A DNA stretch of 64,000 nucleotides from Thermodesulfobacteriota bacterium (lineage in GTDB: Bacteria > Desulfobacterota > GWC2-55-46). Under the pieces are notes generated by a model, which was given only the letters and a program-made list of their open reading frames with translations, was not told the DNA's origin and searched no databases. The position numbers and the translations under genes were made by a program. Below are positions 1 to 64,000 of this stretch, piece by piece. The stretch is from NCBI GenBank assembly GCA_030583865.1, contig CP129479.1, positions 2,504,819-2,568,818 of the forward strand, written 5' to 3'. The first letter of the stretch is position 1, and every line of letters begins with the position of its first letter.

Positions 1-1
1 A

Positions 2-1963
2 GCTGGAATAACCGGAGGGAACCTGGCTGTCGGCCAGGAGGCCTTGAAGTCGATGCTCTCGATGCTCCGCCACCGGGGGCCGGACGACTTCGGCCTCTAT
101 AGCGACGGCCGCGCGGCCCTGGGACACACGAGGCTCAGCATAATTGACCTCGAGGGCGGGCGCCAGCCCATGTCCAACGAGGACGGGAGCGTCTGGATAA
201 GCTTCAACGGGGAGATATTCAACTATATCGAGCTCAAGGACGAACTCGCGAGAAAGGGGCACCGTTTTTCCACAAACTCCGATACCGAGGTAATAATCCA
301 CCTCTACGAGGAGCTCGGAGACGGATGCGTTACGCGCCTTAACGGCCAGTTCGCCTTCGCCATATGGGACAAAAACCGCTCCGAGCTCTTTATAGCGCGC
401 GACAGGCTCGGGATACGGCCCCTTTTCTACTCTTCGCACGCGGGCCGCTTCTATTTCGCTTCCGAGATAAAGGCGCTCTTCGCCGGGGGGCCTCTCCCGA
501 GGGAGATAGACCCGGCGGCGCTTAATGAGATATTCACCCTCTGGTGCAGCGTGCCGCCGAGGACCGCCTTCAAGGGAATAAACGAGCTTCCTCCCGCTCA
601 CTGGATGAAAATAAAGGACGGGGCAATCGCGTCGGTCGAGCGCTACTGGGACGTGCCGCTCGGCGAAGAAACGCGCGATATGAGCATTGAAGAGGCAGCG
701 GACGGGCTTTTTGATATCCTCTCTGATTCGACGCGCCTGCAGCTACGGGCTGACGTGCCGGTCGGGGCATACTTGAGCGGCGGGCTCGATTCCTCCGTAA
801 CCGCCGCGCTGATAACGAAGATTTCCGGAGCCGGCCCGCATACCTTCTCCGTGGCGTTCGAAGACCGGGCATACGACGAGAGCGGGTTCCAGCACGAGAT
901 GGCCCGCCACCTCGGGACCGAGCACCACGAGATACGGTGTTCGTACTCCGACATAAGCGGGGTCTTCCCGGAGGTCGTCTGGTATGCCGAGAAGCCGGTC
1001 CTAAGGACCGCGCCTGCCCCGCTTTTCATCCTCTCTCGCCTTGTGAGGGAGACCGGGCTCAAGGTAGTCCTTACGGGCGAGGGAGCTGACGAGGCGGCCG
1101 GGGGCTACGACATTTTCAAGGAGGCGAAGATACGGGAGTTCTGGGCGCGCGAGCCGGAATCCAGGCTCCGCCCCCTGCTCCTTAAGAAGCTCTATCCTTA
1201 CCTGAGCGCGTTCCAGGGCCAGTCCGACGCGTACAGGGAAGCCTTCTTCAACGGCGGCCTCTCCGACGTCTCCGACCCTCTCTTCTCACATCGTCCGAGA
1301 TGGCAGACCACCTCAAGGCTCAAGGCCTTTTTCTCGAAGGACCTCCTGGCCGAATGCACGCCGGGCCCGGAGGAGCGGCTTAAGATGCTCATGCCCCCGG
1401 GGTTCGGAAGCTGGAGGGCGCTCGCCAGGGCGCAGTACATAGAGACTGCAAGCCTTCTGCCGGGCTACATACTCTCTTCCCAGGGCGACAGGGTGCTGAT
1501 GGGTAACTCGGTTGAAGGACGGTACCCTTTCCTGGACCACAGGGTAGTTGAGTACTGCGCCCGGCTGCCGCTTCGCCATAAGATGCGCGGCCTCGACGAA
1601 AAGCACGTACTCAAGCGGATGGCGCACGGCATGCTGCCCGCCTCCATCCTCAAGCGGACCAAGCAGCCCTATCTCGCGCCTGACAGCAAGAGCTTTTTTG
1701 CCGGGGGCAAGTCGCCCGATTACGTGGAGGAACTCCTATCCGAGGGGTCGCTCAAGGACTCCGGGTATTTCGATCCCGTGTCCGTGGGGCTCCTCGTCAA
1801 GAAATGCCGCAGGGGCGCGGCGAGCGGCTTCAGAGACAACATGGCCCTTGTCGGCATACTCTCAACGCAGCTCCTGCATGAGATGTTCATAGCCGGGTTC
1901 GAGAACAGGGCCGTGGCCGGGCGCGATGCGGGCCTCCGGGCGCCGGCCGCCGCGGCCTCATAA
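2..1963 (+). CDS. Asparagine-synthase-type glutamine amidotransferase, exosortase-locus member (5' partial)
   Basis: Class II glutamine amidotransferase fused to an asparagine-synthase PP-loop domain; it would hydrolyse glutamine and amidate an adenylated carboxylate. The reading frame is already open at base 2 (AGITGGNLAVG), which matches the residues that follow the MCG start of this family, so the true start and catalytic Cys2 lie just upstream of the window. GATase motifs visible are RHRGPDD, the LSI-D-GGRQPM segment and SFNGEIFN; the synthase PP-loop is SGGLDSS. About 653 residues are visible, normal for AsnB-like enzymes of exosortase A gene clusters. The ACP gene follows after 24 bases. 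The acceptor could be a sugar carboxylate or an ACP-bound acid; this is not decidable from sequence. Confidence 0.9.
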   Translation, partial: AGITGGNLAVGQEALKSMLSMLRHRGPDDFGLYSDGRAALGHTRLSIIDLEGGRQPMSNEDGSVWISFNGEIFNYIELKDELARKGHRFSTNSDTEVIIHLYEELGDGCVTRLNGQFAFAIWDKNRSELFIARDRLGIRPLFYSSHAGRFYFASEIKALFAGGPLPREIDPAALNEIFTLWCSVPPRTAFKGINELPPAHWMKIKDGAIASVERYWDVPLGEETRDMSIEEAADGLFDILSDSTRLQLRADVPVGAYLSGGLDSSVTAALITKISGAGPHTFSVAFEDRAYDESGFQHEMARHLGTEHHEIRCSYSDISGVFPEVVWYAEKPVLRTAPAPLFILSRLVRETGLKVVLTGEGADEAAGGYDIFKEAKIREFWAREPESRLRPLLLKKLYPYLSAFQGQSDAYREAFFNGGLSDVSDPLFSHRPRWQTTSRLKAFFSKDLLAECTPGPEERLKMLMPPGFGSWRALARAQYIETASLLPGYILSSQGDRVLMGNSVEGRYPFLDHRVVEYCARLPLRHKMRGLDEKHVLKRMAHGMLPASILKRTKQPYLAPDSKSFFAGGKSPDYVEELLSEGSLKDSGYFDPVSVGLLVKKCRRGAASGFRDNMALVGILSTQLLHEMFIAGFENRAVAGRDAGLRAPAAAAS

Positions 1964-1987
1964 GCAAATCAAGGAGGGATTCAGCCG

Positions 1988-2248
1988 ATGCACGATAAGA
2001 TAAGAGAGTTCATCTTCGAGAACTTCCTCTTCAATGCCGAGGGGAGCGCGCTCGACAACGACGCCTCGTTCCTCGAAACAGGAATAATAGACTCTACCGG
2101 CATGCTCGAGCTCGTAAACTGGATACAGGAGACCTGCGGCTTCGAGGTCGACGATACCGAGCTCGTCCCCGAGAACCTCGACAGCGTAAACCGGCTCGCC
2201 ATATACATAGCCAGGAAGACTCAGACAGAGCCCCAGGCATCCGGATAA
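1988..2248 (+). CDS. Acyl carrier protein
   Basis: An 86-residue acyl carrier protein. The helix II motif D-S-T-G-M places the phosphopantetheine-bearing serine at residue 36. It starts at ATG with AAGGAGGG about 13 bases upstream. Stand-alone ACPs beside AMP-forming ligases are typical of exosortase A loci, and the ligase gene follows after 98 bases. The likely role is to hold an acyl or amino-acyl group activated by one of the two ligases, in the cytoplasm, for later transfer. It is too short and too placed with non-fatty-acid genes to be the housekeeping AcpP. Confidence 0.9.
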   Translation: MHDKIREFIFENFLFNAEGSALDNDASFLETGIIDSTGMLELVNWIQETCGFEVDDTELVPENLDSVNRLAIYIARKTQTEPQASG

Positions 2249-2346
2249 CCGAGTGTTTGGGCTGCCCCCACTCGCGGGTAATACCGGCGGGTGAATTGCG
2301 TTTCCTCCGGATCGGGAACCCCGGAAAATCTCAACCTGCTTAATAG

Positions 2347-3924
2347 ATGCTCGTACACGACTACCTCATACGCTCGGCCGAACGCTTCCCCGAGAAGATT
2401 GCCCTGGTCCACGGGGGCAGGCGGACCTCGTACTCCGAGCTCCTTTCTGCGGCCTCGTCCGTCTCCGCATGGCTGAGGCACGCGGGCGTGGAAAAAGGCG
2501 ACCGGGTCGCGATACTGAACGACGACCCGAAGGAGTACATAAGCTCCTACTTCGGCATCCTCATGGCCGGCGGGATAGTCGTCGCGCTTAATACCGATAC
2601 TTCGGCCAGGACCCTCGGCGCGCAGATAAGCGGGTGCGGCGTTTCCGTGGCGATAACCCAGGCGAAGTTCATGGGCCACTTCAGGGAGCTCGGGAGGGGA
2701 GTCACCTCGCTTAAGTCGGTCGCGGCATCCGGGCTCAAGCCCTCGGACGCCGGTGACGAGGGATATGCCCTGTTCGACCTTAAGGACGCCTTCGGATTTC
2801 CGCCCGGCGCCCCGGCCCAATCCGTGCGAGCGGACATCGCGCAGGTCATCTATACGTCCGGCACGACCGGCGGATCGAGCGCGGTGACGCTCAGGCACTC
2901 CAACCTCGTGGCCAACACGGCTTCGATAATCGAGTACCTAAAGCTGGGAGAGGACGACAGCGTAATGGCCGTGCTGCCTTTTTTCTATTCCTACGGCAAC
3001 TCGGTAATGCTTACCCATATCGCGGCGGGCGGCAGGCTGGTCGCAAACCAGAACTTCATTTATCCGAACATCATACTCGGCCAGATGGCCGCCGAGGAGG
3101 TGACGGGCTTCTCCGGCGTGCCTTCGACCTATGCGATACTCCTCAACCGCTCCGCCCTAAGGCGCTACAAGTTCCCGGCCCTGAGGTACATGACCCAGGC
3201 GGGCGGGGCAATGCCGCCCAGGCTCGCGCGCGAGATGAAGGCCATGTTCCCGGAAGTGGACTTCTACATAATGTACGGCCAGACAGAGGCCTCGGCCAGG
3301 CTGTCCTACCTTGAGCCTCACGAGCTCCTGAGGAAAGCGGGCTCTGTCGGGAAGGCCATACCCGGCGTACGGCTTGAGGTGCTCGACGAAAACGGCGAGC
3401 CGGTAGGGCCGGGCGAGACCGGCGAAATAGTCGCGAGCGGGGAAAACATCATGGCCGGGTACTGGAGAGAGCCCGAGAAGACCGCGAGGGTGCTTAGAAA
3501 CGGGAAACTCTTGACAGGCGACCTCGCCAGGGTCGACGATGAGGGGTTCATCTACATAGTCAGCCGGAAAAGCGACATAATAAAATGCGGCTCCCACAGG
3601 ATCCACCCGGCTGAAATAGAAGAAGCCCTGGCCGAACATGCCGCCGTCCACGAGTCCGCTGTAGTAGGCGTGGAGGACGAGATACTCGGCGAGGCGCTGA
3701 AGGCCCTCGTCGTATTGAAGACCGGATACCAGTGCTCCCGGACCGAGCTCCTGCAGCACTGCAAGGCGCTGCTTCCGTCGTACAAGGTCCCGCAGCACAT
3801 CGATTTCATCCCGGAGCTCCCGAAGACATCGAGCGGCAAGATAAAGCGAGCGCTTCTAAAGACCCCTTCCGCGCCGGGGTCGCCAGGGTTAATCGACCAG
3901 CGAAGCCAAAAGGAGGCCGGATGA
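2347..3924 (+). CDS. AMP-forming acyl-CoA/acyl-ACP ligase, exosortase A system-associated (ligase 1)
   Basis: A 525-residue ANL superfamily adenylating enzyme that would activate a carboxylic acid as acyl-AMP and pass it to CoA or the adjacent ACP. Seen: the TSGTTG phosphate loop (about residues 170-175), the YGQTEAS motif, the TGDLA motif, and the C-terminal catalytic lysine in SSGKIKR. The phosphate loop is unusual: the normal P-K-G that follows is S-S-A (about 177-179), so the A3 lysine is missing, while ligase 2 at 4942 keeps APKGV. The stop overlaps the next gene's ATG. The substrate is unknown. Confidence 0.88.
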   Translation: MLVHDYLIRSAERFPEKIALVHGGRRTSYSELLSAASSVSAWLRHAGVEKGDRVAILNDDPKEYISSYFGILMAGGIVVALNTDTSARTLGAQISGCGVSVAITQAKFMGHFRELGRGVTSLKSVAASGLKPSDAGDEGYALFDLKDAFGFPPGAPAQSVRADIAQVIYTSGTTGGSSAVTLRHSNLVANTASIIEYLKLGEDDSVMAVLPFFYSYGNSVMLTHIAAGGRLVANQNFIYPNIILGQMAAEEVTGFSGVPSTYAILLNRSALRRYKFPALRYMTQAGGAMPPRLAREMKAMFPEVDFYIMYGQTEASARLSYLEPHELLRKAGSVGKAIPGVRLEVLDENGEPVGPGETGEIVASGENIMAGYWREPEKTARVLRNGKLLTGDLARVDDEGFIYIVSRKSDIIKCGSHRIHPAEIEEALAEHAAVHESAVVGVEDEILGEALKALVVLKTGYQCSRTELLQHCKALLPSYKVPQHIDFIPELPKTSSGKIKRALLKTPSAPGSPGLIDQRSQKEAG

Positions 3925-4919
3925 TGACAGTCTGCAGGAATTGTGTGCTCCCCTCTACCTTCCCGGGCATAAGTTTCGACGACTCGGGCGTCTGCTCCTT
4001 CTGCCGTAACCACAGGCCGGAAAGCGCAGGCGGGAGCGCCATGAAGAAGTTCGAGGAGAAGTTCCTTAAGCTCGCCGCCGAGCACGGCGGCAAGGGCAAC
4101 TACGACGTGCTCATGGCCTACAGCGGCGGCAAGGACAGCACCTACACCATGGACCTTTTCGCAAGGAAATACGGCTTAAGGGTGCTCGCCTTCACCTTTG
4201 ACAACACCTTCGTATCTGAGAAGGCGTTTTCGAACATGAGAAAGGTATGCGAAAGCCTCGGGGCCGACCACATCGTGTACAGGCCGGACCCGAAGATGCT
4301 CCGTGCAATCTTCAGCGCCGCTTCGGAGCGGGAGCTCTACTCGGCCAAGACCCTTGAGCGCGCGAGCACCATCTGCACGAGCTGCATAGGACTCGTGAAG
4401 GCCCTGATACTCAGGACCGCGATCGAGCGCGGGATAGCCATCGTCGGTTTCGGCTGGTCCCCGGGGCAGGCCCCCATACAGGCCTCGGTCATGAGGACGA
4501 ACCCGTCGCTTATGCGCCTCACGCAGAAGGCCATACACGAGCCTCTCAAGGCCATAGCAGGCGACCGGGTCGAACCTTTCTTCCTTGCCGAGGAGCACTA
4601 CGGTACTCCAGAGCGGTTCCCGTGGAACGTGCACCCCCTCGCCTTCAACCACTATGACGAGGACATGATAATAGAGAGGAACTCTGAGCTTGGCTGGGAG
4701 AAGCCCGACGACACGGACGCGAACTCCACGAACTGCCTCCTTAACGCGTACGCAAACCAGCTCCACAAGGAACGGTACGGGTTCCATCCGTATGTCTGGG
4801 AAATAGCGAACATGGTGCGTTCCGGCGCGATGACGCGCGAAAAGGGCCTTGAAAAGATAGACGCGATGGAAGACCCTGAAATGGTCGAACGCGCCCGCAA
4901 GGAATTAGTCCGGGGATAA
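3921..4919 (+). CDS. PP-loop ATPase, N-acetyl sugar amidotransferase-like
   Basis: A protein of 332 residues resembling the WbpG/PseA-type N-acetyl sugar amidotransferases. The N-terminus has a zinc-ribbon-like pattern (CRNC...CSFC), followed by the adenylating PP-loop SGGKDST and a later CTSC pair. Family members adenylate a keto or acid group on a sugar and add ammonia supplied by a glutaminase partner. No HisH/HisF-type glutaminase is nearby, so the upstream class II amidotransferase could be the ammonia source (inference). I chose the ATG at 3921 because AGGAGG lies 5 bases upstream and it overlaps the ligase 1 stop (ATGA). It is flanked by the two ligases. Confidence 0.82.
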   Translation: MMTVCRNCVLPSTFPGISFDDSGVCSFCRNHRPESAGGSAMKKFEEKFLKLAAEHGGKGNYDVLMAYSGGKDSTYTMDLFARKYGLRVLAFTFDNTFVSEKAFSNMRKVCESLGADHIVYRPDPKMLRAIFSAASERELYSAKTLERASTICTSCIGLVKALILRTAIERGIAIVGFGWSPGQAPIQASVMRTNPSLMRLTQKAIHEPLKAIAGDRVEPFFLAEEHYGTPERFPWNVHPLAFNHYDEDMIIERNSELGWEKPDDTDANSTNCLLNAYANQLHKERYGFHPYVWEIANMVRSGAMTREKGLEKIDAMEDPEMVERARKELVRG

Positions 4920-4941
4920 CCGGAGCTCTTCGCACCCCGGC

Positions 4942-6549
4942 ATGAAGATGCCCGCCTGCGCCCGCAGTAGCTTACTGCAGCAGCAACGCCCTCCCTATAT
5001 GACCGTCGACAGATTCCTGGAAGATAGCGCCCGGACGCACCCGGACAGGGAGGCCCTCGTGACAAAGGAGGGCCGCTTCACCTACGGACGTCTCGGCGCG
5101 ATGGCAGCCGCCTTCTCTTCAGCCCTGGTCTCCGGGGGCCTGAAAAAGGGCGACCGCGTATGCATCCTCCTGGAAAACTCGGCGGAGCTCGTGGCGGCGG
5201 TTTTCGGGGTGCTCAGGGCAGGAGGGGTTTTCGTGCTGCTCAACCCCACGACCAAGGCGCGCAAATGCGGGTACATATTCAATGACTGCCGGGCCTCCGC
5301 GCTTGTGACTACCTATGAAAAGGCCCAGCTCATAGCTGAAATAGCGGCATCGGCGCCCTCGCTCAAACGCATATGGCTTTCCGGGCAGGCGGCTGTGCTG
5401 CCTTCTCCTGTCTCGGGAATAAGCGCGAGCCTCCGTGAGGCGCTCTTGCCGGTGAGCGCCCCCGGGCCGGCGAGCGGGCCCGAAGCAACAGACCTCGCTT
5501 CCATTATATACACCTCCGGCTCGACCGGCGCGCCCAAGGGGGTCACAATGGCCCATTCGAACATGGCCGCCGCGGCGGACTCCATCATCAGCTACCTCGG
5601 GATTACCCGTGACGACGTAATCCTCAACACCCTGCCCATGTCGTTCGATTACGGCCTTTACCAGGTCCTCATGGGTTTCAGGTCCGGGGCCAGGGTCGTC
5701 CTCGAGAAGTTCCTGTATTCCTGGGACATACTGAAGACCATAGAAAAGGAACGGGTGACCGGGTTCCCGATCGTGCCGACAATATCCTCCATACTCCTCA
5801 AGACCGAGGACTTCAAGGGCTTGAGCTTTGAGGGCCTGAGATACATCACAAACACCGGCGCGGCCCTCCCTGTGCAGCACATAAAAAGGCTTCGCGAGAT
5901 ATTCCCGAAGACGAAGATATTCTCGATGTACGGCCTTACGGAATGCAAGAGGGTGTCTTACCTGCCGCCTGAAGAGCTCGACAGGCGCCCGACATCGGTC
6001 GGGAAGCCGATGCCGAATACCGATGCATACGTGGTCGATTCCGAAGGGAAGCGGGTAGGGCACGGAGTGACCGGCGAGCTCGTAGTAAAAGGGCCTAGCG
6101 TGATGGCAGGGTACTGGGGGTTGCCCGAGGAGACGGCGAAAGCGCTCCGGCCCGACGCCGGCGGCGAAACGGTCCTTTATACAGGCGACCTTTTCAGGAC
6201 CGACGAGGACGGGTTCCTCTACTTCGTGGGCCGGAAGGACGAGATCCTGAAATGCCGGGGCGAGAAGGTGAGCCCCAGGGAGGTGGAAGAGGTCATCCAC
6301 TGGCATGAAGGTGTGGCCCAGGCCGCGGTCGCCGGGGTGCCTGACGCGGTCCTCGGGACCGCGCTCAAGGCCTTCGTGGTGCGCAAAAGAGGAAGCGAGC
6401 TTACCCAGAGGGAGCTCATGCAGCACTGTTCAAGGCACCTCGAGGACTTCATGGTCCCGAAATACATCGTATTCATGGAGGACCTGCCGAAAAACGAGAA
6501 CGGGAAGGTGGACAGGCCGCGCCTTGCCGAAGGCGGGGCAGCGGGGTGA
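4942..6549 (+). CDS. AMP-forming acyl-CoA/acyl-ACP ligase, exosortase A system-associated (ligase 2)
   Basis: A second ANL-family adenylating enzyme, 535 residues from this ATG. It keeps the full phosphate loop TSGSTGAPKGV, the YGLTE motif, the TGDLF hinge region and a C-terminal catalytic lysine (NENGKVDR). Alignment with ligase 1 suggests the conserved part starts at ATG 4999 (MTVDRFLEDSA); neither start has a strong ribosome site. It probably activates an organic or amino acid for loading on the ACP. Its stop TGA overlaps the GTG start of the deacetylase by 4 bases. The two ligases are clearly related but differ at the A3 motif, so they probably act on different substrates. Confidence 0.87.
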   Translation: MKMPACARSSLLQQQRPPYMTVDRFLEDSARTHPDREALVTKEGRFTYGRLGAMAAAFSSALVSGGLKKGDRVCILLENSAELVAAVFGVLRAGGVFVLLNPTTKARKCGYIFNDCRASALVTTYEKAQLIAEIAASAPSLKRIWLSGQAAVLPSPVSGISASLREALLPVSAPGPASGPEATDLASIIYTSGSTGAPKGVTMAHSNMAAAADSIISYLGITRDDVILNTLPMSFDYGLYQVLMGFRSGARVVLEKFLYSWDILKTIEKERVTGFPIVPTISSILLKTEDFKGLSFEGLRYITNTGAALPVQHIKRLREIFPKTKIFSMYGLTECKRVSYLPPEELDRRPTSVGKPMPNTDAYVVDSEGKRVGHGVTGELVVKGPSVMAGYWGLPEETAKALRPDAGGETVLYTGDLFRTDEDGFLYFVGRKDEILKCRGEKVSPREVEEVIHWHEGVAQAAVAGVPDAVLGTALKAFVVRKRGSELTQRELMQHCSRHLEDFMVPKYIVFMEDLPKNENGKVDRPRLAEGGAAG

Positions 6550-7385
6550 ACATCCAGAACGCATTGACGATAGACGTCGAGGACTACTACATGGTGACCG
6601 GCTTCGCCGACAGGGTCAGATTCGAGGACTGGCCGAAGTTCGAAAGCCGGGTGGCCATGAGCACGAGAAAGGTCCTCGCCCTGCTCTCCAGATACGGGGT
6701 CAAGGCCACATTCTTCGTCCTCGGCTGGGTGGCTGAAAACGACCCGCGCCTCGTAAGGGAAATACACTCCGAGGGGCACGAGGTGGCCTGCCACGGCTAC
6801 AACCACCGCCTCATATATGATACGACCCCTGATGAGTTCAGGGAGGACATCCGGAAATCGAAGCGCATACTCGAGGACATCTCAGGGAGGCCGGTCGCCG
6901 GCTACAGGGCGGCCAGCTATTCGGTTACAAAAAAGACGCTCTGGGCCCTCGACATACTTATGGAGGAGGGCTTCCTTTACGACTCGAGCATATTCCCCAT
7001 TCACCACGACAGGTACGGCATACCTGACGCCTGCCGGTTCCCCTACGAGATAAAAAGGAACGGCGGCGCCCTGATGGAGTTCCCCCCGTCAACGCTCCGT
7101 CTTCTTGGCCAGAACCTGCCGGTCGCTGGAGGCGGGTATCTCAGGCTTCTACCCTCATGGCTTACAAGGGCGGCAGCGAAAAAAATAAACTCCAAAGAGC
7201 GGAAACCGGTAATCTTCTACATACACCCCTGGGAAGTCGACGAGGGGCAGCCGAGGCTCAAGGTCGGCTCTCTTTCCGCGTTCAGGCATTACACAAACAT
7301 AAAGAGCACGTCAGCCAAGCTCGAGGGGCTCATGAGGGAGTTCAGCTTCAGGCCCCTCTCCGCGTTCCTGGATGGAAATGCATAG
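6546..7385 (+). CDS. Polysaccharide deacetylase with DUF3473 tail, exosortase A system-associated
   Basis: A 279-residue NodB-fold deacetylase. Seen: TIDVEDYY (metal/catalytic Asp pair), HEVACHGYNH (metal-binding histidines), GYRAASYS and a late IHPWE motif. The C-terminal part fits the DUF3473 extension found with exosortase A. It would remove N-acetyl groups from a sugar chain or precursor. The start is GTG at 6546, overlapping the ligase stop. There is no signal peptide, so it acts in the cytoplasm or on the inner membrane's inner face. The exosortase gene begins inside its last codons, which suggests coupled translation. Confidence 0.9.
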   Translation: MNIQNALTIDVEDYYMVTGFADRVRFEDWPKFESRVAMSTRKVLALLSRYGVKATFFVLGWVAENDPRLVREIHSEGHEVACHGYNHRLIYDTTPDEFREDIRKSKRILEDISGRPVAGYRAASYSVTKKTLWALDILMEEGFLYDSSIFPIHHDRYGIPDACRFPYEIKRNGGALMEFPPSTLRLLGQNLPVAGGGYLRLLPSWLTRAAAKKINSKERKPVIFYIHPWEVDEGQPRLKVGSLSAFRHYTNIKSTSAKLEGLMREFSFRPLSAFLDGNA

Positions 7386-8907
7386 CGAAAGGAGTATCCT
7401 CCCCTCGCCCTTCCAGCTCAAGCTGGGCGCCCTCGCCGTCCTTTTCGCGCTCGCGTACGGGGAAGCGGTCTCGCACATGGTGCGGACATGGAGCACGAGC
7501 AACACCTACTCACACGGCTTCCTTGTCCCCCTGGTAAGCATTTATTTCATATGGATGAAAAGGGGCGCCCTGAGTACGCTCCCCTCAAAGCCGAGCCTGG
7601 CGGCCGGTTCGGTCGCGGTCGCAGCGACTTCCATGCTCCTGGCCGCCGGACACGTGAGCAGCCTCGTAATCGTCCAGCAGATATCCCTTGTGCTGGCCCT
7701 CCCGGCCCTGGTACTCATGCTCATGGGCCGGAGCTTTCTGCGGGCGCTGGCCCTGCCGCTATCGTATCTCCTCCTCATGGTCCCGGCGCTCGACATCCTC
7801 ATCGAGCGCGTCCAGTTCCCTTTCCAGCTCGTTACGGCGAAGATGGCAGCCGGGTTTCTGCAGCTCTTCAATGTTCCAGTCTTCCTCAACAGGCAGTTCA
7901 TCGAGATGCCGAACATAACACTCGAGGTCGCCAGGGCCTGCAGCGGCGTACAGTACCTCGTGGCCATAATAGCGCTCGCTATACCGCTCGCCTACCTGAA
8001 CCATACCGGCCGCACGAGGCTCGTCATACTCGCCCTCGCCGTCGCGATAGGCGTCGTGGCCAACTGGCTCCGGGTCATACTCATAGCGCTCTGGAGCCAT
8101 GCGGGTGGCGAAGTCCTGCACGGCCCCATGCACGTGTTCCAGGGGCTCTTCGTGGCTGTCGCGGGGTTTTTCATGCTCTTCGTCGTCTCCATGGTCCTGG
8201 CCTGGTCAGGGAGGCGGTCCGGCAAACCAGGCCCTGAGGCGAAGGCAGCGACGACCTGCGGGGCCTTTTCCATGTCGAATGCCGCTTTCGCGGCCGGAGC
8301 GCTTCTTTTAGCGGCGACCGCGGCGTACGTGCACCTCTACAAAACTGAGCCGGTCCAGCTTGCCGAGCCACTAAGGAGGCTGCCCATGCATGTAGCTGAA
8401 TGGAAGGGCTCGGACAGGGCTTCGCATGGCGAACTCCCTTTCCTCATGAAGGGCGCGGATTCCGAGATCTACAGGACGTACACGGGCCCGTCGGGCAGGG
8501 AGGTCCGGGTCTACGTGGCGTACTACACGGCACAGACACAGGGAAGGGAGCTGGTGCGCCACGAGCACGCGTCCATGTTCGGCCCGGAACGGATAATCGA
8601 GCTCCCGTTCGGCGAAGGGGCAGTCAGGGCAAACCTTGCCGCGTACTCAGGCCCGAGGGATTACCGGATACTCTACTGGTACAGCATAAACGGAAGGCGC
8701 ATAACCGGGAGGATCGAGGCCAAGCTCATGACCCTCGTGGACGGTGTATTCCGGAAGCGGACCAACGGGGCGGTGGTCATGATATTCTGGGACGCCACTG
8801 ACGAAGCCGACGCGGGGCTTGACCCCGAGCGGGCGGGCTTTATAGAAGCCCTGCTCCCGGCCATAGAATCAAGGCTCAGCAAATTTGAAACGGAGGAAAT
8901 CACATGA
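7372..8907 (+). CDS. xrtA: Exosortase A (EpsH/XrtA) fused to EpsI domain
   Basis: A 511-residue membrane protein. Residues about 15-280 carry multiple hydrophobic helices and the exosortase catalytic set: Cys190 in ARACSGVQYL, Arg234 in NWLR and His254 in GPMHVFQG. Residues about 300-511 match the EpsI/DUF3485 periplasmic domain, after one more membrane segment. Exosortases are transpeptidase-like enzymes that cut PEP-CTERM tails at the inner membrane; two PEP-CTERM substrates are encoded at 40059 and 43958. The ATG at 7372 overlaps the deacetylase end by 14 bases; ATG 7378 is an alternative. The SGNH gene overlaps its stop (ATGA). Confidence 0.95.
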   Translation: MEMHSERSILPSPFQLKLGALAVLFALAYGEAVSHMVRTWSTSNTYSHGFLVPLVSIYFIWMKRGALSTLPSKPSLAAGSVAVAATSMLLAAGHVSSLVIVQQISLVLALPALVLMLMGRSFLRALALPLSYLLLMVPALDILIERVQFPFQLVTAKMAAGFLQLFNVPVFLNRQFIEMPNITLEVARACSGVQYLVAIIALAIPLAYLNHTGRTRLVILALAVAIGVVANWLRVILIALWSHAGGEVLHGPMHVFQGLFVAVAGFFMLFVVSMVLAWSGRRSGKPGPEAKAATTCGAFSMSNAAFAAGALLLAATAAYVHLYKTEPVQLAEPLRRLPMHVAEWKGSDRASHGELPFLMKGADSEIYRTYTGPSGREVRVYVAYYTAQTQGRELVRHEHASMFGPERIIELPFGEGAVRANLAAYSGPRDYRILYWYSINGRRITGRIEAKLMTLVDGVFRKRTNGAVVMIFWDATDEADAGLDPERAGFIEALLPAIESRLSKFETEEIT

Positions 8908-9743
8908 AGAAAATAATCCTGGCGGCGGCGCTCTCCCTCATGGCCGTCTTTGCCGTCTCACACGGAGGACCTGCAATGGCGGAAGGAGCCAAAACCGGAA
9001 ACATAGATTCGATTACCGAGAAAGCCTGGGCGAGCCTTGCAAAGAAGAGGATCTACTTCGGGCACCAGTCCGTGGGGAACAACATCCTGGATGGCATATC
9101 CGACGTCATGAAGGAGCGCCCCTCCGTAAGGCTCACGGTCTCCGAGACAAGCGACCCGCGCGCCTTCGGAGGCCCGGTCTTCGCGCACTCGAGGGTCGGG
9201 AAAAACCAGGACCCTCTCTCAAAGAACATGGAGTTCGCCAGGTTCGTGGAGGCAGGCATAGGCGGAAAGGCCGATTTCGCCTTTTTCAAATACTGCTACA
9301 TCGACATAAATTCGGGCACGGACGCAAGGACGCTCTTCAGCGAGTACCGGACAACTCTCGCTGCGCTCAAGGCGAAATACCCGGAGACCACGTTTATCCA
9401 CGTCACGGTCCCCGTGACCGTCGTCCAGACGGGCTGGAAGGTAACGGTCAAAAAAGTCATCGGGCGGCCCATCGGCGGGTACGCGGATAATATCAGGCGT
9501 AATGAATTCAACGAGCTGCTTTTGAAGGAATACTCAGGGAAAGAGCCCGTCTTCGACCTTGCTGCAGTTGAATCCCTTGCCCGGGGCGGCGGGAAGACCG
9601 GCTTCACCGCGAACGGGCGGCATTACCTTTCCATGACGCCGGAATACGCCAGCGACGGCAGGCACCTGAACGAGAGGGGCAGGAAGGCCGTTGCAGAGGA
9701 GCTGCTCGCGTTCCTTGCGGACCTTGCCGCCGGAAAGAAATAG
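8904..9743 (+). CDS. Secreted SGNH/GDSL-like hydrolase family protein of unknown substrate
   Basis: A 279-residue protein with a signal peptide (MKKIILAAALSLMAVFAVSH, cut near AMA-EG). The C-terminal DGRHLNERG resembles SGNH block V, with a D-x-x-H pair. Block I is atypical (YFGHQSVGNNIL) and no clear GDS serine is visible, so the hydrolase assignment is tentative. Such domains act as esterases or O-acyltransferases on sugars. It starts inside the exosortase stop (ATGA overlap), so it is translationally coupled and probably works in the periplasm with exosortase or on the EPS. Its TAG stop is the first triplet of MITE copy 1. Confidence 0.6.
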   Translation: MKKIILAAALSLMAVFAVSHGGPAMAEGAKTGNIDSITEKAWASLAKKRIYFGHQSVGNNILDGISDVMKERPSVRLTVSETSDPRAFGGPVFAHSRVGKNQDPLSKNMEFARFVEAGIGGKADFAFFKYCYIDINSGTDARTLFSEYRTTLAALKAKYPETTFIHVTVPVTVVQTGWKVTVKKVIGRPIGGYADNIRRNEFNELLLKEYSGKEPVFDLAAVESLARGGGKTGFTANGRHYLSMTPEYASDGRHLNERGRKAVAEELLAFLADLAAGKK

Positions 9744-9897
9744 CAGGGTGTTGAAAACACCCTGCCATGCAATCCACGTATGTATTGCCGACTTGCGAAG
9801 AGTATCCAAGCCGGGCAACTTGTGAGGCTTGGGCAGATTCATTCCGGGCAAGCCGTGGTCGAAAAAGCCCAGGAAGGACTTTTTGAAAATCCTGACC
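9741..9897 (+). repeat. MITE-like repeat, copy 1
   Basis: A 157-bp copy of a four-member family. It begins with the TAG stop of the SGNH gene and ends 5 bases before the FemAB ATG. The left end forms a hairpin (GCAGGGTGTT, loop GAA, AACACCCTGC). Further inside are a GCAATCC/GGATTGC-type arm, a GGCTTGG...CAAGCC arm and a paired AAAAGCCC/GGACTTTTT region. The right end (AATCCTGACC) is degenerate against copy 4, with CC where TA is expected. It carries no gene. Confidence 0.85.
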
Positions 9898-9901
9898 GGT
9901 C

Positions 9902-10942
9902 ATGAGTGGGCTTGAGGTCATAGTCTGCGGTCCGGAGCGGGCACGCGAATGGGACTCCTTCCTGGCCGGGAGGAGCGACTCGTCCTTTTACCACCTTTTC
10001 GGCTGGAAGGCCGTTAACGAGGAGAGCTTCGGGCACAGCACCTTTTTCCTCGCCGCGATGCGGGACGGCAGGATGACAGGGGTATTCCCCCTCGTTTACA
10101 TCAGGAGCCGCGTTTTCGGGCGGATCCTCTGCTCCATGCCCTTTGTAAACTACGGCGGCCCGTCCGCCGCTGACGGCGAAGCAGAGGCCGCTCTCCTTGA
10201 GCGGGCCGTTTCAATTGCCGGCGGGCTCAAGGCCGACTACATGGAAATACGGTGCATAAGGAGGCTCCCCGGGGACCTCCCCGCAGGAGAGCACAAAGTG
10301 AGCCTCACGATAGAGCTCTCCCCTGGCGCGGACGCGCTGTGGAACGGGCTCAGCACGAAGCAGCGCACGAACGTGAGAAGGGCCTATAAGAACGGCCTCG
10401 ATGCGCGCGCAGGCGGAATAGACCTGCTGGACGGCTTTTACGCGCTCTTTACCGAGAGCTGGAGGGACCTCGGCACACCGGTCTACAATATCGACTATTT
10501 CAGGCGCATCCTCCGCGAGTTCCCTGACAAGACCCGCATATTCCTTGCGTGCATGAAAGACGGCACGCCGGTCGCCGGCGCGTTCAACGGGCATTTCAAC
10601 GGCACGGTCGAGGGGATGTGGGCGGCCTCGCCGGCCCGCTACCGCCAGCTTCAGGCCAATTACGTATTGTATTGGGAGATGATAAAAGACGCCTGCGAGA
10701 AGGGCTTCACCAAATACCATCTCGGGAGGTCCACGGCTGACTCCAGCGGAGAGGCTTTCAAGTCCAAGTGGAACGCCTCTCCCACCCAGCTCTACTGGCA
10801 CTACCACATGAGGAACAGCGGCCCACTGCCGGGCCTTAATACCGGGAACCCTAAATACCGCATGGCGATAAACGCGTGGAAGCGCCTGCCGGTCCGCTTC
10901 GCGAACCTCATAGGCCCGCTCTTTGCGGGGCAGATACCCTGA
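9902..10942 (+). CDS. FemAB-family protein, XrtA/PEP-CTERM system-associated
   Basis: A 346-residue tandem GNAT-fold (FemAB/BioF2-like) transferase. The signature near the C-terminus (KYHLGRSTADSSGEAFKSKW) and the MWAASPARYRQLQANYVLYWEMI segment match the FemAB proteins that accompany exosortase A. Relatives transfer amino acids from aminoacyl-tRNA to peptidoglycan; the acceptor here may be a sugar or lipid of the EPS. The ATG comes straight after MITE copy 1, and the nearest purine-rich ribosome site (AGGAAGGA) sits inside the element about 24 bases upstream, too far for normal spacing. The insertion may therefore have changed its translation. Confidence 0.88.
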   Translation: MSGLEVIVCGPERAREWDSFLAGRSDSSFYHLFGWKAVNEESFGHSTFFLAAMRDGRMTGVFPLVYIRSRVFGRILCSMPFVNYGGPSAADGEAEAALLERAVSIAGGLKADYMEIRCIRRLPGDLPAGEHKVSLTIELSPGADALWNGLSTKQRTNVRRAYKNGLDARAGGIDLLDGFYALFTESWRDLGTPVYNIDYFRRILREFPDKTRIFLACMKDGTPVAGAFNGHFNGTVEGMWAASPARYRQLQANYVLYWEMIKDACEKGFTKYHLGRSTADSSGEAFKSKWNASPTQLYWHYHMRNSGPLPGLNTGNPKYRMAINAWKRLPVRFANLIGPLFAGQIP

Positions 10943-10946
10943 GCCG

Positions 10947-12149
10947 ATGAGACGCCTTGCCCCTTCCGGAACGCCGGTCAATATGCGCGACCTTGCCGCC
11001 TGCATAGGCGGGGCCGCGTCGCCAAAGAGGACGCTAGAAGATTTCAGGGCCGCCGTATGCTCAAAGTTCAACGTCAGGCACTGCTTTTTCGCCTCATCGG
11101 GCCGAGCCGCGCTATGCGTGCTCCTTGAGGTCTTCAGGGGGCTCGCCCCCGGCAACCGGGACGAGGTCGTCATACCCTCGTACACCTGTTATTCCGTGCC
11201 CTCTACCATCGCAAAGAGCGGCCTCAAAGTGCTTGTGCGCGACATAGACCCGGAAACTCTCGATTACAGCATCCCCGGGCTCAGGGAAACTGACTGGAAG
11301 AGAGTCCTTTGCGTCATTACCGCGAACCTTTACGGCCTCCCGAACGACCTGCCGGAGATAAGCCGCATCGCAAAGGAGAACGGGGCTTTCCTTATAGACG
11401 ACGCCTCGCAGTGCATGGGAGGCATGGTCGGGAGCCGTTTTTCAGGGACCTTCGGGGACGCCGGGGTCTTCAGCCTCGACAAGGGGAAGAACATCACCTC
11501 CATGCAGGGGGGCATCATAGTCACAGACTCGGATGAAATAGCCTCGCTCGTCGGGAAGAGGGTCGCGGCCCTCCCCTCGCCCCCGGCCACGAGCGTCATT
11601 GCCTCTTCCATGAAGCTCATGGCGTATGCCGCGTTCCTCAACCCGAGGATGTACTGGCTCCCTGAAAGCCTGCCGTTTCTCAACCTCGGCACGACGATAT
11701 ATACGACCGAGTATCCGGTTGAGGCCTACAGCTCGCTACTGGGCGGGTTCGGGGCCTCGCTTTTCAGGAGGTTCGACGAGATAACAGCGGCGCGGGCCGG
11801 TAACGGGCTCGCTTATGACAGAGCCCTGGCCGGAGTGAAAGGGCTTGAGCGGATTTCGGCAAAAAAAGGTTCGAAGCCGGTCTATCTCCGCTACCCGGCG
11901 CTGGTCAGGGACAAAGGCAGGCGCATCTCCATGCTCGCGAGGCTCAAGGAGAACGGCATAGGCGCGACGGCCTCCTTCCCCCGCTCCGTAATAGACCTCG
12001 AAGAGATAGGCGGCATACTCAATAAGGCCGGGAGCTCGGGAAAGAACGGACGGGACGTGGCGGAAAGGATAATAACGCTCCCAACGCACCCGTTCGTAAC
12101 CGGAAAAGATATCGAGAGGGCGGTTTCGGTCCTGAAAGGGACCGCATAG
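10947..12149 (+). CDS. DegT/DnrJ/EryC1/StrS family PLP-dependent aminotransferase
   Basis: A 400-residue fold-type I aminotransferase of the sugar-aminotransferase family. Seen: the SSGRAAL phosphate-binding turn, VVIPSYTC, DDASQCMGG with the PLP-binding Asp, and the Schiff-base lysine in FSLDKGKN (about Lys179). Members usually transaminate a nucleotide-linked keto-sugar, giving an amino sugar. The ATG at 10947 follows the FemAB stop by 4 bases; an in-frame TTG at 10923 is less likely. The histidine usual next to the lysine (SFHxxK) is replaced by SLD, so it belongs to a divergent subgroup that may use another substrate. Confidence 0.85.
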   Translation: MRRLAPSGTPVNMRDLAACIGGAASPKRTLEDFRAAVCSKFNVRHCFFASSGRAALCVLLEVFRGLAPGNRDEVVIPSYTCYSVPSTIAKSGLKVLVRDIDPETLDYSIPGLRETDWKRVLCVITANLYGLPNDLPEISRIAKENGAFLIDDASQCMGGMVGSRFSGTFGDAGVFSLDKGKNITSMQGGIIVTDSDEIASLVGKRVAALPSPPATSVIASSMKLMAYAAFLNPRMYWLPESLPFLNLGTTIYTTEYPVEAYSSLLGGFGASLFRRFDEITAARAGNGLAYDRALAGVKGLERISAKKGSKPVYLRYPALVRDKGRRISMLARLKENGIGATASFPRSVIDLEEIGGILNKAGSSGKNGRDVAERIITLPTHPFVTGKDIERAVSVLKGTA

Positions 12150-12151
12150 CA

Positions 12152-13216
12152 ATGGATATACGCGTCGCGACCCGCATCGAGGACATCGGCATATCTCCCG
12201 AAGAGTGGAACAGGCTTCTTTCCGGGAGCGAGACGAATACCGTCTTCCAGACCTATGAATGGTTCAGGTCGTGGTGGGACGTCTTCGGCAAGGAAAACCG
12301 GCTATTCCTCGTATCCGTATTCGCACCTCAGGGAGACCTCGCCGGCATAGTGCCTCTCATGCTCTCGTCCCGTTCGGGCAGAAGGACCGTCAGGTTCATA
12401 GGAGACGAAAAAGCGGATTATTGCGACATTATCAGCGGGCCGGAGAAGCGGAAGACCATCGAATGCGTGGTGGAGGCGCTCATTCTCAATAAAGACGAGT
12501 GGGACTGCATCTCTTTGAGGAATATCCCGGAGGACTCCATTACGTGCGCGGAACTGAAACGCATATCACAGAAAGCGGACATGCGTACGATAACGAGCCA
12601 GATATCATGCCCCACTCTCTTGATAGCCGGCCGGAAAGAGGACGCAGGCAGGATACTAGGGAAAAAGACCTTAAGGCGCCGCTTCAATTACTTCAAAAAA
12701 TGCGGCGAGCTGGCCTTCAGGCACATACGGGATGAGGACGAGGCGCTCCGGCGCCTTGAGACCTTTTTTGAGCAGCATATAAAAAGGAGACAGCTCGCCG
12801 GAGACAAGAGCCTTTTTTCAGACCCGCGGAACAGGGAGTTCTACGCAAGGCTTACGAGAGGGCTTCTCGGCAAGGGCTGGCTCCTCTTTTCGGCTCTCGA
12901 ATTCAACGGGTCGCCCATAGCATTCCATTTCGGCTTCGATTACGGCTCGAGGGTCCTATGGTACAAGCCTTCGTTCGATATCGAATTCTCCCGGCGCTCA
13001 CCCGGCCAGGTCATGCTGATGCACCTGATAAATTACGCAATTGAGAACGGGCGGGCGGAGCTCGACTTCACTATCGGGAACGAACCGTTCAAAAGCCAGT
13101 TCACAAACCACGTGCGGATGAACACACAGTTGAACCTTTACAGGAAAAATCCGGCTTACCTTATCGACCTCTCAAAGCATTACATCCTGAAGTCCGTCAA
13201 AAAGACCAGGAAATGA
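12152..13216 (+). CDS. CelD/BioF2-like GNAT acyltransferase
   Basis: A 354-residue protein of the CelD/BcsL acetyltransferase family. Seen: an N-terminal half with FQTYEWFRSWWDVFG and a GDEKADYCDI segment, then the BioF2-like GNAT domain with LRRRFNYFKK, FEQHIKRRQ and FTIGNEPFKSQFTN. These enzymes are thought to acylate sugar chains in cellulose and EPS loci. It begins 2 bases after the aminotransferase stop and overlaps the next gene by 4 bases. The next protein carries the same kind of domain at its C-terminus, so two related transferases are made side by side. Confidence 0.82.
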   Translation: MDIRVATRIEDIGISPEEWNRLLSGSETNTVFQTYEWFRSWWDVFGKENRLFLVSVFAPQGDLAGIVPLMLSSRSGRRTVRFIGDEKADYCDIISGPEKRKTIECVVEALILNKDEWDCISLRNIPEDSITCAELKRISQKADMRTITSQISCPTLLIAGRKEDAGRILGKKTLRRRFNYFKKCGELAFRHIRDEDEALRRLETFFEQHIKRRQLAGDKSLFSDPRNREFYARLTRGLLGKGWLLFSALEFNGSPIAFHFGFDYGSRVLWYKPSFDIEFSRRSPGQVMLMHLINYAIENGRAELDFTIGNEPFKSQFTNHVRMNTQLNLYRKNPAYLIDLSKHYILKSVKKTRK

Positions 13217-15363
13217 ATAGCATGAGAGTAAGCATCATCATACCTACCTACAACAGGGCCCGCCTGGTCTGCCTTGCCATAGACAGCATACTGGCGCAGG
13301 ACTACACGGACTACGAGATAATCGTGGTCGACGACGGCTCGACCGACGGGACCTCAAAGGCTCTCGAAAAATATTCCGGGTCCATACGATACATAAGGCA
13401 GGAGAACAGGGGCTTCGGGGCGGCAAGGAACCGCGGCCTTGCCGAGGCCAAAGGGGAATACCTGGCCTTCCTGGATTCCGACGACCTCTGGACCGCCGGA
13501 AAGCTCTCCATTCAGGTTGAGATAATGGACCGCTTGAGCGAGACGGCGTTCGCCTTCTCGGATTTCACGATATTGAAGCCCTCCGGCGACCTTATAAGCG
13601 AAGGGCTCCGGACGTGGCACAAGAGGAAGACGCCCTGGGAAGAGATCTACTCGAATAAAATAAGCTCGCACGCGCTACTGACGCTGCCCTTAAGCGGATT
13701 CGACATCTATACCGGGAACATATACCGGCAACTCCTCGAGGAGCCTCACGTATTGCCGAGCAGCGCGATAGTCCGCCGGAGCATGCTCAAGCCCGGGATA
13801 GTCTTCACGGTGGGCGACCCGCTTTACGCGGACTGGGATTTCTTCGCCAGGCTCGCCAGGGACCATACAGTTTGCTTTCTCGATACCGCAACGGCCATAA
13901 ACAGGAGCCATGACGACCCGGTGAGGCTCACGACCAACTGCGGCACCCGCAAGACGGCGGAATGCAGGCTATCCCTGATAGATAGGGTGTGGAAGAAGGA
14001 CGCCGAGTTCATGGGACTGCACCGGGAGCTGGTGGAAAATATCGAGGCGGCACAGCTTAAAATCGTCGCCACCCAGCTTCTACTCGAACGGAAGACGCCA
14101 GAGGCGAAGGACGCGCTTAAAAAGATTTCAATTCTGGACAAGGGGTCGGGCGCCACACGACTTCTCAAGTTTTTTGCCTACAGCCCCGGAGGACCAGCAG
14201 CGCTTACGGCGGCAAGAGGATTAAGGAGACGGATTCGGGGGAAGTCAGCCTCCAGGGCTCTGATGGAAAGCGCCTCATTTAAAACAGAGGTCATAGCCGG
14301 CCCTGAGGGCATGCGCGCCATCTCGGAGGAATGGGATTCCCTCGCAGCCCGATACAAGAGCCCTCTTGCGAGCCATGACTGGGCCCTCTCCTGCGCGGAG
14401 GCCTTCCATGACCTGATGCCCACGAGGGTGCTCCTGGTACGGAATAGCGGCAAGGCGGCGGCAATAGCCCCGCTCGGGTTGACGGGCGGGGTTTTAAAGA
14501 GGCTCGAGTTCCTCGGATCACCTTTTCTCTCGGAGCCAGGAGCCCTCCTCCTGGACGAAAACGAGAGCACAAGATCCGCCATCTTCAAGGCGCTCTCAGA
14601 TACGGGATATCCGGCCCTTCTCAGGCGGCTTCCGGCTTCGGAGGCGCTTGAGGCTTTCAGGGAGAAGTATACCGCAGGCTGTGTCTGCATAAAGAGCTCC
14701 GCGCCTCCCGCGCCTTTTGCCGCGGTCGGGAAGGACTGGTACGGTTTCCACGGCGGGCTCTCCCCGAAGCGCAGGTACGATCTCAGGAGGGCGAAAAAAA
14801 GGGCTGAGGAGCACGGCAGGGTTTCGGCGAACATATACTGCCCTGAGCCCTCCGGGCTCGATCGCGAACTCGAAAAGGTCTTCCGGGTTGAAGCGGCAGG
14901 ATGGAAGGGCCGGAACGGCTCCTCCATGCTGCACAATAAAAGGCTCGGCAGTTTTTTCCGCGCCTACTCGGGGCGGGCCTGCGGGGCCGGCATACTGAGA
15001 GTATGCACGCTCGATATCGGCGGGCATACGGCCGCCGCGCAGCTTGCAATCGAATCCGGCGAAAGCTTCTGGGTCCTCAAGATAGGCTATGACGAGAATT
15101 GGGCGCGGTGTTCACCCGGCATCCAGCTAACGTACGAGTGCATGAAGTATGCGTTCATGAGGAACCTCGTCTCTTATGAGTTCCTCGGCACTATCGAGCC
15201 CTGGCTTAAGCCTTTTGCAAGCGGCAGGCGCGAGCACATTAACGTTTCCATCTACCCGCGCTCCCTTCCCGGCATACTGGCATTGGGTAAGGACGCGCCG
15301 CGCCATGCCGCTAAAAAACTCCTCGACCGCCGCCTGCAGGACGAGGCGCTCTCACAGGAGTAA
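13213..15363 (+). CDS. Glycosyltransferase family 2 - CelD-type acyltransferase fusion
   Basis: A 716-residue two-domain protein. Residues about 1-330 are a GT2 glycosyltransferase: VSIIIPTYNRA, VVDDGSTDGTS, the DSDD metal-binding motif and a late DWDFFARL. Residues about 355-716 are a CelD/BioF2-like GNAT domain: ISEEWDSLA, LSPKRRYDLRRAKKRAEEHG and VEAAGWKGRNGSSML. The frame is continuous, so this is a true fusion. It may add a sugar and then acylate it, or tie the two steps together. It overlaps the upstream CelD gene by 4 bases and ends 3 bases before the deacetylase. Confidence 0.87.
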   Translation: MNSMRVSIIIPTYNRARLVCLAIDSILAQDYTDYEIIVVDDGSTDGTSKALEKYSGSIRYIRQENRGFGAARNRGLAEAKGEYLAFLDSDDLWTAGKLSIQVEIMDRLSETAFAFSDFTILKPSGDLISEGLRTWHKRKTPWEEIYSNKISSHALLTLPLSGFDIYTGNIYRQLLEEPHVLPSSAIVRRSMLKPGIVFTVGDPLYADWDFFARLARDHTVCFLDTATAINRSHDDPVRLTTNCGTRKTAECRLSLIDRVWKKDAEFMGLHRELVENIEAAQLKIVATQLLLERKTPEAKDALKKISILDKGSGATRLLKFFAYSPGGPAALTAARGLRRRIRGKSASRALMESASFKTEVIAGPEGMRAISEEWDSLAARYKSPLASHDWALSCAEAFHDLMPTRVLLVRNSGKAAAIAPLGLTGGVLKRLEFLGSPFLSEPGALLLDENESTRSAIFKALSDTGYPALLRRLPASEALEAFREKYTAGCVCIKSSAPPAPFAAVGKDWYGFHGGLSPKRRYDLRRAKKRAEEHGRVSANIYCPEPSGLDRELEKVFRVEAAGWKGRNGSSMLHNKRLGSFFRAYSGRACGAGILRVCTLDIGGHTAAAQLAIESGESFWVLKIGYDENWARCSPGIQLTYECMKYAFMRNLVSYEFLGTIEPWLKPFASGRREHINVSIYPRSLPGILALGKDAPRHAAKKLLDRRLQDEALSQE

Positions 15364-15366
15364 GCA

Positions 15367-16386
15367 ATGGGCGCCAAACTGAAGCTGGCTTTCAAGAGGG
15401 CCGTCTCCTCCATGCTCTACTACTCCGGAGCCATTCGCATTTTGAAGCTCATTATCCTCAGGAGGAGGGCCGTGGCTCTCATGTACCACAGGGTGCTCAC
15501 AAGGGAGGAAAACGGGAGGACGTTTTCGCACGCTGGCATAGTAGTTGAGAAGGAAGTCTTTGAGATGCATATGCGGTTCCTTAAAAAGGAATTCAGGGTG
15601 GTCGGCGAAAAAGAGTTCCTCTCACGCCTGAGGGACCGGAAACCCTTCGAGACCGCCACCTGTCTTGTAACCTTCGACGACGGCTGGCTGGATAATGCCG
15701 CCAATGCCTTCCCCACGCTCAAAGAACACGGCATACCTGCTCTCGTTTTCCTCAGCGCAGGACACATCGGGTCAAAAGAGCCCTTCTGGCAGGAGCGCAT
15801 GAAGGCCATGCTGGAGGCAATCTCAAAAGAGAATACCGCCGGGGGAGTTCAGCTGCTCGAATCCTACGGATTAAGCGCGGGCTTGAGCGCAAAAGAGCTT
15901 TCAGCAAGCATCAGCGACTTCGTCTACAGCCGGAAATCCTGCGAGCCGGGGAGCATAGCCGGAATAATGCGGGAAATCTCCGGGCATGCCGGGATCAGGC
16001 CGCCGCAGAAGACGGACAGGTTCCTGGACTGGGACCAGGTCAAGTCCATGATGTCGTCCGGCATAGTCTTCGGGGCGCACGGCGTAAGCCATAATCTCCT
16101 AACGATTATACCGGCGGCAGAGGCCGATTCCGAAATAGTAGAGTCGAGGCGGATGATCGAGAAGAAGACGGGCAGGGCCCCGGATTCGTTCAGCTACCCA
16201 AACGGCGACTTCGACGATGGCACGGCGACCCTGGTCAAAAAACACGGTTACGCGGCCGCATTCACCACTAAGCGGGGGTTTGTAAGGCACACTGACGACC
16301 CTTTCAGGCTGAAAAGGGTCAACATACATAACGACGCCACAATGACCGTCCCCATGTTCTATTGCAGGATACTCGGGGTCTTCTGA
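15367..16386 (+). CDS. NodB-type polysaccharide deacetylase family protein
   Basis: A 339-residue protein with the NodB fold. Seen: ALMYHRVL near the N-terminus, the TFDDGWLDN catalytic and metal Asp pair, FGAHGVSHNLL with the two metal histidines, and SYPNGDFDD. This layout is that of the PgaB-like and exosortase-locus deacetylases, distinct from the DUF3473 type at 6546. It would deacetylate a sugar unit of the EPS. The N-terminus is not a clear signal peptide, though a hydrophobic stretch (about residues 10-35) may hold it to the membrane. Confidence 0.86.
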   Translation: MGAKLKLAFKRAVSSMLYYSGAIRILKLIILRRRAVALMYHRVLTREENGRTFSHAGIVVEKEVFEMHMRFLKKEFRVVGEKEFLSRLRDRKPFETATCLVTFDDGWLDNAANAFPTLKEHGIPALVFLSAGHIGSKEPFWQERMKAMLEAISKENTAGGVQLLESYGLSAGLSAKELSASISDFVYSRKSCEPGSIAGIMREISGHAGIRPPQKTDRFLDWDQVKSMMSSGIVFGAHGVSHNLLTIIPAAEADSEIVESRRMIEKKTGRAPDSFSYPNGDFDDGTATLVKKHGYAAAFTTKRGFVRHTDDPFRLKRVNIHNDATMTVPMFYCRILGVF

Positions 16387-16392
16387 AAATAC

Positions 16393-17586
16393 GTGAAAGT
16401 ACTTGTAACAGACGGGGATAACAGGGCCGCCCTGGCAATTACGCGCTCGCTGGGCAAAGCCGGCCACCATGTGACCGTGGGCGAGAGGAAGGAGACCTCC
16501 CTCTCATCGGTTTCATCCTATTGCCGCGCCAGCTTCGTTTACCCGGACCCAGCTTCCGACCCGCGCGGGTTCATAGAGGCACTCCTCGGGCAGGTGTCAA
16601 AGGAGGGGATAGACGTTATCATGCCCGTATCCGACATCTCGACCTTTCTCGTTACAGGCAACCGGCATGTATTCACCTCAAGCAGGGTCCCGTTCGCGTC
16701 TTTCGAGACCCTGGACCTGGCTGCGCGGAAGGACCGCCTTTTCGAAACCGCCGGCAGGCTCAATATACCGGCGCCCAGGACGGTCGTCTTAAGGAAAAAG
16801 GGCGACGGCTCCAAAAAAAAGCTGGATATAGATTTCCCGGTCGTGGTAAAGCCCCACAGGTCCAGGATACAGGGCCCGGACGGGAAGTGGCTTTCGGCCT
16901 CTGTAAGCTACGCCTCCGGCCCGGATGAGCTTGAACAAGTTCTACGGATGAAAAAAGGGCAGTACCCGCTTCTCCTGCAGGAAAGGATAAACGGACCCGG
17001 GATAGGGGTCTTCGCCTGCTATGATCGGGGCGCGCTCAAGGCCATGTTCAGCCACAGGAGGCTCAGGGAGAAGCCTCCTTCAGGCGGGGTCAGCGTCCTT
17101 TGCGAGAGCATCCCTGTGCCGGCCCTGGCGAAGGAATATACCGAGGCCCTCCTCGGGAGCCTCGGCTGGCACGGTGTGGCCATGGTGGAGTTCAAGCTGG
17201 ACGAGCGTGACGGGCTCCCGAAGCTCATGGAGATAAACGGGCGCTTCTGGGGCTCTCTCCAGCTGGCGATCGATGCGGGTGTGGACTTCCCGTCCATGCT
17301 TATGGATATCGCGATGGAGAAGGAAGTCCGTCCATGTTTCGAGTACAGGACCGGAAGGAGGACGCGCTGGTTCTGGGGAGACGTGGATTCGCTACTCATG
17401 GTGCTCCTCAAAAAAAGTCGGTCGCTTAAGCTCCCGCCGGGCCACCCGGGAAAACTCGGCTCCATATTAAGCTTCCTCAAGCCGTCGCTCGGCGGCACTC
17501 GCTTCGATGTATTGAGGTTCGATGACCCGCGGCCCTGGCTATACGAGACCTCAATGTGGTTCAGGAACCAACTGGGCAGGGGGTAA
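16393..17586 (+). CDS. ATP-grasp family ligase
   Basis: A 397-residue ATP-grasp protein resembling carbamoyl-phosphate-synthase-like ligases. The N-terminal Rossmann-like part begins VLVTDGDNRAALAI. The ATP-grasp core has VVVKPHRSR, LLLQERINGPG, and the metal-binding end FKLDERDGLPKLMEINGRFWGS. Such enzymes join a carboxylate to an amine or similar nucleophile using ATP. In EPS clusters they may add amino acids to sugar carboxylates. It starts at GTG 16393, 6 bases after the deacetylase stop, with no strong ribosome site. The substrate is unknown. Confidence 0.83.
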   Translation: MKVLVTDGDNRAALAITRSLGKAGHHVTVGERKETSLSSVSSYCRASFVYPDPASDPRGFIEALLGQVSKEGIDVIMPVSDISTFLVTGNRHVFTSSRVPFASFETLDLAARKDRLFETAGRLNIPAPRTVVLRKKGDGSKKKLDIDFPVVVKPHRSRIQGPDGKWLSASVSYASGPDELEQVLRMKKGQYPLLLQERINGPGIGVFACYDRGALKAMFSHRRLREKPPSGGVSVLCESIPVPALAKEYTEALLGSLGWHGVAMVEFKLDERDGLPKLMEINGRFWGSLQLAIDAGVDFPSMLMDIAMEKEVRPCFEYRTGRRTRWFWGDVDSLLMVLLKKSRSLKLPPGHPGKLGSILSFLKPSLGGTRFDVLRFDDPRPWLYETSMWFRNQLGRG

Positions 17587-17589
17587 TCA

Positions 17590-18333
17590 ATGCGGGGCAT
17601 ATTTCACGCGCATTCCACCTATTCGCATGACGGCAGATGCACCCTCCCGGAGCTCGTTGCGCTCTGCAAGGCGCAGGGGCTCGGGTTCGTCGCGCTTTCT
17701 GAACACGCGGAGGACATGGATCCCGCCAGGATGGACGCCTTTACCTCGGAGTGCAAGGAGCTATCAAAAAAAGGCGTAATACTTCTGCCCGGGCTCGAGT
17801 TCGGGTTCAGCGAATATCCCAAGCTGCACCTTTTGGGCATAGGCGTAACCCGGTATATCCCGCCCGGGAACATATCGCTTACGATAGAAGCCATCCGAGA
17901 GCAGCGCGGGCTTTCGGTTATAGCCCATCCGGCCAGGAACGGGCACTTCGTCCCGGAGCACATTAAAGTGAAGCTCGACGGGGTCGAAGTCTGGAACGCC
18001 TCGTATGACAGCCGCTATCTGCCGCATCACAGGTCCGTGACTCTATACAGCTCGTTAAGGAAAACAAACAGTTCCCTGCTGGCCTTCGGGGGGCTCGATT
18101 TCCATACGGCCCGGAACTTCAGGGAACTGGATCTGGTGGTCAACGGTAGTCCTGCGGATGCCAGGGAGCTCCTTAATCTCCTCAGGGAAGGGAGCTACAC
18201 AAACAAGGGAAAGCTTTTCAGCATGGGCTCCAGGCAGGAATTCGGATATATGACGGTGGGCGGGATACGGCTTGGCAGGTTGTTCCTCGAGGGGGCGGAT
18301 ACACTTGTATCGCTTGCTAGGGTGAAGAGGTGA
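17590..18333 (+). CDS. PHP-domain metal-dependent phosphoesterase
   Basis: A 247-residue PHP protein. Metal ligands visible are the HAHSTYSHDGR start motif, SEHAEDMD, LPGLEFGF (Glu), VIAHPAR and the late GGLDFHT. The family includes histidinol phosphatase and many phosphoesterases of unknown substrate; those in polysaccharide clusters may act on sugar phosphates or as regulators of tyrosine kinase signalling. It begins 3 bases after the ATP-grasp gene and overlaps the next GT2 gene by 4 bases. Confidence 0.83.
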   Translation: MRGIFHAHSTYSHDGRCTLPELVALCKAQGLGFVALSEHAEDMDPARMDAFTSECKELSKKGVILLPGLEFGFSEYPKLHLLGIGVTRYIPPGNISLTIEAIREQRGLSVIAHPARNGHFVPEHIKVKLDGVEVWNASYDSRYLPHHRSVTLYSSLRKTNSSLLAFGGLDFHTARNFRELDLVVNGSPADARELLNLLREGSYTNKGKLFSMGSRQEFGYMTVGGIRLGRLFLEGADTLVSLARVKR

Positions 18334-19490
18334 CTGAAACACTGCATGCCATCGGGATCGCCGAGATCATCTTCTGGCTCTCCCTCGCGGCTGTTTTCTA
18401 CGCTTACTTCGGCTATCCCGCACTGCTTTTCCTCCTCTCAGGCCTCACGCGGAGGGAAATCCGCGCGGGGAACAGGGACTACACGCCTACGGTATCGCTC
18501 CTCATACCTGTCCATAACGAGGAGGCCGTAATCGAACGAAAGCTCAAGAATACCTTTTCAATCGCTTATCCCGCCGAAAGGCTCGAAGTCATAATAGTAT
18601 CCGACGGCTCCACGGACCGGACAAGGGAGATAGTCGGGCGGAACCTCTCCGGACGGATGCGCTTTCTCGAGCTCCCGACAAGGAGCGGCAAGGCCGCGGC
18701 GCTCAACTACGGCCTCAAGTCCGCAACGGGCGAGATAGTCGTATTCTCCGATAGCTCCATAATGCTCGATAAAAACGCTATCAGAAGCATCGTATTGAAA
18801 TTCCAGGACCCGGCAGTCGGGTGCGTATCAGGCGAGGACCACATAGAGGGTCCCGGCGGAGAGGGGCTATACGGCAGGTACGAGCTCTTCCTCAGGAACC
18901 TCGAATCGAGGGTGCATTCCATAGTCGGCGCTAGCGGCTCTTTTTACGCCGAGAGAAGAGAAGCCTGCGAGCCTTTCAGGGAGGGACTTGCCCCGGACTT
19001 CCTCTCGGTGCTTAATATAGTCGACAAGGGCTACAGGGCGGTAACGGAGCCCGCGGCTTTCGGGACAATGACGAGCGTAACGGGCGTCAAGGATGAATTC
19101 AGGCGGAAGGCCAGGACGCTTGTGAGGGGCATGGCGGCGCTTTTCAGCAATGCCCGCCTTATGAACCCCTTAAGGACTGGCGTCTTCTCGCTGGAGCTCC
19201 TGTCGCACAAGGTCGCGCGGTGGCTGGTCCCGTTTTTCATGGTCTCGCTCCTCGTGTCGAACGCGTTTCTCCTCCGGAACCTGCCCTATGCGGTCTTCTT
19301 CGCGCTCCAGGCATCTTTCTACGCCCTTGCCGGCCTCGCGTTTCTCCGTATCGGCGGCCTGCATGAGAGGACCCTCGGCAGGGTCCCGCTTTATTTTACG
19401 GCAGTGAACGCGGCCATCCTCTACGCCTGGCTCCTTTACGCGACAGGCATTCGCATGGAGATCTGGAACCCTTCCAAAAGGCAGGCCTGA
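18330..19490 (+). CDS. Membrane-bound family 2 glycosyltransferase
   Basis: A 386-residue processive-type GT2. One N-terminal membrane segment (IIFWLSLAAVFYAYFGYPALL) precedes the catalytic domain (VSLLIPVHNEEAVIERK, VSDGSTDRT, FSDSSIM); three hydrophobic segments close the C-terminus (about 295-375). This is the layout of IcaA/BcsA-like synthases but without an obvious QRxRW motif, so it more likely adds a single residue. GTG start overlaps the PHP stop by 4 bases. The role is chain building on lipid carrier at the inner membrane. Confidence 0.85.
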   Translation: MTETLHAIGIAEIIFWLSLAAVFYAYFGYPALLFLLSGLTRREIRAGNRDYTPTVSLLIPVHNEEAVIERKLKNTFSIAYPAERLEVIIVSDGSTDRTREIVGRNLSGRMRFLELPTRSGKAAALNYGLKSATGEIVVFSDSSIMLDKNAIRSIVLKFQDPAVGCVSGEDHIEGPGGEGLYGRYELFLRNLESRVHSIVGASGSFYAERREACEPFREGLAPDFLSVLNIVDKGYRAVTEPAAFGTMTSVTGVKDEFRRKARTLVRGMAALFSNARLMNPLRTGVFSLELLSHKVARWLVPFFMVSLLVSNAFLLRNLPYAVFFALQASFYALAGLAFLRIGGLHERTLGRVPLYFTAVNAAILYAWLLYATGIRMEIWNPSKRQA

Positions 19491-19491
19491 G

Positions 19492-20307
19492 ATGACCGAA
19501 AGGCCTCTTTTTTTCAAGAACGGCGACTGCAGCCTCTTCGGGGTCCTGCACGAGCCGGAAGGTGTCAGAAAAGGCCCGGCCTTCGTCTTCTGCTCTCCTT
19601 TTGCCGAGGAGAAGCTCTGGGCGCACAGGGTCTTTGTCAACTTCGCGCGCGAGCTTGCAAGCCGCGGCCACACCGTCCTCAGGTTCGACTACATGGGTAA
19701 CGGCGATAGCGACGGCGACTTCGAGGAGACGACCCTCCAGACATATATCTCTGATGTAAGGGCCGCGGCCGATTTCACCCTGAACTCCGCCGGAGAAAAG
19801 GACGGGCTCTGTCTATTGGGCCTGGGCCTCGGCGCTACCTTTGCCGCGCTCGCGGCCGAGGAGATGCCCGGGGCCTCGGGTCTCATTCTGTGGAACCCGG
19901 TCGTAAACGGGGCCGCCTACATGCAGGAGATGCTCAAGATAAACCTGACGACCCAGATGTCAGTCTACAAGGAGATACGCCGGACAAGGGCGGAGCTCGC
20001 GCGCTTGATGTCCGAGGGCGCGACGGTCAACGTTGACGGCTACGAGATGTCGAACGCGCTCTACGAGCAGGTCTCCGCGATAAGCCTCGCCGGGGAAAAG
20101 AAACGGTTCTCCGGGCGGACCCTGATCGTCGAGATACACCGTAAGGAGAAGGAGCCAGGGAAGGATATGGCACAGCTTGCCTCGGCGTACGAGGGCGCGG
20201 GCCTTTCTATGGTAATCGAAGAGCCTTTCTGGAAGGAGATAAAGGCATATTCGGCAAAAGCCGAAAACCTCTTCAGGGCGACACTCGAATGGCTGGAACA
20301 GCGATAA
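19492..20307 (+). CDS. Alpha/beta hydrolase-fold protein, exosortase A system-associated
   Basis: A 271-residue alpha/beta-hydrolase-fold protein of the type found in pairs in exosortase A loci. Seen: the oxyanion region FVFCSPFAEEK, RFDYMGNGDSDGDF and a nucleophile-elbow position reading GLGLGAT, where the usual Ser is Gly. The classical serine is therefore absent and the protein may be non-hydrolytic or use another residue. It starts 1 base after the glycosyltransferase stop. Its end overlaps the N-terminal part of the paralogous hydrolase if that starts at 20289. Confidence 0.82.
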   Translation: MTERPLFFKNGDCSLFGVLHEPEGVRKGPAFVFCSPFAEEKLWAHRVFVNFARELASRGHTVLRFDYMGNGDSDGDFEETTLQTYISDVRAAADFTLNSAGEKDGLCLLGLGLGATFAALAAEEMPGASGLILWNPVVNGAAYMQEMLKINLTTQMSVYKEIRRTRAELARLMSEGATVNVDGYEMSNALYEQVSAISLAGEKKRFSGRTLIVEIHRKEKEPGKDMAQLASAYEGAGLSMVIEEPFWKEIKAYSAKAENLFRATLEWLEQR

Positions 20308-20312
20308 AAGAG

Positions 20313-21236
20313 ATGCGCCCTGTCGTATTCAGGAACAAAGAGGGACTCGCCCTCCACGGGATTCTACACATGCCCTCCGGGACGCCCAGGCAGCAGGGCA
20401 TAATCATCTTGAGCCCGGGGATAAAGAGCAGGGTCGCGCCGCACCGGCTTTATGTCAAGATGTCCCGTCGCTTCGTGGAGCTCGGATACGCCGTTCTGAG
20501 GTTCGACCCGGCCGGCATGGGCGACTCGGAAGGAGAGATTGACGAAAGGTTCGCAGCCGACGTCTACGGCTCCATCCAGGTGGGCCGGTTCGTGGGCGAT
20601 ACCGTGGCGGCAATGGACTGGATGCAAAGGGAGCTCGGCATAAAGAGCTTCATCCTTTCAGGCCTCTGCGGCGGAGCGATAACTGGGCTACTGGCTGGCG
20701 CGGGCGATAACAGGGTGGATTCTCTCCTGGGGCTCGGCATCCCTGTGATACTGGACGGAGCAAGCGTGGACAGGACCAGGCACATGTCAAAAGGGCAGCT
20801 CGAGGAAATGCGTAGAGGTTATTTAAGGAAGGCGCTCGACCCCAAGGCATGGACCAGGCTCCTCTCTTTTAAGAGCGACTACAGGCTTCTTATGAAATCG
20901 CTGGCCCTTACCCTGTCCGGCAAAAAGAAAAAGCCGATGCCTGCAGGCGTAACCGGAAAGGCCGCGGTCCCGGGCAACTTCAACACCTTGTTCCCGGACG
21001 CCTTCAGCCGCATGGCGGAAAAAGGGAAGGTCTGCCTCGTCTTCAGCGAGGCTGACAGGCTCTACTGGGAGTTCGAGGAGAAGTTCGCGGCCACCCACAG
21101 GGATTCTATCGCAAGGGCGGGAAAAAACCTGGAAATACATATTACCAAAAACGCCAACCATGTGTTCACCTTCAGGGATTGGCAGGAGAGCGCCCTGGAG
21201 ACCATGTGCAGCTGGCTGGAAAGGCAGGATGCATGA
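20313..21236 (+). CDS. Alpha/beta hydrolase, exosortase A system-associated, Cys-nucleophile type
   Basis: A protein of about 307 residues, paralogous to the one upstream (MRPVVFRNKEGLALHG aligns with the MTERPLFFKNG start of that protein, which is why I prefer ATG 20313; ATG 20289 is in frame). Seen: RFDPAGMGDSEG, and a nucleophile elbow GLCGGA with Cys in place of Ser, as in dienelactone hydrolase. The C-terminal HVFTF holds the probable catalytic His. The family recurs beside exosortase A, and its substrate is unknown. The sulfotransferase ATG overlaps its stop. Confidence 0.83.
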   Translation: MRPVVFRNKEGLALHGILHMPSGTPRQQGIIILSPGIKSRVAPHRLYVKMSRRFVELGYAVLRFDPAGMGDSEGEIDERFAADVYGSIQVGRFVGDTVAAMDWMQRELGIKSFILSGLCGGAITGLLAGAGDNRVDSLLGLGIPVILDGASVDRTRHMSKGQLEEMRRGYLRKALDPKAWTRLLSFKSDYRLLMKSLALTLSGKKKKPMPAGVTGKAAVPGNFNTLFPDAFSRMAEKGKVCLVFSEADRLYWEFEEKFAATHRDSIARAGKNLEIHITKNANHVFTFRDWQESALETMCSWLERQDA

Positions 21237-22123
21237 TCGACAGCACTGATGAAAAAAGCGTTTTCCACAGGACGATGCGCATTGCAAAACACAATCCCGC
21301 ATCGGTATTCGTTTTCAGCAAACTGCTCGAGTATATGTGCCGGGACGTGGAATCATACGTCTTTGTCGCCAATTCCGGCAGGTGCGGCTCCGTAACCCTC
21401 AGCAAGATATTCGAGACGGTGGAAGAAGGGATAAGCCTGCATGAGCCGGCCCCGGTCATGTTTAACGATTACGCTCCCGGGACGGACAGAAAGAAGTATT
21501 TCCACGACCTCTTCTATATGAGGAAAAGGATATACATTAATACGGCAGCGCGGGGGCACCGCCATTATTTCGAGACTAACCACCAGTTCGTGAAGAACTT
21601 CATCGACCCTGCAGTCGAGTATTTCGGGGAGCGGATACGCGTACTCCACCTCGTAAGAGACCCTGTCAGCGTGGCCTCTTCCTTCTACCAGGTAAACACG
21701 ATACCCGGCCAGCGGGAGGGCGGCGGCGTCCTGTACCTTATCGACCCGCGCGAAAGCGACAATCTAATCAGCGCCGCCGACCTCCTGTACGAGTCTAAGG
21801 AGTTCAGCCACGACATATACAAATGCCTCTGGTACTGGTACGAGGTCGAGGCGCGAATAAAGGCCGCGAAGCTCCGGCATGGCTGGATCCAGTTCTACAA
21901 ATTGAAAACCGAGGACCTGAACGACCCAGGCGCGGTGCTCAAGATGTTCAAGAGTCTCGCGATTGAGATAGACCAGGCCAGGCTAAACGCAGTTGTCGGC
22001 GTAAAGGCCAACACCAGAACGAGTGAAAAATTGAAAAGTGTCGATAAGGCGGCTTGCGCCGAAATGAACCAAAAACTGCTGTTCCAGCTCGAAAAGCGAT
22101 ATGGCAAAGACTTCTGGACATAA
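21233..22123 (+). CDS. Sulfotransferase-like protein
   Basis: A 296-residue protein with a sulfotransferase-type P-loop, ANSGRCGSVTLS (about 46-57, the 5'-phosphosulfate loop), and a later VRDPVSVASSFYQ that fits the 3'-phosphate-binding motif. It would move a sulfate from PAPS to an EPS sugar. APS kinase, which makes PAPS, is at 44977. I chose ATG 21233, which overlaps the hydrolase stop (ATGA). The Lys often present in the P-loop is not seen (SGRCGS), as in many bacterial members. Confidence in the fold is good, in the acceptor low. Confidence 0.78.
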   Translation: MIDSTDEKSVFHRTMRIAKHNPASVFVFSKLLEYMCRDVESYVFVANSGRCGSVTLSKIFETVEEGISLHEPAPVMFNDYAPGTDRKKYFHDLFYMRKRIYINTAARGHRHYFETNHQFVKNFIDPAVEYFGERIRVLHLVRDPVSVASSFYQVNTIPGQREGGGVLYLIDPRESDNLISAADLLYESKEFSHDIYKCLWYWYEVEARIKAAKLRHGWIQFYKLKTEDLNDPGAVLKMFKSLAIEIDQARLNAVVGVKANTRTSEKLKSVDKAACAEMNQKLLFQLEKRYGKDFWT

Positions 22124-22136
22124 GGGGGCGGCGGGG

Positions 22137-22883
22137 ATGCGCGTCTCGGACGATCCGAGTAGCGAGAGCCTTCACCTTTACGGCGAGATAGTCAGGGAAA
22201 TCAGCTTGTCCGGGGAAGAGCTCCAGGACTGGTTCGGAGACTATGCAAGACAGCAGCGTAGCCGGATTGCCTGCGACCTTGACATAATAAGCCGTCTTCT
22301 GGGAAGGGATCAAAGGATACTCGAACTGGGCTCGATGCCTTTCATTACGACGATAGCGCTCCGCCGGCTCGGATACGACGTGCGCGGGGTGGATATCCAC
22401 CCGGAAAGGTTCAGGAAGACCATCGAGGGCTCGGGGATAACCGTCGACGCGTGCGATATCGAGCGCAATGCCCTGCCCTACGAGGACCGGAGCTTCGACT
22501 CCGTCATTTTTTTCGAGATATTCGAGCACCTGAGGATAAACCCGGTTTTTACGCTCTCGGAAGCCTACAGGGTCTTAAAGCCCGGCGGCTCGTTCCTTTT
22601 CACCACACCCAACCTCAAGTCTCTCACGGGAATGTACGACCTGCTGGTCAGGGACAGGACTGGGGCGGACCCCTTCAAGGAATACGCCAAGCTTGAAGAG
22701 ATCGGGCACATGGGGCACGTGCGGCTCTACACGGCAGCGGAGGTCGCTTCCCTGCTGGAAAGTGTTGGATTCAAGGTGAACGGCGTCTTTTTCAGGGGCA
22801 GGTATAATTCGAAAATGATGCGCCTGCTGACCGGTTTCGTCCCATCCCTTAAGCCAATGATAATGGTTAGCGCATCAAGGTAA
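22137..22883 (+). CDS. Class I SAM-dependent methyltransferase
   Basis: A 248-residue Rossmann-fold methyltransferase. Motif I is ILELGSMPF, motif II has RGVDIHPERF, and the later DSVIFFEIFEHL and YRVLKPGGSFLFTTPN are typical of the Methyltransf_11 group. I chose ATG 22137 because GGGGGCGGCGGGG lies directly upstream and the position is 13 bases after the sulfotransferase stop; ATG 22101 would overlap that gene. It probably O-methylates a sugar. Motif I lacks the usual G-x-G-x-G spacing (E-L-G-S-M-P), a small deviation. Confidence 0.84.
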   Translation: MRVSDDPSSESLHLYGEIVREISLSGEELQDWFGDYARQQRSRIACDLDIISRLLGRDQRILELGSMPFITTIALRRLGYDVRGVDIHPERFRKTIEGSGITVDACDIERNALPYEDRSFDSVIFFEIFEHLRINPVFTLSEAYRVLKPGGSFLFTTPNLKSLTGMYDLLVRDRTGADPFKEYAKLEEIGHMGHVRLYTAAEVASLLESVGFKVNGVFFRGRYNSKMMRLLTGFVPSLKPMIMVSASR

Positions 22884-24361
22884 TGCAGATCGTAGGTAGA
22901 TTAAAGGCGCTCTCTGAGTTCCTCAGCAGCCATGACGGCACGCTGCGGAAAAAGACCGTCCGCTCAGGGGTCCTCGTCGGCTTCAACAGCATAATCATAA
23001 ACTCCCTGGGCTTTATAAGGACGATCATACTGGCGCGCCTGCTGGCCCCGGAGGTATTCGGCCTTATGAGCATCTGCCTGATAGTAGTAAAAGCGGCCGA
23101 GATATTTACGGAGACAGGCTTCGGGGCGGCGCTCATCCATCGCAAGGACAATTTCGAGGCGTCGAGAGACACGGCTTTTACAATGTCGTTTATAAGAGGG
23201 TGCGTGCTGGCTATTTCCGTCTTTTTTCTCTCTCCTCTCATCGCGGCATATTACGACAACCTCCTTCTCGAAGACCTAATCAAGGTAACTGCGCTGATAC
23301 TCTTTTTCCACGGGACACAGAATATAAACATCATAGCCTTCCAGAAGGAGCTCGACTTCAGGAGAATAGCTGTTCTCGAGCAGGCCAGGGCGGCCTCCGC
23401 GTTCATTATACTGGTGGGGCTTGCCTATTACCTCGGGAACATCTGGTCGCTCGTTATCGGATATGTCGCGGTGGCGGCTGTAGATTCCATCCTGACTTAC
23501 GCCATCATACCCGGGCGCCCCGGAATAAGGTTCAACTTGCCGGTTGCGCGGGAGCTCTTCGCCTACGGCAAATACATAACCGGGCTTTCGATAGTAGTCT
23601 TCCTGGCCGCCGAACTGGACAACCTGATAATAGGCAAGGTGCTCGGCATGGAGATGCTCGGTTTCTATGTGATCGCGTTCACGCTCGCCAATCTGCCGAC
23701 CACGCATATCTCCAAGGTCACTTCCAGGGTCATGTTCCCGTCGTACAGCAAGCTGCAGGACGACCCCCATGCGCTCCGCGAAGCATACCTCAAGGTGCTC
23801 AAGCTCGTCGCGAGCATATCCATACCGGCCGGCGCGGGGCTGGCCGTGCTGTCATTGGAGATAGTGAGCGTGCTATACGGGGAGCGGTGGGCATATTCGG
23901 CCGGCCCGCTCCGCATATTGTGCGTCTACGGCTGCATAATGGCGATAATGTCGCTGAACGGGTATATCTTCAACGCGATCGGGAAGCCGAGCATCCCATT
24001 TTACTTCAACGCGGCGCGGCTTGTCCTTATCACTTTTTTGATCTACCCCTTGACGGCCTGGCTAGGGCTGTACGGCGCCGCCATAGCCGTTACCCTTCCG
24101 CTTGCGCTCCAGTTCGGTGCCATTACATTCGTTTTTGCCAGGACGCTCGGCCTCGAGGTCATGAAGATATTTAAGATACTGTCCAACGTACTTTTTTCAA
24201 CGCTCGTCATGATACTGGTCCTGTTGCTCTACAGGAGGATTATTCACGATGCCGACATATATACCCTGGCCCTCGGGATCGCGATAGGTATCTGCACCTA
24301 CGCGGCGCTGAACGCGAGGGACCTGAGGAATCTTTTCAGAGGGAGATTCCTCAATTCCTGA
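22883..24361 (+). CDS. Lipopolysaccharide/EPS flippase (Wzx-type, MOP superfamily)
   Basis: A 492-residue membrane protein with about 12-14 hydrophobic helices. The start of the conserved region (SGVLVGFNSIIINSLGFIRTIILARLLAPEVFGLMS, here split) is the typical PST/WzxC-like opening. It moves lipid-linked repeat units across the inner membrane. Start and previous stop overlap as TAATG. Glycosyltransferases and the polymerase/ligase gene follow directly, so this locus has a Wzx/Wzy-like route rather than an ABC exporter. Confidence 0.9.
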   Translation: MQIVGRLKALSEFLSSHDGTLRKKTVRSGVLVGFNSIIINSLGFIRTIILARLLAPEVFGLMSICLIVVKAAEIFTETGFGAALIHRKDNFEASRDTAFTMSFIRGCVLAISVFFLSPLIAAYYDNLLLEDLIKVTALILFFHGTQNINIIAFQKELDFRRIAVLEQARAASAFIILVGLAYYLGNIWSLVIGYVAVAAVDSILTYAIIPGRPGIRFNLPVARELFAYGKYITGLSIVVFLAAELDNLIIGKVLGMEMLGFYVIAFTLANLPTTHISKVTSRVMFPSYSKLQDDPHALREAYLKVLKLVASISIPAGAGLAVLSLEIVSVLYGERWAYSAGPLRILCVYGCIMAIMSLNGYIFNAIGKPSIPFYFNAARLVLITFLIYPLTAWLGLYGAAIAVTLPLALQFGAITFVFARTLGLEVMKIFKILSNVLFSTLVMILVLLLYRRIIHDADIYTLALGIAIGICTYAALNARDLRNLFRGRFLNS

Positions 24362-24373
24362 GGAGAGGGGCCG

Positions 24374-25603
24374 ATGGCGAGGAAGAACATACTATACGTG
24401 GAGAGCAGCTCCGACGGGACCGTGGGCGGGTCGCATTTCTGCCTGCTTGACATAATTAAGCGGCTGGACAGGACCGCCTACAACCCGACAGTGGTATTTT
24501 ACAACGACAACATGCTCGTGCCTGAATTCCGCGAAGCGGGGTGCAAGGTGATAATATTGAAGAAGCGGCGCGCCCTGAACCTCCTTTCGAGGCGGAGTAA
24601 GGACGCTCGCGATTCTCTTTCCGGTCTCGCATCCGGGCCCTTACTGGTTATCCAGAAAGCGCTCAATTACATGATAACTTTCATCTTGCCCGCCCTGTCG
24701 AGCTGGAAGGTCATCGTAAGAGAGCGGGCCGACCTTGTGCACCTCAATAACACGCTCGTGCTTTCAGAGCATTGGATCCTGGCTTCACTTTTTACAAAGG
24801 CGAGGATCATAGCCCACGAAAGGGGTATAAACACCTTTTTCCCTCCACTGACCAGGTCCTGGGGCAGGTTTTTAAGGGCCGTCATCTGCATATCCGGGGC
24901 CGTACTCGCCAATCTCAAGAAGCATGGCTTTCCGCAGACTCAGCTCAGGATGATATACGACGGGCTCGACCCGTATGCATTCAGCGCCAGGGTGAGCCGC
25001 GGCAGACAGGAAGTCCTGTCCGAATTCGGGATCGGGCCTGGTTCCCTGGTAATAGGGATTATCGGGAACATAAAGGAATGGAAGGGGCAGAAGACTGTAA
25101 TCCTCGCCATGAAAACGGTTCTCAAAAAATATCCGGACGCCAGATGCCTCATCATAGGCGGATTATCCGACCGCGCAAGCGACAGCGCGTATTATGAAAG
25201 CCTGCTGCGGACCGTACGGGAGGAGGGTCTGGGCTCGAGCGTGGTCTTTACGGGCCAGCGGAGCGACGTGGCTTCCATCGTAAATGCGCTAGACCTCGTC
25301 GTCCACGCCTCGATAGAGCCCGAGCCGTTTGGGAGGGTAAACCTCGAAGGCATGGCGCTTTCCAAGCCGGTCATATCCACTACGCTCGGCGCCGGACCTG
25401 AGATAATCGTGCACGGTCTAACCGGCTATACAGTGCCCCCGGGCGAGCCTGAGCCGCTGGCACAATCGATTTTATCACTACTCGGCTCCCCGGAGCAGGC
25501 GGCCCGTATGGGCAGGGCCGGGAGGGAAAGACTTATGGAGAAATTCCATATTTCGGGGAACATCAGGGGGATTGAGGCGATATACAGAGAGGTCCTGGCC
25601 TGA
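24374..25603 (+). CDS. Family 4 glycosyltransferase
   Basis: A 409-residue GT-B fold enzyme. The N-terminus has the donor-domain opening ILYVESSSDGTVGGSHFCLLD, and the GT4 C-terminal domain shows IGIIGNIKEWKGQ, EPEPFGRVNLEGMALSKP (the E-x7-E motif) and GLTGYTVPPGEPE. It transfers a sugar from a nucleotide donor at the cytoplasmic side. GGAG lies 9 bases before the ATG. The donor is not predictable from sequence. Confidence 0.88.
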   Translation: MARKNILYVESSSDGTVGGSHFCLLDIIKRLDRTAYNPTVVFYNDNMLVPEFREAGCKVIILKKRRALNLLSRRSKDARDSLSGLASGPLLVIQKALNYMITFILPALSSWKVIVRERADLVHLNNTLVLSEHWILASLFTKARIIAHERGINTFFPPLTRSWGRFLRAVICISGAVLANLKKHGFPQTQLRMIYDGLDPYAFSARVSRGRQEVLSEFGIGPGSLVIGIIGNIKEWKGQKTVILAMKTVLKKYPDARCLIIGGLSDRASDSAYYESLLRTVREEGLGSSVVFTGQRSDVASIVNALDLVVHASIEPEPFGRVNLEGMALSKPVISTTLGAGPEIIVHGLTGYTVPPGEPEPLAQSILSLLGSPEQAARMGRAGRERLMEKFHISGNIRGIEAIYREVLA

Positions 25604-25648
25604 GATTATGCGGCTTTTGCGGCACCCATTAGAATTCAAATAGATTCC

Positions 25649-26938
25649 ATGAAACTGGCTTTTATAGGATACCTGTCGATATTGGCCGTCGAGTACTTCG
25701 GCCTGGGCAATCACCTTCCGGCCTTGAAGCACCTGCATTATTCGCTTATCGTCTCGGCAATGGTTTTTGTATACCTCTTCATCAAGGGCGGGAACAGGGG
25801 CGTTCAGGACTTTTTTGAGAAGGGCCAGACCCGGCTTTTCCTCGTCTTTATGAGCTTAACCCTTTTCTCTGTCTTTTACGGCCTGGTAAGACTGTACGGT
25901 TTCAATAATCTGAAGGCCCAGATCGGATATTTCATGCTCTTCGCGTCCGGCTATTTCCTTGTCAGGGAGCAGAAGCGGCTGGAAGCGCTGGGCCTGTTCC
26001 TGCTTTCAATCCACCTTTGCCTTGTTCTCATAAACTTCAAAAACTTTTTTTCCGAGACGAGGACGGAAAGCTTTAACGCCGGCTATTTCCTGGGGGATGG
26101 CAATGATTTCGGCTGGGGCCTCAATATCGTCCTCCCGTTCGCGGTCTACGCTATAGTAAAAAATACCAGCATTCTGAAAAAGGGGTTTTTCTTCCTTTGC
26201 TCGGCTGTCATATCGGTCGGAATATTCGGGACCCTGTCGAGAGGGGCCACTCTCGCTTTTTCGATCTCCATCCTCTATTTAATACTGAAATCGAAAAACA
26301 GAGCTTTAGGCGTGGCCGCCAGCGTATTCATCGCCGCGGGGGTCTTTTTCTTCGCTCCTCCCAAGTACTTTGAAAGAATGGAAACAATCGTCCAGTATTC
26401 CTCGGACAGCTCGGCCATGGGCAGGATAGGCGCATGGAAGGCGGCCATCAACATGGCTTCCGAGAACCCGCTTGGCGTAGGCGCCGGGAGTTTCAACTCC
26501 GCATATGGACGTTTCTACAGGCCCGCCGAGGCGATTTCGAACAGGTGGATTTCCGCTCACAGCATCTACTTCGTCGTGCTCGGCGAATATGGTTTCCCGG
26601 GCCTTATACTGATCGTCTCTATCATCATCATAAACATACGCCAGAACGGCAGGTCAGCCTCGATACTCAAGGGGGACCAATCGCTCGGCATGAACTATTA
26701 TTGGCCGGTATGCCTTAACATGAGTATAATAGCGTACTCTGTCGGGGGGTTCTTCCTCGGAGGGATAAACTACCCGCATATCTACATACTTTCGGCATTG
26801 ACCCTCGGCACGAGCCATGTCATAAATGCGAGGACTGCATTAAAGGGGGCCGCTCAACCAGCTGTCGAGCCGGGTCGAACCGGCATAAAGCCCTTTAAGG
26901 ACAGACAGCGCAGAGCGCCGTCTTATCGACACGCCTGA
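25649..26938 (+). CDS. O-antigen ligase/polymerase family membrane protein (Wzy/WaaL-like)
   Basis: A 429-residue polytopic membrane protein with a PF04932-like core: GTLSRGATLAF, a large loop with RIGAWKAAINMASENPLGVGAGSFN, and HSIYFVVLGEYGFPGLIL. This loop is typical of O-antigen ligases and Wzy polymerases, and a member of this family is regular in exosortase A clusters. It would polymerise or transfer the EPS chain at the periplasmic face. No clear ribosome site is visible before ATG 25649; the 45-base gap holds nothing else. Confidence 0.87.
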   Translation: MKLAFIGYLSILAVEYFGLGNHLPALKHLHYSLIVSAMVFVYLFIKGGNRGVQDFFEKGQTRLFLVFMSLTLFSVFYGLVRLYGFNNLKAQIGYFMLFASGYFLVREQKRLEALGLFLLSIHLCLVLINFKNFFSETRTESFNAGYFLGDGNDFGWGLNIVLPFAVYAIVKNTSILKKGFFFLCSAVISVGIFGTLSRGATLAFSISILYLILKSKNRALGVAASVFIAAGVFFFAPPKYFERMETIVQYSSDSSAMGRIGAWKAAINMASENPLGVGAGSFNSAYGRFYRPAEAISNRWISAHSIYFVVLGEYGFPGLILIVSIIIINIRQNGRSASILKGDQSLGMNYYWPVCLNMSIIAYSVGGFFLGGINYPHIYILSALTLGTSHVINARTALKGAAQPAVEPGRTGIKPFKDRQRRAPSYRHA

Positions 26939-27003
26939 GCGCGATTCCGGGTTCTTGCTGGTCGGGCCGCGGCATAAGACACCTGACTGCGTGAACTATA
27001 AAA

Positions 27004-27699
27004 ATGAGCATAAAAACGAAGATAATGAAAAAGGAAAACCTGTTCTACGCCTTTTTGAACAGGACATATTATTTCATGAAAGGGGCTCGCATGCCGCTGC
27101 CTCTTTTCCTTTACAGGGCCATGTACGCCGCCTTAAGGATGTGCTCTGCCGCGCTCTGGTGGCTAGCGAAGGTCCTCTGGCTCGAACCGGTCTTCCGCTC
27201 GCAATGCGAGGAATGCGGCAGGAACCTGCAAATGGGGCATTTCCTGCCATATCTTCTCGGGAGCGGCGCTATCCGGCTCGGCGACAATAACCGCCTTAAC
27301 GGGAAGGTCAACATTTACTTCTCAAACAGGTATTTTGAACGACCCGATCTCAAGATCGGCAGCAATTGCTCGCTTGGACACCTTTTAAACCTGAACATAG
27401 CGCAAAGCATCGCCATAGGCGACAACGTAAGGATCGGCAGCCTTGTCTCAATTACCGACTCGGACGGACATCCCGTCGACAAGGTCGCACGCCGCACGCA
27501 GCCTTTCCCAAAGGAGGCGATAAGGCCTATCATCATCGGGAACGACGTGTGGATCGGACGCTCGGTCACCATCCTTAAGGGCGTGGTGATAGGCGACGGG
27601 GCCATAATCGGCGCAGGCTCGGTCGTGACCAGGGATATTCCCCCGGACTGCATCGCGGGCGGCAATCCTGCCAGGGAGATCAGAAAGCTGAACCAATAG
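27004..27699 (+). CDS. Left-handed beta-helix acetyltransferase (WbbJ/CysE-like hexapeptide repeat)
   Basis: A 231-residue hexapeptide-repeat acyltransferase. The repeat region runs from about residue 90 ([31 protein letters not shown]) to the end ([46 protein letters not shown]). The N-terminus has a short Cys-rich piece (CEECGRN) and hydrophobic residues. It probably O-acetylates an EPS sugar with acetyl-CoA. A 65-base gap to the upstream gene holds no visible signal. Confidence 0.88.
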
Positions 27700-27720
27700 C
27701 CAGGCGCACCGGGAGCTCGA

Positions 27721-28542
27721 ATGAACAAACCAAAGAAAGAACATGTAAAAAGCGTAAAGACCTTCCTGTCCGGCAGGCAGATCCATGACCAATGGAGGGC
27801 GCACTTCAGAAATAGCGAAAACGAGCGCTTCTACGAGCTGGTCTTTGACAGGCTCGCTGAAATCCTGCCAAAGGGGAAGGATGCGGTCATTCTGGATGCG
27901 GGCTGCGGCTCCTGCGCGCACACGGTCCGCCTGGCAAGGCGAGGTTTTTCGGTATGCGCGGTCGATTTTTCAGATGCCGCGCTCAAGATGGCGAGAAAGC
28001 ACCTTTGGGACCTTGACGCAGGCCGCAGGATCAAGCTCTGCCAGGAGGACCTGCTTTCGATGTCGTTTGAAGACGGCAGATTCGACTCGGCATTATGCTG
28101 GGGTGTGCTGATGCACATACCCGAGGTAGAAAAGGCGATTGCCGAGCTTTCGCGAGTCGTTAAAAAGGGCGGGCTCATCATAATAAGCGAGGGCAACATG
28201 CATTCCCTTCAATCACTCGCCCTCGGGTGGCTGAAGAAGCTGGCCAAAAAGGAACGCTGCGAAATAAGCAGGCGCAAGAGCGGAATGGAACACTGGAGCT
28301 CGGGGGAGAAGGGCCAGATGCTTACGAGGCATGCAGATTGCGCATGGCTCGTTTCGGAATTCAAAAGGAACGGATGCGCCCTGGAGAGCCGTTGCGCAGG
28401 CCAGTTCACAGAACTCTATAACAGGTTCGAATCAAGGCCTGTAAGACGGCTGATACACGGCTTCAACAACGTATGGTTCCGCCGGATAAAGGCCCCAGGC
28501 CCGGCCTTCGGGAACCTCTTTGTCTTCAGAAAAGAGCAGTAG
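27721..28542 (+). CDS. Class I SAM-dependent methyltransferase
   Basis: A 273-residue methyltransferase. Motif I is ILDAGCGSCAHT, followed by VCAVDFSDAALKMA, the acidic loop and the VKKGGLIIISEGN motif. It is the second methyltransferase of the cluster and may methylate a different position or the chain end. Its last bases overlap the next glycosyltransferase frame. The start ATG has GGGAGC at a normal distance. Confidence 0.85.
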   Translation: MNKPKKEHVKSVKTFLSGRQIHDQWRAHFRNSENERFYELVFDRLAEILPKGKDAVILDAGCGSCAHTVRLARRGFSVCAVDFSDAALKMARKHLWDLDAGRRIKLCQEDLLSMSFEDGRFDSALCWGVLMHIPEVEKAIAELSRVVKKGGLIIISEGNMHSLQSLALGWLKKLAKKERCEISRRKSGMEHWSSGEKGQMLTRHADCAWLVSEFKRNGCALESRCAGQFTELYNRFESRPVRRLIHGFNNVWFRRIKAPGPAFGNLFVFRKEQ

Positions 28543-28585
28543 CTTCTCACGTAACGCCTCAACAGAAAACACCCCTGCCAGCTGC

Positions 28586-29722
28586 GTGCAGAATACGAAA
28601 AGTAAAATAAACCTGCTGATCTTAAATTCGTCTCTTCATTACGGCGGCTCTGAGACGGTAATCGCGAATCTTTGCAGACACCTTGACAGGGGGCTTTTCA
28701 ATGTTTCCGCGAGTTTCCTCAAATTCAAGGGTAAGGTCGGTGAGGAGCTTGAATGCGACGGATACGAGGTCATAGGACCGACAGCTCCGAAGAGGTCCAT
28801 TTCAAGGTATATGACCTTCTACGACCTCTTGCGGACCATCCGCAGAAAGAAGGTCGACATAGTCCACAGCCATTGCACCCATTCCCTGATGGACTCCTCG
28901 ATCTGCAGGCTACTCTGTCCTGGCATTAAGACCGCGCATACTTTCCATTTCGGCAACTACCCGTTCTATAACAAGAAATATATGCGCTTTGAAAAATTCT
29001 TCAGCCGCGGAACAGACTCCCTGGTTGCGGTCGCGGACTTCCAGAGGGAACGGTTAAGGGAGGCCTACGGCATTCAGGATGCGCGCATCAGGACCATATG
29101 GAACGGGGTCGCGCCGGTACCACCCGGCCGTATAGACATCCCATTTCCTCCGGGCAGCCTGATAATCGGCAGCATAGGGAACCTTATCGAGCAGAAGGGC
29201 TATATCGAGCTCCTCCAGGTCGCGCTCTGCCTCAAGAAAGCCGGGGCAAGGGCGAAGTTTGTCGTGATTGGCGGCGGGCCGATGCACGAATCTCTTATTG
29301 CAGAACGAGGCCGGCTCCAGCTCGCGGACACGGTCCACTTCCAAGGCTATCTTGAGAACGCCGCGTCGCGGGCCCTTCCGTCATTCGATATCTTTTTCAT
29401 GCCTTCCCGCTGGGAGGCGATGCCTGTAGCGCTCCTCGAGGCGATGTGCGCCGGAAAACCCATCGTGGCGACCGATGTCAGCGACAACCCGAGGATAATC
29501 GAGCACGGCCGCACGGGCCTGCTCGTGAAAAAAGGCGCCCCACTCGAAATGCAAAGCGCGCTTGAGAGGCTCATAGGGGAACCGGCGCTCCGGCAGAAGA
29601 TGGGCGCGGAGGCCAGAAAGGATTACGAGCGCCGGTTCACAGTTTCCAGGATGATACGCTCTTACGAGGAGCTGTACATGTCCCTGATGGATTCTCGGGG
29701 CAGCGCTCGCGCAAGGGGTTGA
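28586..29722 (+). CDS. Family 4 glycosyltransferase
   Basis: A GT-B fold enzyme of about 378 residues. Seen: INLLILNSSLHYGGSETVIANL, IGSIGNLIEQKGY, FFMPSRWEAMPVALLEAMCAGKP (E-x7-E) and GRTGLLVKKGAP. The start is uncertain: the frame opens at a TTG at 28520 inside the preceding gene, while GTG 28586 begins just before the conserved domain and is my choice; neither has a good ribosome site. The end overlaps the next GT2 gene's upstream bases. Confidence 0.86.
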   Translation: MQNTKSKINLLILNSSLHYGGSETVIANLCRHLDRGLFNVSASFLKFKGKVGEELECDGYEVIGPTAPKRSISRYMTFYDLLRTIRRKKVDIVHSHCTHSLMDSSICRLLCPGIKTAHTFHFGNYPFYNKKYMRFEKFFSRGTDSLVAVADFQRERLREAYGIQDARIRTIWNGVAPVPPGRIDIPFPPGSLIIGSIGNLIEQKGYIELLQVALCLKKAGARAKFVVIGGGPMHESLIAERGRLQLADTVHFQGYLENAASRALPSFDIFFMPSRWEAMPVALLEAMCAGKPIVATDVSDNPRIIEHGRTGLLVKKGAPLEMQSALERLIGEPALRQKMGAEARKDYERRFTVSRMIRSYEELYMSLMDSRGSARARG

Positions 29723-29727
29723 GCGCC

Positions 29728-30702
29728 ATGCCCGAGCCAGTCCGCGCCTTTATCAGCTTCATAGTCCCGGCCTTGAACGAGGAGAGGAACATCGGCAGGT
29801 CCATCGACTCTATCGAGGGCTGTCTTAAGCCCGGCGGGAAGCTCACTGCCGTATCGGATTACGAAATTATCGTGGTCGACAACGGGTCTACCGACCGGAC
29901 CCGCGAGATATGCCTTGCGAAGGGGGCCAGGTTCCTTTCCCATCCAGGGCTCACGGTCGGAGCGCTAAGGAATACCGGCGCAGAAGCGGCGAAGGGAGAG
30001 GTGCTTGTCTTTATCGATGCAGACGTGTCCCTGACGCCAGGCTGGTCGTCGAGGCTTCCGGCACTAATCAGGTTTCTGGAAGAAAAGCCGCTTACGGTCA
30101 CAGGTTCACGCGTCAAATCTGACGATTCCGCCTCATATTCGATAAGACAATGGTTTTCCATCGGGAAAGGTGCGGCCCAGGCGAACTATATCAACAGCGG
30201 ACACATGATAATCAGAAAGGACGTATTCACGTCTTTGGGCGGGTTCAACCAGGCCCTAGTCTCGGGCGAAGATTCGGAGCTCTGCCAGAGGGCAGCCCAT
30301 TCGGGAATTTCGATAACCCCTCTCGACGGGCTTGATGCGATTCACAACGAGGCGCCAGCGAGCCTGTTTGAGTTCTTCAAAAGAGAGCGCTGGCACGGGT
30401 ACGGGGACTACCAGAGCTTCAGTAATTTCAGGAAATCCAGGCCGGCGATGATGGCGGCCCTGAACGTGCTCGCAATTCTTTCCCTCTCGACGATTTTCCT
30501 CATCTACATGGAACCGAGCGCGCTCATAGTCTATTTTTTCATACTAACCGGCCTCTCCGCATTATCTGGGCTTCACAGGAACAAGTTCCGGATCGACCGT
30601 AAATTCCCGGTCTTTATATACATGTACATGGTCTATATAACCGCGCGTAGCCTGTCCCTGTTTGATTTCCTGCTCGGGTTGAGCCCAGGGCGCTGGAGAT
30701 GA
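29728..30702 (+). CDS. Family 2 glycosyltransferase with C-terminal membrane segments
   Basis: A 324-residue GT2. Seen: ISFIVPALNEERNIGRS, VVDNGSTDRTRE, FIDADVSL (metal-binding D-A-D) and GGFNQALVSGEDSELCQRA. Two hydrophobic segments near the C-terminus (about 240-290) anchor it. The ATG at 29728 has AAGGGG 11 bases upstream; a TTG at 29719 is the alternative. It sits between two GT4 genes. Confidence 0.86.
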   Translation: MPEPVRAFISFIVPALNEERNIGRSIDSIEGCLKPGGKLTAVSDYEIIVVDNGSTDRTREICLAKGARFLSHPGLTVGALRNTGAEAAKGEVLVFIDADVSLTPGWSSRLPALIRFLEEKPLTVTGSRVKSDDSASYSIRQWFSIGKGAAQANYINSGHMIIRKDVFTSLGGFNQALVSGEDSELCQRAAHSGISITPLDGLDAIHNEAPASLFEFFKRERWHGYGDYQSFSNFRKSRPAMMAALNVLAILSLSTIFLIYMEPSALIVYFFILTGLSALSGLHRNKFRIDRKFPVFIYMYMVYITARSLSLFDFLLGLSPGRWR

Positions 30703-30723
30703 ACGGGATAGCGGCTCTCTGAG

Positions 30724-31920
30724 ATGACCAGGCACATACTGCATCTGATAGACACCAGTACGCTCTCCGGCCCTGGTAAGACCATTTATAACTCATGCAG
30801 GTTTGAGGACGGGTCCAGGTATGTCAAATCCGTTTCCGTTTTCACGAGCGGCGCGGTAAACGACTACGTCTCCTTTCTGAGGAAATCCGGCATAACCGCG
30901 ATAGAACTGGCAGAAAACAGGGCGAACCTCCCGAAGCTATTTACATACATACCCGCTGCGCTCGAGTTGAGGAGGATCATAAGGGAGAGGAACGTCGACC
31001 TTCTACACGCCCACGGCTACAAGGCCGATATACTGGGTCTCCTTGCAAGCCGTATGAGCGGCATAAAAATAGTTACCACCCTCCACGGCTACATCGAGAA
31101 TACCAGGAGCGCGGCCGTTTACAACCGCCTCTCCCTGGAGGCGGCTAAAAGGATGGACGCCCTCATAGCCGTATCCCGGGCCATGAGGGACCGGCTACTT
31201 GAAAAGGGCGTGCCCGACTCGAAGATAAGCGTAATCCACAACGCGATAGTCTCAGGGGATTATCCGAGGCTTGCCAAATCGGAAGGCCTCATCCGGGAAT
31301 ACGGGATTGACGGCATCTTCCCTGTCATAGGTTCCATAGGCCGCATAAGCCCGGAGAAAGGCCAGCGCGTCCTCTGCGATGCGTTCAGGAAGATAATCAC
31401 AGTTTTTCCCAACGCCCGCTTGCTCCTCATAGGCGACGGCCCCGATGCCGCGCTGCTTAAAGGTGAATTCCCGGACCTGGACGGCAGGCTCGTAATCACC
31501 GGGCACGTAAAAAATATAAAGGAATACATAAGCGTCCTGGACCTCCATGTGCTTGCAAGCTATACCGAAGGGCTGCCTAACGTTGTGCTTGAGACCTCGT
31601 GCATGGGCAAGGCAAACGTTGCCACTGACGTAGGTGGGACTTCAGAATGCCTCATCAACGGCAAAACGGGCATCCTTGTCAGGCCGGGAGAAAGCGCCGC
31701 GCTCGCGGAGGCCGCACTCAAAGTGCTCAAGGACCCTCGCATGCGCTCTGAATTCGAAAAAAACGCCTTTGAGTTCATCCGGAAGGAGTTTGATTTCACA
31801 AGGCGGGTGGAAAAGATGCACTCGCTTTACGACAGGGTCTTTTCAGGGGGCAATGCCTGCGCCCTGCCGCGGCAGGGCGGAACGGGTTCAATATCTGGAA
31901 AGCATGAGGCGCAGGTTTAA
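30724..31920 (+). CDS. Family 4 glycosyltransferase, last gene of the + strand EPS run
   Basis: A 398-residue GT-B enzyme. Seen: HLIDTSTLSGPGKTIYN, LHAHGYKADILG, IGSIGRISPEKGQ, ASYTEGLPNVVLETSCMGK (E-x7-E region, with TEGLPNVVLE) and GKTGILVRPGE. It ends the co-directional EPS gene run; its last 33 bases overlap, on the opposite strand, the end of the secreted protein gene at 31888. No terminator hairpin is evident in that overlap. Confidence 0.87.
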   Translation: MTRHILHLIDTSTLSGPGKTIYNSCRFEDGSRYVKSVSVFTSGAVNDYVSFLRKSGITAIELAENRANLPKLFTYIPAALELRRIIRERNVDLLHAHGYKADILGLLASRMSGIKIVTTLHGYIENTRSAAVYNRLSLEAAKRMDALIAVSRAMRDRLLEKGVPDSKISVIHNAIVSGDYPRLAKSEGLIREYGIDGIFPVIGSIGRISPEKGQRVLCDAFRKIITVFPNARLLLIGDGPDAALLKGEFPDLDGRLVITGHVKNIKEYISVLDLHVLASYTEGLPNVVLETSCMGKANVATDVGGTSECLINGKTGILVRPGESAALAEAALKVLKDPRMRSEFEKNAFEFIRKEFDFTRRVEKMHSLYDRVFSGGNACALPRQGGTGSISGKHEAQV

Positions 31921-32787
31921 GGGGCTTGACGGGCGCCTTTCACCGATATAGCTTGTGCTCAGGATGATGTCGTCGTAATACATCGCCTGGTCCTGGGGGG
32001 CGCCTGAATTAAGGTAATGCGAGAGCATCACGAAGTTTATCCCGAATGCCGTATTGGTGCCGAAATCCCCTTCCTTCGGCACTCTGTAGAGGACCTGGTC
32101 GTAATAGGATATCTTCTGGCCGTCTATCCACATCTCGAAGACTCCCGTGGGCTGGGAGCCGGCGTTCAAGCTGATGTGGATTTCCATGGTGTACCATCTA
32201 CCAGTCTCGATCGTGTAGCGATTTGAAACGGAGTAACCCGAGATATTGGGAGAAAGAGGAAACCACTGCCCGGTTGCCGCTTTCTTGTTATTGCCTTCCA
32301 CGTTGAAATACCCCGAGCTACCCGAGTTCCCGGCGTGCAGGGTGATATAGTTGGCCACCCAGGGGTTGCAGCAGACATTATCATGCCTCACGTCGTCCTG
32401 AGTGCCGATTATGACTATCTTGTTGTTCCCCGCGCTGAAGTCGTACCCAGGGCTGTACCTGAGCTTGAATTGTATGTAGATGTCCTGATAGCTGCTGTTA
32501 TTGGAATCGAGGGACTCAGGACTGTCACCGAAGAGCATGGTCGCATACGACCCGTTCTGCCCGGCTTCGAACCTGTGCATGAGCGCATAGCTGCCGCTTG
32601 CTTTCTCGGCGCCCTGGATGGAATAGCTTGGGTTCCCGTAGATGCTGCCGTAGCTGCTTCCTGAAAAACCGGGGACGCTTTCTCCTGACTCGAAACCCTC
32701 GAAATGGAATATGGCGCCGTTAGCGTGCGTGCAGAATGCAAGAACGATGAAAAGAAAGGTTAAAATCGGTGGTAATTTCATTCTCAT
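31888..32787 (-). CDS. Secreted concanavalin-like protein (lectin or polysaccharide lyase-like)
   Basis: A 299-residue exported protein. It has a signal peptide (ILTFLFIVLAFCTHANG, cut before AIFHFEGFE). The beta-rich body contains HFEGFESGE, DIYIQFKLRYSPGYDF, GRWYTMEIHISLN, EMWIDGQKI and MYYDDIILST, a pattern of jelly-roll folds such as heparin-lyase-like and concanavalin-like domains. No catalytic residues can be named. It overlaps its upstream paralog by 4 bases. The C-terminus (PSSPLNLRLMLSRY) looks like the first strand of a fibronectin III domain cut short. It may bind or trim the EPS. Confidence 0.7.
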   Translation of the reverse strand: MRMKLPPILTFLFIVLAFCTHANGAIFHFEGFESGESVPGFSGSSYGSIYGNPSYSIQGAEKASGSYALMHRFEAGQNGSYATMLFGDSPESLDSNNSSYQDIYIQFKLRYSPGYDFSAGNNKIVIIGTQDDVRHDNVCCNPWVANYITLHAGNSGSSGYFNVEGNNKKAATGQWFPLSPNISGYSVSNRYTIETGRWYTMEIHISLNAGSQPTGVFEMWIDGQKISYYDQVLYRVPKEGDFGTNTAFGINFVMLSHYLNSGAPQDQAMYYDDIILSTSYIGERRPSSPLNLRLMLSRY

Positions 32788-33551
32788 GGCGCCAATCTGA
32801 TGTTCCTGGGCGGGGAGGGCACCCCTATCGGGCCTATGTAGTGGTCTGCTATCACTATCTCATCGAATTGCATGTACATGTCGTTCTGGGCAGTCCCGTT
32901 CCTGTACCCGAATGTGATATAGCTTACCTCCGAGTCACCGGCGTTGAACGGATTGAGGTCAAGCACAAGCGTCCCGTTATGCCATACCTGCACCCTGCCG
33001 CTAGACGGAGACGCCAAGTTCCTGTAGCTCCTCAGCTCTATGCAGTGCCATCTGCCGTCATTCCGTATGTCCACTCCGGTATCGTGCCACTGGTCGAGTG
33101 TGTAGATGAGCGCTTTTAAACTGGCGACGCTCTCGCTCTCTGAATTCAAATTGAGGAACATCCTCCCCCCGGCATTGTAGTTCTCTGCATCCACCTCGAG
33201 TATCAGGGACTTGTAATAGACATTGTCCGTCGCGAACTTCCACGAAGGCTCGAATTTGACATAGTACCTGATGTAGACGTTGTCACGGGACGGCATCATC
33301 GAAAGGTCGACGTTAAACCCGCAGTACTGCTGGGAGGCGCCCTGCGGTATCATGCACCGGAAGGCGTAATTTCCGCCTCCGGAGAGGTCCGAGGCCACAA
33401 TGGAGTTCCTCGACGGGTTATGCTCGTAGCCGACCTGCGATGTGTCGCCTGTTTCGAAATCGATCGCGTACTCGAATGCCGGCGTCTCATCCGGCCATGC
33501 CGATGCGAGAAGCAGTAACAGTGCGGAGAAAATGAGGGTTTTGACTTTCAA
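32784..33551 (-). CDS. Secreted concanavalin-like protein, paralog
   Basis: A 255-residue exported protein distantly similar to the one downstream: signal peptide (LIFSALLLLLASAWPDETPA), then IDFETGD, NVYIRYYVKFEPSWKF, GRWHCIELRSYRN, VQVWHNGTLVLDL and MQFDEIVIADHYIG. The order of strands is the same, so both have a concanavalin-like fold. It also ends in a fibronectin-III-like opening (VPSPPRNIRLAP). Binding or cleavage of polysaccharide in the periplasm or outside the cell is an inference from fold and neighbours. Confidence 0.7.
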   Translation of the reverse strand: MKVKTLIFSALLLLLASAWPDETPAFEYAIDFETGDTSQVGYEHNPSRNSIVASDLSGGGNYAFRCMIPQGASQQYCGFNVDLSMMPSRDNVYIRYYVKFEPSWKFATDNVYYKSLILEVDAENYNAGGRMFLNLNSESESVASLKALIYTLDQWHDTGVDIRNDGRWHCIELRSYRNLASPSSGRVQVWHNGTLVLDLNPFNAGDSEVSYITFGYRNGTAQNDMYMQFDEIVIADHYIGPIGVPSPPRNIRLAP

Positions 33552-33620
33552 ATCGCGCCTCCTTGGGCCGGCTCGGCTTTTTTGCCAAATGAGATTTAAG
33601 AAGATGCCTGATGACCTCTG

Positions 33621-34004
33621 CTACTCGGCCGCAATGACCAATTCATCGGAAAAATTGCTTTCGAGCCCTTCGGTATCATAGATCGTTACCGCGACATACA
33701 TGTCGGAGTCCGAGGGAATATCCTCGATGGTCAGGCTGGTCGCCCCCCCTACATCGACAATGGTATTGTAATTCCCGGACTCCGCTCCGTAATGGACCCT
33801 GTATCCGCCTATTTCCTCGTTGCTCAAGGCCGTCCCGTTTTGACGGGTATCCGGCGGGTCCCAGGCCACATCGACGGACCTGAACGGCTCTTCTCCGCTG
33901 CCAGCCGACCCGCCGCCTTCGCCGCCCCCTCCTCCGCAGCCCAAAACGAGGAAGAGGAGCAAGAGGAGCGGGCAGGCTTTTATCATGAATTTAAGAACCT
34001 TCAT
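33621..34004 (-). CDS. Lipoprotein with one fibronectin type III domain
   Basis: A 127-residue lipoprotein. The lipobox LVLGC puts the lipidated Cys at residue 23, followed by a glycine-rich spacer. Residues about 42-127 form a fibronectin type III domain (VDVAWDPP, GYRVHYGAESGNYN, LTIEDIPSDSDMYVAVTIYD). It is first of three - strand genes for exported proteins; the next two end in what look like FnIII first strands. It may act as a surface adhesin or scaffold. A T-rich 69-base gap follows it. Confidence 0.8.
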   Translation of the reverse strand: MKVLKFMIKACPLLLLLFLVLGCGGGGGEGGGSAGSGEEPFRSVDVAWDPPDTRQNGTALSNEEIGGYRVHYGAESGNYNTIVDVGGATSLTIEDIPSDSDMYVAVTIYDTEGLESNFSDELVIAAE

Positions 34005-34096
34005 ACATTCACCTTTTGACCTTTTTATAGCATTTCCGGCGTTTTTGTTCAGTAATTTTTGTCACATGGAATTGTCCCTGAGGCTCGATTGAAAAC

Positions 34097-36202
34097 ATGA
34101 TAACCATGCCGTTCATATTAACGGCCATTAGCGCAGCCGTGTGCGCCGGGCTGGGCGTTTTCACCCTTTTGAGAAACCCGCGCCACCTGGCCAACATCGG
34201 GTTCGCTTCGGGCATGGCCTGCCTTGCAGTAATCGAGGCCGGGAGCGCAATCGCGCACCTGTCCACGGGTTGGGGCTGGTATGCCGGCACGAGGCTTAAT
34301 ATCATAGGCCAGGCCATGCTCCCGGCGTCCTGGCTCCTTTTTTCATTGGTATTCGCGAGGGCTAACCACAGGGAAATCCTCTCCAAATGGATATCGGCTC
34401 TTATTCTGTTAACTTTAGTATCCGCGGTCTTTGCCTATCTCGCAGGCTCTCCGGGCTTCATAGAGTATCTCCCGCCGGAACCCGACCGCGCACCTGCCCT
34501 TTTTTCCGCGCCGTTGTACTCTCTCGGTCCCGCGGGCAAATACTTATATATCTTCATGCTCCTCGGGCTTGTGCTTAATCTCGTGCACCTTGAGAACACG
34601 CTTAAGTCCTCGTCCGGGCAGAAGAGATGGCAGATAAAATACATAATTTTCGGCGTGGGCGGGACGTTGGCGTTCTATGTATTTCTTTCGAGCCAGGCGC
34701 TCCTTTTTTCGGCCATAAACGCGGAGATGCTGGTTCTGGCCTCGGTCATAACCCTCATAACCGTTTCCATGACCGCTGTCTTCATAGTGAGGCACAGGCA
34801 GCTCGAAGTCGACATATTCGTGTCGAGGTACGTGGTATACGGCTCATTCACCGTCCTCGTCGTAGGCCTGTACCTTATCGGCATGGGTGTCGTAATAAGG
34901 GTTATACGCCACCTGGACATCCCGCTCGGCTTTTTCTTCACCGCGCTCTTCGTCTTCGTGTCGCTCCTCTTCCTTGCGCTCCTCCTTTTCACGTCCTTTC
35001 TGAGGAGAAAGGTCCAGCTCTTCATAAACAGGCATTTTTACAGCCACAAATACGAGTTCCGGGACAAGTGGATGGAGACCATCGAGAAAATCAGCTCGAA
35101 AAGGAGCATCGGCGAGATAACATCCACGCTTACCGAGCTCATATCAGAGACGACCGGCGCCAGGGGCGTGCATCTCTGGCTTCTCGACCCTGTCACCGGC
35201 AGATATGTGAATACCGCGCCCGGCCAGGAAAAGGGCCCGGGGCAGATAGGGAACGCCCACCCCATCCCGGTGCGCATAAAAACCGATAAAGACCCCTTCT
35301 TTTTATCCGAAATACCTGATATGGGCCCTAGCCTCGCTGCCTGGCCCGAGGCGGTCCTTTGCGCGCCGCTTGTCGCTGACGAAGAGCCGGTCGGGTTCGC
35401 CCTCCTGGGGAGCGATATCTCAGGGGAAAAGTACCGTCAGGACGACTTCGACATATTAAAGGCCATGACCACGCAGGCGGCGGTCCAGATAAAGAACATA
35501 CGTCTCGACCAGGACGTCATGGGCCTTAAGGCGATGGAGGGGTTCAGCAAGGCATCGGCTTTCATAATGCACGACCTTAAAAACCTCACGAACACCCTTT
35601 CCCTGGTCAGCCAGAACGCCAGGCACAACATGAACGACCCCTCGTTCCAGAAGGACGCGATCAACACCATAGACGCCACTGTCGGCAGGATGAAGACCGT
35701 CATAGAGCGGCTCTCGGCCTCCAGCGAAGGTCTGGTAATAAGGCCGAGGGAAACTGACCTGCGGACCGTCGTAAACGGCGCCATCGGGAAGCTCGCCCTC
35801 ACGGAGAAGAAAGACGTCGGATTGAGCATCAGTCTCGATAGAGCGCCTGTCGTTACGATTGACCCGGAAGTAATGGAAATGGTATTCCTGAACCTCCTCT
35901 CGAACGCGTTTGACTCGATAGAAGGCAGCGGCGAGGTCTCCGTAAGCTCCGAGCCCGTAAAGGGCGGCGTACTCATAACGGTCTCTGATACGGGGAGCGG
36001 CATGCGGCCGGAGTTCGTAAGGGAATCCCTCTTCAGGCCGTTCATGACGACGAAAAGGAACGGTTTCGGAATAGGCCTGTACCAGTGCAAGAACATAATC
36101 GAGGCCCACGGCGGGACCGTCGACGTGGAGAGCGCCCCTGGCGCGGGTACCGCCTTCAGGATACTCTTCCCGGGCGGGACTGAAGCGCGGACGCTGGCCT
36201 GA
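34097..36202 (+). CDS. prsK: PrsK, PEP-CTERM system sensor histidine kinase
   Basis: A 701-residue membrane histidine kinase. About eight hydrophobic segments fill residues 1-300; a GAF-like domain lies near 330-470; the phospho-acceptor His492 is in IMHDLKNLTNTLSLV; the ATPase domain has NLLSNAFDSIEG, SDTGSGM and NGFGIGLYQCK. It is paired with PrsR 15 bases downstream. The PrsK/PrsR pair is known to control PEP-CTERM and EPS genes with RpoN. It is divergent from the FnIII lipoprotein gene, with a 92-base AT-rich gap that likely holds both promoters. Confidence 0.93.
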   Translation: MITMPFILTAISAAVCAGLGVFTLLRNPRHLANIGFASGMACLAVIEAGSAIAHLSTGWGWYAGTRLNIIGQAMLPASWLLFSLVFARANHREILSKWISALILLTLVSAVFAYLAGSPGFIEYLPPEPDRAPALFSAPLYSLGPAGKYLYIFMLLGLVLNLVHLENTLKSSSGQKRWQIKYIIFGVGGTLAFYVFLSSQALLFSAINAEMLVLASVITLITVSMTAVFIVRHRQLEVDIFVSRYVVYGSFTVLVVGLYLIGMGVVIRVIRHLDIPLGFFFTALFVFVSLLFLALLLFTSFLRRKVQLFINRHFYSHKYEFRDKWMETIEKISSKRSIGEITSTLTELISETTGARGVHLWLLDPVTGRYVNTAPGQEKGPGQIGNAHPIPVRIKTDKDPFFLSEIPDMGPSLAAWPEAVLCAPLVADEEPVGFALLGSDISGEKYRQDDFDILKAMTTQAAVQIKNIRLDQDVMGLKAMEGFSKASAFIMHDLKNLTNTLSLVSQNARHNMNDPSFQKDAINTIDATVGRMKTVIERLSASSEGLVIRPRETDLRTVVNGAIGKLALTEKKDVGLSISLDRAPVVTIDPEVMEMVFLNLLSNAFDSIEGSGEVSVSSEPVKGGVLITVSDTGSGMRPEFVRESLFRPFMTTKRNGFGIGLYQCKNIIEAHGGTVDVESAPGAGTAFRILFPGGTEARTLA

Positions 36203-36217
36203 GGCTTTTTTATTGAA

Positions 36218-37585
36218 ATGGGAAATCCGAGATTACTGATAATAGACGATGACGAGCACATCCGGACCCAGATGAAATGGGCCCTTGTGCAGGACTACGA
36301 CGTATGCCTCGCAAGGGACGGCGAGCAGGCGATGGAGGCCCTCCAGGGCGGGACATTCCCGCTCATATTGCTGGACCTGGGCCTTCCCCCGGACCCCGAG
36401 GGAACCTCCGAGGGGCTCCGCCTTCTCGGAAGCATACTGGGCCAGGACCCGGCTTCGAAGGTCATAGTGCTCACCGGCAACCCCGACCGCTCTGCCGCGC
36501 TCTCCGCAGTGTCCCTGGGCGCGCACGATTTCTTCACGAAGCCCATAGACCTCGAGGAGCTCAAGCACACCCTCAGGCGGGCCCATTACGTACACACCCT
36601 TGAGGCCGAATACAAGACCCTCCAGGCGCAGCCCGCGGCCCATGTTTTCGGCGGGGTCACCGGGACGAGCGGCAGGATGCAGGAGATATTCTCGACCATA
36701 AGAAAAGTAGCCGACAAGGACGTCCCCGTGCTCATTACGGGAGAGAGCGGCACCGGAAAAGAGATCATCGCCCGCGCGATACACAGCCACAGCTCGCGCT
36801 TGAAAATGCCGTTTGTGGCCATAAACTGCGGCGCCATACCCGAAAACCTCATGGAGACCGAGCTCTTCGGCCACGAAAAGGGGGCCTTTACCGGCGCGCA
36901 CGCGAAAAAGGCGGGCAGGATAGAGCTAGCTCAGGGCGGCACTCTCTTCCTGGACGAAATAGGAGAATTGCCGCTCCAGCTCCAGGTGAAGCTCCTGCGC
37001 TTCCTGCAGGACCACAGCATAGAGAAGGTCGGCGGGGGCGAGCCCGTTCAAGTGGACCTGCGGGTCATAGCGGCCACGAACAGGGACCTTACGGCCCTCA
37101 TAAAGGAAGGCCGGTTCAGGGAAGACCTCTACTACAGGCTCGCGGTAGTCTCCATCGAGGTCCCGCCGCTCAGGGAACGCGGCGAGGACATGGTGCTCCT
37201 TGCAAGGACGTTCCTTGGGAAGTATTCGGAACCGTCCTCGGCTGAGCCGAAACTCCTCAGCAGGGACGCCCTGGACGCCATCCTCGCGTATGACTGGCCG
37301 GGAAACGTGAGGGAGATGGAGAACAGGGTGCGGAGGGCTCTTGCGCTCTCTGAGGGTCCGGTCGTGACTTCCTCTGACCTCGGGTTTGCGGAAAAGGAGC
37401 AGCCGCAGACCCTCGATTTGAGGAAAGCCAGGGAAAACCTCGATGTAAAGCTCATCTGCACCGCCATTTCCATGCACAACGGCAATATAAGCAAGGCGGC
37501 AGAGGAGCTTGGCCTCAGCAGGCCCACCCTCCACCAGCTTGTAAAGAAATACAATATTACTACGAAGCTTGAAAGGAGCAATTGA
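36218..37585 (+). CDS. prsR: PrsR, PEP-CTERM system sigma-54-dependent response regulator
   Basis: A 455-residue NtrC-type activator. The receiver domain has the acidic pocket IIDDDEH and phospho-acceptor Asp53 (ILLDLGLP); the AAA+ domain has Walker A GESGTGKE, the sigma-54 contact loop GAFTGA and Walker B GGTLFLDEIGELP; the C-terminal Fis-type helix-turn-helix is NISKAAEELGLSRPTLHQLVKKY. It should activate the two sigma-54 promoters at 40867 and 44749. The stop overlaps the dehydrogenase ATG by one base (TGATG). Confidence 0.95.
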   Translation: MGNPRLLIIDDDEHIRTQMKWALVQDYDVCLARDGEQAMEALQGGTFPLILLDLGLPPDPEGTSEGLRLLGSILGQDPASKVIVLTGNPDRSAALSAVSLGAHDFFTKPIDLEELKHTLRRAHYVHTLEAEYKTLQAQPAAHVFGGVTGTSGRMQEIFSTIRKVADKDVPVLITGESGTGKEIIARAIHSHSSRLKMPFVAINCGAIPENLMETELFGHEKGAFTGAHAKKAGRIELAQGGTLFLDEIGELPLQLQVKLLRFLQDHSIEKVGGGEPVQVDLRVIAATNRDLTALIKEGRFREDLYYRLAVVSIEVPPLRERGEDMVLLARTFLGKYSEPSSAEPKLLSRDALDAILAYDWPGNVREMENRVRRALALSEGPVVTSSDLGFAEKEQPQTLDLRKARENLDVKLICTAISMHNGNISKAAEELGLSRPTLHQLVKKYNITTKLERSN

Positions 37586-38907
37586 TGTCGCGAAATTTCA
37601 CGAAGCTCGCAGGCTTGATAAAAGACAAGAAGGCCCGCGTAGGGATTATCGGGCTGGGCTATGTGGGGCTGCCGATAGTGCTCCGTTTCTGCGACGTGGG
37701 GTACAGGGTCACCGGCTTCGACGTCGACCCTGAAAAGGTCCGGCTTTTGAGAAAAGGCAAGTCTTATATAAAGCATCTCCCTTCGGGCCTCATATCCAGG
37801 CTGGTAAAGGGCAGAAATCCCTCTTTCAAGGCCACGACCGACATGTCGGAGCTTGCCGGGATGGACGCCGTCATAATATGCGTGCCCACCCCGCTCTCTG
37901 ACAAGCGCGAGCCCGACCTCTCTTATGTAGAATCCACGGGCGCCGAAATAGCCAAACATCTCAGGCCGGGCCAGCTCGTCTCCCTCGAATCTACTACCTA
38001 TCCCGGGACGACCAGCGAACTCCTCCTTCCCATGCTCGAGGCGGGCGGGCTACGGGCGGGCAAGGACTTTTTCCTCGTCTTTTCGCCCGAAAGGGAGGAC
38101 CCCGGCAGGGTGGACTTCACCATAAAGACCACCCCCAAGATAGTCGGCGGCATAACCGCGAAATGCTCTGAGCTCGGCTCTGCCCTGTACTCCAAGATTG
38201 TCGACAGGGTTGTGCCCGTCTCCTCCACCCAGGTCGCTGAGATGACCAAGCTCCTCGAGAACATCTACAGGAGCGTCAATATCGCTATGGTGAACGAATT
38301 GAAGATGCTCTGCCACAGGATGGATATAAACATCTGGGAGGTAATCGAGGCTTCCAAGACCAAGCCCTTCGGCTTCCAGGCCTTTTACCCTGGCCCGGGC
38401 CTGGGCGGGCACTGCATACCCATAGACCCCTTTTATCTTACCTGGAAGGCCAGGGAGTACGACTTCTCGACCCGGTTCATAGAGCTTGCCGGGGAGATCA
38501 ACTCCAACATGCCCTACTACGTAGTCACTAGGGTAATGGAGGCGCTCAACGAGCGAGGAAAGAGCCTCAAGGGGTCGAAACTCCTGGTCCTCGGCATCGC
38601 ATACAAGAAGGACGTGGACGACCTGAGGGAGTCGCCGTCTTTAGAGCTCATCAGGATACTCAGGGAGAAAGGGGCGGAGGTCGACTATAACGACCCGTAC
38701 CTCCCGCTGGCGGTCAGCCACAGAAGGCACTTCAGGATGCGTTCGACCCCGCTTACGGAGGCGAATATCGGCAAGTACGACTGCGTGCTCATAGCGACCG
38801 ACCATTCGTGCTACGATTACAGGTGGATAGCGAAAAAGAGCCGGCTCGTGGTGGACACGAGGAACGCTATGGCCGGACTTAAGAGGCGGAATATAATAAA
38901 GGCCTAG
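37585..38907 (+). CDS. Nucleotide-sugar dehydrogenase (UDP-N-acetylglucosamine 6-dehydrogenase type, TviB/WbpA-like)
   Basis: A 440-residue dehydrogenase of the UDP-Glc/GlcNAc/ManNAc family, oxidising C6 to a uronic acid with NAD. Seen: IGLGYVGLP (NAD loop), CVPTPL, ESTTYPGTT, FSPERED, and the catalytic Cys in GPGLGGHCIPIDPFYL. ATG 37585 has AAGGAG 6 bases upstream; an upstream TTG is less likely. Its partner epimerase is at 39079, as in TviB/TviC pairs that make UDP-GalNAcA. Its TAG stop is the first triplet of MITE copy 2. Confidence 0.9.
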   Translation: MSRNFTKLAGLIKDKKARVGIIGLGYVGLPIVLRFCDVGYRVTGFDVDPEKVRLLRKGKSYIKHLPSGLISRLVKGRNPSFKATTDMSELAGMDAVIICVPTPLSDKREPDLSYVESTGAEIAKHLRPGQLVSLESTTYPGTTSELLLPMLEAGGLRAGKDFFLVFSPEREDPGRVDFTIKTTPKIVGGITAKCSELGSALYSKIVDRVVPVSSTQVAEMTKLLENIYRSVNIAMVNELKMLCHRMDINIWEVIEASKTKPFGFQAFYPGPGLGGHCIPIDPFYLTWKAREYDFSTRFIELAGEINSNMPYYVVTRVMEALNERGKSLKGSKLLVLGIAYKKDVDDLRESPSLELIRILREKGAEVDYNDPYLPLAVSHRRHFRMRSTPLTEANIGKYDCVLIATDHSCYDYRWIAKKSRLVVDTRNAMAGLKRRNIIKA

Positions 38908-39059
38908 CAGGTGTTGAAAACACCTGACAAGCAATCCACGATGGATTGCCAAATTGCGAAGACTAATCCAAGTCAGGCGATTTGTGAGGCCTGGACGGAT
39001 TCATTCCGGCCAGGCCGTGGTTGAAAAAGTCCAGGAAGGACTTTTTCGAAATCCTGATA
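38905..39059 (+). repeat. MITE-like repeat, copy 2
   Basis: A 155-bp copy beginning at the TAG stop of the dehydrogenase and ending in CCTGATA. The left hairpin is CAGGTGTT, loop GAA, AACACCTG. Inside are the GCAATCC...GGATTGC arm, the GGCCTGG...CAGGCC arm and AAAAAGTCC...GGACTTTTT. Flanking TA is present on both sides, and removing the element leaves GCC-TAG-GCATGG, with the TAG stop intact. The epimerase ATG follows 20 bases later with its own ribosome site outside the element. Confidence 0.88.
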
Positions 39060-39078
39060 GGCATGGAAGGGGGCTTTG

Positions 39079-40035
39079 ATGCTCAGGTTCATGGTAACAG
39101 GCGGCGCGGGCTTCATAGGCTCGAACCTCTCGGAGACGCTCCTCGATAAGGGCCATTCCGTAACCGTATTCGATAACCTCGCGACCGGCAGGGAGGAAAA
39201 CCTCTCCGGCATCATGGGCCGGCTGGATTTCATACGGGGGGACATACGCGATATGGCGGCGCTTGAGGCAGCCATGAAGGGTATGGATTACGTTATCCAC
39301 CTTGCGGCCCTCGGCTCCGTGCCCCGTTCCATAGAGGACCCGGCGACCACGCACGAGGTGAACGCCACGGGGACGCTCAATGTCCTTAACGCCGCGAGGG
39401 CGGCGAAGGTCAAACGGGTCGTATGCGCCTCTTCCTCCTCGGTTTACGGCGATACCGCCGTGCTCCCGAAGGAGGAACAGATGGCCCCCTCGCCCCTTTC
39501 GCCCTATGCCGTCTCGAAGATAACCGGCGAGTACTACTGCAAGGCTTTCCACAGGGTATACGGGCTCGAGACCGTGGCCCTGAGGTACTTCAACGTATAC
39601 GGCAGGAGGCAGGATCCGAATTCGCAGTACGCAGCCGTTATACCGAGGTTCGTGGACGCGATGCTCCGCGGCAAAAGCCCGGTAATCTACGGCGACGGCG
39701 AGCAGTCAAGGGACTTCACTTTCGTGGACGACTGCAACCAGGCCAACATAAAGGCATGCTTCGCCGGCGGCGCCGAGGGCATGCACTTCAACGTGGGCTA
39801 CGGGAGCAAGGTTAGCATAAACGACCTTTTCAGGAAGATACGCGACTCGCTGGGCTCAACGGTGGAGCCAACCTACGCCCCGCCCAGGAAGGGAGACGTA
39901 AGGGACTCCCTTGCCGCCATTTCAAGGGCCAGGGAGGTCCTCGGGTATGAGCCGGAAAACGGCATAGACGAAGGCATAAGGAAGACGGTCCGGTGGTATC
40001 TTGAGAGCTACGGAAAGCTTACGGGTGAGAGGTGA
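39079..40035 (+). CDS. NAD-dependent nucleotide-sugar epimerase/dehydratase (WbpP/TviC-like)
   Basis: A 318-residue SDR-family protein: TGGAGFIGS NAD loop near the start, SSSSVYGD, and the YAVSK catalytic Tyr-Lys. LRYFNVYGRRQDPNSQYAAVIPRF is the substrate-binding segment of UDP-GlcNAc(A) C4-epimerases. With the dehydrogenase upstream it likely supplies UDP-GalNAc or UDP-GalNAcA to the EPS. ATG 39079 has GGAAGGGGG just upstream (TTG 39076 is not needed). It converges with the PEP-CTERM gene, only 23 bases apart. Confidence 0.9.
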   Translation: MLRFMVTGGAGFIGSNLSETLLDKGHSVTVFDNLATGREENLSGIMGRLDFIRGDIRDMAALEAAMKGMDYVIHLAALGSVPRSIEDPATTHEVNATGTLNVLNAARAAKVKRVVCASSSSVYGDTAVLPKEEQMAPSPLSPYAVSKITGEYYCKAFHRVYGLETVALRYFNVYGRRQDPNSQYAAVIPRFVDAMLRGKSPVIYGDGEQSRDFTFVDDCNQANIKACFAGGAEGMHFNVGYGSKVSINDLFRKIRDSLGSTVEPTYAPPRKGDVRDSLAAISRAREVLGYEPENGIDEGIRKTVRWYLESYGKLTGER

Positions 40036-40058
40036 CACGCCCTGCGTGCCGGAGAGGG

Positions 40059-40823
40059 TCAGCTCTTTTTCCTTCTGAGGCGGCCGTGCAGATAGGCTCC
40101 GACAAGTCCGCTCCCGAGGAGTATGAGGGTGCCTGGCTCCGGGACCCTCCTGGATTCAGCGTCATGTGAAAATTTGGCGAACATTGTAATGTCCACGTCA
40201 TCGCCGGTTTTTTTCACCTTGCTGTTATAAAAGTCGAAATGTATAACATACTCAGGGTCCAGAAGCCTCGTGTCTATAGAGAACGCCGCGTAGTACATTT
40301 CGCCGTCCAGGTAAGTCTTGAATCCGTCCATGGCCCTGTACATAGTGTCATATACCTGAGTCATTTCATCTTCATTGAAATAGAACCCATACTCGTAGAA
40401 GTAGGTCGGAAAGACCTCGTGTTGTTCCAGGTCTCCGGTGTCCCAATCGTTTGTCTCAGCCAGGTTCAGATATGTTTCGTCAATTGGCGGGGTACCGTAT
40501 GTCATATCCGATGTGACGTTTATGGTGGTTCCGTTTATTGTGAACGAGCCCAGGCTCGCACCCTCATCGGAATACTCGAGTGACGGCAGTACGGCTATAG
40601 AAAGGTAAAACGAATCCGAAATATCATTATATCTGCTCGGATTGAGATATGCATACAATGTGAAAACATCGTCGTTTGCTACGATGGTCTTTGTGCTGTA
40701 ATCGTAGCTGCCTCCCTCGATATCGAGCTGAAGGGCCGGAAGGGCCCGGCTCGTGGAAGGCGTCAGCGCCACAACCGAAGCGGCCAGCACGGCTAATACT
40801 ATATACTTGAGCTTGGCGAACAT
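40059..40823 (-). CDS. PEP-CTERM sorting domain protein A
   Basis: A 254-residue exported protein. It has a signal peptide (FAKLKYIVLAVLAASVVAL, cut near SRA-LPALQ), a beta-rich body starting LQLDIEGGSYDYSTKTIVA, and a C-terminal sorting signal: VPEPGTLILLGSGLVG (PEP motif plus membrane helix) followed by the basic tail RLRRKKS. Exosortase A would cut at the PEP motif. I chose ATG 40823, with GGAG 8-9 bases upstream. It is paralogous to protein B at 43958. Expression should depend on the sigma-54 promoter at 40867. Confidence 0.93.
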   Translation of the reverse strand: MFAKLKYIVLAVLAASVVALTPSTSRALPALQLDIEGGSYDYSTKTIVANDDVFTLYAYLNPSRYNDISDSFYLSIAVLPSLEYSDEGASLGSFTINGTTINVTSDMTYGTPPIDETYLNLAETNDWDTGDLEQHEVFPTYFYEYGFYFNEDEMTQVYDTMYRAMDGFKTYLDGEMYYAAFSIDTRLLDPEYVIHFDFYNSKVKKTGDDVDITMFAKFSHDAESRRVPEPGTLILLGSGLVGAYLHGRLRRKKS

Positions 40824-40866
40824 GTGTATTGGCTCCATTTCAGGACTTATGATGTCATTACAACAA

Positions 40867-40883
40867 AGCAACATTTGTGCCAA
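40867..40883 (-). promoter_or_regulatory. Sigma-54 promoter of PEP-CTERM gene A
   Basis: On the - strand the sequence reads TTGGCAC-AAATG-TTGCT, matching the -24 (TGGCAC) and -12 (TTGC) elements of RpoN promoters at exact spacing. The -12 side lies 44 bases from the start codon. PrsR, the sigma-54 activator encoded at 36218, is the obvious regulator. The 307-base gap 40824-41130 also holds the upstream motif at 40954 and the promoter region of prsT. Confidence 0.85.
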
Positions 40884-40953
40884 GGCCATTCACGGCAAAA
40901 AAAGCTTGTGCGTTCAGGGCTTTAGTGAGTCCTTGCATCGCAATTACGAAAAG

Positions 40954-40972
40954 ATGTAAAACAACCTGACAG
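40954..40972 (-). promoter_or_regulatory. Shared upstream motif, candidate PrsR site (gene A)
   Basis: The + strand reads ATGTAAAACAACCTGACAG, identical in 18 of 19 bases to the motif at 44837. It lies 70 bases upstream of the -24 element, the normal range for a sigma-54 activator site. Here it runs into a small palindrome, AACCTG-A-CAGGTT. It is between gene A and prsT, so could affect both. Confidence 0.65.
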
Positions 40973-41130
40973 GTTCGGGGCAATATCGACGTGATTGCCC
41001 AATCCTGTTCTCTTGTTTTTTCAGCAACTTAAACGTCTGCACCCTAAACGGTGTAAGGAACTTTTACAGTGAAGCCGTGCAAGGTGCCGTGAGAGCTTCG
41101 GCTAAATTTCGCCATCCAAGGAGAATTCAG

Positions 41131-43410
41131 ATGCTATCAGCGCTCAGAGTTGTTTTCCCGCTCATCCTGGCTTTTTCGTTCCTGTCTTGCGGGCTGGGAG
41201 CTGACAGGAAATTCGAAAACCACATGCGGAAGGGAAAGGCGAGCATGGAGGCCGCAAAATACAGGGAAGCCGTCCTTGAATTCAAGAACGCCTCAAAGGC
41301 AAACCCTGATAGCGCGGAGGCGCGCTATCTTCTTGGGACGGCCCTCATGTCCTCAGGCGGGGCCCAGAACATGCAGCTCGCGTACAGGGAATTCGGCGCC
41401 GCGGCAGACCTTGACCCGGGGCTCATGGACGCGCAGCTTAAAATGGGTGAGTTCATGCTTCTTTTGCGTGATTTCGATGGCGCCAGGGAAAAGGCCCGGC
41501 TCGTCCTTGGAGCGGAACCTGAAAGGTTCGAGGCGAAGATGCTCCTTTCCGGCGCGCTGGCGGCAGGCGGCGACCATGCATCGGCGCTCTCGATACTCGA
41601 CGAGCTTATCGCGTCGAGGCCTGGCGATATGAAGACGTACATGGCCGCGGCATCCATCCACATGTCAAGAAAAGACCTGAGGAGGGCCGAGGCGGTACTG
41701 AGGAGGGCAGTCGAGGCCGATTCCGGCTCCCTGGAGGCCCGCATCGCCCTGGCAGATATTTACCTCGGGCAGGGGAAGAGGGACGAGGCCCAGGCTGAGA
41801 TGGAAAAGGCGGTGGAACTCAACATGGAGAGCCAGGACGCTCTTCTGGCCCTCGGCTCGTTTTACCATGCCACAGGCAGGCCGGGCGAGGCTGAAAACAC
41901 CTTCAATTCCGCCATTCGTCTAAAGCCTGAAAGCCCGAAAGGCTATATCGCGCTTTCGGATTTCCTGGCCGCTTCGGGCAGGAAACCGGAAGAGGCGGCC
42001 GAGGTCCTGGAAAAAGGCATACAGAAGAGCGGCGACCTGGCCCTGAGGAAAAAGCTTTCGGCCCTGAGGATAGATACGGGCGCCCTCAAAGAGGCAGGGG
42101 AGGAGATCGAATCCATACTTGAAAAGAGCCCGAGGGACCACGAAGGGCTATTTCTAAGGGGCAAGCTCCTACTTGCCAAGCGGGATTTCCAGGGCGCGAT
42201 AGGCGACCTCAAGGCCTCTTTGAAGGCAAACCCCCTCTCCGCGCAGGCCCATTTCGCTCTTGGGCTCGCGTATCAGGCGGACGGGAACGCGCAGACGGCC
42301 AAAACCGAGTTCCTCGAGGCACTCAGGATTGCACCGGGGCTTTCCGCCGCGAGGCTTGCGCTCGCCGCAGCCTATCTGGGCTCCGACGAGCTTCGCCTCG
42401 CCGCCGAGGAGGCTCAAAAAGTCCTCGCGAAGAGCCCCGACCACCCTGGTGCGAACCTCCTCATGGGGGACATTTCCTTAAAAGAGAAGAAGTATAAAGA
42501 GGCAACGGTCTTTTTCAGAAAAACCATCAAATCGGCCCCGGCGGACGCAAGGGGGCATGTCCGTCTCGGCATGGCGCTTGAGCTCCTCGGCGAGCGCAAG
42601 GCAGCGCTTGACGCTTTCGAACGCGCGTACGCGAAAGACCCGAGACTGCTGAATGTGCTATCAATGATAACCTCGATCCATATTGCCGAAAAGAACGCGG
42701 GCAAGGCCCTGGCCAGGGTCGGCTCGGAGCTTGAGAGATATCCGGACAACCCCCACTTGCACCATCTGCTTGGCCGCCTTTACATGCTCACGAAGGATTC
42801 AAGCAGAGCGGAAGACCATTTCAAGAAAACGCTCCGGCTCAAAAGCGACCTTATTGCAGTTTACCTGGACCTGGGAAGCCTGTACGCGCTCAGGGGCTCG
42901 CTGGACGAGGCTGTCAGGCAATACAATGAGGCCGTGCGTCTGGACCCGGACCTCGTCTCCGGGCACATGATGCTGGCGGTGCTCCATGAAAAAGAAGGTC
43001 GGAAAAAAGAGGCGGTCGCGAGCTATAAAAAAGCCCTGGAAATAAACCCTTCGTTCGTGCCTGCGGCAAATAACCTGGCATGGCTGTATGCCGAGGGGGA
43101 GGGGAATATCGACGTAGCCTTATCGCTGGCCGAGACGGCGAAATCGCTGGCGCCTGAAGACCCGAACGTGTCGGACACCCTGGGCTGGATATATTACAAG
43201 AAGGGGGTCTACATGAAGGCCATTTCGCTTCTCAGGGAAAGCGCGGAAAAAGAGCCGGATAATCCCGTGATCAGATATCACCTCGGCATGGCTTACCATA
43301 AGAAAGGGGATGCCGCGCTTGCTGAAAGGGAATTGAAAAAGGCCCTGGGCCTTAAAGGCGATTTTCAGGGCTCGGAAGAGGCAAGAGAGGTGCTTGGGAA
43401 TCTCAAATGA
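41131..43410 (+). CDS. prsT: PrsT, PEP-CTERM system TPR-repeat lipoprotein
   Basis: A protein of about 759 residues. The signal ends in a lipobox (FLSC, Cys20), so it is lipidated. The rest is about 20 tetratricopeptide repeats (for example EARYLLGTALMSSG, AHFALGLAYQADGN, PNVSDTLGWIYYKKG). This matches PrsT, found with PrsK/PrsR and thought to work in EPS export or PEP-CTERM handling. ATG 41131 has AAGGAG about 8 bases upstream; the frame is open further up from a GTG at 41077, but that lacks a signal-peptide start. It ends at the terminator at 43489. Confidence 0.93.
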   Translation: MLSALRVVFPLILAFSFLSCGLGADRKFENHMRKGKASMEAAKYREAVLEFKNASKANPDSAEARYLLGTALMSSGGAQNMQLAYREFGAAADLDPGLMDAQLKMGEFMLLLRDFDGAREKARLVLGAEPERFEAKMLLSGALAAGGDHASALSILDELIASRPGDMKTYMAAASIHMSRKDLRRAEAVLRRAVEADSGSLEARIALADIYLGQGKRDEAQAEMEKAVELNMESQDALLALGSFYHATGRPGEAENTFNSAIRLKPESPKGYIALSDFLAASGRKPEEAAEVLEKGIQKSGDLALRKKLSALRIDTGALKEAGEEIESILEKSPRDHEGLFLRGKLLLAKRDFQGAIGDLKASLKANPLSAQAHFALGLAYQADGNAQTAKTEFLEALRIAPGLSAARLALAAAYLGSDELRLAAEEAQKVLAKSPDHPGANLLMGDISLKEKKYKEATVFFRKTIKSAPADARGHVRLGMALELLGERKAALDAFERAYAKDPRLLNVLSMITSIHIAEKNAGKALARVGSELERYPDNPHLHHLLGRLYMLTKDSSRAEDHFKKTLRLKSDLIAVYLDLGSLYALRGSLDEAVRQYNEAVRLDPDLVSGHMMLAVLHEKEGRKKEAVASYKKALEINPSFVPAANNLAWLYAEGEGNIDVALSLAETAKSLAPEDPNVSDTLGWIYYKKGVYMKAISLLRESAEKEPDNPVIRYHLGMAYHKKGDAALAERELKKALGLKGDFQGSEEAREVLGNLK

Positions 43411-43488
43411 ACGAATGAACCGGGGTTTGTGACTATCCTGGAGAGAAAATCCCGCGAGCAATGCCCCGGAATCCCGGAAAAGCCGACA

Positions 43489-43522
43489 AAAAAAACCGTC
43501 CAGCAAACTGGACGGTTTTTTT
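43489..43522. terminator. Bidirectional rho-independent terminator
   Basis: A perfect hairpin, CCGTCCAG-CAAA-CTGGACGG, flanked by 7 A on the left and 7 T on the right. It works in both directions: it ends prsT on + and the PilZ gene on -. Confidence 0.9.
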
Positions 43523-43562
43523 ATTATAGCAGGAGAGCCAGCAAAAAAACGCCGACCTCCCT

Positions 43563-43919
43563 TTAGACGAATTTCAGCCCGGCCCTAGCAGGCCCCCCTC
43601 CAAAGCTGGTCTTCCAGACTACGATTGCCTTTGCCTGCAGGTCAAAATCATCGACCGCGACCCTGAAGGTATCTCCCACCGGTATATCGTCCATTGCGAG
43701 GACGCCTATCCCGCGCTCGCATATGTCAACTACCTTGGCCCTTATGCTTCCCTTTTCAGCGGTGAGGACGCACTCCTTGGCCACCCTTGCCCTTATGTCC
43801 TTCCTTTTATCCCGCCCCTCGGATTTGCCTTCGAAGCCGCAGTAAGGGCACCTGGCAGAAGTTGAATACAAAGCCGTATAGAAGGCGCTTTTGCACCTGG
43901 GACAATCATGTAATTCCAT
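43563..43919 (-). CDS. Small PilZ-domain protein with N-terminal zinc ribbon
   Basis: A 118-residue protein. Residues 6-27 carry two CxxC pairs (CPRC...CPYC), a zinc ribbon. The rest fits PilZ: the RxxxR motif as RKDIR and the second motif as DICERG, where the usual DxSxxG has Cys for Ser. PilZ domains bind cyclic di-GMP; this change may weaken binding. It lies 38 bases downstream of PEP-CTERM gene B and may be read from the same sigma-54 promoter. The terminator at 43489 closes it. Confidence 0.75.
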   Translation of the reverse strand: MELHDCPRCKSAFYTALYSTSARCPYCGFEGKSEGRDKRKDIRARVAKECVLTAEKGSIRAKVVDICERGIGVLAMDDIPVGDTFRVAVDDFDLQAKAIVVWKTSFGGGPARAGLKFV

Positions 43920-43957
43920 TATTACCCGAGGCTGAAATTAATGCGACTTGAAGCCTG

Positions 43958-44704
43958 TCAGCTCCTCTTTTTTCTCATGCGGCCGTGCACATAGAAGCCT
44001 ACGAGGCCGCTTCCGAGGAGTATGAGGGTGCCGGGCTCAGGCACCTTCCTTGAAGACTCCGCATCGTGCGAGAACGGGGCAAACATGGAGATATCGATGT
44101 CGCCACCCCTTTTAACCTTCGTGTTGTAAAGGTCGAAGTGGAGGACATAGTCGGAGGCAAGCCGGGTGGTGTCGATTGAGAATGAAACGTAATACATGAG
44201 GCCGTTTTCAGTGTCGATTGTCCCTGTGATAGCCCGGTCCTGGGTATTGTACCTGGCGGTAGTGTCGTTCCCGTCGAACTGGAACTCGTGCTCGTAGAAG
44301 TAGGTCGGGAAAACGCCGTGGGGCGCCAGGTCGCCTCCGTCGAAGGTGTTATAGTACTCCTCGACTGGCGGGGTCCCGTAATACATGTCAGAAGTTACAT
44401 TGTAGCTTGTCCCGTTGAGGCTGAAAGACCCCAGGTCAAAGCCGGCCGGGTCATACTCGAGCGACGGCAGGACAGCGACCGAGAGATAGAACGAATCGCT
44501 CAAGAGGTTATAGTTATTTGTGCTCAGGAAGGCGTAAAGCGTGAAGGGGTCGGAGTTGGCCACTATAGTCTCTGTTGTGAAATCATAGCTCCCCCCTTCT
44601 ATATCGAGCTGCAGGGCAGGGACCGCATGGCTTACGGTCGGCTTGAACCCCAGCATCAGAACGGCGGCCACGGCCAGCATGGAATATTTTATCTTGGCAA
44701 GCAT
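43958..44704 (-). CDS. PEP-CTERM sorting domain protein B
   Basis: A 248-residue paralog of protein A. Signal peptide MLAKIKYSMLAVAAVLMLGF, cut near SHA-VPALQ; body starting LQLDIEGGSYDFTTETIVA; C-terminal VPEPGTLILLGSGLVGF with basic tail RMRKKRS. The cores share YGTPPxxE and the segment before the anchor (FSHDAESSRK). ATG 44704 has GGGGGAAG upstream; a longer frame to 44782 would run through the promoter and is rejected. Anchored to or released from the envelope by exosortase A. Confidence 0.93.
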   Translation of the reverse strand: MLAKIKYSMLAVAAVLMLGFKPTVSHAVPALQLDIEGGSYDFTTETIVANSDPFTLYAFLSTNNYNLLSDSFYLSVAVLPSLEYDPAGFDLGSFSLNGTSYNVTSDMYYGTPPVEEYYNTFDGGDLAPHGVFPTYFYEHEFQFDGNDTTARYNTQDRAITGTIDTENGLMYYVSFSIDTTRLASDYVLHFDLYNTKVKRGGDIDISMFAPFSHDAESSRKVPEPGTLILLGSGLVGFYVHGRMRKKRS

Positions 44705-44748
44705 GTTCTTCCCCCTTTTAGATGACTCCACGTTAGCTTTTAGTAATA

Positions 44749-44765
44749 AGCAACCGCCGTGCCAA
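44749..44765 (-). promoter_or_regulatory. Sigma-54 promoter of PEP-CTERM gene B
   Basis: On the - strand: TTGGCAC-GGCGG-TTGCT. This is the full RpoN -24/-12 consensus (TGGCACG-N4-TTGC). The -12 end is 45 bases before the ATG, almost the same as in gene A. Confidence 0.9.
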
Positions 44766-44836
44766 TCAGTCCTTTCTTCCAAAATTAAAACAATTTCAAG
44801 CCGTTACAAAAAGGAGGGCGCTTCCGCATAGGATAT

Positions 44837-44855
44837 ATGTAAAACAAGCTGACAG
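44837..44855 (-). promoter_or_regulatory. Shared upstream motif, candidate PrsR site (gene B)
   Basis: The + strand reads ATGTAAAACAAGCTGACAG, differing by one base from the copy at 40954. It lies 71 bases upstream of the -24 element (70 in gene A). The surrounding bases are not otherwise alike, so this is not just a leftover of gene duplication. Confidence 0.65.
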
Positions 44856-44976
44856 AAGCACGGGGCCGAGCAATGTATTTTGCAAGATTTTTTTTAAAAA
44901 TTTCAAGGCCTTATACCTTGAACGCCGCAGCGGCTGTAAAGAAAGCTTACACGGACTCCAAAGTAATCTCCGCCCC

Positions 44977-45561
44977 TCACTCCGCATGCGCACGACAGGA
45001 TGATAGCCAATCCTCTGGAATAAAACCTTTACCTGCGAGATGCTTGAGGATAAGCCCTACTCCCTCTTCGGTCGTCAGCTGGTCCGTCCGTATATGAACT
45101 TCAGGATTGTGAGGGGCCTCATATGGGTCGTCAATACCAGTGAACTGTTTTATCTCGCCCTTGCGTGCTTTCGCGTACAGGCCCTTTACGTCCCTTTCCT
45201 CGCAGACCTCGACCGGACAATCCACAAAGACCTCGATAAAGGCGCCCGCCCCGCCGGCGTGCTCTATCATCTTTCTCACCTCACTCCTCACCTCCCTATA
45301 TGGCGAGATGGCCGAGACCAGGTTCGGGACCCTGTGCTTCGTAAGTAGGTGCGCTACCCAGCCTATCCTCCTGATGTTCGTATCCCTGTCCTCCTTGGTA
45401 AAACCGAGCCCCTTTGAAAGGTGCGTCCTTACGATGTCGCCGTCAAGTATCTCTATATTGGTGATGCCGTTTTCCTGAAGCTTGTGGTGAAGGAGGTTTG
45501 AAAGCGTCGTCTTGCCCGCGCCTGAAAGCCCCGTGAACCAAATCGTATAACCCCGCTGCAT
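44977..45561 (-). CDS. cysC: Adenylylsulfate kinase
   Basis: A 194-residue APS kinase: phosphorylates APS to PAPS, the sulfate donor. P-loop GLSGAGKT at residues 11-18; [30 protein letters not shown]; and [22 protein letters not shown] are all family signatures. No ATP sulfurylase is nearby. With the sulfotransferase at 21233 it suggests sulfated EPS. A 218-base gap upstream holds only a small CCCGGT/ACCGGG hairpin and a short tandem CCATACCGTC repeat. Confidence 0.93.
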
Positions 45562-45779
45562 AAAACCTCCTCGCTTTGTTTATTTCAGATGAATGTATGC
45601 CGCTTTCGACCAGCCTTGCGCGCAACTCCCGGTGAGATCAACCGGGCTTGAAGACCATGCTTCAGACTTCCCGCTCACTGCCATACCGTCCCCATACCGT
45701 CCCATGATAAGTCTTATCGCAGAGCCAGTCCAGCTCCGTCTTCGCACCTTACTCCTTTGAAGGCCTTGCACCTCGACAC

Positions 45780-46316
45780 CTAAGCACCCGGCTTCTTCCT
45801 GACATGAGAAAGTCTCATGTCGACGTCATAAAGCTCCGGGGCGTCGAACCTCGTCTTCATCGAGAACTCCCTCGTTACGACGAGCGCGCCACCCCTCTCA
45901 AGGTGATGCAGGAGGTTCACCAGCTGGTTCAGGTCAACCCTTTCGAGCTTGACCTCGATCCCTGCTTCGGTGTAGCCGAGTGTTTCTTTCTCTCCGGCCT
46001 GCTTTATGGATACTATCGAAGACCTTGCACCGACCGCATCAGCGGCGCGCTCTATGACGGCAATGGCCGGCTGGTCTACTTTTGCATGGGCCTTTCTCAA
46101 AGCTTCCTCTATCCCGGCCTTTTTTCCGAGATACGCGGCCTCGAGCGCCCGGAAGCTCGAAAGCTCCTCTTTTTTCAAGGCTGCCTGCCTCTTTACCGCC
46201 GAATACCTCTCTATAGAGGCAAGCGCGCCGCCCATTGCGGCCACGAGGACCAGCACCGCGAGCGCGAGAGCGGGCCTTTGCCTGAGCCGCATGACTATAT
46301 CCGCCGTCCCGGTCAC
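45780..46316 (-). CDS. gspM: Type II secretion system protein GspM
   Basis: A 178-residue inner-membrane protein: a short cytoplasmic start, one membrane helix (ALALAVLVLVAAMGGALA), a coiled-coil stretch and a C-terminal ferredoxin-like domain with LNQLVNLLHHLERGGALVVTR, which fits GspM/PilO-type folds. It overlaps the gspL stop by 4 bases and is last in the - strand arm. GspM and GspL form the inner-membrane platform for the GspE ATPase. Confidence 0.8.
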   Translation of the reverse strand: MTGTADIVMRLRQRPALALAVLVLVAAMGGALASIERYSAVKRQAALKKEELSSFRALEAAYLGKKAGIEEALRKAHAKVDQPAIAVIERAADAVGARSSIVSIKQAGEKETLGYTEAGIEVKLERVDLNQLVNLLHHLERGGALVVTREFSMKTRFDAPELYDVDMRLSHVRKKPGA

Positions 46317-47629
46317 TCGCCGCCCTCCTTCATAGAGAGTGTGAATATTGCCCCTCCGCCGGCCTTTGCCTTGAGGTCCGTAAGGAGCACTTCCTTGAAC
46401 GCGCCGTTCTTCGAGAGCGCGTCCTTAAGCCCGTTCGCCGCCTCGAACGAGGCCGCCTCCCCCTTTGCGCTTATCCTCTCCTCCCCGACATGGAGCTCGT
46501 TTATGACTATCCCCGCACCCTTCGGCGCAGTGGCGGCGAGCCTCCTCATTACCTCGGCGGGCCGCACGCCTCCGAGGACGCGGGCCTCGCCGTCAATGAG
46601 CTTCATCTTCACTTCCATCTGGTAGAGCTCGTCAGATGCGCCGCCCTCCCCGGGGAAAAGGCCCAGATACGCCGACCTGAGGGCGCTCCTGTAGGAAGCT
46701 AGCTCGTCCGATGCGGCAAGGTATCTAATATAGAGGTCCGATATTCCCAAAATCGAGATGAGAGCGCACAGGAAAAGCGTTGCCCTCAGCTTTTTTCTTG
46801 CGGCGCTTTTCTCCTTCGTGTACTCGAACTCCCCGCGCCTTAAGTCCAGGGCAGACCCCGGAAGCCGCCTCCCCCTTGCCGTTAGAGAGAGGGCGTAGAT
46901 TGCCGCCATCCCCTCCATGCCTTCGGGCAGGCCTCCTTCCCGTACTTCCATATCAGGCATCGCGAGCTCACCGGGGCCGAACCCTATCGAATAGGCCCTG
47001 TCTATCGTAACCCCGCCGGAGCCCAATAGCTCGATATTGAGCCTCAGGGAATCTGTCCCGTTATAGGCATTGAGGAAAACGAGCCTACCCCCTTCTGAAA
47101 CGGAAAAAAACTCGGGGGTCACAAGGGCGGCGTACCCGCCCTCCTTCGAGAGCCTTTCCATGAGGGCCGGGGCCGCAAATGCCGCGGGGCCGGCCCAGCG
47201 CGGGTCCAGGCCAAGCCCGTTGAGCTCGGAAAGGCACTCTTTCAGAAGCGCCTTTTCAATGCCAACGGCAATTGCCCTGCCGCCTCCGAGCGGCAGGTTG
47301 TCGAATACGAACCCCTCCGCGTCAGACGGCAGAGAGCCCGCAAGCTCGAAGGGTAGTATCCCGTTTATCTTTTCGCGGTCCTCGAACGGGACCTCAACGA
47401 CCCTTATGCTTAAGAGCGCAGGGGAAAAGCTAAGGAAAAGAGCTCCTTTCAAGGCCCCTCCACCGGGGCCCTTCTGGAGGGCCGATACAAGTCGGGAGAG
47501 CGCGTCCCTCCTGCCTCCCGCCTGCGTAAAATGCTCGGAAGCCGAGGCCGCCCTCTCGCCAGGGGCGCTAAAGACGCAGCCCCTTACAGATCCGGGCGCG
47601 ATCTCGATTATCGCGAACTGGTCTTTCAC
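46313..47629 (-). CDS. gspL: Type II secretion system protein GspL
   Basis: A 438-residue protein with a PilM-like cytoplasmic domain (ILPFELAGSLPSDAEGFVFDN is the typical GspL/PilM segment), one membrane helix (LRATLFLCALISILGISDLYI) and a periplasmic PilN-like domain. The start is GTG 47629 with AGAGAGGG about 11 bases upstream, just outside MITE copy 3. It follows gspK after the element. It recruits GspE to the membrane. Confidence 0.87.
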   Translation of the reverse strand: MKDQFAIIEIAPGSVRGCVFSAPGERAASASEHFTQAGGRRDALSRLVSALQKGPGGGALKGALFLSFSPALLSIRVVEVPFEDREKINGILPFELAGSLPSDAEGFVFDNLPLGGGRAIAVGIEKALLKECLSELNGLGLDPRWAGPAAFAAPALMERLSKEGGYAALVTPEFFSVSEGGRLVFLNAYNGTDSLRLNIELLGSGGVTIDRAYSIGFGPGELAMPDMEVREGGLPEGMEGMAAIYALSLTARGRRLPGSALDLRRGEFEYTKEKSAARKKLRATLFLCALISILGISDLYIRYLAASDELASYRSALRSAYLGLFPGEGGASDELYQMEVKMKLIDGEARVLGGVRPAEVMRRLAATAPKGAGIVINELHVGEERISAKGEAASFEAANGLKDALSKNGAFKEVLLTDLKAKAGGGAIFTLSMKEGGE

Positions 47630-47645
47630 CTATTATGGCCCTCTC

Positions 47646-47797
47646 TATAAGGATGTTGAAGAAACCCTTCCCGGACTTTTCAACCACGGCTTGTCCGGAA
47701 TGAACCCGTCCAAGCCCCACTGCCCGGCTTGACAGTCTTCGCAATTTGGCAAATCCATGCGTGGATTGCCTGGCAGGTGTTTTTCAATACCCTGCTA
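47646..47797 (-). repeat. MITE-like repeat, copy 3
   Basis: A 152-bp copy in the same orientation as gspK and gspL. It begins with the TAG stop of gspK and ends in CCTTATA 17 bases before the gspL GTG. The hairpin at its start is partly decayed (GGGTATTG against AACACCTGCC). Removing it leaves TAG-AGAGGG, so the old gspK stop and gspL ribosome site would be adjacent. Confidence 0.85.
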
Positions 47798-48748
47798 AAG
47801 CCTTCTCCAGTAGAGGACGCCCTTTTCTGCCTCGAAGACCGCCTCTATCTCCCGCGAGACCTCGCCTGACGTGGCCCTCGAATGGACGCTGAATATCCGG
47901 CTCTCAACTTTTATGCCGTCCATGAGCCCGTAGCCTGCCTCCTCGAAACCCGGCACTTTCATTATTTCGGACCTGTCCCTGAAAGGCCTCTCCATCCTCC
48001 GCTTTATGAGGTTTCTGGCGAGCTCTTCGGTCATCTCATCCGAAAGGGCGAGCAGCACCTCCAATGGGGCGGTGTTCACGTTAATGAGCCCGTCAGTATT
48101 ATAGGGCGAAACAAAGGGCTTTAGCATTGAAAGCACCTCGGGCGAAAAGCCCTTTATCATCAGGAGCTCTCCAATGGAGCCCGGATACCCGTTCCTCGCC
48201 TCATAGGGTGATTTGAGCCTCAGGTAATGCTCAGGGCCCTCTGCCCCGTATGCCCTCGGCTGGTCGTCGCCGTCGATCCAGTCCGCCAGGGCGTCCTCAA
48301 GCCCTTCGCGGCCCTTTATCCCCAACCCTTCAAGGAGCCTTGAGAATACCGCGTGCGTCCTGCCGTTTTCGACACCGTTGGGGTAGACCGTCCGTAACGA
48401 GGCCTTTCCAAGCTCGTCATGCACCCTTACGACTACCGACGCCCCCCCTTCCGAGGCGGTAAAGAGGAGCCCGTCCTTATCAATCGCGATATTCGGCCCG
48501 GACTTGAGCATCTCTTTAAGGGCCTCTTGGGCTAGCTCGACCCCCTTGCCGGCCAGGAGAGCGGCCCTCTGTCCCTCCGCGAAATTCGAGGCCCTGGATG
48601 TGGAGACGTGCACCCTGTAGACGAACTCCGTCACGATAGCCGCGAGTACCGCGAGGATAACGAGCGCGGCTATAAGTACAAAACCGCCCTCCACCGGTCT
48701 CCGCACCCCGCTCACGGCGGCGCTCCTCTTCCGCGAGGGAGAGTTCAT
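47795..48748 (-). CDS. gspK: Type II secretion minor pseudopilin GspK
   Basis: A 317-residue minor pseudopilin. The prepilin leader ends at EGG and the mature start is FVLIAALVILAVLAAIV, with Ala where other pseudopilins have Glu5, as is normal for GspK. The body has ALADWIDGDDQPRAYGAEGPEHY, LKPFVSPYNTDGLINVNTAPLEVL, typical GspK. It caps the pseudopilus tip with GspI and GspJ. The ATG overlaps the gspJ stop (ATGA). Confidence 0.93.
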   Translation of the reverse strand: MNSPSRKRSAAVSGVRRPVEGGFVLIAALVILAVLAAIVTEFVYRVHVSTSRASNFAEGQRAALLAGKGVELAQEALKEMLKSGPNIAIDKDGLLFTASEGGASVVVRVHDELGKASLRTVYPNGVENGRTHAVFSRLLEGLGIKGREGLEDALADWIDGDDQPRAYGAEGPEHYLRLKSPYEARNGYPGSIGELLMIKGFSPEVLSMLKPFVSPYNTDGLINVNTAPLEVLLALSDEMTEELARNLIKRRMERPFRDRSEIMKVPGFEEAGYGLMDGIKVESRIFSVHSRATSGEVSREIEAVFEAEKGVLYWRRL

Positions 48749-49518
48749 CTTATCATGGTCCTCGAAAGGGCGGTAAACTCCCTTCCGTCCCTAAAGACCA
48801 CCCTGGCCCTTACGGCAAGGGGGAGCTTCTTTTCAAGTGTAGCCTCCCATGCGTTGGCCCAGGACGTGCCGTTACTGTAGCTCAACTCGAAAGCCTCGAT
48901 GCCGGAGAGCGCCTCCGAGACGAACCTTTCGCCTATAAGCGGGTTCCACGTCTCCCTGTAAAGGGCAAGCCCCCCTTCCCCATGCTTAGCGAAGTAGCCT
49001 ATTGCCATTAGGTCCGTGGAAGGGGCTACCCCCCTTTGAGGCCTTGATGAGAAAGATGAATAATATGTGAACTCCAGGGCAGAAGCCCCTGACCTCGTCT
49101 TCCCGGAAAAGGCGGAACGGGGATCTTCGGGGCTGAAGTACGCGGAGTTGACCTCGCCCGAAAGCCTATCAAGGAACATCCCGGCCTCCAGGTCCCTCTC
49201 GAGCGAACTACCGGTCCTTTCGCCCGCGCCGAGTACGCTCATGAGGACGCCGTAAAGCGAAAGGAGCGCAATAGAGCCGACAGCGAGCGCAACGAGCACC
49301 TCTATGAGCGTAAACCCGCTATTCCTAACAGGATGTTGAAAAAATCCTTCCTGGACTTTTTCAACCACGGCTTGGCCGGAATGAATCCGTCCAAGCCTTA
49401 CAAATTGCTCGACCTGGATAGTCTTCGCAATTTGGCAATCCATCCGTGGATTGCCAAGCAGGGTGTTTTTCAACACCCTGCTAATAAAAGGTATGGAGCG
49501 TAAGGCTCTTGGATTCAT
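48745..49518 (-). CDS. gspJ: Type II secretion minor pseudopilin GspJ with repeat-lengthened leader
   Basis: A minor pseudopilin: cleavage site NSG-FTLIEVLVALAVGSIALL and a GspJ-like body. Its frame starts at ATG 49518 inside gspI (MNPRALRSIPFI), then runs without a stop through 52 codons of MITE copy 4, and rejoins at RNSGFTLIEV. Without the insert the leader would be a normal 16 residues; with it, 68. Alternatives are an ATG (MDCQIAK) or a GTG (VVEKVQ) inside the element, leaders of about 42 and 17 residues. No start codon exists between element and cleavage site, so translation must begin in or before the repeat. Confidence 0.85.
   Translation of the reverse strand: MNPRALRSIPFISRVLKNTLLGNPRMDCQIAKTIQVEQFVRLGRIHSGQAVVEKVQEGFFQHPVRNSGFTLIEVLVALAVGSIALLSLYGVLMSVLGAGERTGSSLERDLEAGMFLDRLSGEVNSAYFSPEDPRSAFSGKTRSGASALEFTYYSSFSSRPQRGVAPSTDLMAIGYFAKHGEGGLALYRETWNPLIGERFVSEALSGIEAFELSYSNGTSWANAWEATLEKKLPLAVRARVVFRDGREFTALSRTMIR
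49326..49483 (-). repeat. MITE-like repeat, copy 4 (best-preserved)
   Basis: A 158-bp copy. Read on the - strand it begins TAGCAGGGTGTTGAAAAA and ends TTTTTCAACATCCTGTTA. The reverse complement of the end (TAACAGGATGTTGAAAAA) matches the start at 16 of 18 bases, including TA at each end. It has four internal hairpins: GCAGGGTGTT/AACACCCTGC, GGCAATCCA/TGGATTGCC, GGCTTGG/CCAAGCC and AAAAGTCC/GGATTTTT. Its first triplet is the gspI stop. Net insertion is 156 bp (52 codons). Confidence 0.92.
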
Positions 49519-49825
49519 CCCAGCTTATCCTTACATCCAGCCGCTTAAGTCCGGGGAGCTCCGTATCCAACGGCTGCATCTCCCACGTGAAAGTCTTGAA
49601 GTCGCCTTCAAACGATCCATTCATGATGCCAGGCGGCCCGTAGAGCGAGACCTCCTCTGCCTTGAACCTGCCGAGTATGGAAGCGGCTACAAGGTCGCTT
49701 GTCTCGGAAGCCGCCTTAAGGTGGTAATTGAAGGCGGAAACGAGCGTCACTACCGCCCCCGCCAGTATGGCGAGGCTTATCATCACCTCAAGGAGGGTAA
49801 ACCCTTTTTCCCCCTTTTCAGGCAT
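49481..49825 (-). CDS. gspI: Type II secretion minor pseudopilin GspI
   Basis: A 114-residue pseudopilin with a short leader MPEKGEKG and mature start FTLLEVMISLAILAGAVVTL (Glu5 present). The length and MQPLDTELPGLKRLDVRISW tail match GspI. ATG overlaps the gspH stop by 8 bases. Its TAG stop coincides with the first triplet of MITE copy 4. Confidence 0.92.
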   Translation of the reverse strand: MPEKGEKGFTLLEVMISLAILAGAVVTLVSAFNYHLKAASETSDLVAASILGRFKAEEVSLYGPPGIMNGSFEGDFKTFTWEMQPLDTELPGLKRLDVRISWDESKSLTLHTFY

Positions 49826-50300
49826 ATCCCTCGACCGCCACGGCCTTTCCCGAATATGGGTTGAATTTCACGGTGAACCAGTCCTTCCCGGCCCCCAGGT
49901 GCACGGAAAACTCCTCGGCCGCCCCGAGCGGCGTAAAGACGACCGACACGGTCCCCGTCTCCATCTTCCCGAGCCCCCCTACGACAATGTCGCGGAGCAC
50001 GGCCCCGCCGCTCATTTTGAGGCCCCTGATGCCAGTGTCCACTGAAAATTCCTTGCCGTCAGGGGAGCGCTCTACCACGACAGATCCTTTTTCGATATCG
50101 AATGAGACCTTGTAGTAAAGGCGCTTTGTAGCGGCAGATTCATTCGCGTACCTCAAGAGAGTCGAGAGCTTGCCTGCCTGAGACTTGAGGGCAGCGCGCT
50201 CGAACCCCGCAAGCCTGGGCAGCGCCACGGCGAGCGCGAGCCCTATGACGGCCATAAGGACGACCAGCTCAATGATGGTGAAGCCGCGGCGGCATCGCAT
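49818..50300 (-). CDS. gspH: Type II secretion pseudopilin GspH
   Basis: A pseudopilin of about 160 residues with a textbook leader MRCRRG and mature start FTIIELVVLMAVIGLALAVALPRL. The body (ESAATKRLYYKVSFDIEKG, SVVFTPLGAAEEFSV) is GspH-like, with the GspH domain length, not the GspG signature. I chose ATG 50300, which gives a 6-residue leader; upstream ATG 50348 is an alternative with a 22-residue leader. It is first gene of the - strand arm, divergent from gspC. Confidence 0.85.
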   Translation of the reverse strand: MRCRRGFTIIELVVLMAVIGLALAVALPRLAGFERAALKSQAGKLSTLLRYANESAATKRLYYKVSFDIEKGSVVVERSPDGKEFSVDTGIRGLKMSGGAVLRDIVVGGLGKMETGTVSVVFTPLGAAEEFSVHLGAGKDWFTVKFNPYSGKAVAVEGYA

Positions 50301-50831
50301 CCGCCCCGGGAACCGGGGCCCTGGACCCGGAAGAGAAATCCTCGCCATTACGTTTAAACTTCGGCTTTCCTGCGGGTATCTTTTGGTGGGCATTTTAAAG
50401 GGGCCTCCCGGCCTTGCAAACAGGAGCACCAAGGATTACATGGACCTGGACTGGACAGGTCCGAACGCAAATACATACAGACCCCCTGAATAACAGAAAA
50501 TTCCCGGTTTTTCAAGTAAAAACCTGATATTTGCCTTGAAAACCGGCTCCCCTTTCGATAATATCTCCGGTAGGGTCCCGCCTTCCAGGTCTTCCCCCGG
50601 CGGGGCTGCCCTTTTCGCGGCGCCTTTTTCTCTTTCCATGAAAACGAAAATTTATTAAGGCAACTTCTAAAAAAAACAGAGATCCTTCCCGCAATCAAGG
50701 AAGGCCGGGAATAAAAAGCGGAGCATATACTGGTAATATGTGAGCATTTTTATTACCGTAACTACGCAGGGTCCGGGGAAAAGATCGATTTTTTAAAGAT
50801 TGCCTTAAATATCAGCTGAGACCAGGCCGAA
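50301..50831. other. Divergent intergenic region between gspH and gspC
   Basis: Up to 531 bases without a supported gene (less if gspH starts at 50348). It holds a candidate + strand promoter at 50536-50564 and AT-rich stretches (near 50510-50530 and 50640-50680). Short open frames here have no recognisable features. No repeat or RNA motif was seen. Confidence 0.6.
50536..50564 (+). promoter_or_regulatory. Candidate sigma-70 promoter for gspC-D-E-F
   Basis: TTGAAA (50536), a 17-base spacer, then TAATAT (50559). It matches the -35 at 4 of 6 and the -10 at 4 of 6 positions. It lies about 260 bases from the gspC start, leaving a long leader. Weak support. Confidence 0.35.
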
Positions 50832-51722
50832 ATGAAACTTATGAACCTTAAGACGGTGAACCTGGTCAACGCGGCGCTGGCACTGGCCATAATACCGGCT
50901 GCCGCCTTAGTTGCGAGGGATTGGGTCGTACTTCGAAGCACGGCCCCCGTTACGCCGAATGAGGGCGCAAGGCCTGTCCCTGCAAGGACCGTAACGGACA
51001 TCATGGCCTATGCCCCGGTCGTCGAAAGCGCCGTCTTCCCTTCAAGGGACAAGAGGTTCAGGGCCGTTCCAATCGGGGATGAAAACACTTCCTCAAGCGG
51101 CGGCTCTGCCGAGTTCGCGGGCATGATCCTTGGCGGCACCTTTACGGGTGAGGACAGTTTCGCGGTATTCCGTAGAAGCGGCTCGGCCCAGGAAGAGGTC
51201 GTAAGGCCGGGGGAAAGAGTGTTCGGGACAGCCACCCTGCTCAAAGTCCTCCGGGACTCGGCCATTGTCTCAACGGGCTCCGGCGAGGCCACGTTGCGGA
51301 TAGAAGAGGAAAGGCCCGGCTTTGCTTCGCGTCCGGACCCGGCGCAGGCAGCTGCCCCGGTTGCGCAAGGGGGTTTCCTCGCGGCTTCGAGAAAGGTCGG
51401 CGAGGGACAGTGGGTCGTGGACCAGAAGGCGGTCATGAGCGCGCTCGGCGACATAGGCCAGGTGCTTTCGGACGCAAGGCTTACGCCCGTCGTAAAGGAC
51501 GGCAAGGTCCAGGGCTTTCGCGTTACCGAAATAAAGCCGAAAGGCGTATTCAAGGCGCTCGGGCTCAATAACGGGGACATACTCGGCAGGGTCAACGGGC
51601 AGGAGGTCACGACACCCGAGAAGGCGGTCCAGGTGCTTACGGCCCTCAAGGGCGAGTCCAATATCGAGCTCGATATCGTGCGCGGCGGAAGACCCATGAG
51701 CCTGCGTTATGAAATAAGATAG
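50832..51722 (+). CDS. gspC: Type II secretion system protein GspC
   Basis: A 296-residue inner-membrane protein: an N-terminal membrane helix (LVNAALALAIIPAAALVA), the HR domain (FAGMILGGTFTGEDSFAVFRR, VRPGERVFG), a linker, and a C-terminal PDZ domain (about 215-296: VKDGKVQGFRVTEIKPKG, LGLNNGDILGRVNGQEV). GspC links the inner-membrane platform to the GspD secretin. The secretin gene follows after 4 bases. Confidence 0.92.
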   Translation: MKLMNLKTVNLVNAALALAIIPAAALVARDWVVLRSTAPVTPNEGARPVPARTVTDIMAYAPVVESAVFPSRDKRFRAVPIGDENTSSSGGSAEFAGMILGGTFTGEDSFAVFRRSGSAQEEVVRPGERVFGTATLLKVLRDSAIVSTGSGEATLRIEEERPGFASRPDPAQAAAPVAQGGFLAASRKVGEGQWVVDQKAVMSALGDIGQVLSDARLTPVVKDGKVQGFRVTEIKPKGVFKALGLNNGDILGRVNGQEVTTPEKAVQVLTALKGESNIELDIVRGGRPMSLRYEIR

Positions 51723-51726
51723 CCGG

Positions 51727-53682
51727 ATGAAGATGCTTAAGACGTTAAAAAAAGCCCTCCTCACCTATTCGCTGCTCCTACTGGCGCTTGCCCCGGTCGA
51801 GGCCAAGGCCCGCGAGGCCGCCGCGCCCAAGGGGGCGGCAGCCGAGATTACCATAAACTTCGTAGACGTCGAGGTATCGTCGCTTATAAGGATCATGAGC
51901 GAGATAACCCGGAAGAACTTCATCTACGACGCCGAGGGCGGCGCAAAGGGCAGGGTCACGATAGTGGCCCCGGCAAAACTCACGAGCGACGAGGCGATGG
52001 ACCTCTTCATATCGGCCCTGGAGCTCAAGGGTTTTGCGGTGGTCCCCTCAGGAGACGCCTACAAGATAATCCCCTCGTCCTTGGCGAAGCAGAGCGGCAT
52101 GAAGGTATCTGACGGCGCGGCCCTGGCCAGGGGCGACCAGTATATCGTAAGGCTTATAACGCTCGAATACGTCTCCTTCCAGGAGGCCCTTTCCGCGGTC
52201 CAGCCGCTTATATCGAGGTACGGGCAGGTATCGAGCTTCGGCTCGAAGAACGCGCTCATGGTGGTGGACACCTCCTCGAACGTCGAAAAGATACTCAATA
52301 TACTCAAATCGGTGGACAGGCCCGCCGGGGCGCCTGAGCCGGAGCTCGTATACCTGAGGCACGCGCAGGCCGAGGCCCTCGTGCAGATACTCAGGCATGA
52401 GGAACAGAGGAGGACGGGCCCCAAAAGGGGGCCGGACGGGCAGTCCGACAGCGGCATCTCGCTCGATTCAAGGCTTAACGCGATAATACTCTCCAACTCG
52501 CCCGTCGAGCGGGAATATTACAGGCGGTTCATATCCCTCCTGGACGTGGCACCCCCGGAGGCCTCGAGCCGCCTTCACGTCTATTACCTCGAAAACGCGA
52601 ACTCTGCCGACCTCGGGAAGGTGCTCTCCTCGCTCCTCGACCCGGCCCGGGCCGCGGCTGCCGAGAAGGGCGCGCCGACGCAGATGCCTTTCGGCATAAC
52701 CGGTAGGATATCCATTACCCCGTTCGACGGGACGAACTCGCTCATAATCATGGCCTCGCCCTCCGACTACCGGAACCTCGTGCAGGTGATAGAGAAGCTC
52801 GACAGGAGGCCCAAGCAGGTCTTTGTCGAGGCCATGATAACCGAGGTGAGCATCGACAAGGCCGTGGAGCTCGGGAACAGGTGGCGGGCCACGGGGATGC
52901 ATAACGGCGACCCGGTCGTGGTAGGCGGCTTCGGGACGGTCGACCAGTCCTCGATACAGTCGGTCGTGAGCGGCCTTGCCGGGCTTTCCATAGGCGGCCT
53001 CGGGAACTTCATTACAGTCCCGGTCACCAGGCCGGACGGGACGAGCTTCAACCTCACCGCCCCGGGGTTCGCGGCACTCTTTTCGCTCTCCTCCTTCAGG
53101 GACGTCGTTAACGTACTCTCGACCCCGCACCTTTTGACGAGCGACAACTCCGAGGCCGAGATAATGGTCGGCGAGAACGTGCCGTTCCTGAGCAAGCTCG
53201 AGCGCGAGACAGGCACCACTGGCCAGCCACTTATTCAATCGATCGAGCGGAAGGACGTCGGCATTAAATTACGGATAAAGCCCAAGATAAGCGAGGGGGA
53301 CTTCGTAAAGCTCGACATATACCAGGAGATATCGGCCATCTCCCCGACGACCGTCGCGGGCGCTTCGGACCTCATCACGACCAAGCGCTCGGCCCAGACT
53401 AGCGTAGTCGCAAAGAACAACCAGACCGTCGTCATAGGCGGCCTCATACAGACGCGGAAGACCAACAGCACGGTGAAGGTGCCACTCCTCGGCGACATAC
53501 CGCTCCTGGGGTGGCTATTCAAGTTCAAGAGGGAACAGGACCAGAAGACGAACCTCCTCGTATTCATAACCCCGTATATCGTGAACGACTTCCAGGGGCT
53601 CGACGAGCTCCGGATGAGGAAGGAATCCGAATTCGACCAGAACAGCCGCCCGGCCAAGCCTCAGGGCGGCGCCGCACCCTGA
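51727..53682 (+). CDS. gspD: Type II secretion secretin GspD
   Basis: A 651-residue outer-membrane secretin. Signal peptide at the start; N0 domain (ITINFVDVEVSSLIRIMSEITRKNF), N1-N3 domains, and the secretin core with VFVEAMITEVS, the gate-region VGENVPFLSKLERETG, LRIKPKI and VVIGGLIQTRK. The end lacks a long S-domain, so pilotin dependence is not shown. It forms the exit channel. Start ATG 51727, 4 bases after gspC. Confidence 0.95.
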   Translation: MKMLKTLKKALLTYSLLLLALAPVEAKAREAAAPKGAAAEITINFVDVEVSSLIRIMSEITRKNFIYDAEGGAKGRVTIVAPAKLTSDEAMDLFISALELKGFAVVPSGDAYKIIPSSLAKQSGMKVSDGAALARGDQYIVRLITLEYVSFQEALSAVQPLISRYGQVSSFGSKNALMVVDTSSNVEKILNILKSVDRPAGAPEPELVYLRHAQAEALVQILRHEEQRRTGPKRGPDGQSDSGISLDSRLNAIILSNSPVEREYYRRFISLLDVAPPEASSRLHVYYLENANSADLGKVLSSLLDPARAAAAEKGAPTQMPFGITGRISITPFDGTNSLIIMASPSDYRNLVQVIEKLDRRPKQVFVEAMITEVSIDKAVELGNRWRATGMHNGDPVVVGGFGTVDQSSIQSVVSGLAGLSIGGLGNFITVPVTRPDGTSFNLTAPGFAALFSLSSFRDVVNVLSTPHLLTSDNSEAEIMVGENVPFLSKLERETGTTGQPLIQSIERKDVGIKLRIKPKISEGDFVKLDIYQEISAISPTTVAGASDLITTKRSAQTSVVAKNNQTVVIGGLIQTRKTNSTVKVPLLGDIPLLGWLFKFKREQDQKTNLLVFITPYIVNDFQGLDELRMRKESEFDQNSRPAKPQGGAAP

Positions 53683-53688
53683 GGCATC

Positions 53689-55218
53689 ATGGCTGATATG
53701 ACCGGAAAGAATCTGCCCCGGATAAACCGCATTGCCGACGAGGACATGGACGCTTCCATCCTCAGCCGCTTCTCCCTCCCTTTCCTTAAAAAGAACCTGG
53801 TCCTGCCCCTCCGGAGAAGGGACGGCATCCTGCCAGTGGCGGTCTCCGGCCTTGAGGCGGTCTTTGCGCTCAACGAGATAGAGAGGACCGCCGGTGGGCC
53901 GGTCACGCCGGTTATCGCTGAGAGGCAGGAGATACTCGACGCGATAAACAGGTCGTTTGACAGGCTCTCCGGCTCGGCAAAGGACGTCATCGACGGGCTG
54001 GGCTCGGAAAGCCTCGAAACCCTCTACAGCAGCTGGGAGGAGCCGAAAGACCTTATCGACCTCGGGGACGAGGCGCCTGTAATAAAGCTTTTGAACTCCC
54101 TCCTCTTCGAGGCGGTGCGGGACCGGGCGAGCGACATACACATCGAGCCTTACGAGAAGGAGGTCGAGGTCCGCTTCAGGGTCGACGGCGTCCTCCATCC
54201 GGTCCTCTCCCCGCCCAAGGCGCTCCAGGAGGCGCTCGTAAGCCGCGTAAAGATCATGGCCGGGCTCGACATAGCGGAGAAGAGGCTTCCGCAGGACGGG
54301 AAGATCCGCCTCCTCGTAGCGGGCAAGGACATCTATGTAAGGGTCTCGATAATACCCACCTCCCACGGCGAAAGGGCGGTGTTGAGGCTCCTCGACAGCA
54401 AGGCCGAGGTCATCGCGTTCCCGAGGCTCGGCCTCGACCAGGGCCAGGCCCGCACGCTCGAATCGCTCCTTTCAAAGAATAGCGGCATAATCCTCGTGAC
54501 CGGCCCTACAGGCTCGGGCAAGACCACCACGCTCTATTCGGCCCTTTCGCGCATAAACTCGACCGAAAGGAACATAATAACCATCGAAGACCCGGTCGAG
54601 TACCAGCTTAAGGGCGTGGGGCAGATGCACGTGAACCCGAAGATAGGCCTCACCTTCGCGAGCGGGCTCCGCTCCATACTCAGGCAGGACCCGGACGTCA
54701 TCATGGTAGGCGAGATACGGGACAGAGAGACCGCGGAGATAGCGATACAGGCCTCCCTCACCGGGCATCTAGTCCTCTCGACCCTTCACACCAACGACAC
54801 CGCAAGCTCGATAACAAGGCTCGTGGACATGGGGATAGAGCCTTATCTTGTGTCCTCGTCCATAACCGGCATCCTCGCCCAGAGGCTTGTAAGGGTGCTC
54901 TGCCCGGACTGCAGGAAGGAGGCCGCGCCCGGCCACGAGGCCTCCCTTTTCAAGGAGCCGCCCGGAACGCTCTGGACTGCCGCGGGCTGCGCCAAGTGCC
55001 TCGGCACCGGCTACAGGGGCAGGGTCGGAATATTCGAGTTTCTCGTGCCCGGCCCGGAGCTGCGCCCCCTCATACTCAGGAACCAGGACGCGGGCACGAT
55101 AAAGAAGGCTGCCCTCGCCGGCGGCATGAGGACCATGCTCGAGGACGGGCTGGGAAAGGCTTGCAAGGGGGTTACGAGCGTAAAAGAGGTCTTGAGGGTC
55201 ATACAGGACGAAGACTGA
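53689..55218 (+). CDS. gspE: Type II secretion ATPase GspE
   Basis: A 509-residue secretion ATPase. The N-terminal N1E-type domain comes first, then Walker A GPTGSGKTT (from residue 272), the Asp box (IEDPVEYQL), Walker B (DVIMVGEIRDRETAE), the His box (GHLVLSTLHTNDT) and a zinc-binding CPDC...CAKC loop with GYRGRVGIFEF. It powers pseudopilus assembly. It is 6 bases after gspD. Confidence 0.96.
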   Translation: MADMTGKNLPRINRIADEDMDASILSRFSLPFLKKNLVLPLRRRDGILPVAVSGLEAVFALNEIERTAGGPVTPVIAERQEILDAINRSFDRLSGSAKDVIDGLGSESLETLYSSWEEPKDLIDLGDEAPVIKLLNSLLFEAVRDRASDIHIEPYEKEVEVRFRVDGVLHPVLSPPKALQEALVSRVKIMAGLDIAEKRLPQDGKIRLLVAGKDIYVRVSIIPTSHGERAVLRLLDSKAEVIAFPRLGLDQGQARTLESLLSKNSGIILVTGPTGSGKTTTLYSALSRINSTERNIITIEDPVEYQLKGVGQMHVNPKIGLTFASGLRSILRQDPDVIMVGEIRDRETAEIAIQASLTGHLVLSTLHTNDTASSITRLVDMGIEPYLVSSSITGILAQRLVRVLCPDCRKEAAPGHEASLFKEPPGTLWTAAGCAKCLGTGYRGRVGIFEFLVPGPELRPLILRNQDAGTIKKAALAGGMRTMLEDGLGKACKGVTSVKEVLRVIQDED

Positions 55219-55238
55219 ATCCTTTGCTGGGAGCCTGA

Positions 55239-56429
55239 ATGGCCACATACAGGTACAGGGCATATGACGGGAAGGGGAAGCTTTCCGCTGGGAGAATGGA
55301 GGCTTCAGGCAGGAACGACGCTCTCCAGCGCCTTAAGGGGCTGGGGCTCCACCCTGTCGAGGTAAAAGAAGCAGAGGCCCAAAAGAGGGGCCGGAAGGTA
55401 GCCACAGGTGACCTGGCAATCGCAACGCGCCAGCTATCGACGCTCCTGGCTTCAGGCACGAGCCTTACCGAAGCTCTCTCGGTCCTTGCTGCAAATACGG
55501 ATAGCGAGCGCCTTAAGGACGTATTCGCGGATGTCAAGGAGGCCGTAACCGGAGGCAGCTCCCTTTCAGAGGCGCTCTTCAGGCATCCCCGGGTATTCAG
55601 CCCCTTTTACAGGGGCATGGTGGCCTCGGGCGAGGCGAGCGGCTCGCTGGACAGAATGCTCCCGCGGCTTGCCGCGGAGCTCGAATCAAGGGCAAGGGCC
55701 ATAACGGAAATAAGGGCCGCCCTCGCCTACCCGGCTCTCATGCTCCTTGTGGGCGCGGGCGTGCTCGCGTTCCTCTTTATCTTTGTTATCCCCAAGATAA
55801 CCCGCATATTCGAGGACACCGGAGGAAGCCTCCCGTTCATCACGGTCCTCCTTATCCGGAGCGCGGAACTCATCTCAGGCTACTGGCCTGTATTCATCGC
55901 GTTCGGAGTGGCGGCATATTTTGCATTCAGGAGGTTTTCAAGGTCCGGGCGTGGAAGGGAGCTTATCGATGACCTGGCGCTCGACCTGCCTTTTGCGGGG
56001 AAGCTCATCGCTATTTTCTATCTCTCGGCCTTTACGAGGACCCTCGGGAGCCTCCTCGCGGGCGGCATACAACTCCTGAAGGCACTTGAGATAACGAAAG
56101 AGGTCGTGGACCATGCGGCATTCAGGAAGGCCATCGACGAGGCGTCTTCCGACTGCGCGGGAGGCTTGGCGCTATCGACGAGCCTGGCCAAATGCGGACG
56201 CATCCCCCCGCTTGTAATCCATATGATAAAAGTAGGGGAAAAGAGCGGCAGCCTCGATGAGGTGCTCCTTCGCGCTGCCGAGGGCTATGAAGCCGAGCTG
56301 CAGGCCGGGATAAAAAAGACGATGAGCCTCGTTGAGCCAGCGCTCATCCTGGCGATGGGGGCCGCGGTGGGGTTCATAGTCCTGGCCATACTGCTCCCCA
56401 TATTCGAGCTCAACCAGGTAATGAGGTAA
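55239..56429 (+). CDS. gspF: Type II secretion inner-membrane protein GspF
   Basis: A 396-residue membrane platform protein with two GspF domains. Seen: TRQLSTLLASGTSLTEALSVL, the first membrane helix (LMLLVGAGVLAFLFIFVIPKI), a second one (YWPVFIAFGVAAYF), FTRTLGSLLAGGIQLLKALEI, and the C-terminal helix with VGFIVLAILLPIFELNQ. In most clusters gspG follows; here the next gene is msrA on the other strand, 15 bases away. Confidence 0.95.
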   Translation: MATYRYRAYDGKGKLSAGRMEASGRNDALQRLKGLGLHPVEVKEAEAQKRGRKVATGDLAIATRQLSTLLASGTSLTEALSVLAANTDSERLKDVFADVKEAVTGGSSLSEALFRHPRVFSPFYRGMVASGEASGSLDRMLPRLAAELESRARAITEIRAALAYPALMLLVGAGVLAFLFIFVIPKITRIFEDTGGSLPFITVLLIRSAELISGYWPVFIAFGVAAYFAFRRFSRSGRGRELIDDLALDLPFAGKLIAIFYLSAFTRTLGSLLAGGIQLLKALEITKEVVDHAAFRKAIDEASSDCAGGLALSTSLAKCGRIPPLVIHMIKVGEKSGSLDEVLLRAAEGYEAELQAGIKKTMSLVEPALILAMGAAVGFIVLAILLPIFELNQVMR

Positions 56430-56444
56430 GGGCGCTCCGGCAAT

Positions 56445-56933
56445 TCAGCCGCAGTACTTAAGCCCCCGCTTCATGAGGTATTTCTGGTGGTATTCCTCGG
56501 CGGGATAAAAGGCCGCTGCCGGGGTAATCTCCGTGACTATGGGCCTCCTGTAGAGCCCGGACCTTTCGAGCTCTTCCCTTGATTCCTTCGCGAGCCTTTC
56601 CTGGTAGCTATCCGCATAGAAGATGGCGGACCTGTACTGGCTCCCGATATCCGGCCCCTGCCTGTCCATTGTCGTGGGATCGTGTATGTCCCAGAAGACC
56701 TTCAAAATCTCCCTGTAGCTCACGATCCCCGGGTCAAATGTGACCTCCACCGCCTCGGCATGGCCCGTGGTATCCGTGCAGACCTCTTTATATGTGGGGT
56801 TTTCGGTTTTTCCGCCGGTATAGCCGACCCTGGTCGAGAGAACGCCTTTTACGTTCCTGAAGGTCTCCTCGATGCCCCAGAAGCAGCCGGCCGCGAAGAT
56901 CGCCCTTTCAATATCCTTTTTCTCCTTTTCCAT
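56445..56933 (-). CDS. msrA: Peptide-methionine (S)-S-oxide reductase MsrA
   Basis: A 162-residue MsrA. The catalytic Cys17 is in [39 protein letters not shown] and [22 protein letters not shown] are family signatures; the C-terminal MKRGLKYCG has a resolving Cys. It repairs oxidised methionine. AGGAGG lies 6-11 bases before the start. Confidence 0.96.
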
Positions 56934-57267
56934 AAAGCCTCCTTGCTTTATCCCATTATATCATAAGCGTATTATCCCAGGGACCCCGTTGCCCGCATCG
57001 GAAAAACGTGGCCAGGCTCTCGGGCATGAGGCATAGAGTGCCCCCAACTCCCGGATGCCGGTGATACATTGCTTACATGCTCCCTGCTGATGATGTCGTG
57101 ATGGGGACAAAACTGGCGGAGAGGGGGGGATTCGGCCTTCGCTCGTCGGCTTCCTGCCTCCTTGCTCAGGCCCCGCGTGCTCGCTTCCGGGCGCATCCTT
57201 GCGCCCTTTTCCTCGCTCCGCTCGGCGCTCGTACGCCTTCGAATCCTGCAAACGAAAATGGGCAAAC
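56934..57267. other. Intergenic region with msrA upstream DNA and tRNA tail duplication
   Basis: About 334 bases with no supported gene. The first part contains the msrA ribosome site and presumed promoter on -. The rest is GC-rich and carries the duplicated tRNA-Ser tail at 57110. Open frames here run through the tRNA gene and are rejected. Confidence 0.6.
57110..57134 (-). repeat. 25-bp copy of the tRNA-Ser 3' end
   Basis: A perfect 25-base copy of 57264-57288, which spans the CCA end, the 3' acceptor strand and part of the T arm of tRNA-Ser. The two copies are 154 bases apart in direct orientation. This is the usual look of an attachment-site remnant or a local slip duplication; no integrase is nearby. 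Confidence 0.7.
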
Positions 57268-57359
<92 letters not shown>

Positions 57360-57402
57360 TTGTGCGGGGAAAACCTTTCCAAGCGGATCAAAACGGGATT
57401 TA

Positions 57403-57431
57403 TTTGTAACACGGCTCCATGCTATAATCAA
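57403..57431 (-). promoter_or_regulatory. Candidate promoter of tRNA-Ser
   Basis: On -: TTGATT, 17-base spacer, TACAAA with a TG one base upstream (extended -10). It ends about 44 bases before the tRNA 5' end. It overlaps the + promoter at 57420, so the two could compete. Confidence 0.45.
57420..57428 (+). promoter_or_regulatory. Candidate extended -10 promoter of the zinc-ribbon gene
   Basis: TGCTATAAT, a full extended -10 match, with no good -35. It lies 57 bases before the ATG at 57485. Confidence 0.5.
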
Positions 57432-57484
57432 GACGCTTTTGTCCGGGCCTCTGGCCCAACTAGATAATTATAGGGGAAATCGAT

Positions 57485-57991
57485 ATGGACGAACAGGTAA
57501 AAGTTTGCCCCGAGTGCGGGGCTGAGTTCTTCGCGTACGTCACCGAGTGCAACCGGTGCGAATCCGAGCTGGTAAGCCCTGAAGAGGTGCGCGGGCCGTC
57601 CCTTAAAAAGACGCATGTGCCGGGCGAAGGCCTTGCCTGCGTGGAGGACGGCACTTACGAGCGGGCCAACGAGGTTGCGTGGGCGCTCCGGAGCGCGGGC
57701 TTCGAAGCGTCGGTCCTCCGGGTCCCCGGCGGCTCTTCCTGCAAGGGGAGCTTCGGAGTATTCGTTGAGAGGGGGGCGGCTTCCGAGGCAATGAGGAAGA
57801 TACAGGAACTATGGAAGCAGGCCAACCCTGAAATTGCGGCAGCCGAAGAGCGGATAAAGAAAGGGATGTGCCCGGCCTGCGGCGCTCTGCTCATGGGCTC
57901 TTCCGAGGAATGCCCGGACTGCGGCCTTTTCCTGGGCGAGCGCGAAGGAGAGTGCGACGACCACGGCGGCGGCTGCGGTAGCTGCAAATAA
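57485..57991 (+). CDS. Zinc-ribbon / DUF2007-like protein
   Basis: A 168-residue protein. N-terminal zinc ribbon (CPECGAEF...CNRCESEL), a middle domain (about 50-105) like DUF2007 (ERANEVAWALRSAGFEASVLR, FGVFVERGAASEAMRKI), then a second zinc ribbon (CPACGALL...CPDCGLFL) and a Cys/His-rich end (DDHGGGCGSCK). DUF2007 domains are thought to be signalling modules; the exact function is unknown. The Cys-rich tail could bind metal. Confidence 0.75.
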   Translation: MDEQVKVCPECGAEFFAYVTECNRCESELVSPEEVRGPSLKKTHVPGEGLACVEDGTYERANEVAWALRSAGFEASVLRVPGGSSCKGSFGVFVERGAASEAMRKIQELWKQANPEIAAAEERIKKGMCPACGALLMGSSEECPDCGLFLGEREGECDDHGGGCGSCK

Positions 57992-58272
57992 GAGCTTCGG
58001 GAAAACAGGCAAAATTGTAATTTCCTGCAAAACCCGGCTGTGTTATAGTCATCCCGGCCATGCGGTCGGTTTGAGAGGCATTCGTTGGGTCCATGCATGA
58101 GAACGGCATCCCTTCTTGACGCAGCACTTCCGGAAAATCCGGTTCTCTCAAGGCTTCTCAGCTCACCCCCATAAGCCGCTGGTTTGTTCCGCCCGGAAAA
58201 TATAAAGGCTGCCTTCACTACCTGACGCGAGCAAGGGCTCTTTTTGAAGCGGCCTGAAAACAGGAGGCAAAA

Positions 58273-58974
58273 ATGGATTGGAAGCCGCCTTCAGCCCATC
58301 CTCAGGCCCAGGGTTCGGCCGGACCTCAGCCGCGCCCACCGAGGCTCAGCCTCGGAGAGGCCCTGATAGTCGAGATCTCGAAGCTTGATATAAGGCTTAA
58401 GAGCGTCCTGGTCGGCTTCGAGGCCGGGAGTTTCCTGCTTATTAAACTCTCCCCGAACGACTTGATGGGAATGTTCAGGAGCGAGACCGTTGTAAGGAAC
58501 CCGGTTACGGTCAAGTTCCAGGTCAAGGACGCGGTATACAGCTTCAATACGGAGATCCTTAATATCGTCTCAAACCCCTCCAAGCTCATGTTCCTCGCCT
58601 TCCCCGGCAAGATCGAGGAGCTAAAGATCCGCCCCGAGCTCCGGCGCCAGTGCGCACTGCCGGCGATGATAATGCTCAATAACGAGATTATAGACATGCA
58701 GATAGTCGACCTCAGCGCCAGGGGTTGCCAGTGCTCAATAAGCACGTCCGGCAGGAACGGAGAAACGCTCCGGAAGCTCATGCACGTGAACGCGGCTATT
58801 GAGATACTCGTGAACTTCCCGGAGACCAGAGAGAGGCTCAAGCTTACCGGGCGGGTCAGGAACATCGGAAACGACGGGGACAGGCTCAATATCGGGGTAA
58901 TGTTCGAGGGGCTTGTTCCGGAGACGAGCGCAAGGGTAGAGAGCTTCCTTACGAAGTCCGCGAGCCCGGGTTAA
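58273..58974 (+). CDS. YcgR-like flagellar brake/PilZ domain protein
   Basis: A 233-residue protein with the two-domain YcgR layout. The N-terminal YcgR_2-like part spans about 35-120 (VGFEAGSFLLIKLSPND, ETVVRNPVTVKFQVKDAVYSF); the C-terminal PilZ domain spans about 120-228, with RPELRRQ and DLSARG as the two cyclic di-GMP motifs. It likely senses cyclic di-GMP to alter motility or EPS output. AGGAGG is 6 bases before the start. The upstream 281-base gap shows no clear promoter. Confidence 0.85.
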   Translation: MDWKPPSAHPQAQGSAGPQPRPPRLSLGEALIVEISKLDIRLKSVLVGFEAGSFLLIKLSPNDLMGMFRSETVVRNPVTVKFQVKDAVYSFNTEILNIVSNPSKLMFLAFPGKIEELKIRPELRRQCALPAMIMLNNEIIDMQIVDLSARGCQCSISTSGRNGETLRKLMHVNAAIEILVNFPETRERLKLTGRVRNIGNDGDRLNIGVMFEGLVPETSARVESFLTKSASPG

Positions 58975-59052
58975 AACACGTCAAGGGATTCCGGAATACC
59001 TCGGGCATATAATCATGATAGCCGAGAGCCGCGCTTTTTTCACGAGTGACCG

Positions 59053-59083
59053 AAAAAAACCATGCCGATTCCAATCGACATGG
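59053..59083 (-). terminator. Rho-independent terminator of the GNAT gene
   Basis: On -: stem CCATGTCGATT / AATCGGCATGG (one mismatch, loop GG) followed by seven T. It lies 29 bases after the GNAT stop. Confidence 0.8.
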
Positions 59084-59111
59084 CGGCGCCCTGAAGCCTG
59101 GTTACGGGAGC

Positions 59112-60014
59112 CTAGTAGAGTGACGGTCCTGAAGGCAGGTACTGTTCCATTTGTCCGAAGGCCCCGGTTGTAAGGAAGTGGGCAAAGCCCGTAAGGCGGA
59201 GCCCCGCCTCAAAGGCGAACCTCAAGGCGGAATGGTTTATTCCCGGCACAGCCAGCCTGACCGCAGGGGAAGTTTCCGAAGCCTCAATGAAGGCAAGCTC
59301 CAGAAGGGGCCGTGCCGCCTGCGGTTCGTTCCATGCGGCTGGGCCGATGCTGCCATTGCCTATGTAGTAATAACCGACGAAGCTTCCATTCCGGCGCACC
59401 TGCCTACCACGGAAATCCGGGCTCCCAGACCAGAGTTCATGGTCCGCCTCGCGGCGAGCGCCGCGGACGTACTGGTCCAGCTCCATTGCGAGGGATTTTT
59501 CGAGCGGCCCGGCCTCATAGCCTGACGGGCGCGAAAGGGGCCCCGGCTTCCCTTCGAAAAGGAGCACCTGGTAGCCGGGCAGCATCCCAAGTTTCATATA
59601 GGACGCCATCGCCGTATGGTCGACAGAGGACCATGTGCAGAAGACTTCCGCCCCCGCCTTTACGCCCTCCTCCCAGGTAAGCCTCAGTAGCGGCATCCCT
59701 ATTTTCCGCCTCTGCAATTCCGGAAGGGCCCAGAAGGAGGAGAGATACCAGACGCGGCCGCGTATGACCGCCCCGGATACGGCGACGATGCGCCCGCGAG
59801 CTACCGCTGCATGGAAGACGCCTATAGAGAGTATGTGATCATACGCCTTGAGCACGGCCGTGCGTGGAGGCGTCGCTGCGGCGATATTGTTCCTGGAGTA
59901 CAAGTCCGCAACCGCCCTGAGGAAAAGGTCGGACATTTCAGGCACGTCCTCGGGGCGGGCGGATCGGTATTCGACCTTCACTTCCTTGTCGTCAAATGGC
60001 CCCTTTAGAACCAT
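59112..60014 (-). CDS. GNAT family N-acetyltransferase
   Basis: A 300-residue protein with a GNAT domain at about 10-150 (VEYRSARPEDVPEMSDLFLRA, VAVSGAVIRGRVWYLSSFWALPELQRRKIGMPLL with the acetyl-CoA loop) and a C-terminal domain of similar length, so possibly a double-GNAT protein. The substrate is unknown. ATG 60014 has AGGGAG 7 bases upstream; the open frame extends further up but lacks conserved sequence. It is divergent from the TetR-controlled pair. Confidence 0.78.
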   Translation of the reverse strand: MVLKGPFDDKEVKVEYRSARPEDVPEMSDLFLRAVADLYSRNNIAAATPPRTAVLKAYDHILSIGVFHAAVARGRIVAVSGAVIRGRVWYLSSFWALPELQRRKIGMPLLRLTWEEGVKAGAEVFCTWSSVDHTAMASYMKLGMLPGYQVLLFEGKPGPLSRPSGYEAGPLEKSLAMELDQYVRGARREADHELWSGSPDFRGRQVRRNGSFVGYYYIGNGSIGPAAWNEPQAARPLLELAFIEASETSPAVRLAVPGINHSALRFAFEAGLRLTGFAHFLTTGAFGQMEQYLPSGPSLY

Positions 60015-60139
60015 AAAACGCTCCCTGGCGATACCGTTGGCCATGCGGCGGATGAACTGGAATTCGCGCAGATTATATCCCGCTACGCGGGCAGAGTCCA
60101 GCGCTATGGAAAAGCAACCGTGTCGGGTTGAAAAAAGGC

Positions 60140-60173
60140 TTGACAAAATGTGTACTGTACGATACAGTACACA
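60140..60173 (+). promoter_or_regulatory. Sigma-70 promoter overlapped by a 25-bp palindromic operator
   Basis: TTGACA (60140) and TACAGT (60163) are 17 bases apart. The palindrome 60149-60173 (TGTGTACTGTA-CGA-TACAGTACACA) has perfect 11-base arms and covers the spacer and -10. This is the size and type of site bound by TetR repressors, and a TetR gene is the second gene downstream. Confidence 0.88.
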
Positions 60174-60270
60174 TAACCAGGCGGAAACGGAACGCGCCAT
60201 TCGCATACGGGCGGAGCTTCATTTACGCATCTGCCAGAAAATCTCAAAGAGGTCAAAAGGAGGGCGGGGC

Positions 60271-60639
60271 ATGGAAAAGTTGGCCGGGTATTTCATGAAG
60301 GCCGGCGTCTTGTACGCGCTGGCCGGGTTCACTATCGGACTGGTAATGGGCGCGACGCATAACTTCGGGATGACCTCCGTGCACGTGCATCTGAGTGTAA
60401 TCGGGTGGTTGACCATGGCGGTCTTCGCGATGTATTATCATCTTGTCCCGGTTGCGGCAAGGAACGGAGCGGCAAAGGCGCACTTCTGGATAGCGAACGC
60501 TGGCGTGCTCATACTGACCGCAAGTCTCGCGCTCCTTGTAAGCGGGGTTTCAGCAGCGGAGGCCGGGGCCGCAATCGGCTCGATAATCACCGTCCTTGCG
60601 CTCCTCATATTCACATACATCGTATTCAAGACGGCTTAG
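60271..60639 (+). CDS. Small membrane protein, heme-copper oxidase subunit I-like
   Basis: A 122-residue protein with four hydrophobic helices. The segment HVHLSVIGWLTMAVFAMYYHLVP resembles one heme-binding helix of cytochrome oxidase subunit I and NnrS-like proteins, with several His. Too short to be an oxidase. AAGGAGGG precedes the ATG at 60271. It is co-transcribed with the TetR gene 11 bases downstream; its role is unknown. Confidence 0.75.
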   Translation: MEKLAGYFMKAGVLYALAGFTIGLVMGATHNFGMTSVHVHLSVIGWLTMAVFAMYYHLVPVAARNGAAKAHFWIANAGVLILTASLALLVSGVSAAEAGAAIGSIITVLALLIFTYIVFKTA

Positions 60640-60650
60640 CAGGGGACCTG

Positions 60651-61283
60651 ATGGCGAAGACAAAGACTAACGCGCCGGGCATAAAGAGGCGCGAGGCCAT
60701 GATCGAGGCGGCGTGGACCCTTTTCATGCAGAAGGGCTACACGGCCGTGAGCGTGGACGAGATAATAAGGATGTCCGGCGGGTCGAAGTCCTCTTTCTAT
60801 GTCTTTTTCGGGAGCAAGGAAGGTCTTTTCATGGAGATAGTCACCTCGGTCACGAACCAGCTCCTTGAGGAGTTCATGGTCCCCGTGACCTCGGGCCTTT
60901 CTGCAAGAGAGTCCCTCACGAGGATAGGCCGCACCATAGGCAACAAGATCCTCACTGAAAAGGGCACTGGTCTTTACCGGCTTTCGGCCTCGATCTCCTG
61001 GCAGTTCCCCGAGATATCCAGGATGTTCTACGAGTCAGGTCCCAAGCGAGGCTGGAAAGGACTCGCGGAATACCTGAGGAAAGAGGTCTCAGCGGGGAGG
61101 CTCCGTATAAAAGACCCCTTGATGGCGGCGGAGTTCTTCTTCGGGATGATAATCTCGAAAGACCATATCTCCATGCCGCTCGGCTGCTCCGGCCCCCCGC
61201 CGAAACAACGGGTCGAGAGACTGGTGGCCGAGGCGGTCGACGTCTTCATGGCCGCCTACGGCAACGTGGATTCGATTGGCTGA
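60651..61283 (+). CDS. TetR family transcriptional regulator
   Basis: A 210-residue repressor. The N-terminal helix-turn-helix is YTAVSVDEIIRMSGGSKSSFYVFFGSKEGLF (residues about 32-62, here as one motif split over helices 2-4), followed by a variable ligand domain. It likely binds the palindrome at 60149 and represses its own operon. ATG 60651 has AGGGGACC upstream. Confidence 0.9.
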   Translation: MAKTKTNAPGIKRREAMIEAAWTLFMQKGYTAVSVDEIIRMSGGSKSSFYVFFGSKEGLFMEIVTSVTNQLLEEFMVPVTSGLSARESLTRIGRTIGNKILTEKGTGLYRLSASISWQFPEISRMFYESGPKRGWKGLAEYLRKEVSAGRLRIKDPLMAAEFFFGMIISKDHISMPLGCSGPPPKQRVERLVAEAVDVFMAAYGNVDSIG

Positions 61284-61367
61284 AATATTATCTGGAGTAT
61301 TGTAAGGATACTGGTGCCCGAAGGCCGTGGTCGGACCGGCACGGTGATTTCAACGCTTATCTAAACG

Positions 61368-62792
61368 TTATTCATTACCGGCTTTCCTTTCCTTGCCGTA
61401 TAACCTCTCTTCGCAGTCGGGGCATATGCTGTGAGTAAATTCAGCTTCGGAATGTTTCTCGATATATTTTTCCATACTCGACCAGTTGCCCTCTTCATCT
61501 CGTATTCTTTTACAGCTGGCGCATATGGGGAGAAGCCCGCTTAATGTCTTTATCCTGCCGAGCGCTTCCTGCAGCTCGCTAATCAGCTTTTTCTGCTCGT
61601 TTTCCAGCTCTTTTTTTTCGGTTATATCCTGTATCGTGCCCGTGACGGCCACTGCCCTGCCGTCCCTCATATCCGGCTCGCCTATTCCATGCAGATATTT
61701 CATGCGCCCCAGCCCGGAGATTATCCTGAATTCCACCTCGTAGCGGACCCCCTTGAGCGCCTCCTCCAGGCAGGTCTTCGCCAATGTCCTGTCCTCCGGA
61801 TAAATCATGCCAATCAATTTCGCGTAGCTTATGGGAGTACCCCGGGGCAGCTCAAAAATATCATAACTCTCTTGCGACCCGGAAAAATTATCCGAAGCGA
61901 TATCCCAGGCCCAGTCTCCGAAATGCGCCGTCTTCTGCGCATGTTCAAGCTCGGCGATGAGCTTTTTCTGTTCATTTTCCAGCTCTTTTTTTTCAGTTAT
62001 GTCCTGTATCGTGCCTATCAAGGATTTTCTGCCGTTCTGGATCTTGAGCTCGCCTATGGCCTGAATGTACTTTAGCTTCCCCGTCCCGGAAATTATCCTG
62101 AATTCCTCCCTGTTTAAGACCCCCCCGAGTGCCTGCTCCATGGATTTCCTGACCAGCGGCCTGTCCTCCGGATGGATCATCTCCATCAATCTCGCATAAT
62201 TTACGGGAGTCCCTACCGGCAGTTCAACAATATAGTAGCTCTCCTGAGAGCCGAAAAAATTATCCGACTCGATATCCCACACCCAGTTGCCGAGATGCGC
62301 TCTCCTTTGCGCGTACTGAAGCTCGCCTATGAGCATACGCTGCTCGTTTTCCAGCTCTTTTCTCTCCGTCAGGTCCTGTATGGTGCCGTTCAAGGCTACC
62401 GGTTTTCCGTTACGGCTTTCCAATTCACCCATGACCTGGACATGCTTTACATATCCGTTCCGGGTCTTTATCCTGAATTCAAATTTGTAAACGGCTCCCC
62501 TCAGGCCGTCTTCTATCGCGTCCCTGACCAGCGCCCTGTCCTCGGGATGCACGAACCCCATCATCCCGCTTAAAGGCATCGGGGTGCCGGGAGGCATCTC
62601 GAAAATCCTGTATGCCTCCCGCGATCCGTAAAAATTGTCCCGTTCGATATCCCATGTCCAGTTTGCGAGGTGCGATATCTTCTGCGCATACTCGAGCAGG
62701 CGCTGGCTCTCCTTGAGTTTTTTTTCCACGCCTTCAAGCTCGCCTATGCGCTTGACCAGCTCATCTCTCGGTTTTTCATCGAACTGGGCCAT
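61368..62792 (-). CDS. Triple PAS-domain protein with C-terminal zinc motif, no output domain
   Basis: A 474-residue soluble protein. A coiled coil (about 1-25) is followed by three PAS_3-type domains (about 30-145, 160-275, 285-405), each ending in the linker TIQDITEKKELENEQ or close to it. The tail has CASCKRIRDEEGNW and CPDC, a pattern seen in many deltaproteobacterial sensor proteins. No kinase, GGDEF or HTH domain is present. The repeats also match at the DNA level, so they arose by recent duplication. It probably senses a ligand and passes the signal by protein contact. Confidence 0.85.
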   Translation of the reverse strand: MAQFDEKPRDELVKRIGELEGVEKKLKESQRLLEYAQKISHLANWTWDIERDNFYGSREAYRIFEMPPGTPMPLSGMMGFVHPEDRALVRDAIEDGLRGAVYKFEFRIKTRNGYVKHVQVMGELESRNGKPVALNGTIQDLTERKELENEQRMLIGELQYAQRRAHLGNWVWDIESDNFFGSQESYYIVELPVGTPVNYARLMEMIHPEDRPLVRKSMEQALGGVLNREEFRIISGTGKLKYIQAIGELKIQNGRKSLIGTIQDITEKKELENEQKKLIAELEHAQKTAHFGDWAWDIASDNFSGSQESYDIFELPRGTPISYAKLIGMIYPEDRTLAKTCLEEALKGVRYEVEFRIISGLGRMKYLHGIGEPDMRDGRAVAVTGTIQDITEKKELENEQKKLISELQEALGRIKTLSGLLPICASCKRIRDEEGNWSSMEKYIEKHSEAEFTHSICPDCEERLYGKERKAGNE

Positions 62793-62864
62793 ATCTCGCT
62801 ATTTTGATATCTATTGATTTGATTATAGAGCAATTAACGCCATCCGCTACTCAAACCAGGGCCC

Positions 62865-62963
62865 ATGCGGCTGTTGATGGCTATGGCAGTCACCGTATTT
62901 GCGAGTATACTCGTCCTTATAAGATATTTGGTTTTATTTGGGCGCTTGCTGGAAAAAACGTAA
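62865..62963 (+). CDS. Possible 32-residue single-helix membrane peptide
   Basis: An open frame from ATG to TAA with one hydrophobic helix (MAVTVFASILVLIRYLVLFG) and a charged end (RLLEKT). It ends 20 bases before the porin gene. No ribosome site is evident, so it may be chance. Confidence 0.25.
   Translation: MRLLMAMAVTVFASILVLIRYLVLFGRLLEKT
62902..62913. promoter_or_regulatory. 12-bp palindrome upstream of the porin gene
   Basis: CGAGTATACTCG, a perfect palindrome 71 bases before the FadL-type ATG. Could be an operator; it lies in the small open frame, so either reading may be wrong. Confidence 0.3.
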
Positions 62964-62983
62964 CCAATAGGGTGTTTAAGAGC

Positions 62984-64000
62984 ATGCCTGCCTTAAAAAA
63001 CATAACTTTTGCGTTTTTGTTGTTATTAATGCTCCCCGGCACGGTTAACGCCTCCGGGTTCAAGGTGGACCAGCAAGGGGCGAAAGCGCTGGGGATGGCA
63101 AACGCCTATGCCGCGACTGCCGACGACCCCTCGGCAATCTACTTCAATCCCGCAGGACTGGCAGGGCAGCGGGACCCTGCCCTGTATCTTGGCGCATTCG
63201 CGCTGGCTCCCTCGACGGAATTCAAGGATCCCTCCGGCGCCGAGGTGGAGATGGACGAGCTGTTCGTAGCGCCGCATTTTTACTTGACCTACCCGTACCG
63301 GAACGTCAGTTTCGGCCTTGGCGTCTACGCGCCTTTCGGGCTCGGCACGAACTGGAGCGAAGCAGGGGTGGCCAGATACCAGGCTACCGAGAGCGAAATC
63401 GACACCCTGAATATAAATCCGGCAATAGCCATGCGCGTCCGGCCCTGGCTATTGGTGGGCGCCGGGGTCGATTACATGAGGTCGAGCGCGACCCTAAAAA
63501 AAATGGTCGACCAGTCGCTCGTGGGCGGCGCCGACGCGCGGTCCAGCCTTGAAGGCGATGGCTACGGCTGGGGGTACAATGCCGGGGTCATAATCATCCC
63601 TGCCGAAAGCTTCAGGCTCGGCGTATCGTACCGCAGCGCGATAGATGTCGACTTCGACGGCTCGGCGTCACTTGATAATATCGCACCGGCCCTTCAGCCG
63701 CTATTCGGAGGGGCCTCATTTGTAACGAATGCCCGGACCAGCATAGAATTCCCGGCTACCCTGATGATAGGGGCCGCTTACGAAGCAACGGAAAATACGA
63801 CAGTGGAGCTCGATTTTGAAAGGACATACTGGTCGAGCTACGAAAGCCTCGATATCGACCTGCAAAACGAGGTTCAGCCGGCAGGTTTTACCGATACAAG
63901 CGAACCAAAAGACTGGAGGGACATCTGGGCCGTAAGGGCGGGGGTCGAATACAGGGCCGCGGAGCGCATATCATTGAGGGGCGGGTATGTATTCCAGAAT
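62984..64000 (+). CDS. FadL/OmpP1-type outer membrane transport protein (3' partial)
   Basis: Open from ATG 62984 to the window end (339 codons visible). Signal peptide NITFAFLLLLMLPGTVNA; mature start SGFKVDQQGAKALGMANAYAATADDPSAIYFNPAG is the typical FadL/TodX start, which forms the plug. Later segments (FGLGVYAPFGLGTNW, VGAGVDYM, WGYNAGVII, RLGVSYRS) are beta strands. It imports long-chain fatty acids or other hydrophobic compounds. The C-terminal strands are beyond the window. Confidence 0.92.
   Translation, partial: MPALKNITFAFLLLLMLPGTVNASGFKVDQQGAKALGMANAYAATADDPSAIYFNPAGLAGQRDPALYLGAFALAPSTEFKDPSGAEVEMDELFVAPHFYLTYPYRNVSFGLGVYAPFGLGTNWSEAGVARYQATESEIDTLNINPAIAMRVRPWLLVGAGVDYMRSSATLKKMVDQSLVGGADARSSLEGDGYGWGYNAGVIIIPAESFRLGVSYRSAIDVDFDGSASLDNIAPALQPLFGGASFVTNARTSIEFPATLMIGAAYEATENTTVELDFERTYWSSYESLDIDLQNEVQPAGFTDTSEPKDWRDIWAVRAGVEYRAAERISLRGGYVFQN

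Follow-up and report, generated by a model that had tools for sequence, protein, structure and literature searches.

A mobile family of small hairpin repeats at TAG-like sites and gene ends in a Thermodesulfobacteriota genome

Described small repeats and family A

REPs are extragenic hairpins with a GTAG foot. Family A, the repeat described here, is similar to the REP/RAYT system in its extragenic hairpins, in having a TAG-like foot next to its first hairpin and in the presence of a RAYT-like gene in the same genome; however, this gene is flanked by a different palindrome of its own (GTAGGGTGCGC..) and does not follow the element. ERIC (RU-1) elements are enterobacterial repeats of 127 bp with TA ends and a TA duplication (PMC2229807), and family A shares with them the length class, strong stem-loops and many intergenic copies, as well as an occasional in-frame read-through and a transfer mechanism described as not elucidated (PMC2229807, PMC2759123). 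This likeness to ERIC and other small repeats is one of description, and TA is duplicated there, whereas the flanks of family A agree past TA. The 107-bp RUP of Streptococcus pneumoniae, associated with IS630-Spn1, also has inverted ends, TA in the target and many intergenic copies (PMC2229807). Nonetheless, family A differs from RUP in its flank agreement past TA, in its five hairpins and in a genome where no DDE_3 protein was found. Finally, IS5 duplicates a 4-bp YTAR target (PMC10359306), and YTAR-like 4-bp flank duplications are clear in a second family of this genome (family B) and partial in family A. In this case, the likeness is by flanks, family A prefers NTAG in one orientation, and DDE_Tnp_1, the IS5-type transposase, is found in 0 of 25 genomes.

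Copies in the window and among genomes

The elements of family A are about 150 bp long, would fold as a strand into five consecutive hairpins, have CAGGRTGTTGAAAAA in common at their outer ends and are dispersed through the genome, with at least 37 places in 2.75 Mb at E<=1.7e-5 and three left-end fragments. Copies are alike in length and ends, too short to encode a transposase, and present or absent at orthologous sites between relatives, all four copies of the window (the whole analysed stretch of 64,000 nucleotides) included. A comparison of three genomes gives 64 pairs of filled and empty sites of 105-232 bp, some insertions being seen twice, and 46 of these pairs involve the own genome. 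Family A is carried by 17 of 40 genomes, the own one included, with copies in all five same-genus relatives. Also, MAGs labelled Myxococcota and Gammaproteobacteria contain A-like elements, as do Desulfovibrionaceae, there judged by the right end and layout only. These data support family A as a mobile multi-copy element whose terminal inverted repeats are partial, which has no coding role of its own and which lies mostly at TAG-like sites. In an Rfam search of the window only a tRNA exceeded the curated score, family A matching no known structured RNA family, and five diagnostic sequence strings had no occurrence in the open-licence papers searched. Two more repeat families, B and C, are likewise found at gene ends.

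Table 1. Positions of the family A copies, their flanks and an overlapping reading frame in the window.
Feature	Position	Strand	Remark
Copy 1 body, CAGG..CCTG, 151 bp	9744..9894	+	not at orthologous place in G001, G005
Copy 1 left flank, ATAG	9740..9743	+	TAG is the stop of gene 8904-9743
Copy 1 right flank, ACCG, without TA	9895..9898	+	junction CCTG-ACCG-GTCATG
Copy 2 body, CAGG..CCTG, 149 bp	38908..39056	+	common to G001; missing in G005
Copy 2 left flank, CTAG	38904..38907	+	TAG is the stop of a UDP-sugar dehydrogenase-like gene ending at 38907
Copy 2 right flank, ATAG	39057..39060	+	
Copy 3 body, CAGG..CCTT, 146 bp, right end divergent	47649..47794	-	common to G001, G005; missing in G004
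Copy 3 left flank, TTAG	47795..47798	-	TAG ends the T2SS protein K-like gene 47795-48748
Copy 3 right flank, ATAG	47645..47648	-	
Copy 4 body, CAGG..CCTG, 152 bp, best score in window	49329..49480	-	missing in G005, G004
Copy 4 left flank, TTAG	49481..49484	-	TAG ends the pseudopilin-like gene 49481-49825
Copy 4 right flank, TTAG	49325..49328	-	
T2SS protein J-like reading frame, open across copy 4	48745..49518	-	comparison with G005 allele

An earlier note on this DNA had described the four copies in Table 1, and they are found where it placed them; the ends of copy 4, GCAGGGTGTTGAAAAA and ACAGGATGTTGAAAAA, do match at 14 of 16 bases, and in four of four copies the left TA is part of the in-frame TAG that terminates the same-strand gene upstream. 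The TA reported outside each end holds on the left, but on the right in only three of the four. The statement that each site was TAG before insertion agrees with the relative for copy 3 (TAG in G004) and not for copy 2 (TGA in G005) or copy 4, where the relatives have no stop (CAG in G005, CGG in G004); for copy 1, G005 has TAG but G001, the closer relative, has TAA. In G001, copy 4 is split between two contigs, with one half at an end of each. The insertion of copy 4 shortened the upstream pseudopilin-like gene by two codons and added to the T2SS protein J-like frame 52 in-frame codons beyond the G005 allele, in the leader ahead of the motif GFTLIEV.

Stop codons, target site and hairpins

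The placement always at a TAG stop, as first proposed, does not hold for the genome. Of the 35 left ends scored there, 13 adjoin an in-frame stop (11 TAG, 2 TGA), and the other 22 have none adjoining on their strand, which tells in part against the claim; L018, one base off, together with L003 and L026, whose right ends meet a stop on the opposite strand, would raise the 13 to 16. Among all genomes with fetched loci the count is 24 of 89 (22 TAG, 2 TGA), a few insertions common to two or three genomes being counted more than once, and for 38 of the 89 left ends there is no same-strand gene end within 300 bp upstream.

Whether these numbers exceed chance depends on the null. Against a genome-wide trinucleotide null, 19 of 40 TAG copies are at stops and 3.3 are expected, or about 9 by the window's own ratio; this excess is tentatively ascribed to undetected genes and to the regulatory DNA of long gaps. 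The gene caller was a simple, unpublished codon-score script that assigned 82-88% of the large stretches and 93% of the window to coding sequence, and because this coding share is low and undetected genes inflate the gaps, a within-gap null, drawn from the NTAG/CTAN sites of each occupied gap, was set beside the first one. With this null, 14 of 42 family A copies are at a stop against 14.3 expected, and 12 of 43 family B copies against 10.2, in a set where some insertions are common to two or three genomes and hence the copies are not all independent. Copies more than 600 bp from a gene were dropped from this count (4 of 46 in A, 1 of 44 in B), as was 1 of 51 B copies from the scoring of stop abutment, its flank being too short. 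The caller also counted two copies that lie one base off, L018 and a G001 counterpart of copy 3, as not at a stop, and it missed the start of the T2SS protein J-like frame, which gave copy 4 a gap of 580 bp and 15 candidate sites; the alleles lacking the insertion actually overlap at this place, where the null is therefore ill-defined. Since the within-gap count is at chance, the pattern fits an NTAG-like target and survival in crowded operons, survival being one of the two alternatives given in the earlier note, and not stop codons as the chosen target. Placement at gene ends is probably explained mainly by landing there doing the least harm.

Evidence on the target itself comes from the flanks and from empty sites. 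Compared with shuffles within genome, the left and right flanks of family A agree at base 1 in 25 of 47 copies against 14.8 (4 of 5000 shuffles as high) and in the exact 4-mer in 14 of 47 against 7.7 (18 of 5000); agreement at bases 2 and 3 is no better than in shuffles, and base 4 is slightly above them (36 against 32.9, 101 of 5000). For the youngest 24 copies, base 1 agrees in 11 against 7.3 (293 of 5000 as high). In family B, base 4, which follows TA, agrees in 35 of 48 copies against 21.8 (1 of 5000) and the exact 4-mer in 11 against 4.5 (2 of 5000), and there are two clean cases, one with TTAA and one with TTAG on both sides and at the empty site. Part of the flank agreement could be feigned by within-genome subfamilies. 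CTAT is the left flank of five A copies whose surroundings differ, and their right flanks are ATAG (three copies), CTAG or ATTG. The right flank of family A is ATAG in 15, TTAG in 14, CTAG in 5 and CTAA in 1 of the 47 copies, the base after its TA being nearly always G, also away from stops. As agreement extends beyond TA, a duplication of 3-4 bp is favored over the TA of IS630/mariner elements. Of 11 readable family A empty sites in relatives, 5 hold NTAG and another 5 have no TA in register (copy 2, CTGAG; copy 4, TCAG/TCGG; L059, CGAG/CGGG; a G005 copy, ACGG in relatives; L022, CTGA), which goes partly against a TA or TAG before insertion; therefore, the target may be looser than NTAG, or else the relatives, with flanks about 79-94% identical, have changed. 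The sites of L014, L028, L036, L085, L089 (only paralogous sites) and a decayed G001 copy at C1:147623 were unreadable and left uncounted.

The five hairpins covary, with 25 doubly changed pairs against 11.2 in shuffles (0 of 500), in a set of 25 aligned copies obtained from 29 chosen at less than 90% likeness among 78 full-length ones, with L022, L023, L236 and L037 omitted. By eye, the last hairpin has an A-stem-T shape. The flanking target copy takes part in the outermost helix: in the 55 copies left after 24 of 79 with decayed ends were set aside, the target bases pair with the inner arm as an exact 4-mer in 16 against 8.0 in shuffles (0 of 5000), and base 4 alone does so in 50 against 36.9, pairing beyond base 4 being not above shuffles. 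The left and right flanks of these copies differ 26 times at bases 3-4; in 21 of these cases it is the left base that pairs with the inner arm, and in 3 the right base would do so. Also, a single insertion reads ATAG/CCAA in L026 (own genome) and ATGG/CCAT in L090 (G001), the empty site in G005 having TTAG, so its pairing arose after insertion. Target choice by pairing with the inner hairpin arm is accordingly rejected, given L026/L090, the drift of the left flank toward the inner arm and the lack of any excess of pairing beyond base 4.

How the elements may move

Six transposase families were searched and none was shown to fit family A. A search of 1.64 Mb from three genomes found no autonomous parent with matching ends, either among long insertions or indels or as distant end pairs, and no A or B end lies at 18 loci surrounding genes of the DDE_3, rve and Transposase_20 families. 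These loci cover 10 of 27 rve places, one of two in G000, and because of this coverage rve is left standing as a mover; G001 and G003 have no rve match. At one Transposase_20 locus of G001, a family C copy lies about 1 kb away.

The earlier note had compared the family with RUP as an IS630/mariner-type MITE, in which the TA target is duplicated and the element's own G rebuilds TAG. Although TA flanks most copies, the ends are partially inverted and, in the CTAT subfamily, the base after the left TA behaves like part of the element, this reading looks unlikely: the base before TA agrees between left and right above chance, G follows the right TA nearly always even away from stops, and a symmetric TA target would give no fixed orientation. 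Moreover, DDE_3 (PF13358) was found in 3 of 25 genomes, at loci without an A, B or C end, and not in the own genome. A single-strand element of the IS200/IS605 or RAYT-REP kind, cut beside NTAG with the inner arm pairing the target and the right NTAG belonging to the element, is just as doubtful. The pairing with the inner arm, the fixed orientation, the hairpins with compensatory changes, several empty-site 4-mers nearer the left than the right flank (by eye) and the RAYT gene of the genome speak for it; however, the two flanks agree above chance, and L026 and L090 pair differently at the same insertion. RAYT itself is an unlikely mover, since its presence does not track family A (protein matches in 11 of 17 genomes with A and 10 of 23 without), its palindrome differs and no copy of family A lies at the Y1 loci; the A-bearing genomes without it are G003, G006, G016, G018, G023 and G024, three of them less than 85% complete.

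It is also quite improbable that such hairpin chains move as a folded single strand by an undescribed machinery, a reading suggested because families A, B and C often differ between close relatives, no tested transposase family tracks them, the first hairpin pairs target bases and A-like elements are also seen in MAGs labelled as other groups. Least probable would be that the element is kept at stops for a role in the transcript, such as protection of the 3' end, RNA processing or attenuation between operon genes. Same-strand placement after genes, the five covarying hairpins with their A-stem-T-shaped last one (by eye) and the genome-wide stop excess would agree with such a role, but there is no excess within the occupied gaps, copies present in one relative are often missing in another, and many left ends (the 38 of 89 above) do not follow a same-strand gene end.

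Beside the observed presence and absence between relatives, copy number, target bias with orientation, hairpin covariation and lack of a stop excess beyond what the gaps offer, the reading that we find rather probable is a small non-autonomous family of MITE type with an NTAG-like target, one orientation, a duplication of about 4 bp and survival at gene ends. The elements would insert at short NTAG-like sites in a fixed orientation to the site and duplicate about 4 bp, at least NTA, a duplication that in family A would be statistical rather than clean, and a cut-and-paste transposase of DDE type may act on them in trans. After insertion, the left target copy would form the outer end of the first hairpin, and bases 3-4 of this copy would drift toward pairing with the inner arm, perhaps through mutation templated by the palindrome or because the fold is under selection. 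Because the left target copy stays ahead of the element, an insertion into a TAG or TAA stop still leaves a stop in place; and as insertions elsewhere in a gene-dense genome are mostly gene-breaking, many survivors lie at gene ends and follow the direction of the genes.

Then, a target motif that contains a stop, together with selection against broken genes, can mimic stop-codon targeting in a single window, and the dense set of filled and empty sites for the three repeat families (A, B and C) makes the question of the mover testable.

Family A copies and stop codons

All four window copies of family A, a hairpin repeat of about 150 bp, are present as the earlier note described, and in each the element's first TAG ends the upstream gene. 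The claim that the family always lies at a TAG stop does not hold genome-wide. In this genome (G000, a single contig of 2.75 Mb), 37 places match a 165-bp query at E≤1.7e-5, and three left-end fragments come in addition; all 40 were fetched, and an in-frame stop, with gene ends from a codon-score script of our own, adjoins 13 of 35 left ends (11 TAG, 2 TGA). Across all genomes with fetched loci the figure is 24/89 (22 TAG, 2 TGA), insertions common to several genomes entering more than once. At L003 and L026 (G000), an opposite-strand gene's stop lies at the right end. The family was found in 17 of the 40 genomes searched, G000 included, and in 5/5 same-genus relatives. At L013, the left TAG (a stop in the compared genome G005) is now GAG, and the upstream reading frame, judged by eye, consequently enters the element.

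Coordinates of features (window positions unless a fetched locus is named)
Feature	Location	Strand	Remark
Family A, copy 1	9744..9894	+	
Family A, copy 2	38908..39056	+	
Family A, copy 3	47649..47794	-	
Family A, copy 4	49329..49480	-	
T2SS J-like pseudopilin frame	48745-49518	-	open throughout copy 4
Family C copy	50659-50804		many others in L102-L223
Palindromes GTAGGGTGCGC..GCGCACC	L152 1190-1330 and 1935-1962		flank RAYT-like gene (179 aa)
Family A copy, left TAG now GAG	L013 1496-1653		
Family A, first hairpin alone (G000)	L038 1498-1525		between two TTAG
Family B beside family A	L082 ~1655		
Family B copy (G001)	L188, C1 ~70800		
Family C copy (G001)	L275 2662-2801		

Two null models for the stop codons contradict each other. 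With all non-coding TAG sites as reference, 19/40 TAG-flanked A copies in G000, G001 and G005 lie at a stop. The expectation is 3.3 if taken from one 800-kb segment of G005 and about 9 if the ratio in the window (0.224) is used. This excess disappears once the element is removed from each occupied gap and all NTAG/CTAN sites there are treated as possible targets: 14/42 copies versus 14.3 expected (8.1 + 6.2) for A and 12/43 versus 10.2 for family B, another repeat at gene ends. Copies 1 and 2 sit in gaps where the stop is the sole such site and copy 3 in a gap with two, while copy 4 is poorly scorable because genes overlap in its empty alleles. The within-gap null is trusted more because the gene caller behind the genome-wide one overlooks genes; by this measure, which is short of proof, stops are not preferred beyond what the occupied gap offers. 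The right flanks of A (ATAG 15, TTAG 14, CTAG 5, CTAA 1; n=47) read NTAG, not CTAN, and an orientation fixed relative to the target would explain why A follows gene direction at TAG stops.

Target site, duplication and fold

The tetranucleotides just outside each end were compared with shuffles within each genome. In A, left and right flanks agree above shuffles at base 1 (25/47 versus 14.8; 4/5000 as high), only slightly at base 4 (36/47 versus 32.9; 101/5000) and at all four bases (14/47 versus 7.7; 18/5000). The corresponding values for B are 19/48 versus 13.4 (158/5000), 35/48 versus 21.8 (1/5000) and 11/48 versus 4.5 (2/5000). At bases 2 and 3, agreement is not above within-genome shuffles in either family (n=47 and 48). 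Restricting the test to the 24 youngest A copies, now with shuffling across genomes, leaves a weak base 1 signal (11 versus 7.3; 293/5000). Also, an indel scan of G000, G001 and G005 for any sequence, beyond known families, yielded 64 pairs between 105 and 232 bp long, with some insertions appearing twice: 14 match A, 23 match B and 27 neither, many of the last being, by eye, family C. Two B cases are clean, with TTAA or TTAG on both sides of the filled site and the same tetranucleotide in the empty one.

Among 11 readable empty sites of A, five hold NTAG in at least one relative (copies 1 and 3, L013, L026 and L043; for copy 1, CTAG in G005 and ATAA in the closer G001). Five show no TA in register: copy 2 (CTGAG), copy 4 (TCAG, TCGG), L059 (CGAG, CGGG), L022 (CTGA) and a copy in G005, where both relatives read ACGG. 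L019 (GTAT) is ambiguous. TA/TAG is therefore missing at the insertion point in about half of the sites, an outcome that the earlier note named as refuting its reading; either a looser target or later change may be responsible, the relatives' flanks being about 79-94% identical. Judged from sequence, the A duplication would be at least NTA and probably NTAG, short of proof. Plain duplication does not explain the CTAT subfamily, five copies in different surroundings (L009, L084, two at L085, L087) with CTAT at the left, ATAG, CTAG or ATTG at the right and ATAA inside.

Five consecutive hairpins are supported by an alignment of 25 A copies, among them L244 and L251 from MAGs labelled Myxococcota and Gammaproteobacteria, respectively. 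Paired cells reach 89.8% versus 86.1 shuffled (0/500) and pairs changed on both sides 25 versus 11.2 (0/500), in a test biased in favour since the structure was drawn on one member and the copies are related; sliding partners 1-3 columns lowers pairing to 30-48%. In the outermost helix, four bases outside the left end pair with four inside; its share of paired cells (75%) is the smallest among the ten helices, but 4/4 pairs show double changes. Where left and right differ at bases 3-4 (n=26, not all independent, as the five CTAT copies have one inner arm in common), the base able to pair with the inner arm is the left one in 21 and the right one in 3; the right flank may preserve the original state of the left. 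One insertion reads ATAG/CCAA in G000 (L026) and ATGG/CCAT in G001 (L090), two mismatches having been mended by two changes from opposite sides. Palindrome-templated mutation, a known mechanism, explains this flank-to-arm pairing without selection, although selection on the fold may be an alternative cause.

Related families and candidate movers

Family B comprises repeats of about 160 bp beginning CAGGCTGCTGAAAAAG, whose exact 15-base end occurs at at least 36 places in G000. In copies fetched at L165-L184, L102-L141 and L185-L223, 20/50 left ends lie at an in-frame stop (12 TAG, 5 TGA, 3 TAA). B lands on stops in both orientations; CTAA (10) and TTAG (8) are found among its right flanks (n=48), and TTAG/CTAA/TTAA duplications are clear. 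Opposite the G001 copy at L188, G000 reads TTTAGCAGGCTG, which suggests a remnant of imprecise loss. At L082, a B copy adjoins the left end of an A copy, at the latter's TTAG/CTAA. The lone hairpin at L038 is a full A copy in G001 (L097), and G000 probably underwent internal deletion. Family C repeats (about 145 bp, GGCAACCTCTAAAAATT..AATTTTTAGAGGTTGCC; 75 matches across 1.64 Mb from three genomes) are of arbitrary orientation because they are nearly palindromic. Of 55 copies with both ends present, 18 border on the right on the stop of an opposite-strand gene, and in 7 of those 18 the element's last base completes TAG. The copy at L275 has a Transposase_20 (IS110-type) gene about 1 kb away.

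Open-licence literature, searched by topic and by five diagnostic strings, gave no description of A. ERIC and RUP are nearest in kind, but theirs are TA duplications (PMC2229807, PMC2759123). IS5 duplicates YTAR (PMC10359306), which fits the flanks here; however, its DDE_Tnp_1 protein was found in 0/25 genomes (Pfam families, E≤0.001). DDE_3, the family of the proposed IS630-type transposase, was found in 3/25 genomes and not in G000. DDE_5 was found in 0/17, Transposase_20 in 2/17, rve in 11/17 (twice in G000, not in G001 or G003) and Y1 in 15/25 (not in G003 or G005). In G000, Y1 is represented by the RAYT-like gene, whose flanking palindromes differ from A and are its own REP. Its protein matches 11/17 genomes with A and 10/23 without, in G005 as pieces with stops only; the A carriers G003, G006, G016, G018, G023 and G024 gave no match, G003, G023 and G024 being 77%, 74% and 82% complete. 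A search of 1.64 Mb from three genomes found neither a long insertion nor a distant pair of A/B-like ends, and the 18 transposase loci fetched showed no end of either family. From flank agreement alone, we infer that the mover would be a DDE enzyme.

Copy 4 in the pseudopilin genes

Copy 4, a net insertion of 156 bp, alters two neighbouring pseudopilin-like genes. Upstream, proteins from alleles without it end in ..LTLHTFYQE (G005) or ..FTLHTFYRE (G004), and that of G000 in ..LTLHTFY, two codons shorter. Downstream, the T2SS J-like protein of the empty G005 allele begins MRPKALRSIPFIRNSGFTFIEV, and the filled allele adds 52 residues between PFI and RNSGFTLIEV, ahead of the methylation motif, the element sitting in frame in the leader; a start codon within copy 4 is possible. 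Prepilin peptidase would take off this leader, as it generally does, and copy 4 is an example of an insertion that survives.

Follow-up and report, generated by a model that had tools for sequence, protein, structure and literature searches.

In-frame insertion of a MITE-like hairpin repeat in the GspJ prepilin leader at a gspI/gspJ overlap

A mobile hairpin repeat lies in the overlap of gspI and gspJ, two minor pseudopilin genes of a type II secretion cluster in an uncultured deltaproteobacterium, and contributes 52 codons to the gspJ frame. We consider it probable, at roughly 0.68, that a MITE-like repeat that duplicates NTAG struck the end of gspI, and that the resulting extension of the GspJ leader is tolerated, with translation starting at the old ATG and the leader being cleaved off. 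The repeat at this site is confirmed as a real mobile-repeat insertion and is not a product of chance, because the one-contig, 2.75-Mb genome (G000) holds 37 matches to it at E<=1e-5, three congeners hold 14 to 32 strong matches each, and the element folds far better than shuffled sequences. The window, by which we mean the whole stretch of 64,000 nucleotides that was analyzed, carries the following features at the site.

48745..49518, minus strand: gspJ, a 257-aa type II secretion minor pseudopilin; codons 13-64 (52 codons) come from the insertion
49481..49825, minus strand: gspI, a 114-aa type II secretion minor pseudopilin, named from NCBIfam gspI, Pfam N_methyl and gene order
49329..49480, minus strand: repeat copy at gspI/gspJ, a 152-bp MITE-like hairpin repeat running from CAGGGTGTTGAAAAA to TTTTTCAACATCCTG
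49481..49484, minus strand: left-hand TTAG, one of the two copies made by target duplication; its TAG is the gspI stop codon
49325..49328, minus strand: right TTAG flank, the second copy of the target duplication; relatives have one NNAG at the site
49483..49518, minus strand: original start of gspJ with its 12 initial codons (MNPRALRSIPFI), which lie across the 3' end of gspI; conserved in the congeners G005 and G004 as MRPKA/VLRSIPFI
49297..49326, minus strand: prepilin cleavage region, RNSG then FTLIEV, following the insertion; matches N_methyl / IV_pilin_GFxxxE

The insertion at the gspI/gspJ overlap

Both gspI and gspJ are intact frames that overlap by 38 bp. The original prediction had placed a repeat copy within that overlap and had read it as an in-frame insertion in a prepilin leader, and its coordinates, frames and sequences all held. 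The filled site is ordered TTTTA-TTAG-[CAGGG...CATCCTG]-TTAG-GAATAGC, and the net gain is 156 bp (the 152-bp element plus a 4-bp TTAG duplication), or 52 codons read without a stop by gspJ, between MNPRALRSIPFI and RNSG|FTLIEV. Because gspJ starts 38 bases upstream in another frame, the 156 bp came to lie after gspJ codon 12.

The element is missing from the orthologous site in two congeners. The empty site reads TTTTATCAGGAATAGC in G005, where GspI ends in HTFYQE* and GspJ starts with MRPKALRSIPFIRNSGFTFIEV, and TTTTATCGGGAATAGC in G004, where GspJ starts with MRPKVLRSIPFIGNSGFTLIEV. By sequence comparison, the leaders without the element are MRPKALRSIPFI-RNSGFTFIEV in G005 and MRPKVLRSIPFI-GNSGFTLIEV in G004, and the leader of G000, when joined across the insert as MNPRALRSIPFI-RNSG, matches MRPKALRSIPFIRNSG of G005 and MRPKVLRSIPFIGNSG of G004. 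Thus, removal of the insert restores the 16-residue leader that had been proposed, and gspJ begins in both relatives where the prediction had placed its start. The frame is unlikely to have arisen through an error of sequencing or assembly, and this explanation was rejected: G000 is a one-contig genome, and an independent metagenome-assembled genome, G001, has beside gspI a copy of equal length that is 97.4% identical and without an indel.

How gspI came to end at the repeat is more involved. A TAG at 49483-49481 does stop gspI, as had been claimed, but the TAG belongs to the target-derived TTAG flank and not to the body of the element. In relatives, the gspI codon at the target is CAG or CGG and the stop lies two codons further on (GAATAG). 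GspI accordingly ends in HTFY* in G000, and only the final QE of the G005 protein is lost. That a TTAG stood at the target before insertion is presumed, and the CAG or CGG of relatives counts against it. Judged from these alignments, the gspI stop would have needed either a C-to-T change before the insertion or an insertion that itself made the stop.

The repeat family and its position at stop codons

The element is 152 bp long (CAGGG...CCTG), a unit too short for a transposase gene, and its terminal inverted repeats, CAGGGTGTTGAAAAA and TTTTTCAACATCCTG, are imperfect (14/15 matching) and conserved across copies. It folds into five tandem hairpins, at -80.7 kcal/mol as RNA (z -9.6) and -51.6 kcal/mol as DNA (z -10.9), and no shuffle equals either value. 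All five further genus members that were examined carry matches, as do additional genera in the family. Bacterial MITEs are in general short and noncoding, with terminal inverted repeats, target duplication, many copies and no internal transposase; this element, too, is short, transposase free and present in many copies, with terminal inverted repeats and a target duplication at its empty sites. We call it MITE-like because no insertion sequence with the same ends was found among the sites listed for ten genomes; in particular, the sites listed for G000 and nine relatives included no autonomous partner, sought as an inward-facing pair of end motifs 0.8 to 3 kb apart, although one may lie beyond the listed sites or have been lost. 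REP/BIME and ERIC-like repeats are likewise rich in hairpins and adjoin gene ends, but the element described here is mobile as a complete 152-bp unit that has terminal inverted repeats and duplicates NTAG, and Rfam gave no family at gathering level across 36-54 kb of the window. A consensus scan found neither promoter nor terminator within the element.

A further difference from generic MITEs lies in the first hairpin. Often, in a given copy, the inner arm of that hairpin is complementary to the flank immediately outside the same copy (for example, CTAACAG..CTGTTAG, CCGAGCAG..CTGCTCGG and TTATCAG..CTGATAA). Such copies are L040, L041, L043, L044, L047, L049, L058 and L063 in G000 and L082, L091, L094 and L096 in relatives. 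It is as if the flank had been copied into the hairpin by quasi-palindrome correction or as if pairing had guided insertion, and we know of no ordinary MITE whose left hairpin arm matches the landing flank. Other repeats were met along the way. G000 has a second abundant repeat end, CAGGCTGCTGAAAAA, at about 50 sites, which resembles the end motif of the element and mostly lacks an inverted partner. A separate dispersed repeat of about 75 bp (CTCATTCCTCATTTTTCGAATCCTTGCACC...) sits in the left flank of copy L041 and has many matches in G001, G004 and G005. Within the window, positions 61562-62387 hold three tandem units of about 372 bp, 72 to 84% identical, in the minus-strand frame at 61368-62792, and these are probably repeated sensor-type domains. 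Positions 40058-40436 and 43957-44335 hold two similar genes 3.9 kb apart, with C termini that read like PEP-CTERM sorting signals (VPEPGTLILLGSGLVG).

The element duplicates NTAG. A TA duplication had been proposed, but TA is followed by a conserved G at either end of the element and empty sites carry a single NTAG. Empty sites were sought by comparing the joined flanks of 12 copies with three relatives. At L046, a single GATATTAGATT in G005 and G004 corresponds to TTAG...TTAG in the filled site, and at L050, a single GGAATAGGG in three relatives corresponds to ATAG...ATAG. An NTAG duplication also fits L064 and L049, save for one changed base, and the empty sites of L055, L041, L060 and gspI are ambiguous.

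Many copies sit exactly on stop codons. Besides the copy at gspI/gspJ, the window contains three others, and all four (4/4) have the left edge on a TAG stop.

47650..47798, minus strand: second copy, separating gspK from gspL and placed exactly on the TAG that stops gspK
38905..39056, plus strand: third copy, left edge exactly on a TAG stop; relatives have TGA at that codon
9741..9894, plus strand: fourth copy, left edge exactly on a TAG stop; relatives have TAA or TAG at that codon

Relatives have a stop codon (TAG, TGA or TAA) exactly at the codon that now adjoins the element at L049, L050, L057, L060, L055 and gspK. For example, G004 is without the gspK copy, and there gspK ends in the same CTT TAG with the ATG of gspL directly next. 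Stop offsets were counted within 60 bases for 60 copies from four species, a few of them mutually orthologous, in frames of at least 100 open codons. The left edge lay at offset 0 in 15 of the 60 copies, against at most 1 copy at any other offset. The right edge lay at offset 0 in 6 of the 60, against at most 3 at any other offset, although some of these frames may be spurious antisense, as the one at L047 looks to be.

Since so many copies lie exactly on stop codons, insertion at the end of gspI is the usual behavior of this repeat family, and not the one-off coincidence that had been implied. The gspI copy fits the rule, except that relatives have CAG or CGG instead of a stop at that codon. 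Either targeting or survival of harmless insertions would account for the excess. It is conceivable, if doubtful, that the transposition system itself prefers stop codons (NTAG and possibly TGA or TAA contexts) and spares the upstream gene by duplicating its stop or putting it back. A literature search on insertion at stop codons gave no usable report.

Translation and fate of the extended GspJ

How the insertion stayed in frame needs no special explanation. Among 54 near-full-length copies, the frame used at gspJ is open in 14 and the net insertion is divisible by 3 in 33, so an in-frame outcome was unremarkable once the site had been hit. No second true fusion within a gene was found among the 54; gspJ stands alone. 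Copies L045 and L083 are open in frame into the genes that follow them, which we call hrcA-like and aminotransferase-like from their translations; both were tried as in-gene insertions and rejected, as both genes appear to have their own start past the element. At L045 (G000:C1:851842-851997), the frame is open into the hrcA-like gene, in the same frame as at gspJ, and an ATG 7 codons before the element would extend that gene.

The identity of the two proteins rests on domain matches. GspJ matches Pfam T2SSJ (PF11612, 2.9e-9) and N_methyl (PF07963, 6.9e-9, residues 65-89), both above the Pfam cutoffs. NCBIfam gspJ (6.1e-7) and, for GspI, NCBIfam gspI (9.6e-10) score below their curated cutoffs, and GspI also has a Pfam N_methyl match. 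Despite the scores, gspJ and gspI are the natural names. The neighboring frames in the window, namely, gspC-F, a gspH-like prepilin gene, gspK and a gspL-like gene, are all intact.

In our preferred reading, a nonautonomous hairpin repeat, inserting at NTAG and duplicating it, would have jumped into the TTAG at the end of gspI. The TAG stop may already have been present through the C-to-T change, or the change may have come with the insertion, and GspI would have given up its two terminal residues. The element itself, its absence from two relatives, the NTAG duplication at other copies and the frequent landing on stop codons support this directly. Translation would begin, as before, at the conserved ATG and in coupling with that of gspI, giving a precursor whose cytoplasmic leader has 68 residues; the Gly at the cleavage site is unchanged, and processing there would then yield normal mature GspJ. 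Such a leader, removed by prepilin peptidase, is the most likely predicted product, and the figure of 68 residues given in the original prediction is obtained when counting from the conserved ATG. The insertion would be tolerated because its net length is a multiple of three, the frame through the element is free of stops and the leader is removed by the peptidase. What speaks against the reading is the length itself. The leader has 16 residues in the element-free relatives, and 68 is far outside the 6 to 26 residues of studied pilin leaders as given in the portion of PMC4471445 available, which also describes shortening as harmless in some systems and contains no precedent for a leader of 68 residues. 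Moreover, the RNA fold predicted for the insert (-80.7 kcal/mol) could slow translation or attract RNase.

Alternatively, GspJ might be reinitiated inside the element, at the GTG of codon 51 (VVEKVQEGFFQHPVRNSG) or the ATG of codon 26, with the original 12 codons read only as gspI. We hold such a start, which had also been raised in the original prediction, to be possible but unlikely. The GTG would give a leader of ordinary length (18 residues), and strong hairpins stand between the old ATG and the mature part of GspJ. The ribosome-binding context is weaker inside the element, however: Shine-Dalgarno pairing among the in-frame starts of gspJ is best at the original ATG (-5.9 kcal/mol), as opposed to -3.1 at GTG51 and -1.5 at ATG26. 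Both internal codons also lie in or beside hairpins, and relatives have kept the old start together with the gspI overlap.

The copy in G001 bears on the same question. There, gspI is on contig C21 (5.3 kb) and gspJ is on C12, each joined through an element copy to foreign far flanks: on C21, gspI is connected to what in G000 is the right flank of a different copy, L042, and on C12, gspJ is connected to DNA that in G005 lies elsewhere. The gspJ frame on C12 is without the old start and has only element sequence upstream. The split may reflect recombination between copies or a repeat-induced misjoin. If the split is real, gspJ of G001 must start inside the element, which favors reinitiation; if the contig is misjoined, that support falls away. 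Because the two genes sit on two contigs in G001, proof of the in-frame arrangement comes from a single genome. A further dispersed repeat, about 170 bp long, lies upstream of the element on C12 (L010, about 2600-2775, minus strand), and G000 holds up to 16 matches to it.

Whether the extended gene is functional can be judged from its substitutions. Downstream of the insert, gspJ has a dN/dS of 0.21 between G000 and G001 and 0.17 between G000 and G005, and gspI and gspK range from 0.09 to 0.22. By these ratios, gspJ downstream of the insertion is under purifying selection. A second type II secretion-like cluster is found at G000:C1:1304600-1306800 (L172:6638-8801), with four gspG-J-like prepilin genes in a row and a gspJ leader without a repeat insertion. 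Because the second cluster has its own gspG-J, loss of the repeat-bearing GspJ might be tolerated, and together with a leader far longer than those known, it raises the idea that gspJ is damaged and decaying while the other cluster does the job. We think this improbable, as gspJ contains no stop or frameshift, its dN/dS of about 0.2 is near that of neighboring genes and of element-free relatives, and the frames of gspC-F, gspH, gspI and gspK-L in the window are intact.

Finally, the gspI/gspJ copy differs between G000 and G001 at only 4 of 152 positions, without gaps, while five other copies at shared sites are 83 to 91% identical with 1 to 9 gaps (96 differences in 743 aligned bases) and the flanking genes have a synonymous divergence of 0.2 to 0.3. 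The low divergence hints at constraint. Keeping the frame would explain it, but so would gene conversion or parallel recent insertion. That the element has been co-opted, its peptide or RNA structure regulating GspJ or tuning gspI:gspJ stoichiometry, would suit the low divergence but is very unlikely. Of the 4 differences, 3 alter an amino acid, so that conservation of the peptide itself is not evident; the same data would follow if indels were avoided to keep the frame, or from gene conversion or a recent parallel insertion; and it is in doubt whether this copy is linked to gspJ in G001.

Relation to other translated repeats

The conversion of a repeat to protein sequence in frame is clear here but not unprecedented, and most known cases come from Rickettsia and Coxiella. 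The Rickettsia palindromic elements (RPEs) were reportedly described by Ogata et al. (2000, 2002), whose work a later review summarizes (PMC10969869). RPEs are palindromic, measure about 150 bp and have one frame free of stops; they lie in frame in protein genes and are translated, and they occur outside genes as well. The gspJ repeat is also about 150 bp, palindromic, stop free in the frame used and in frame in a protein gene. RPEs, however, are found in many genes, whereas only 1 of the 54 near-full-length copies here is truly in frame in a gene and most are intergenic or on stop codons. Moreover, the hosts differ, Rickettsia in one case and an uncultured deltaproteobacterium in the other, and the likeness drawn here is one of description. 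In Coxiella burnetii, QMITE1 and QMITE2 are present at about 50 to 80 copies per genome and form strong stem-loops. Certain copies provide a gene with its final residues or with no more than its stop codon (ubiB and CBU_2020), enhC is extended in frame by QMITE2, and the authors report none that affects the 5' end of a gene of known function (PMC5896051). The direct repeats of QMITEs are variable in sequence (2-3 or 7-11 nt), as opposed to NTAG here (PMC5896051), and the gspI/gspJ element lies at a 5' end, inside a gene overlap. What is distinctive here is that 5'-end insertion in a gene overlap combined with a family-wide habit of sitting exactly on stop codons.

Why the insertion was tolerated is visible, because the part of the protein that holds the inserted peptide is normally removed. 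The case is unusually clean, since empty sites are available and the point of insertion is explained by the stop-codon habit of the family, and it lends itself directly to testing the upper length of a prepilin leader. If the family does prefer stop codons, the preference would be a built-in safe-site strategy, and gspI/gspJ would be the one case in which an overlap made the safe site coding. The case also shows that, where operon genes overlap, an insertion that does no harm to one of them can reach the next.
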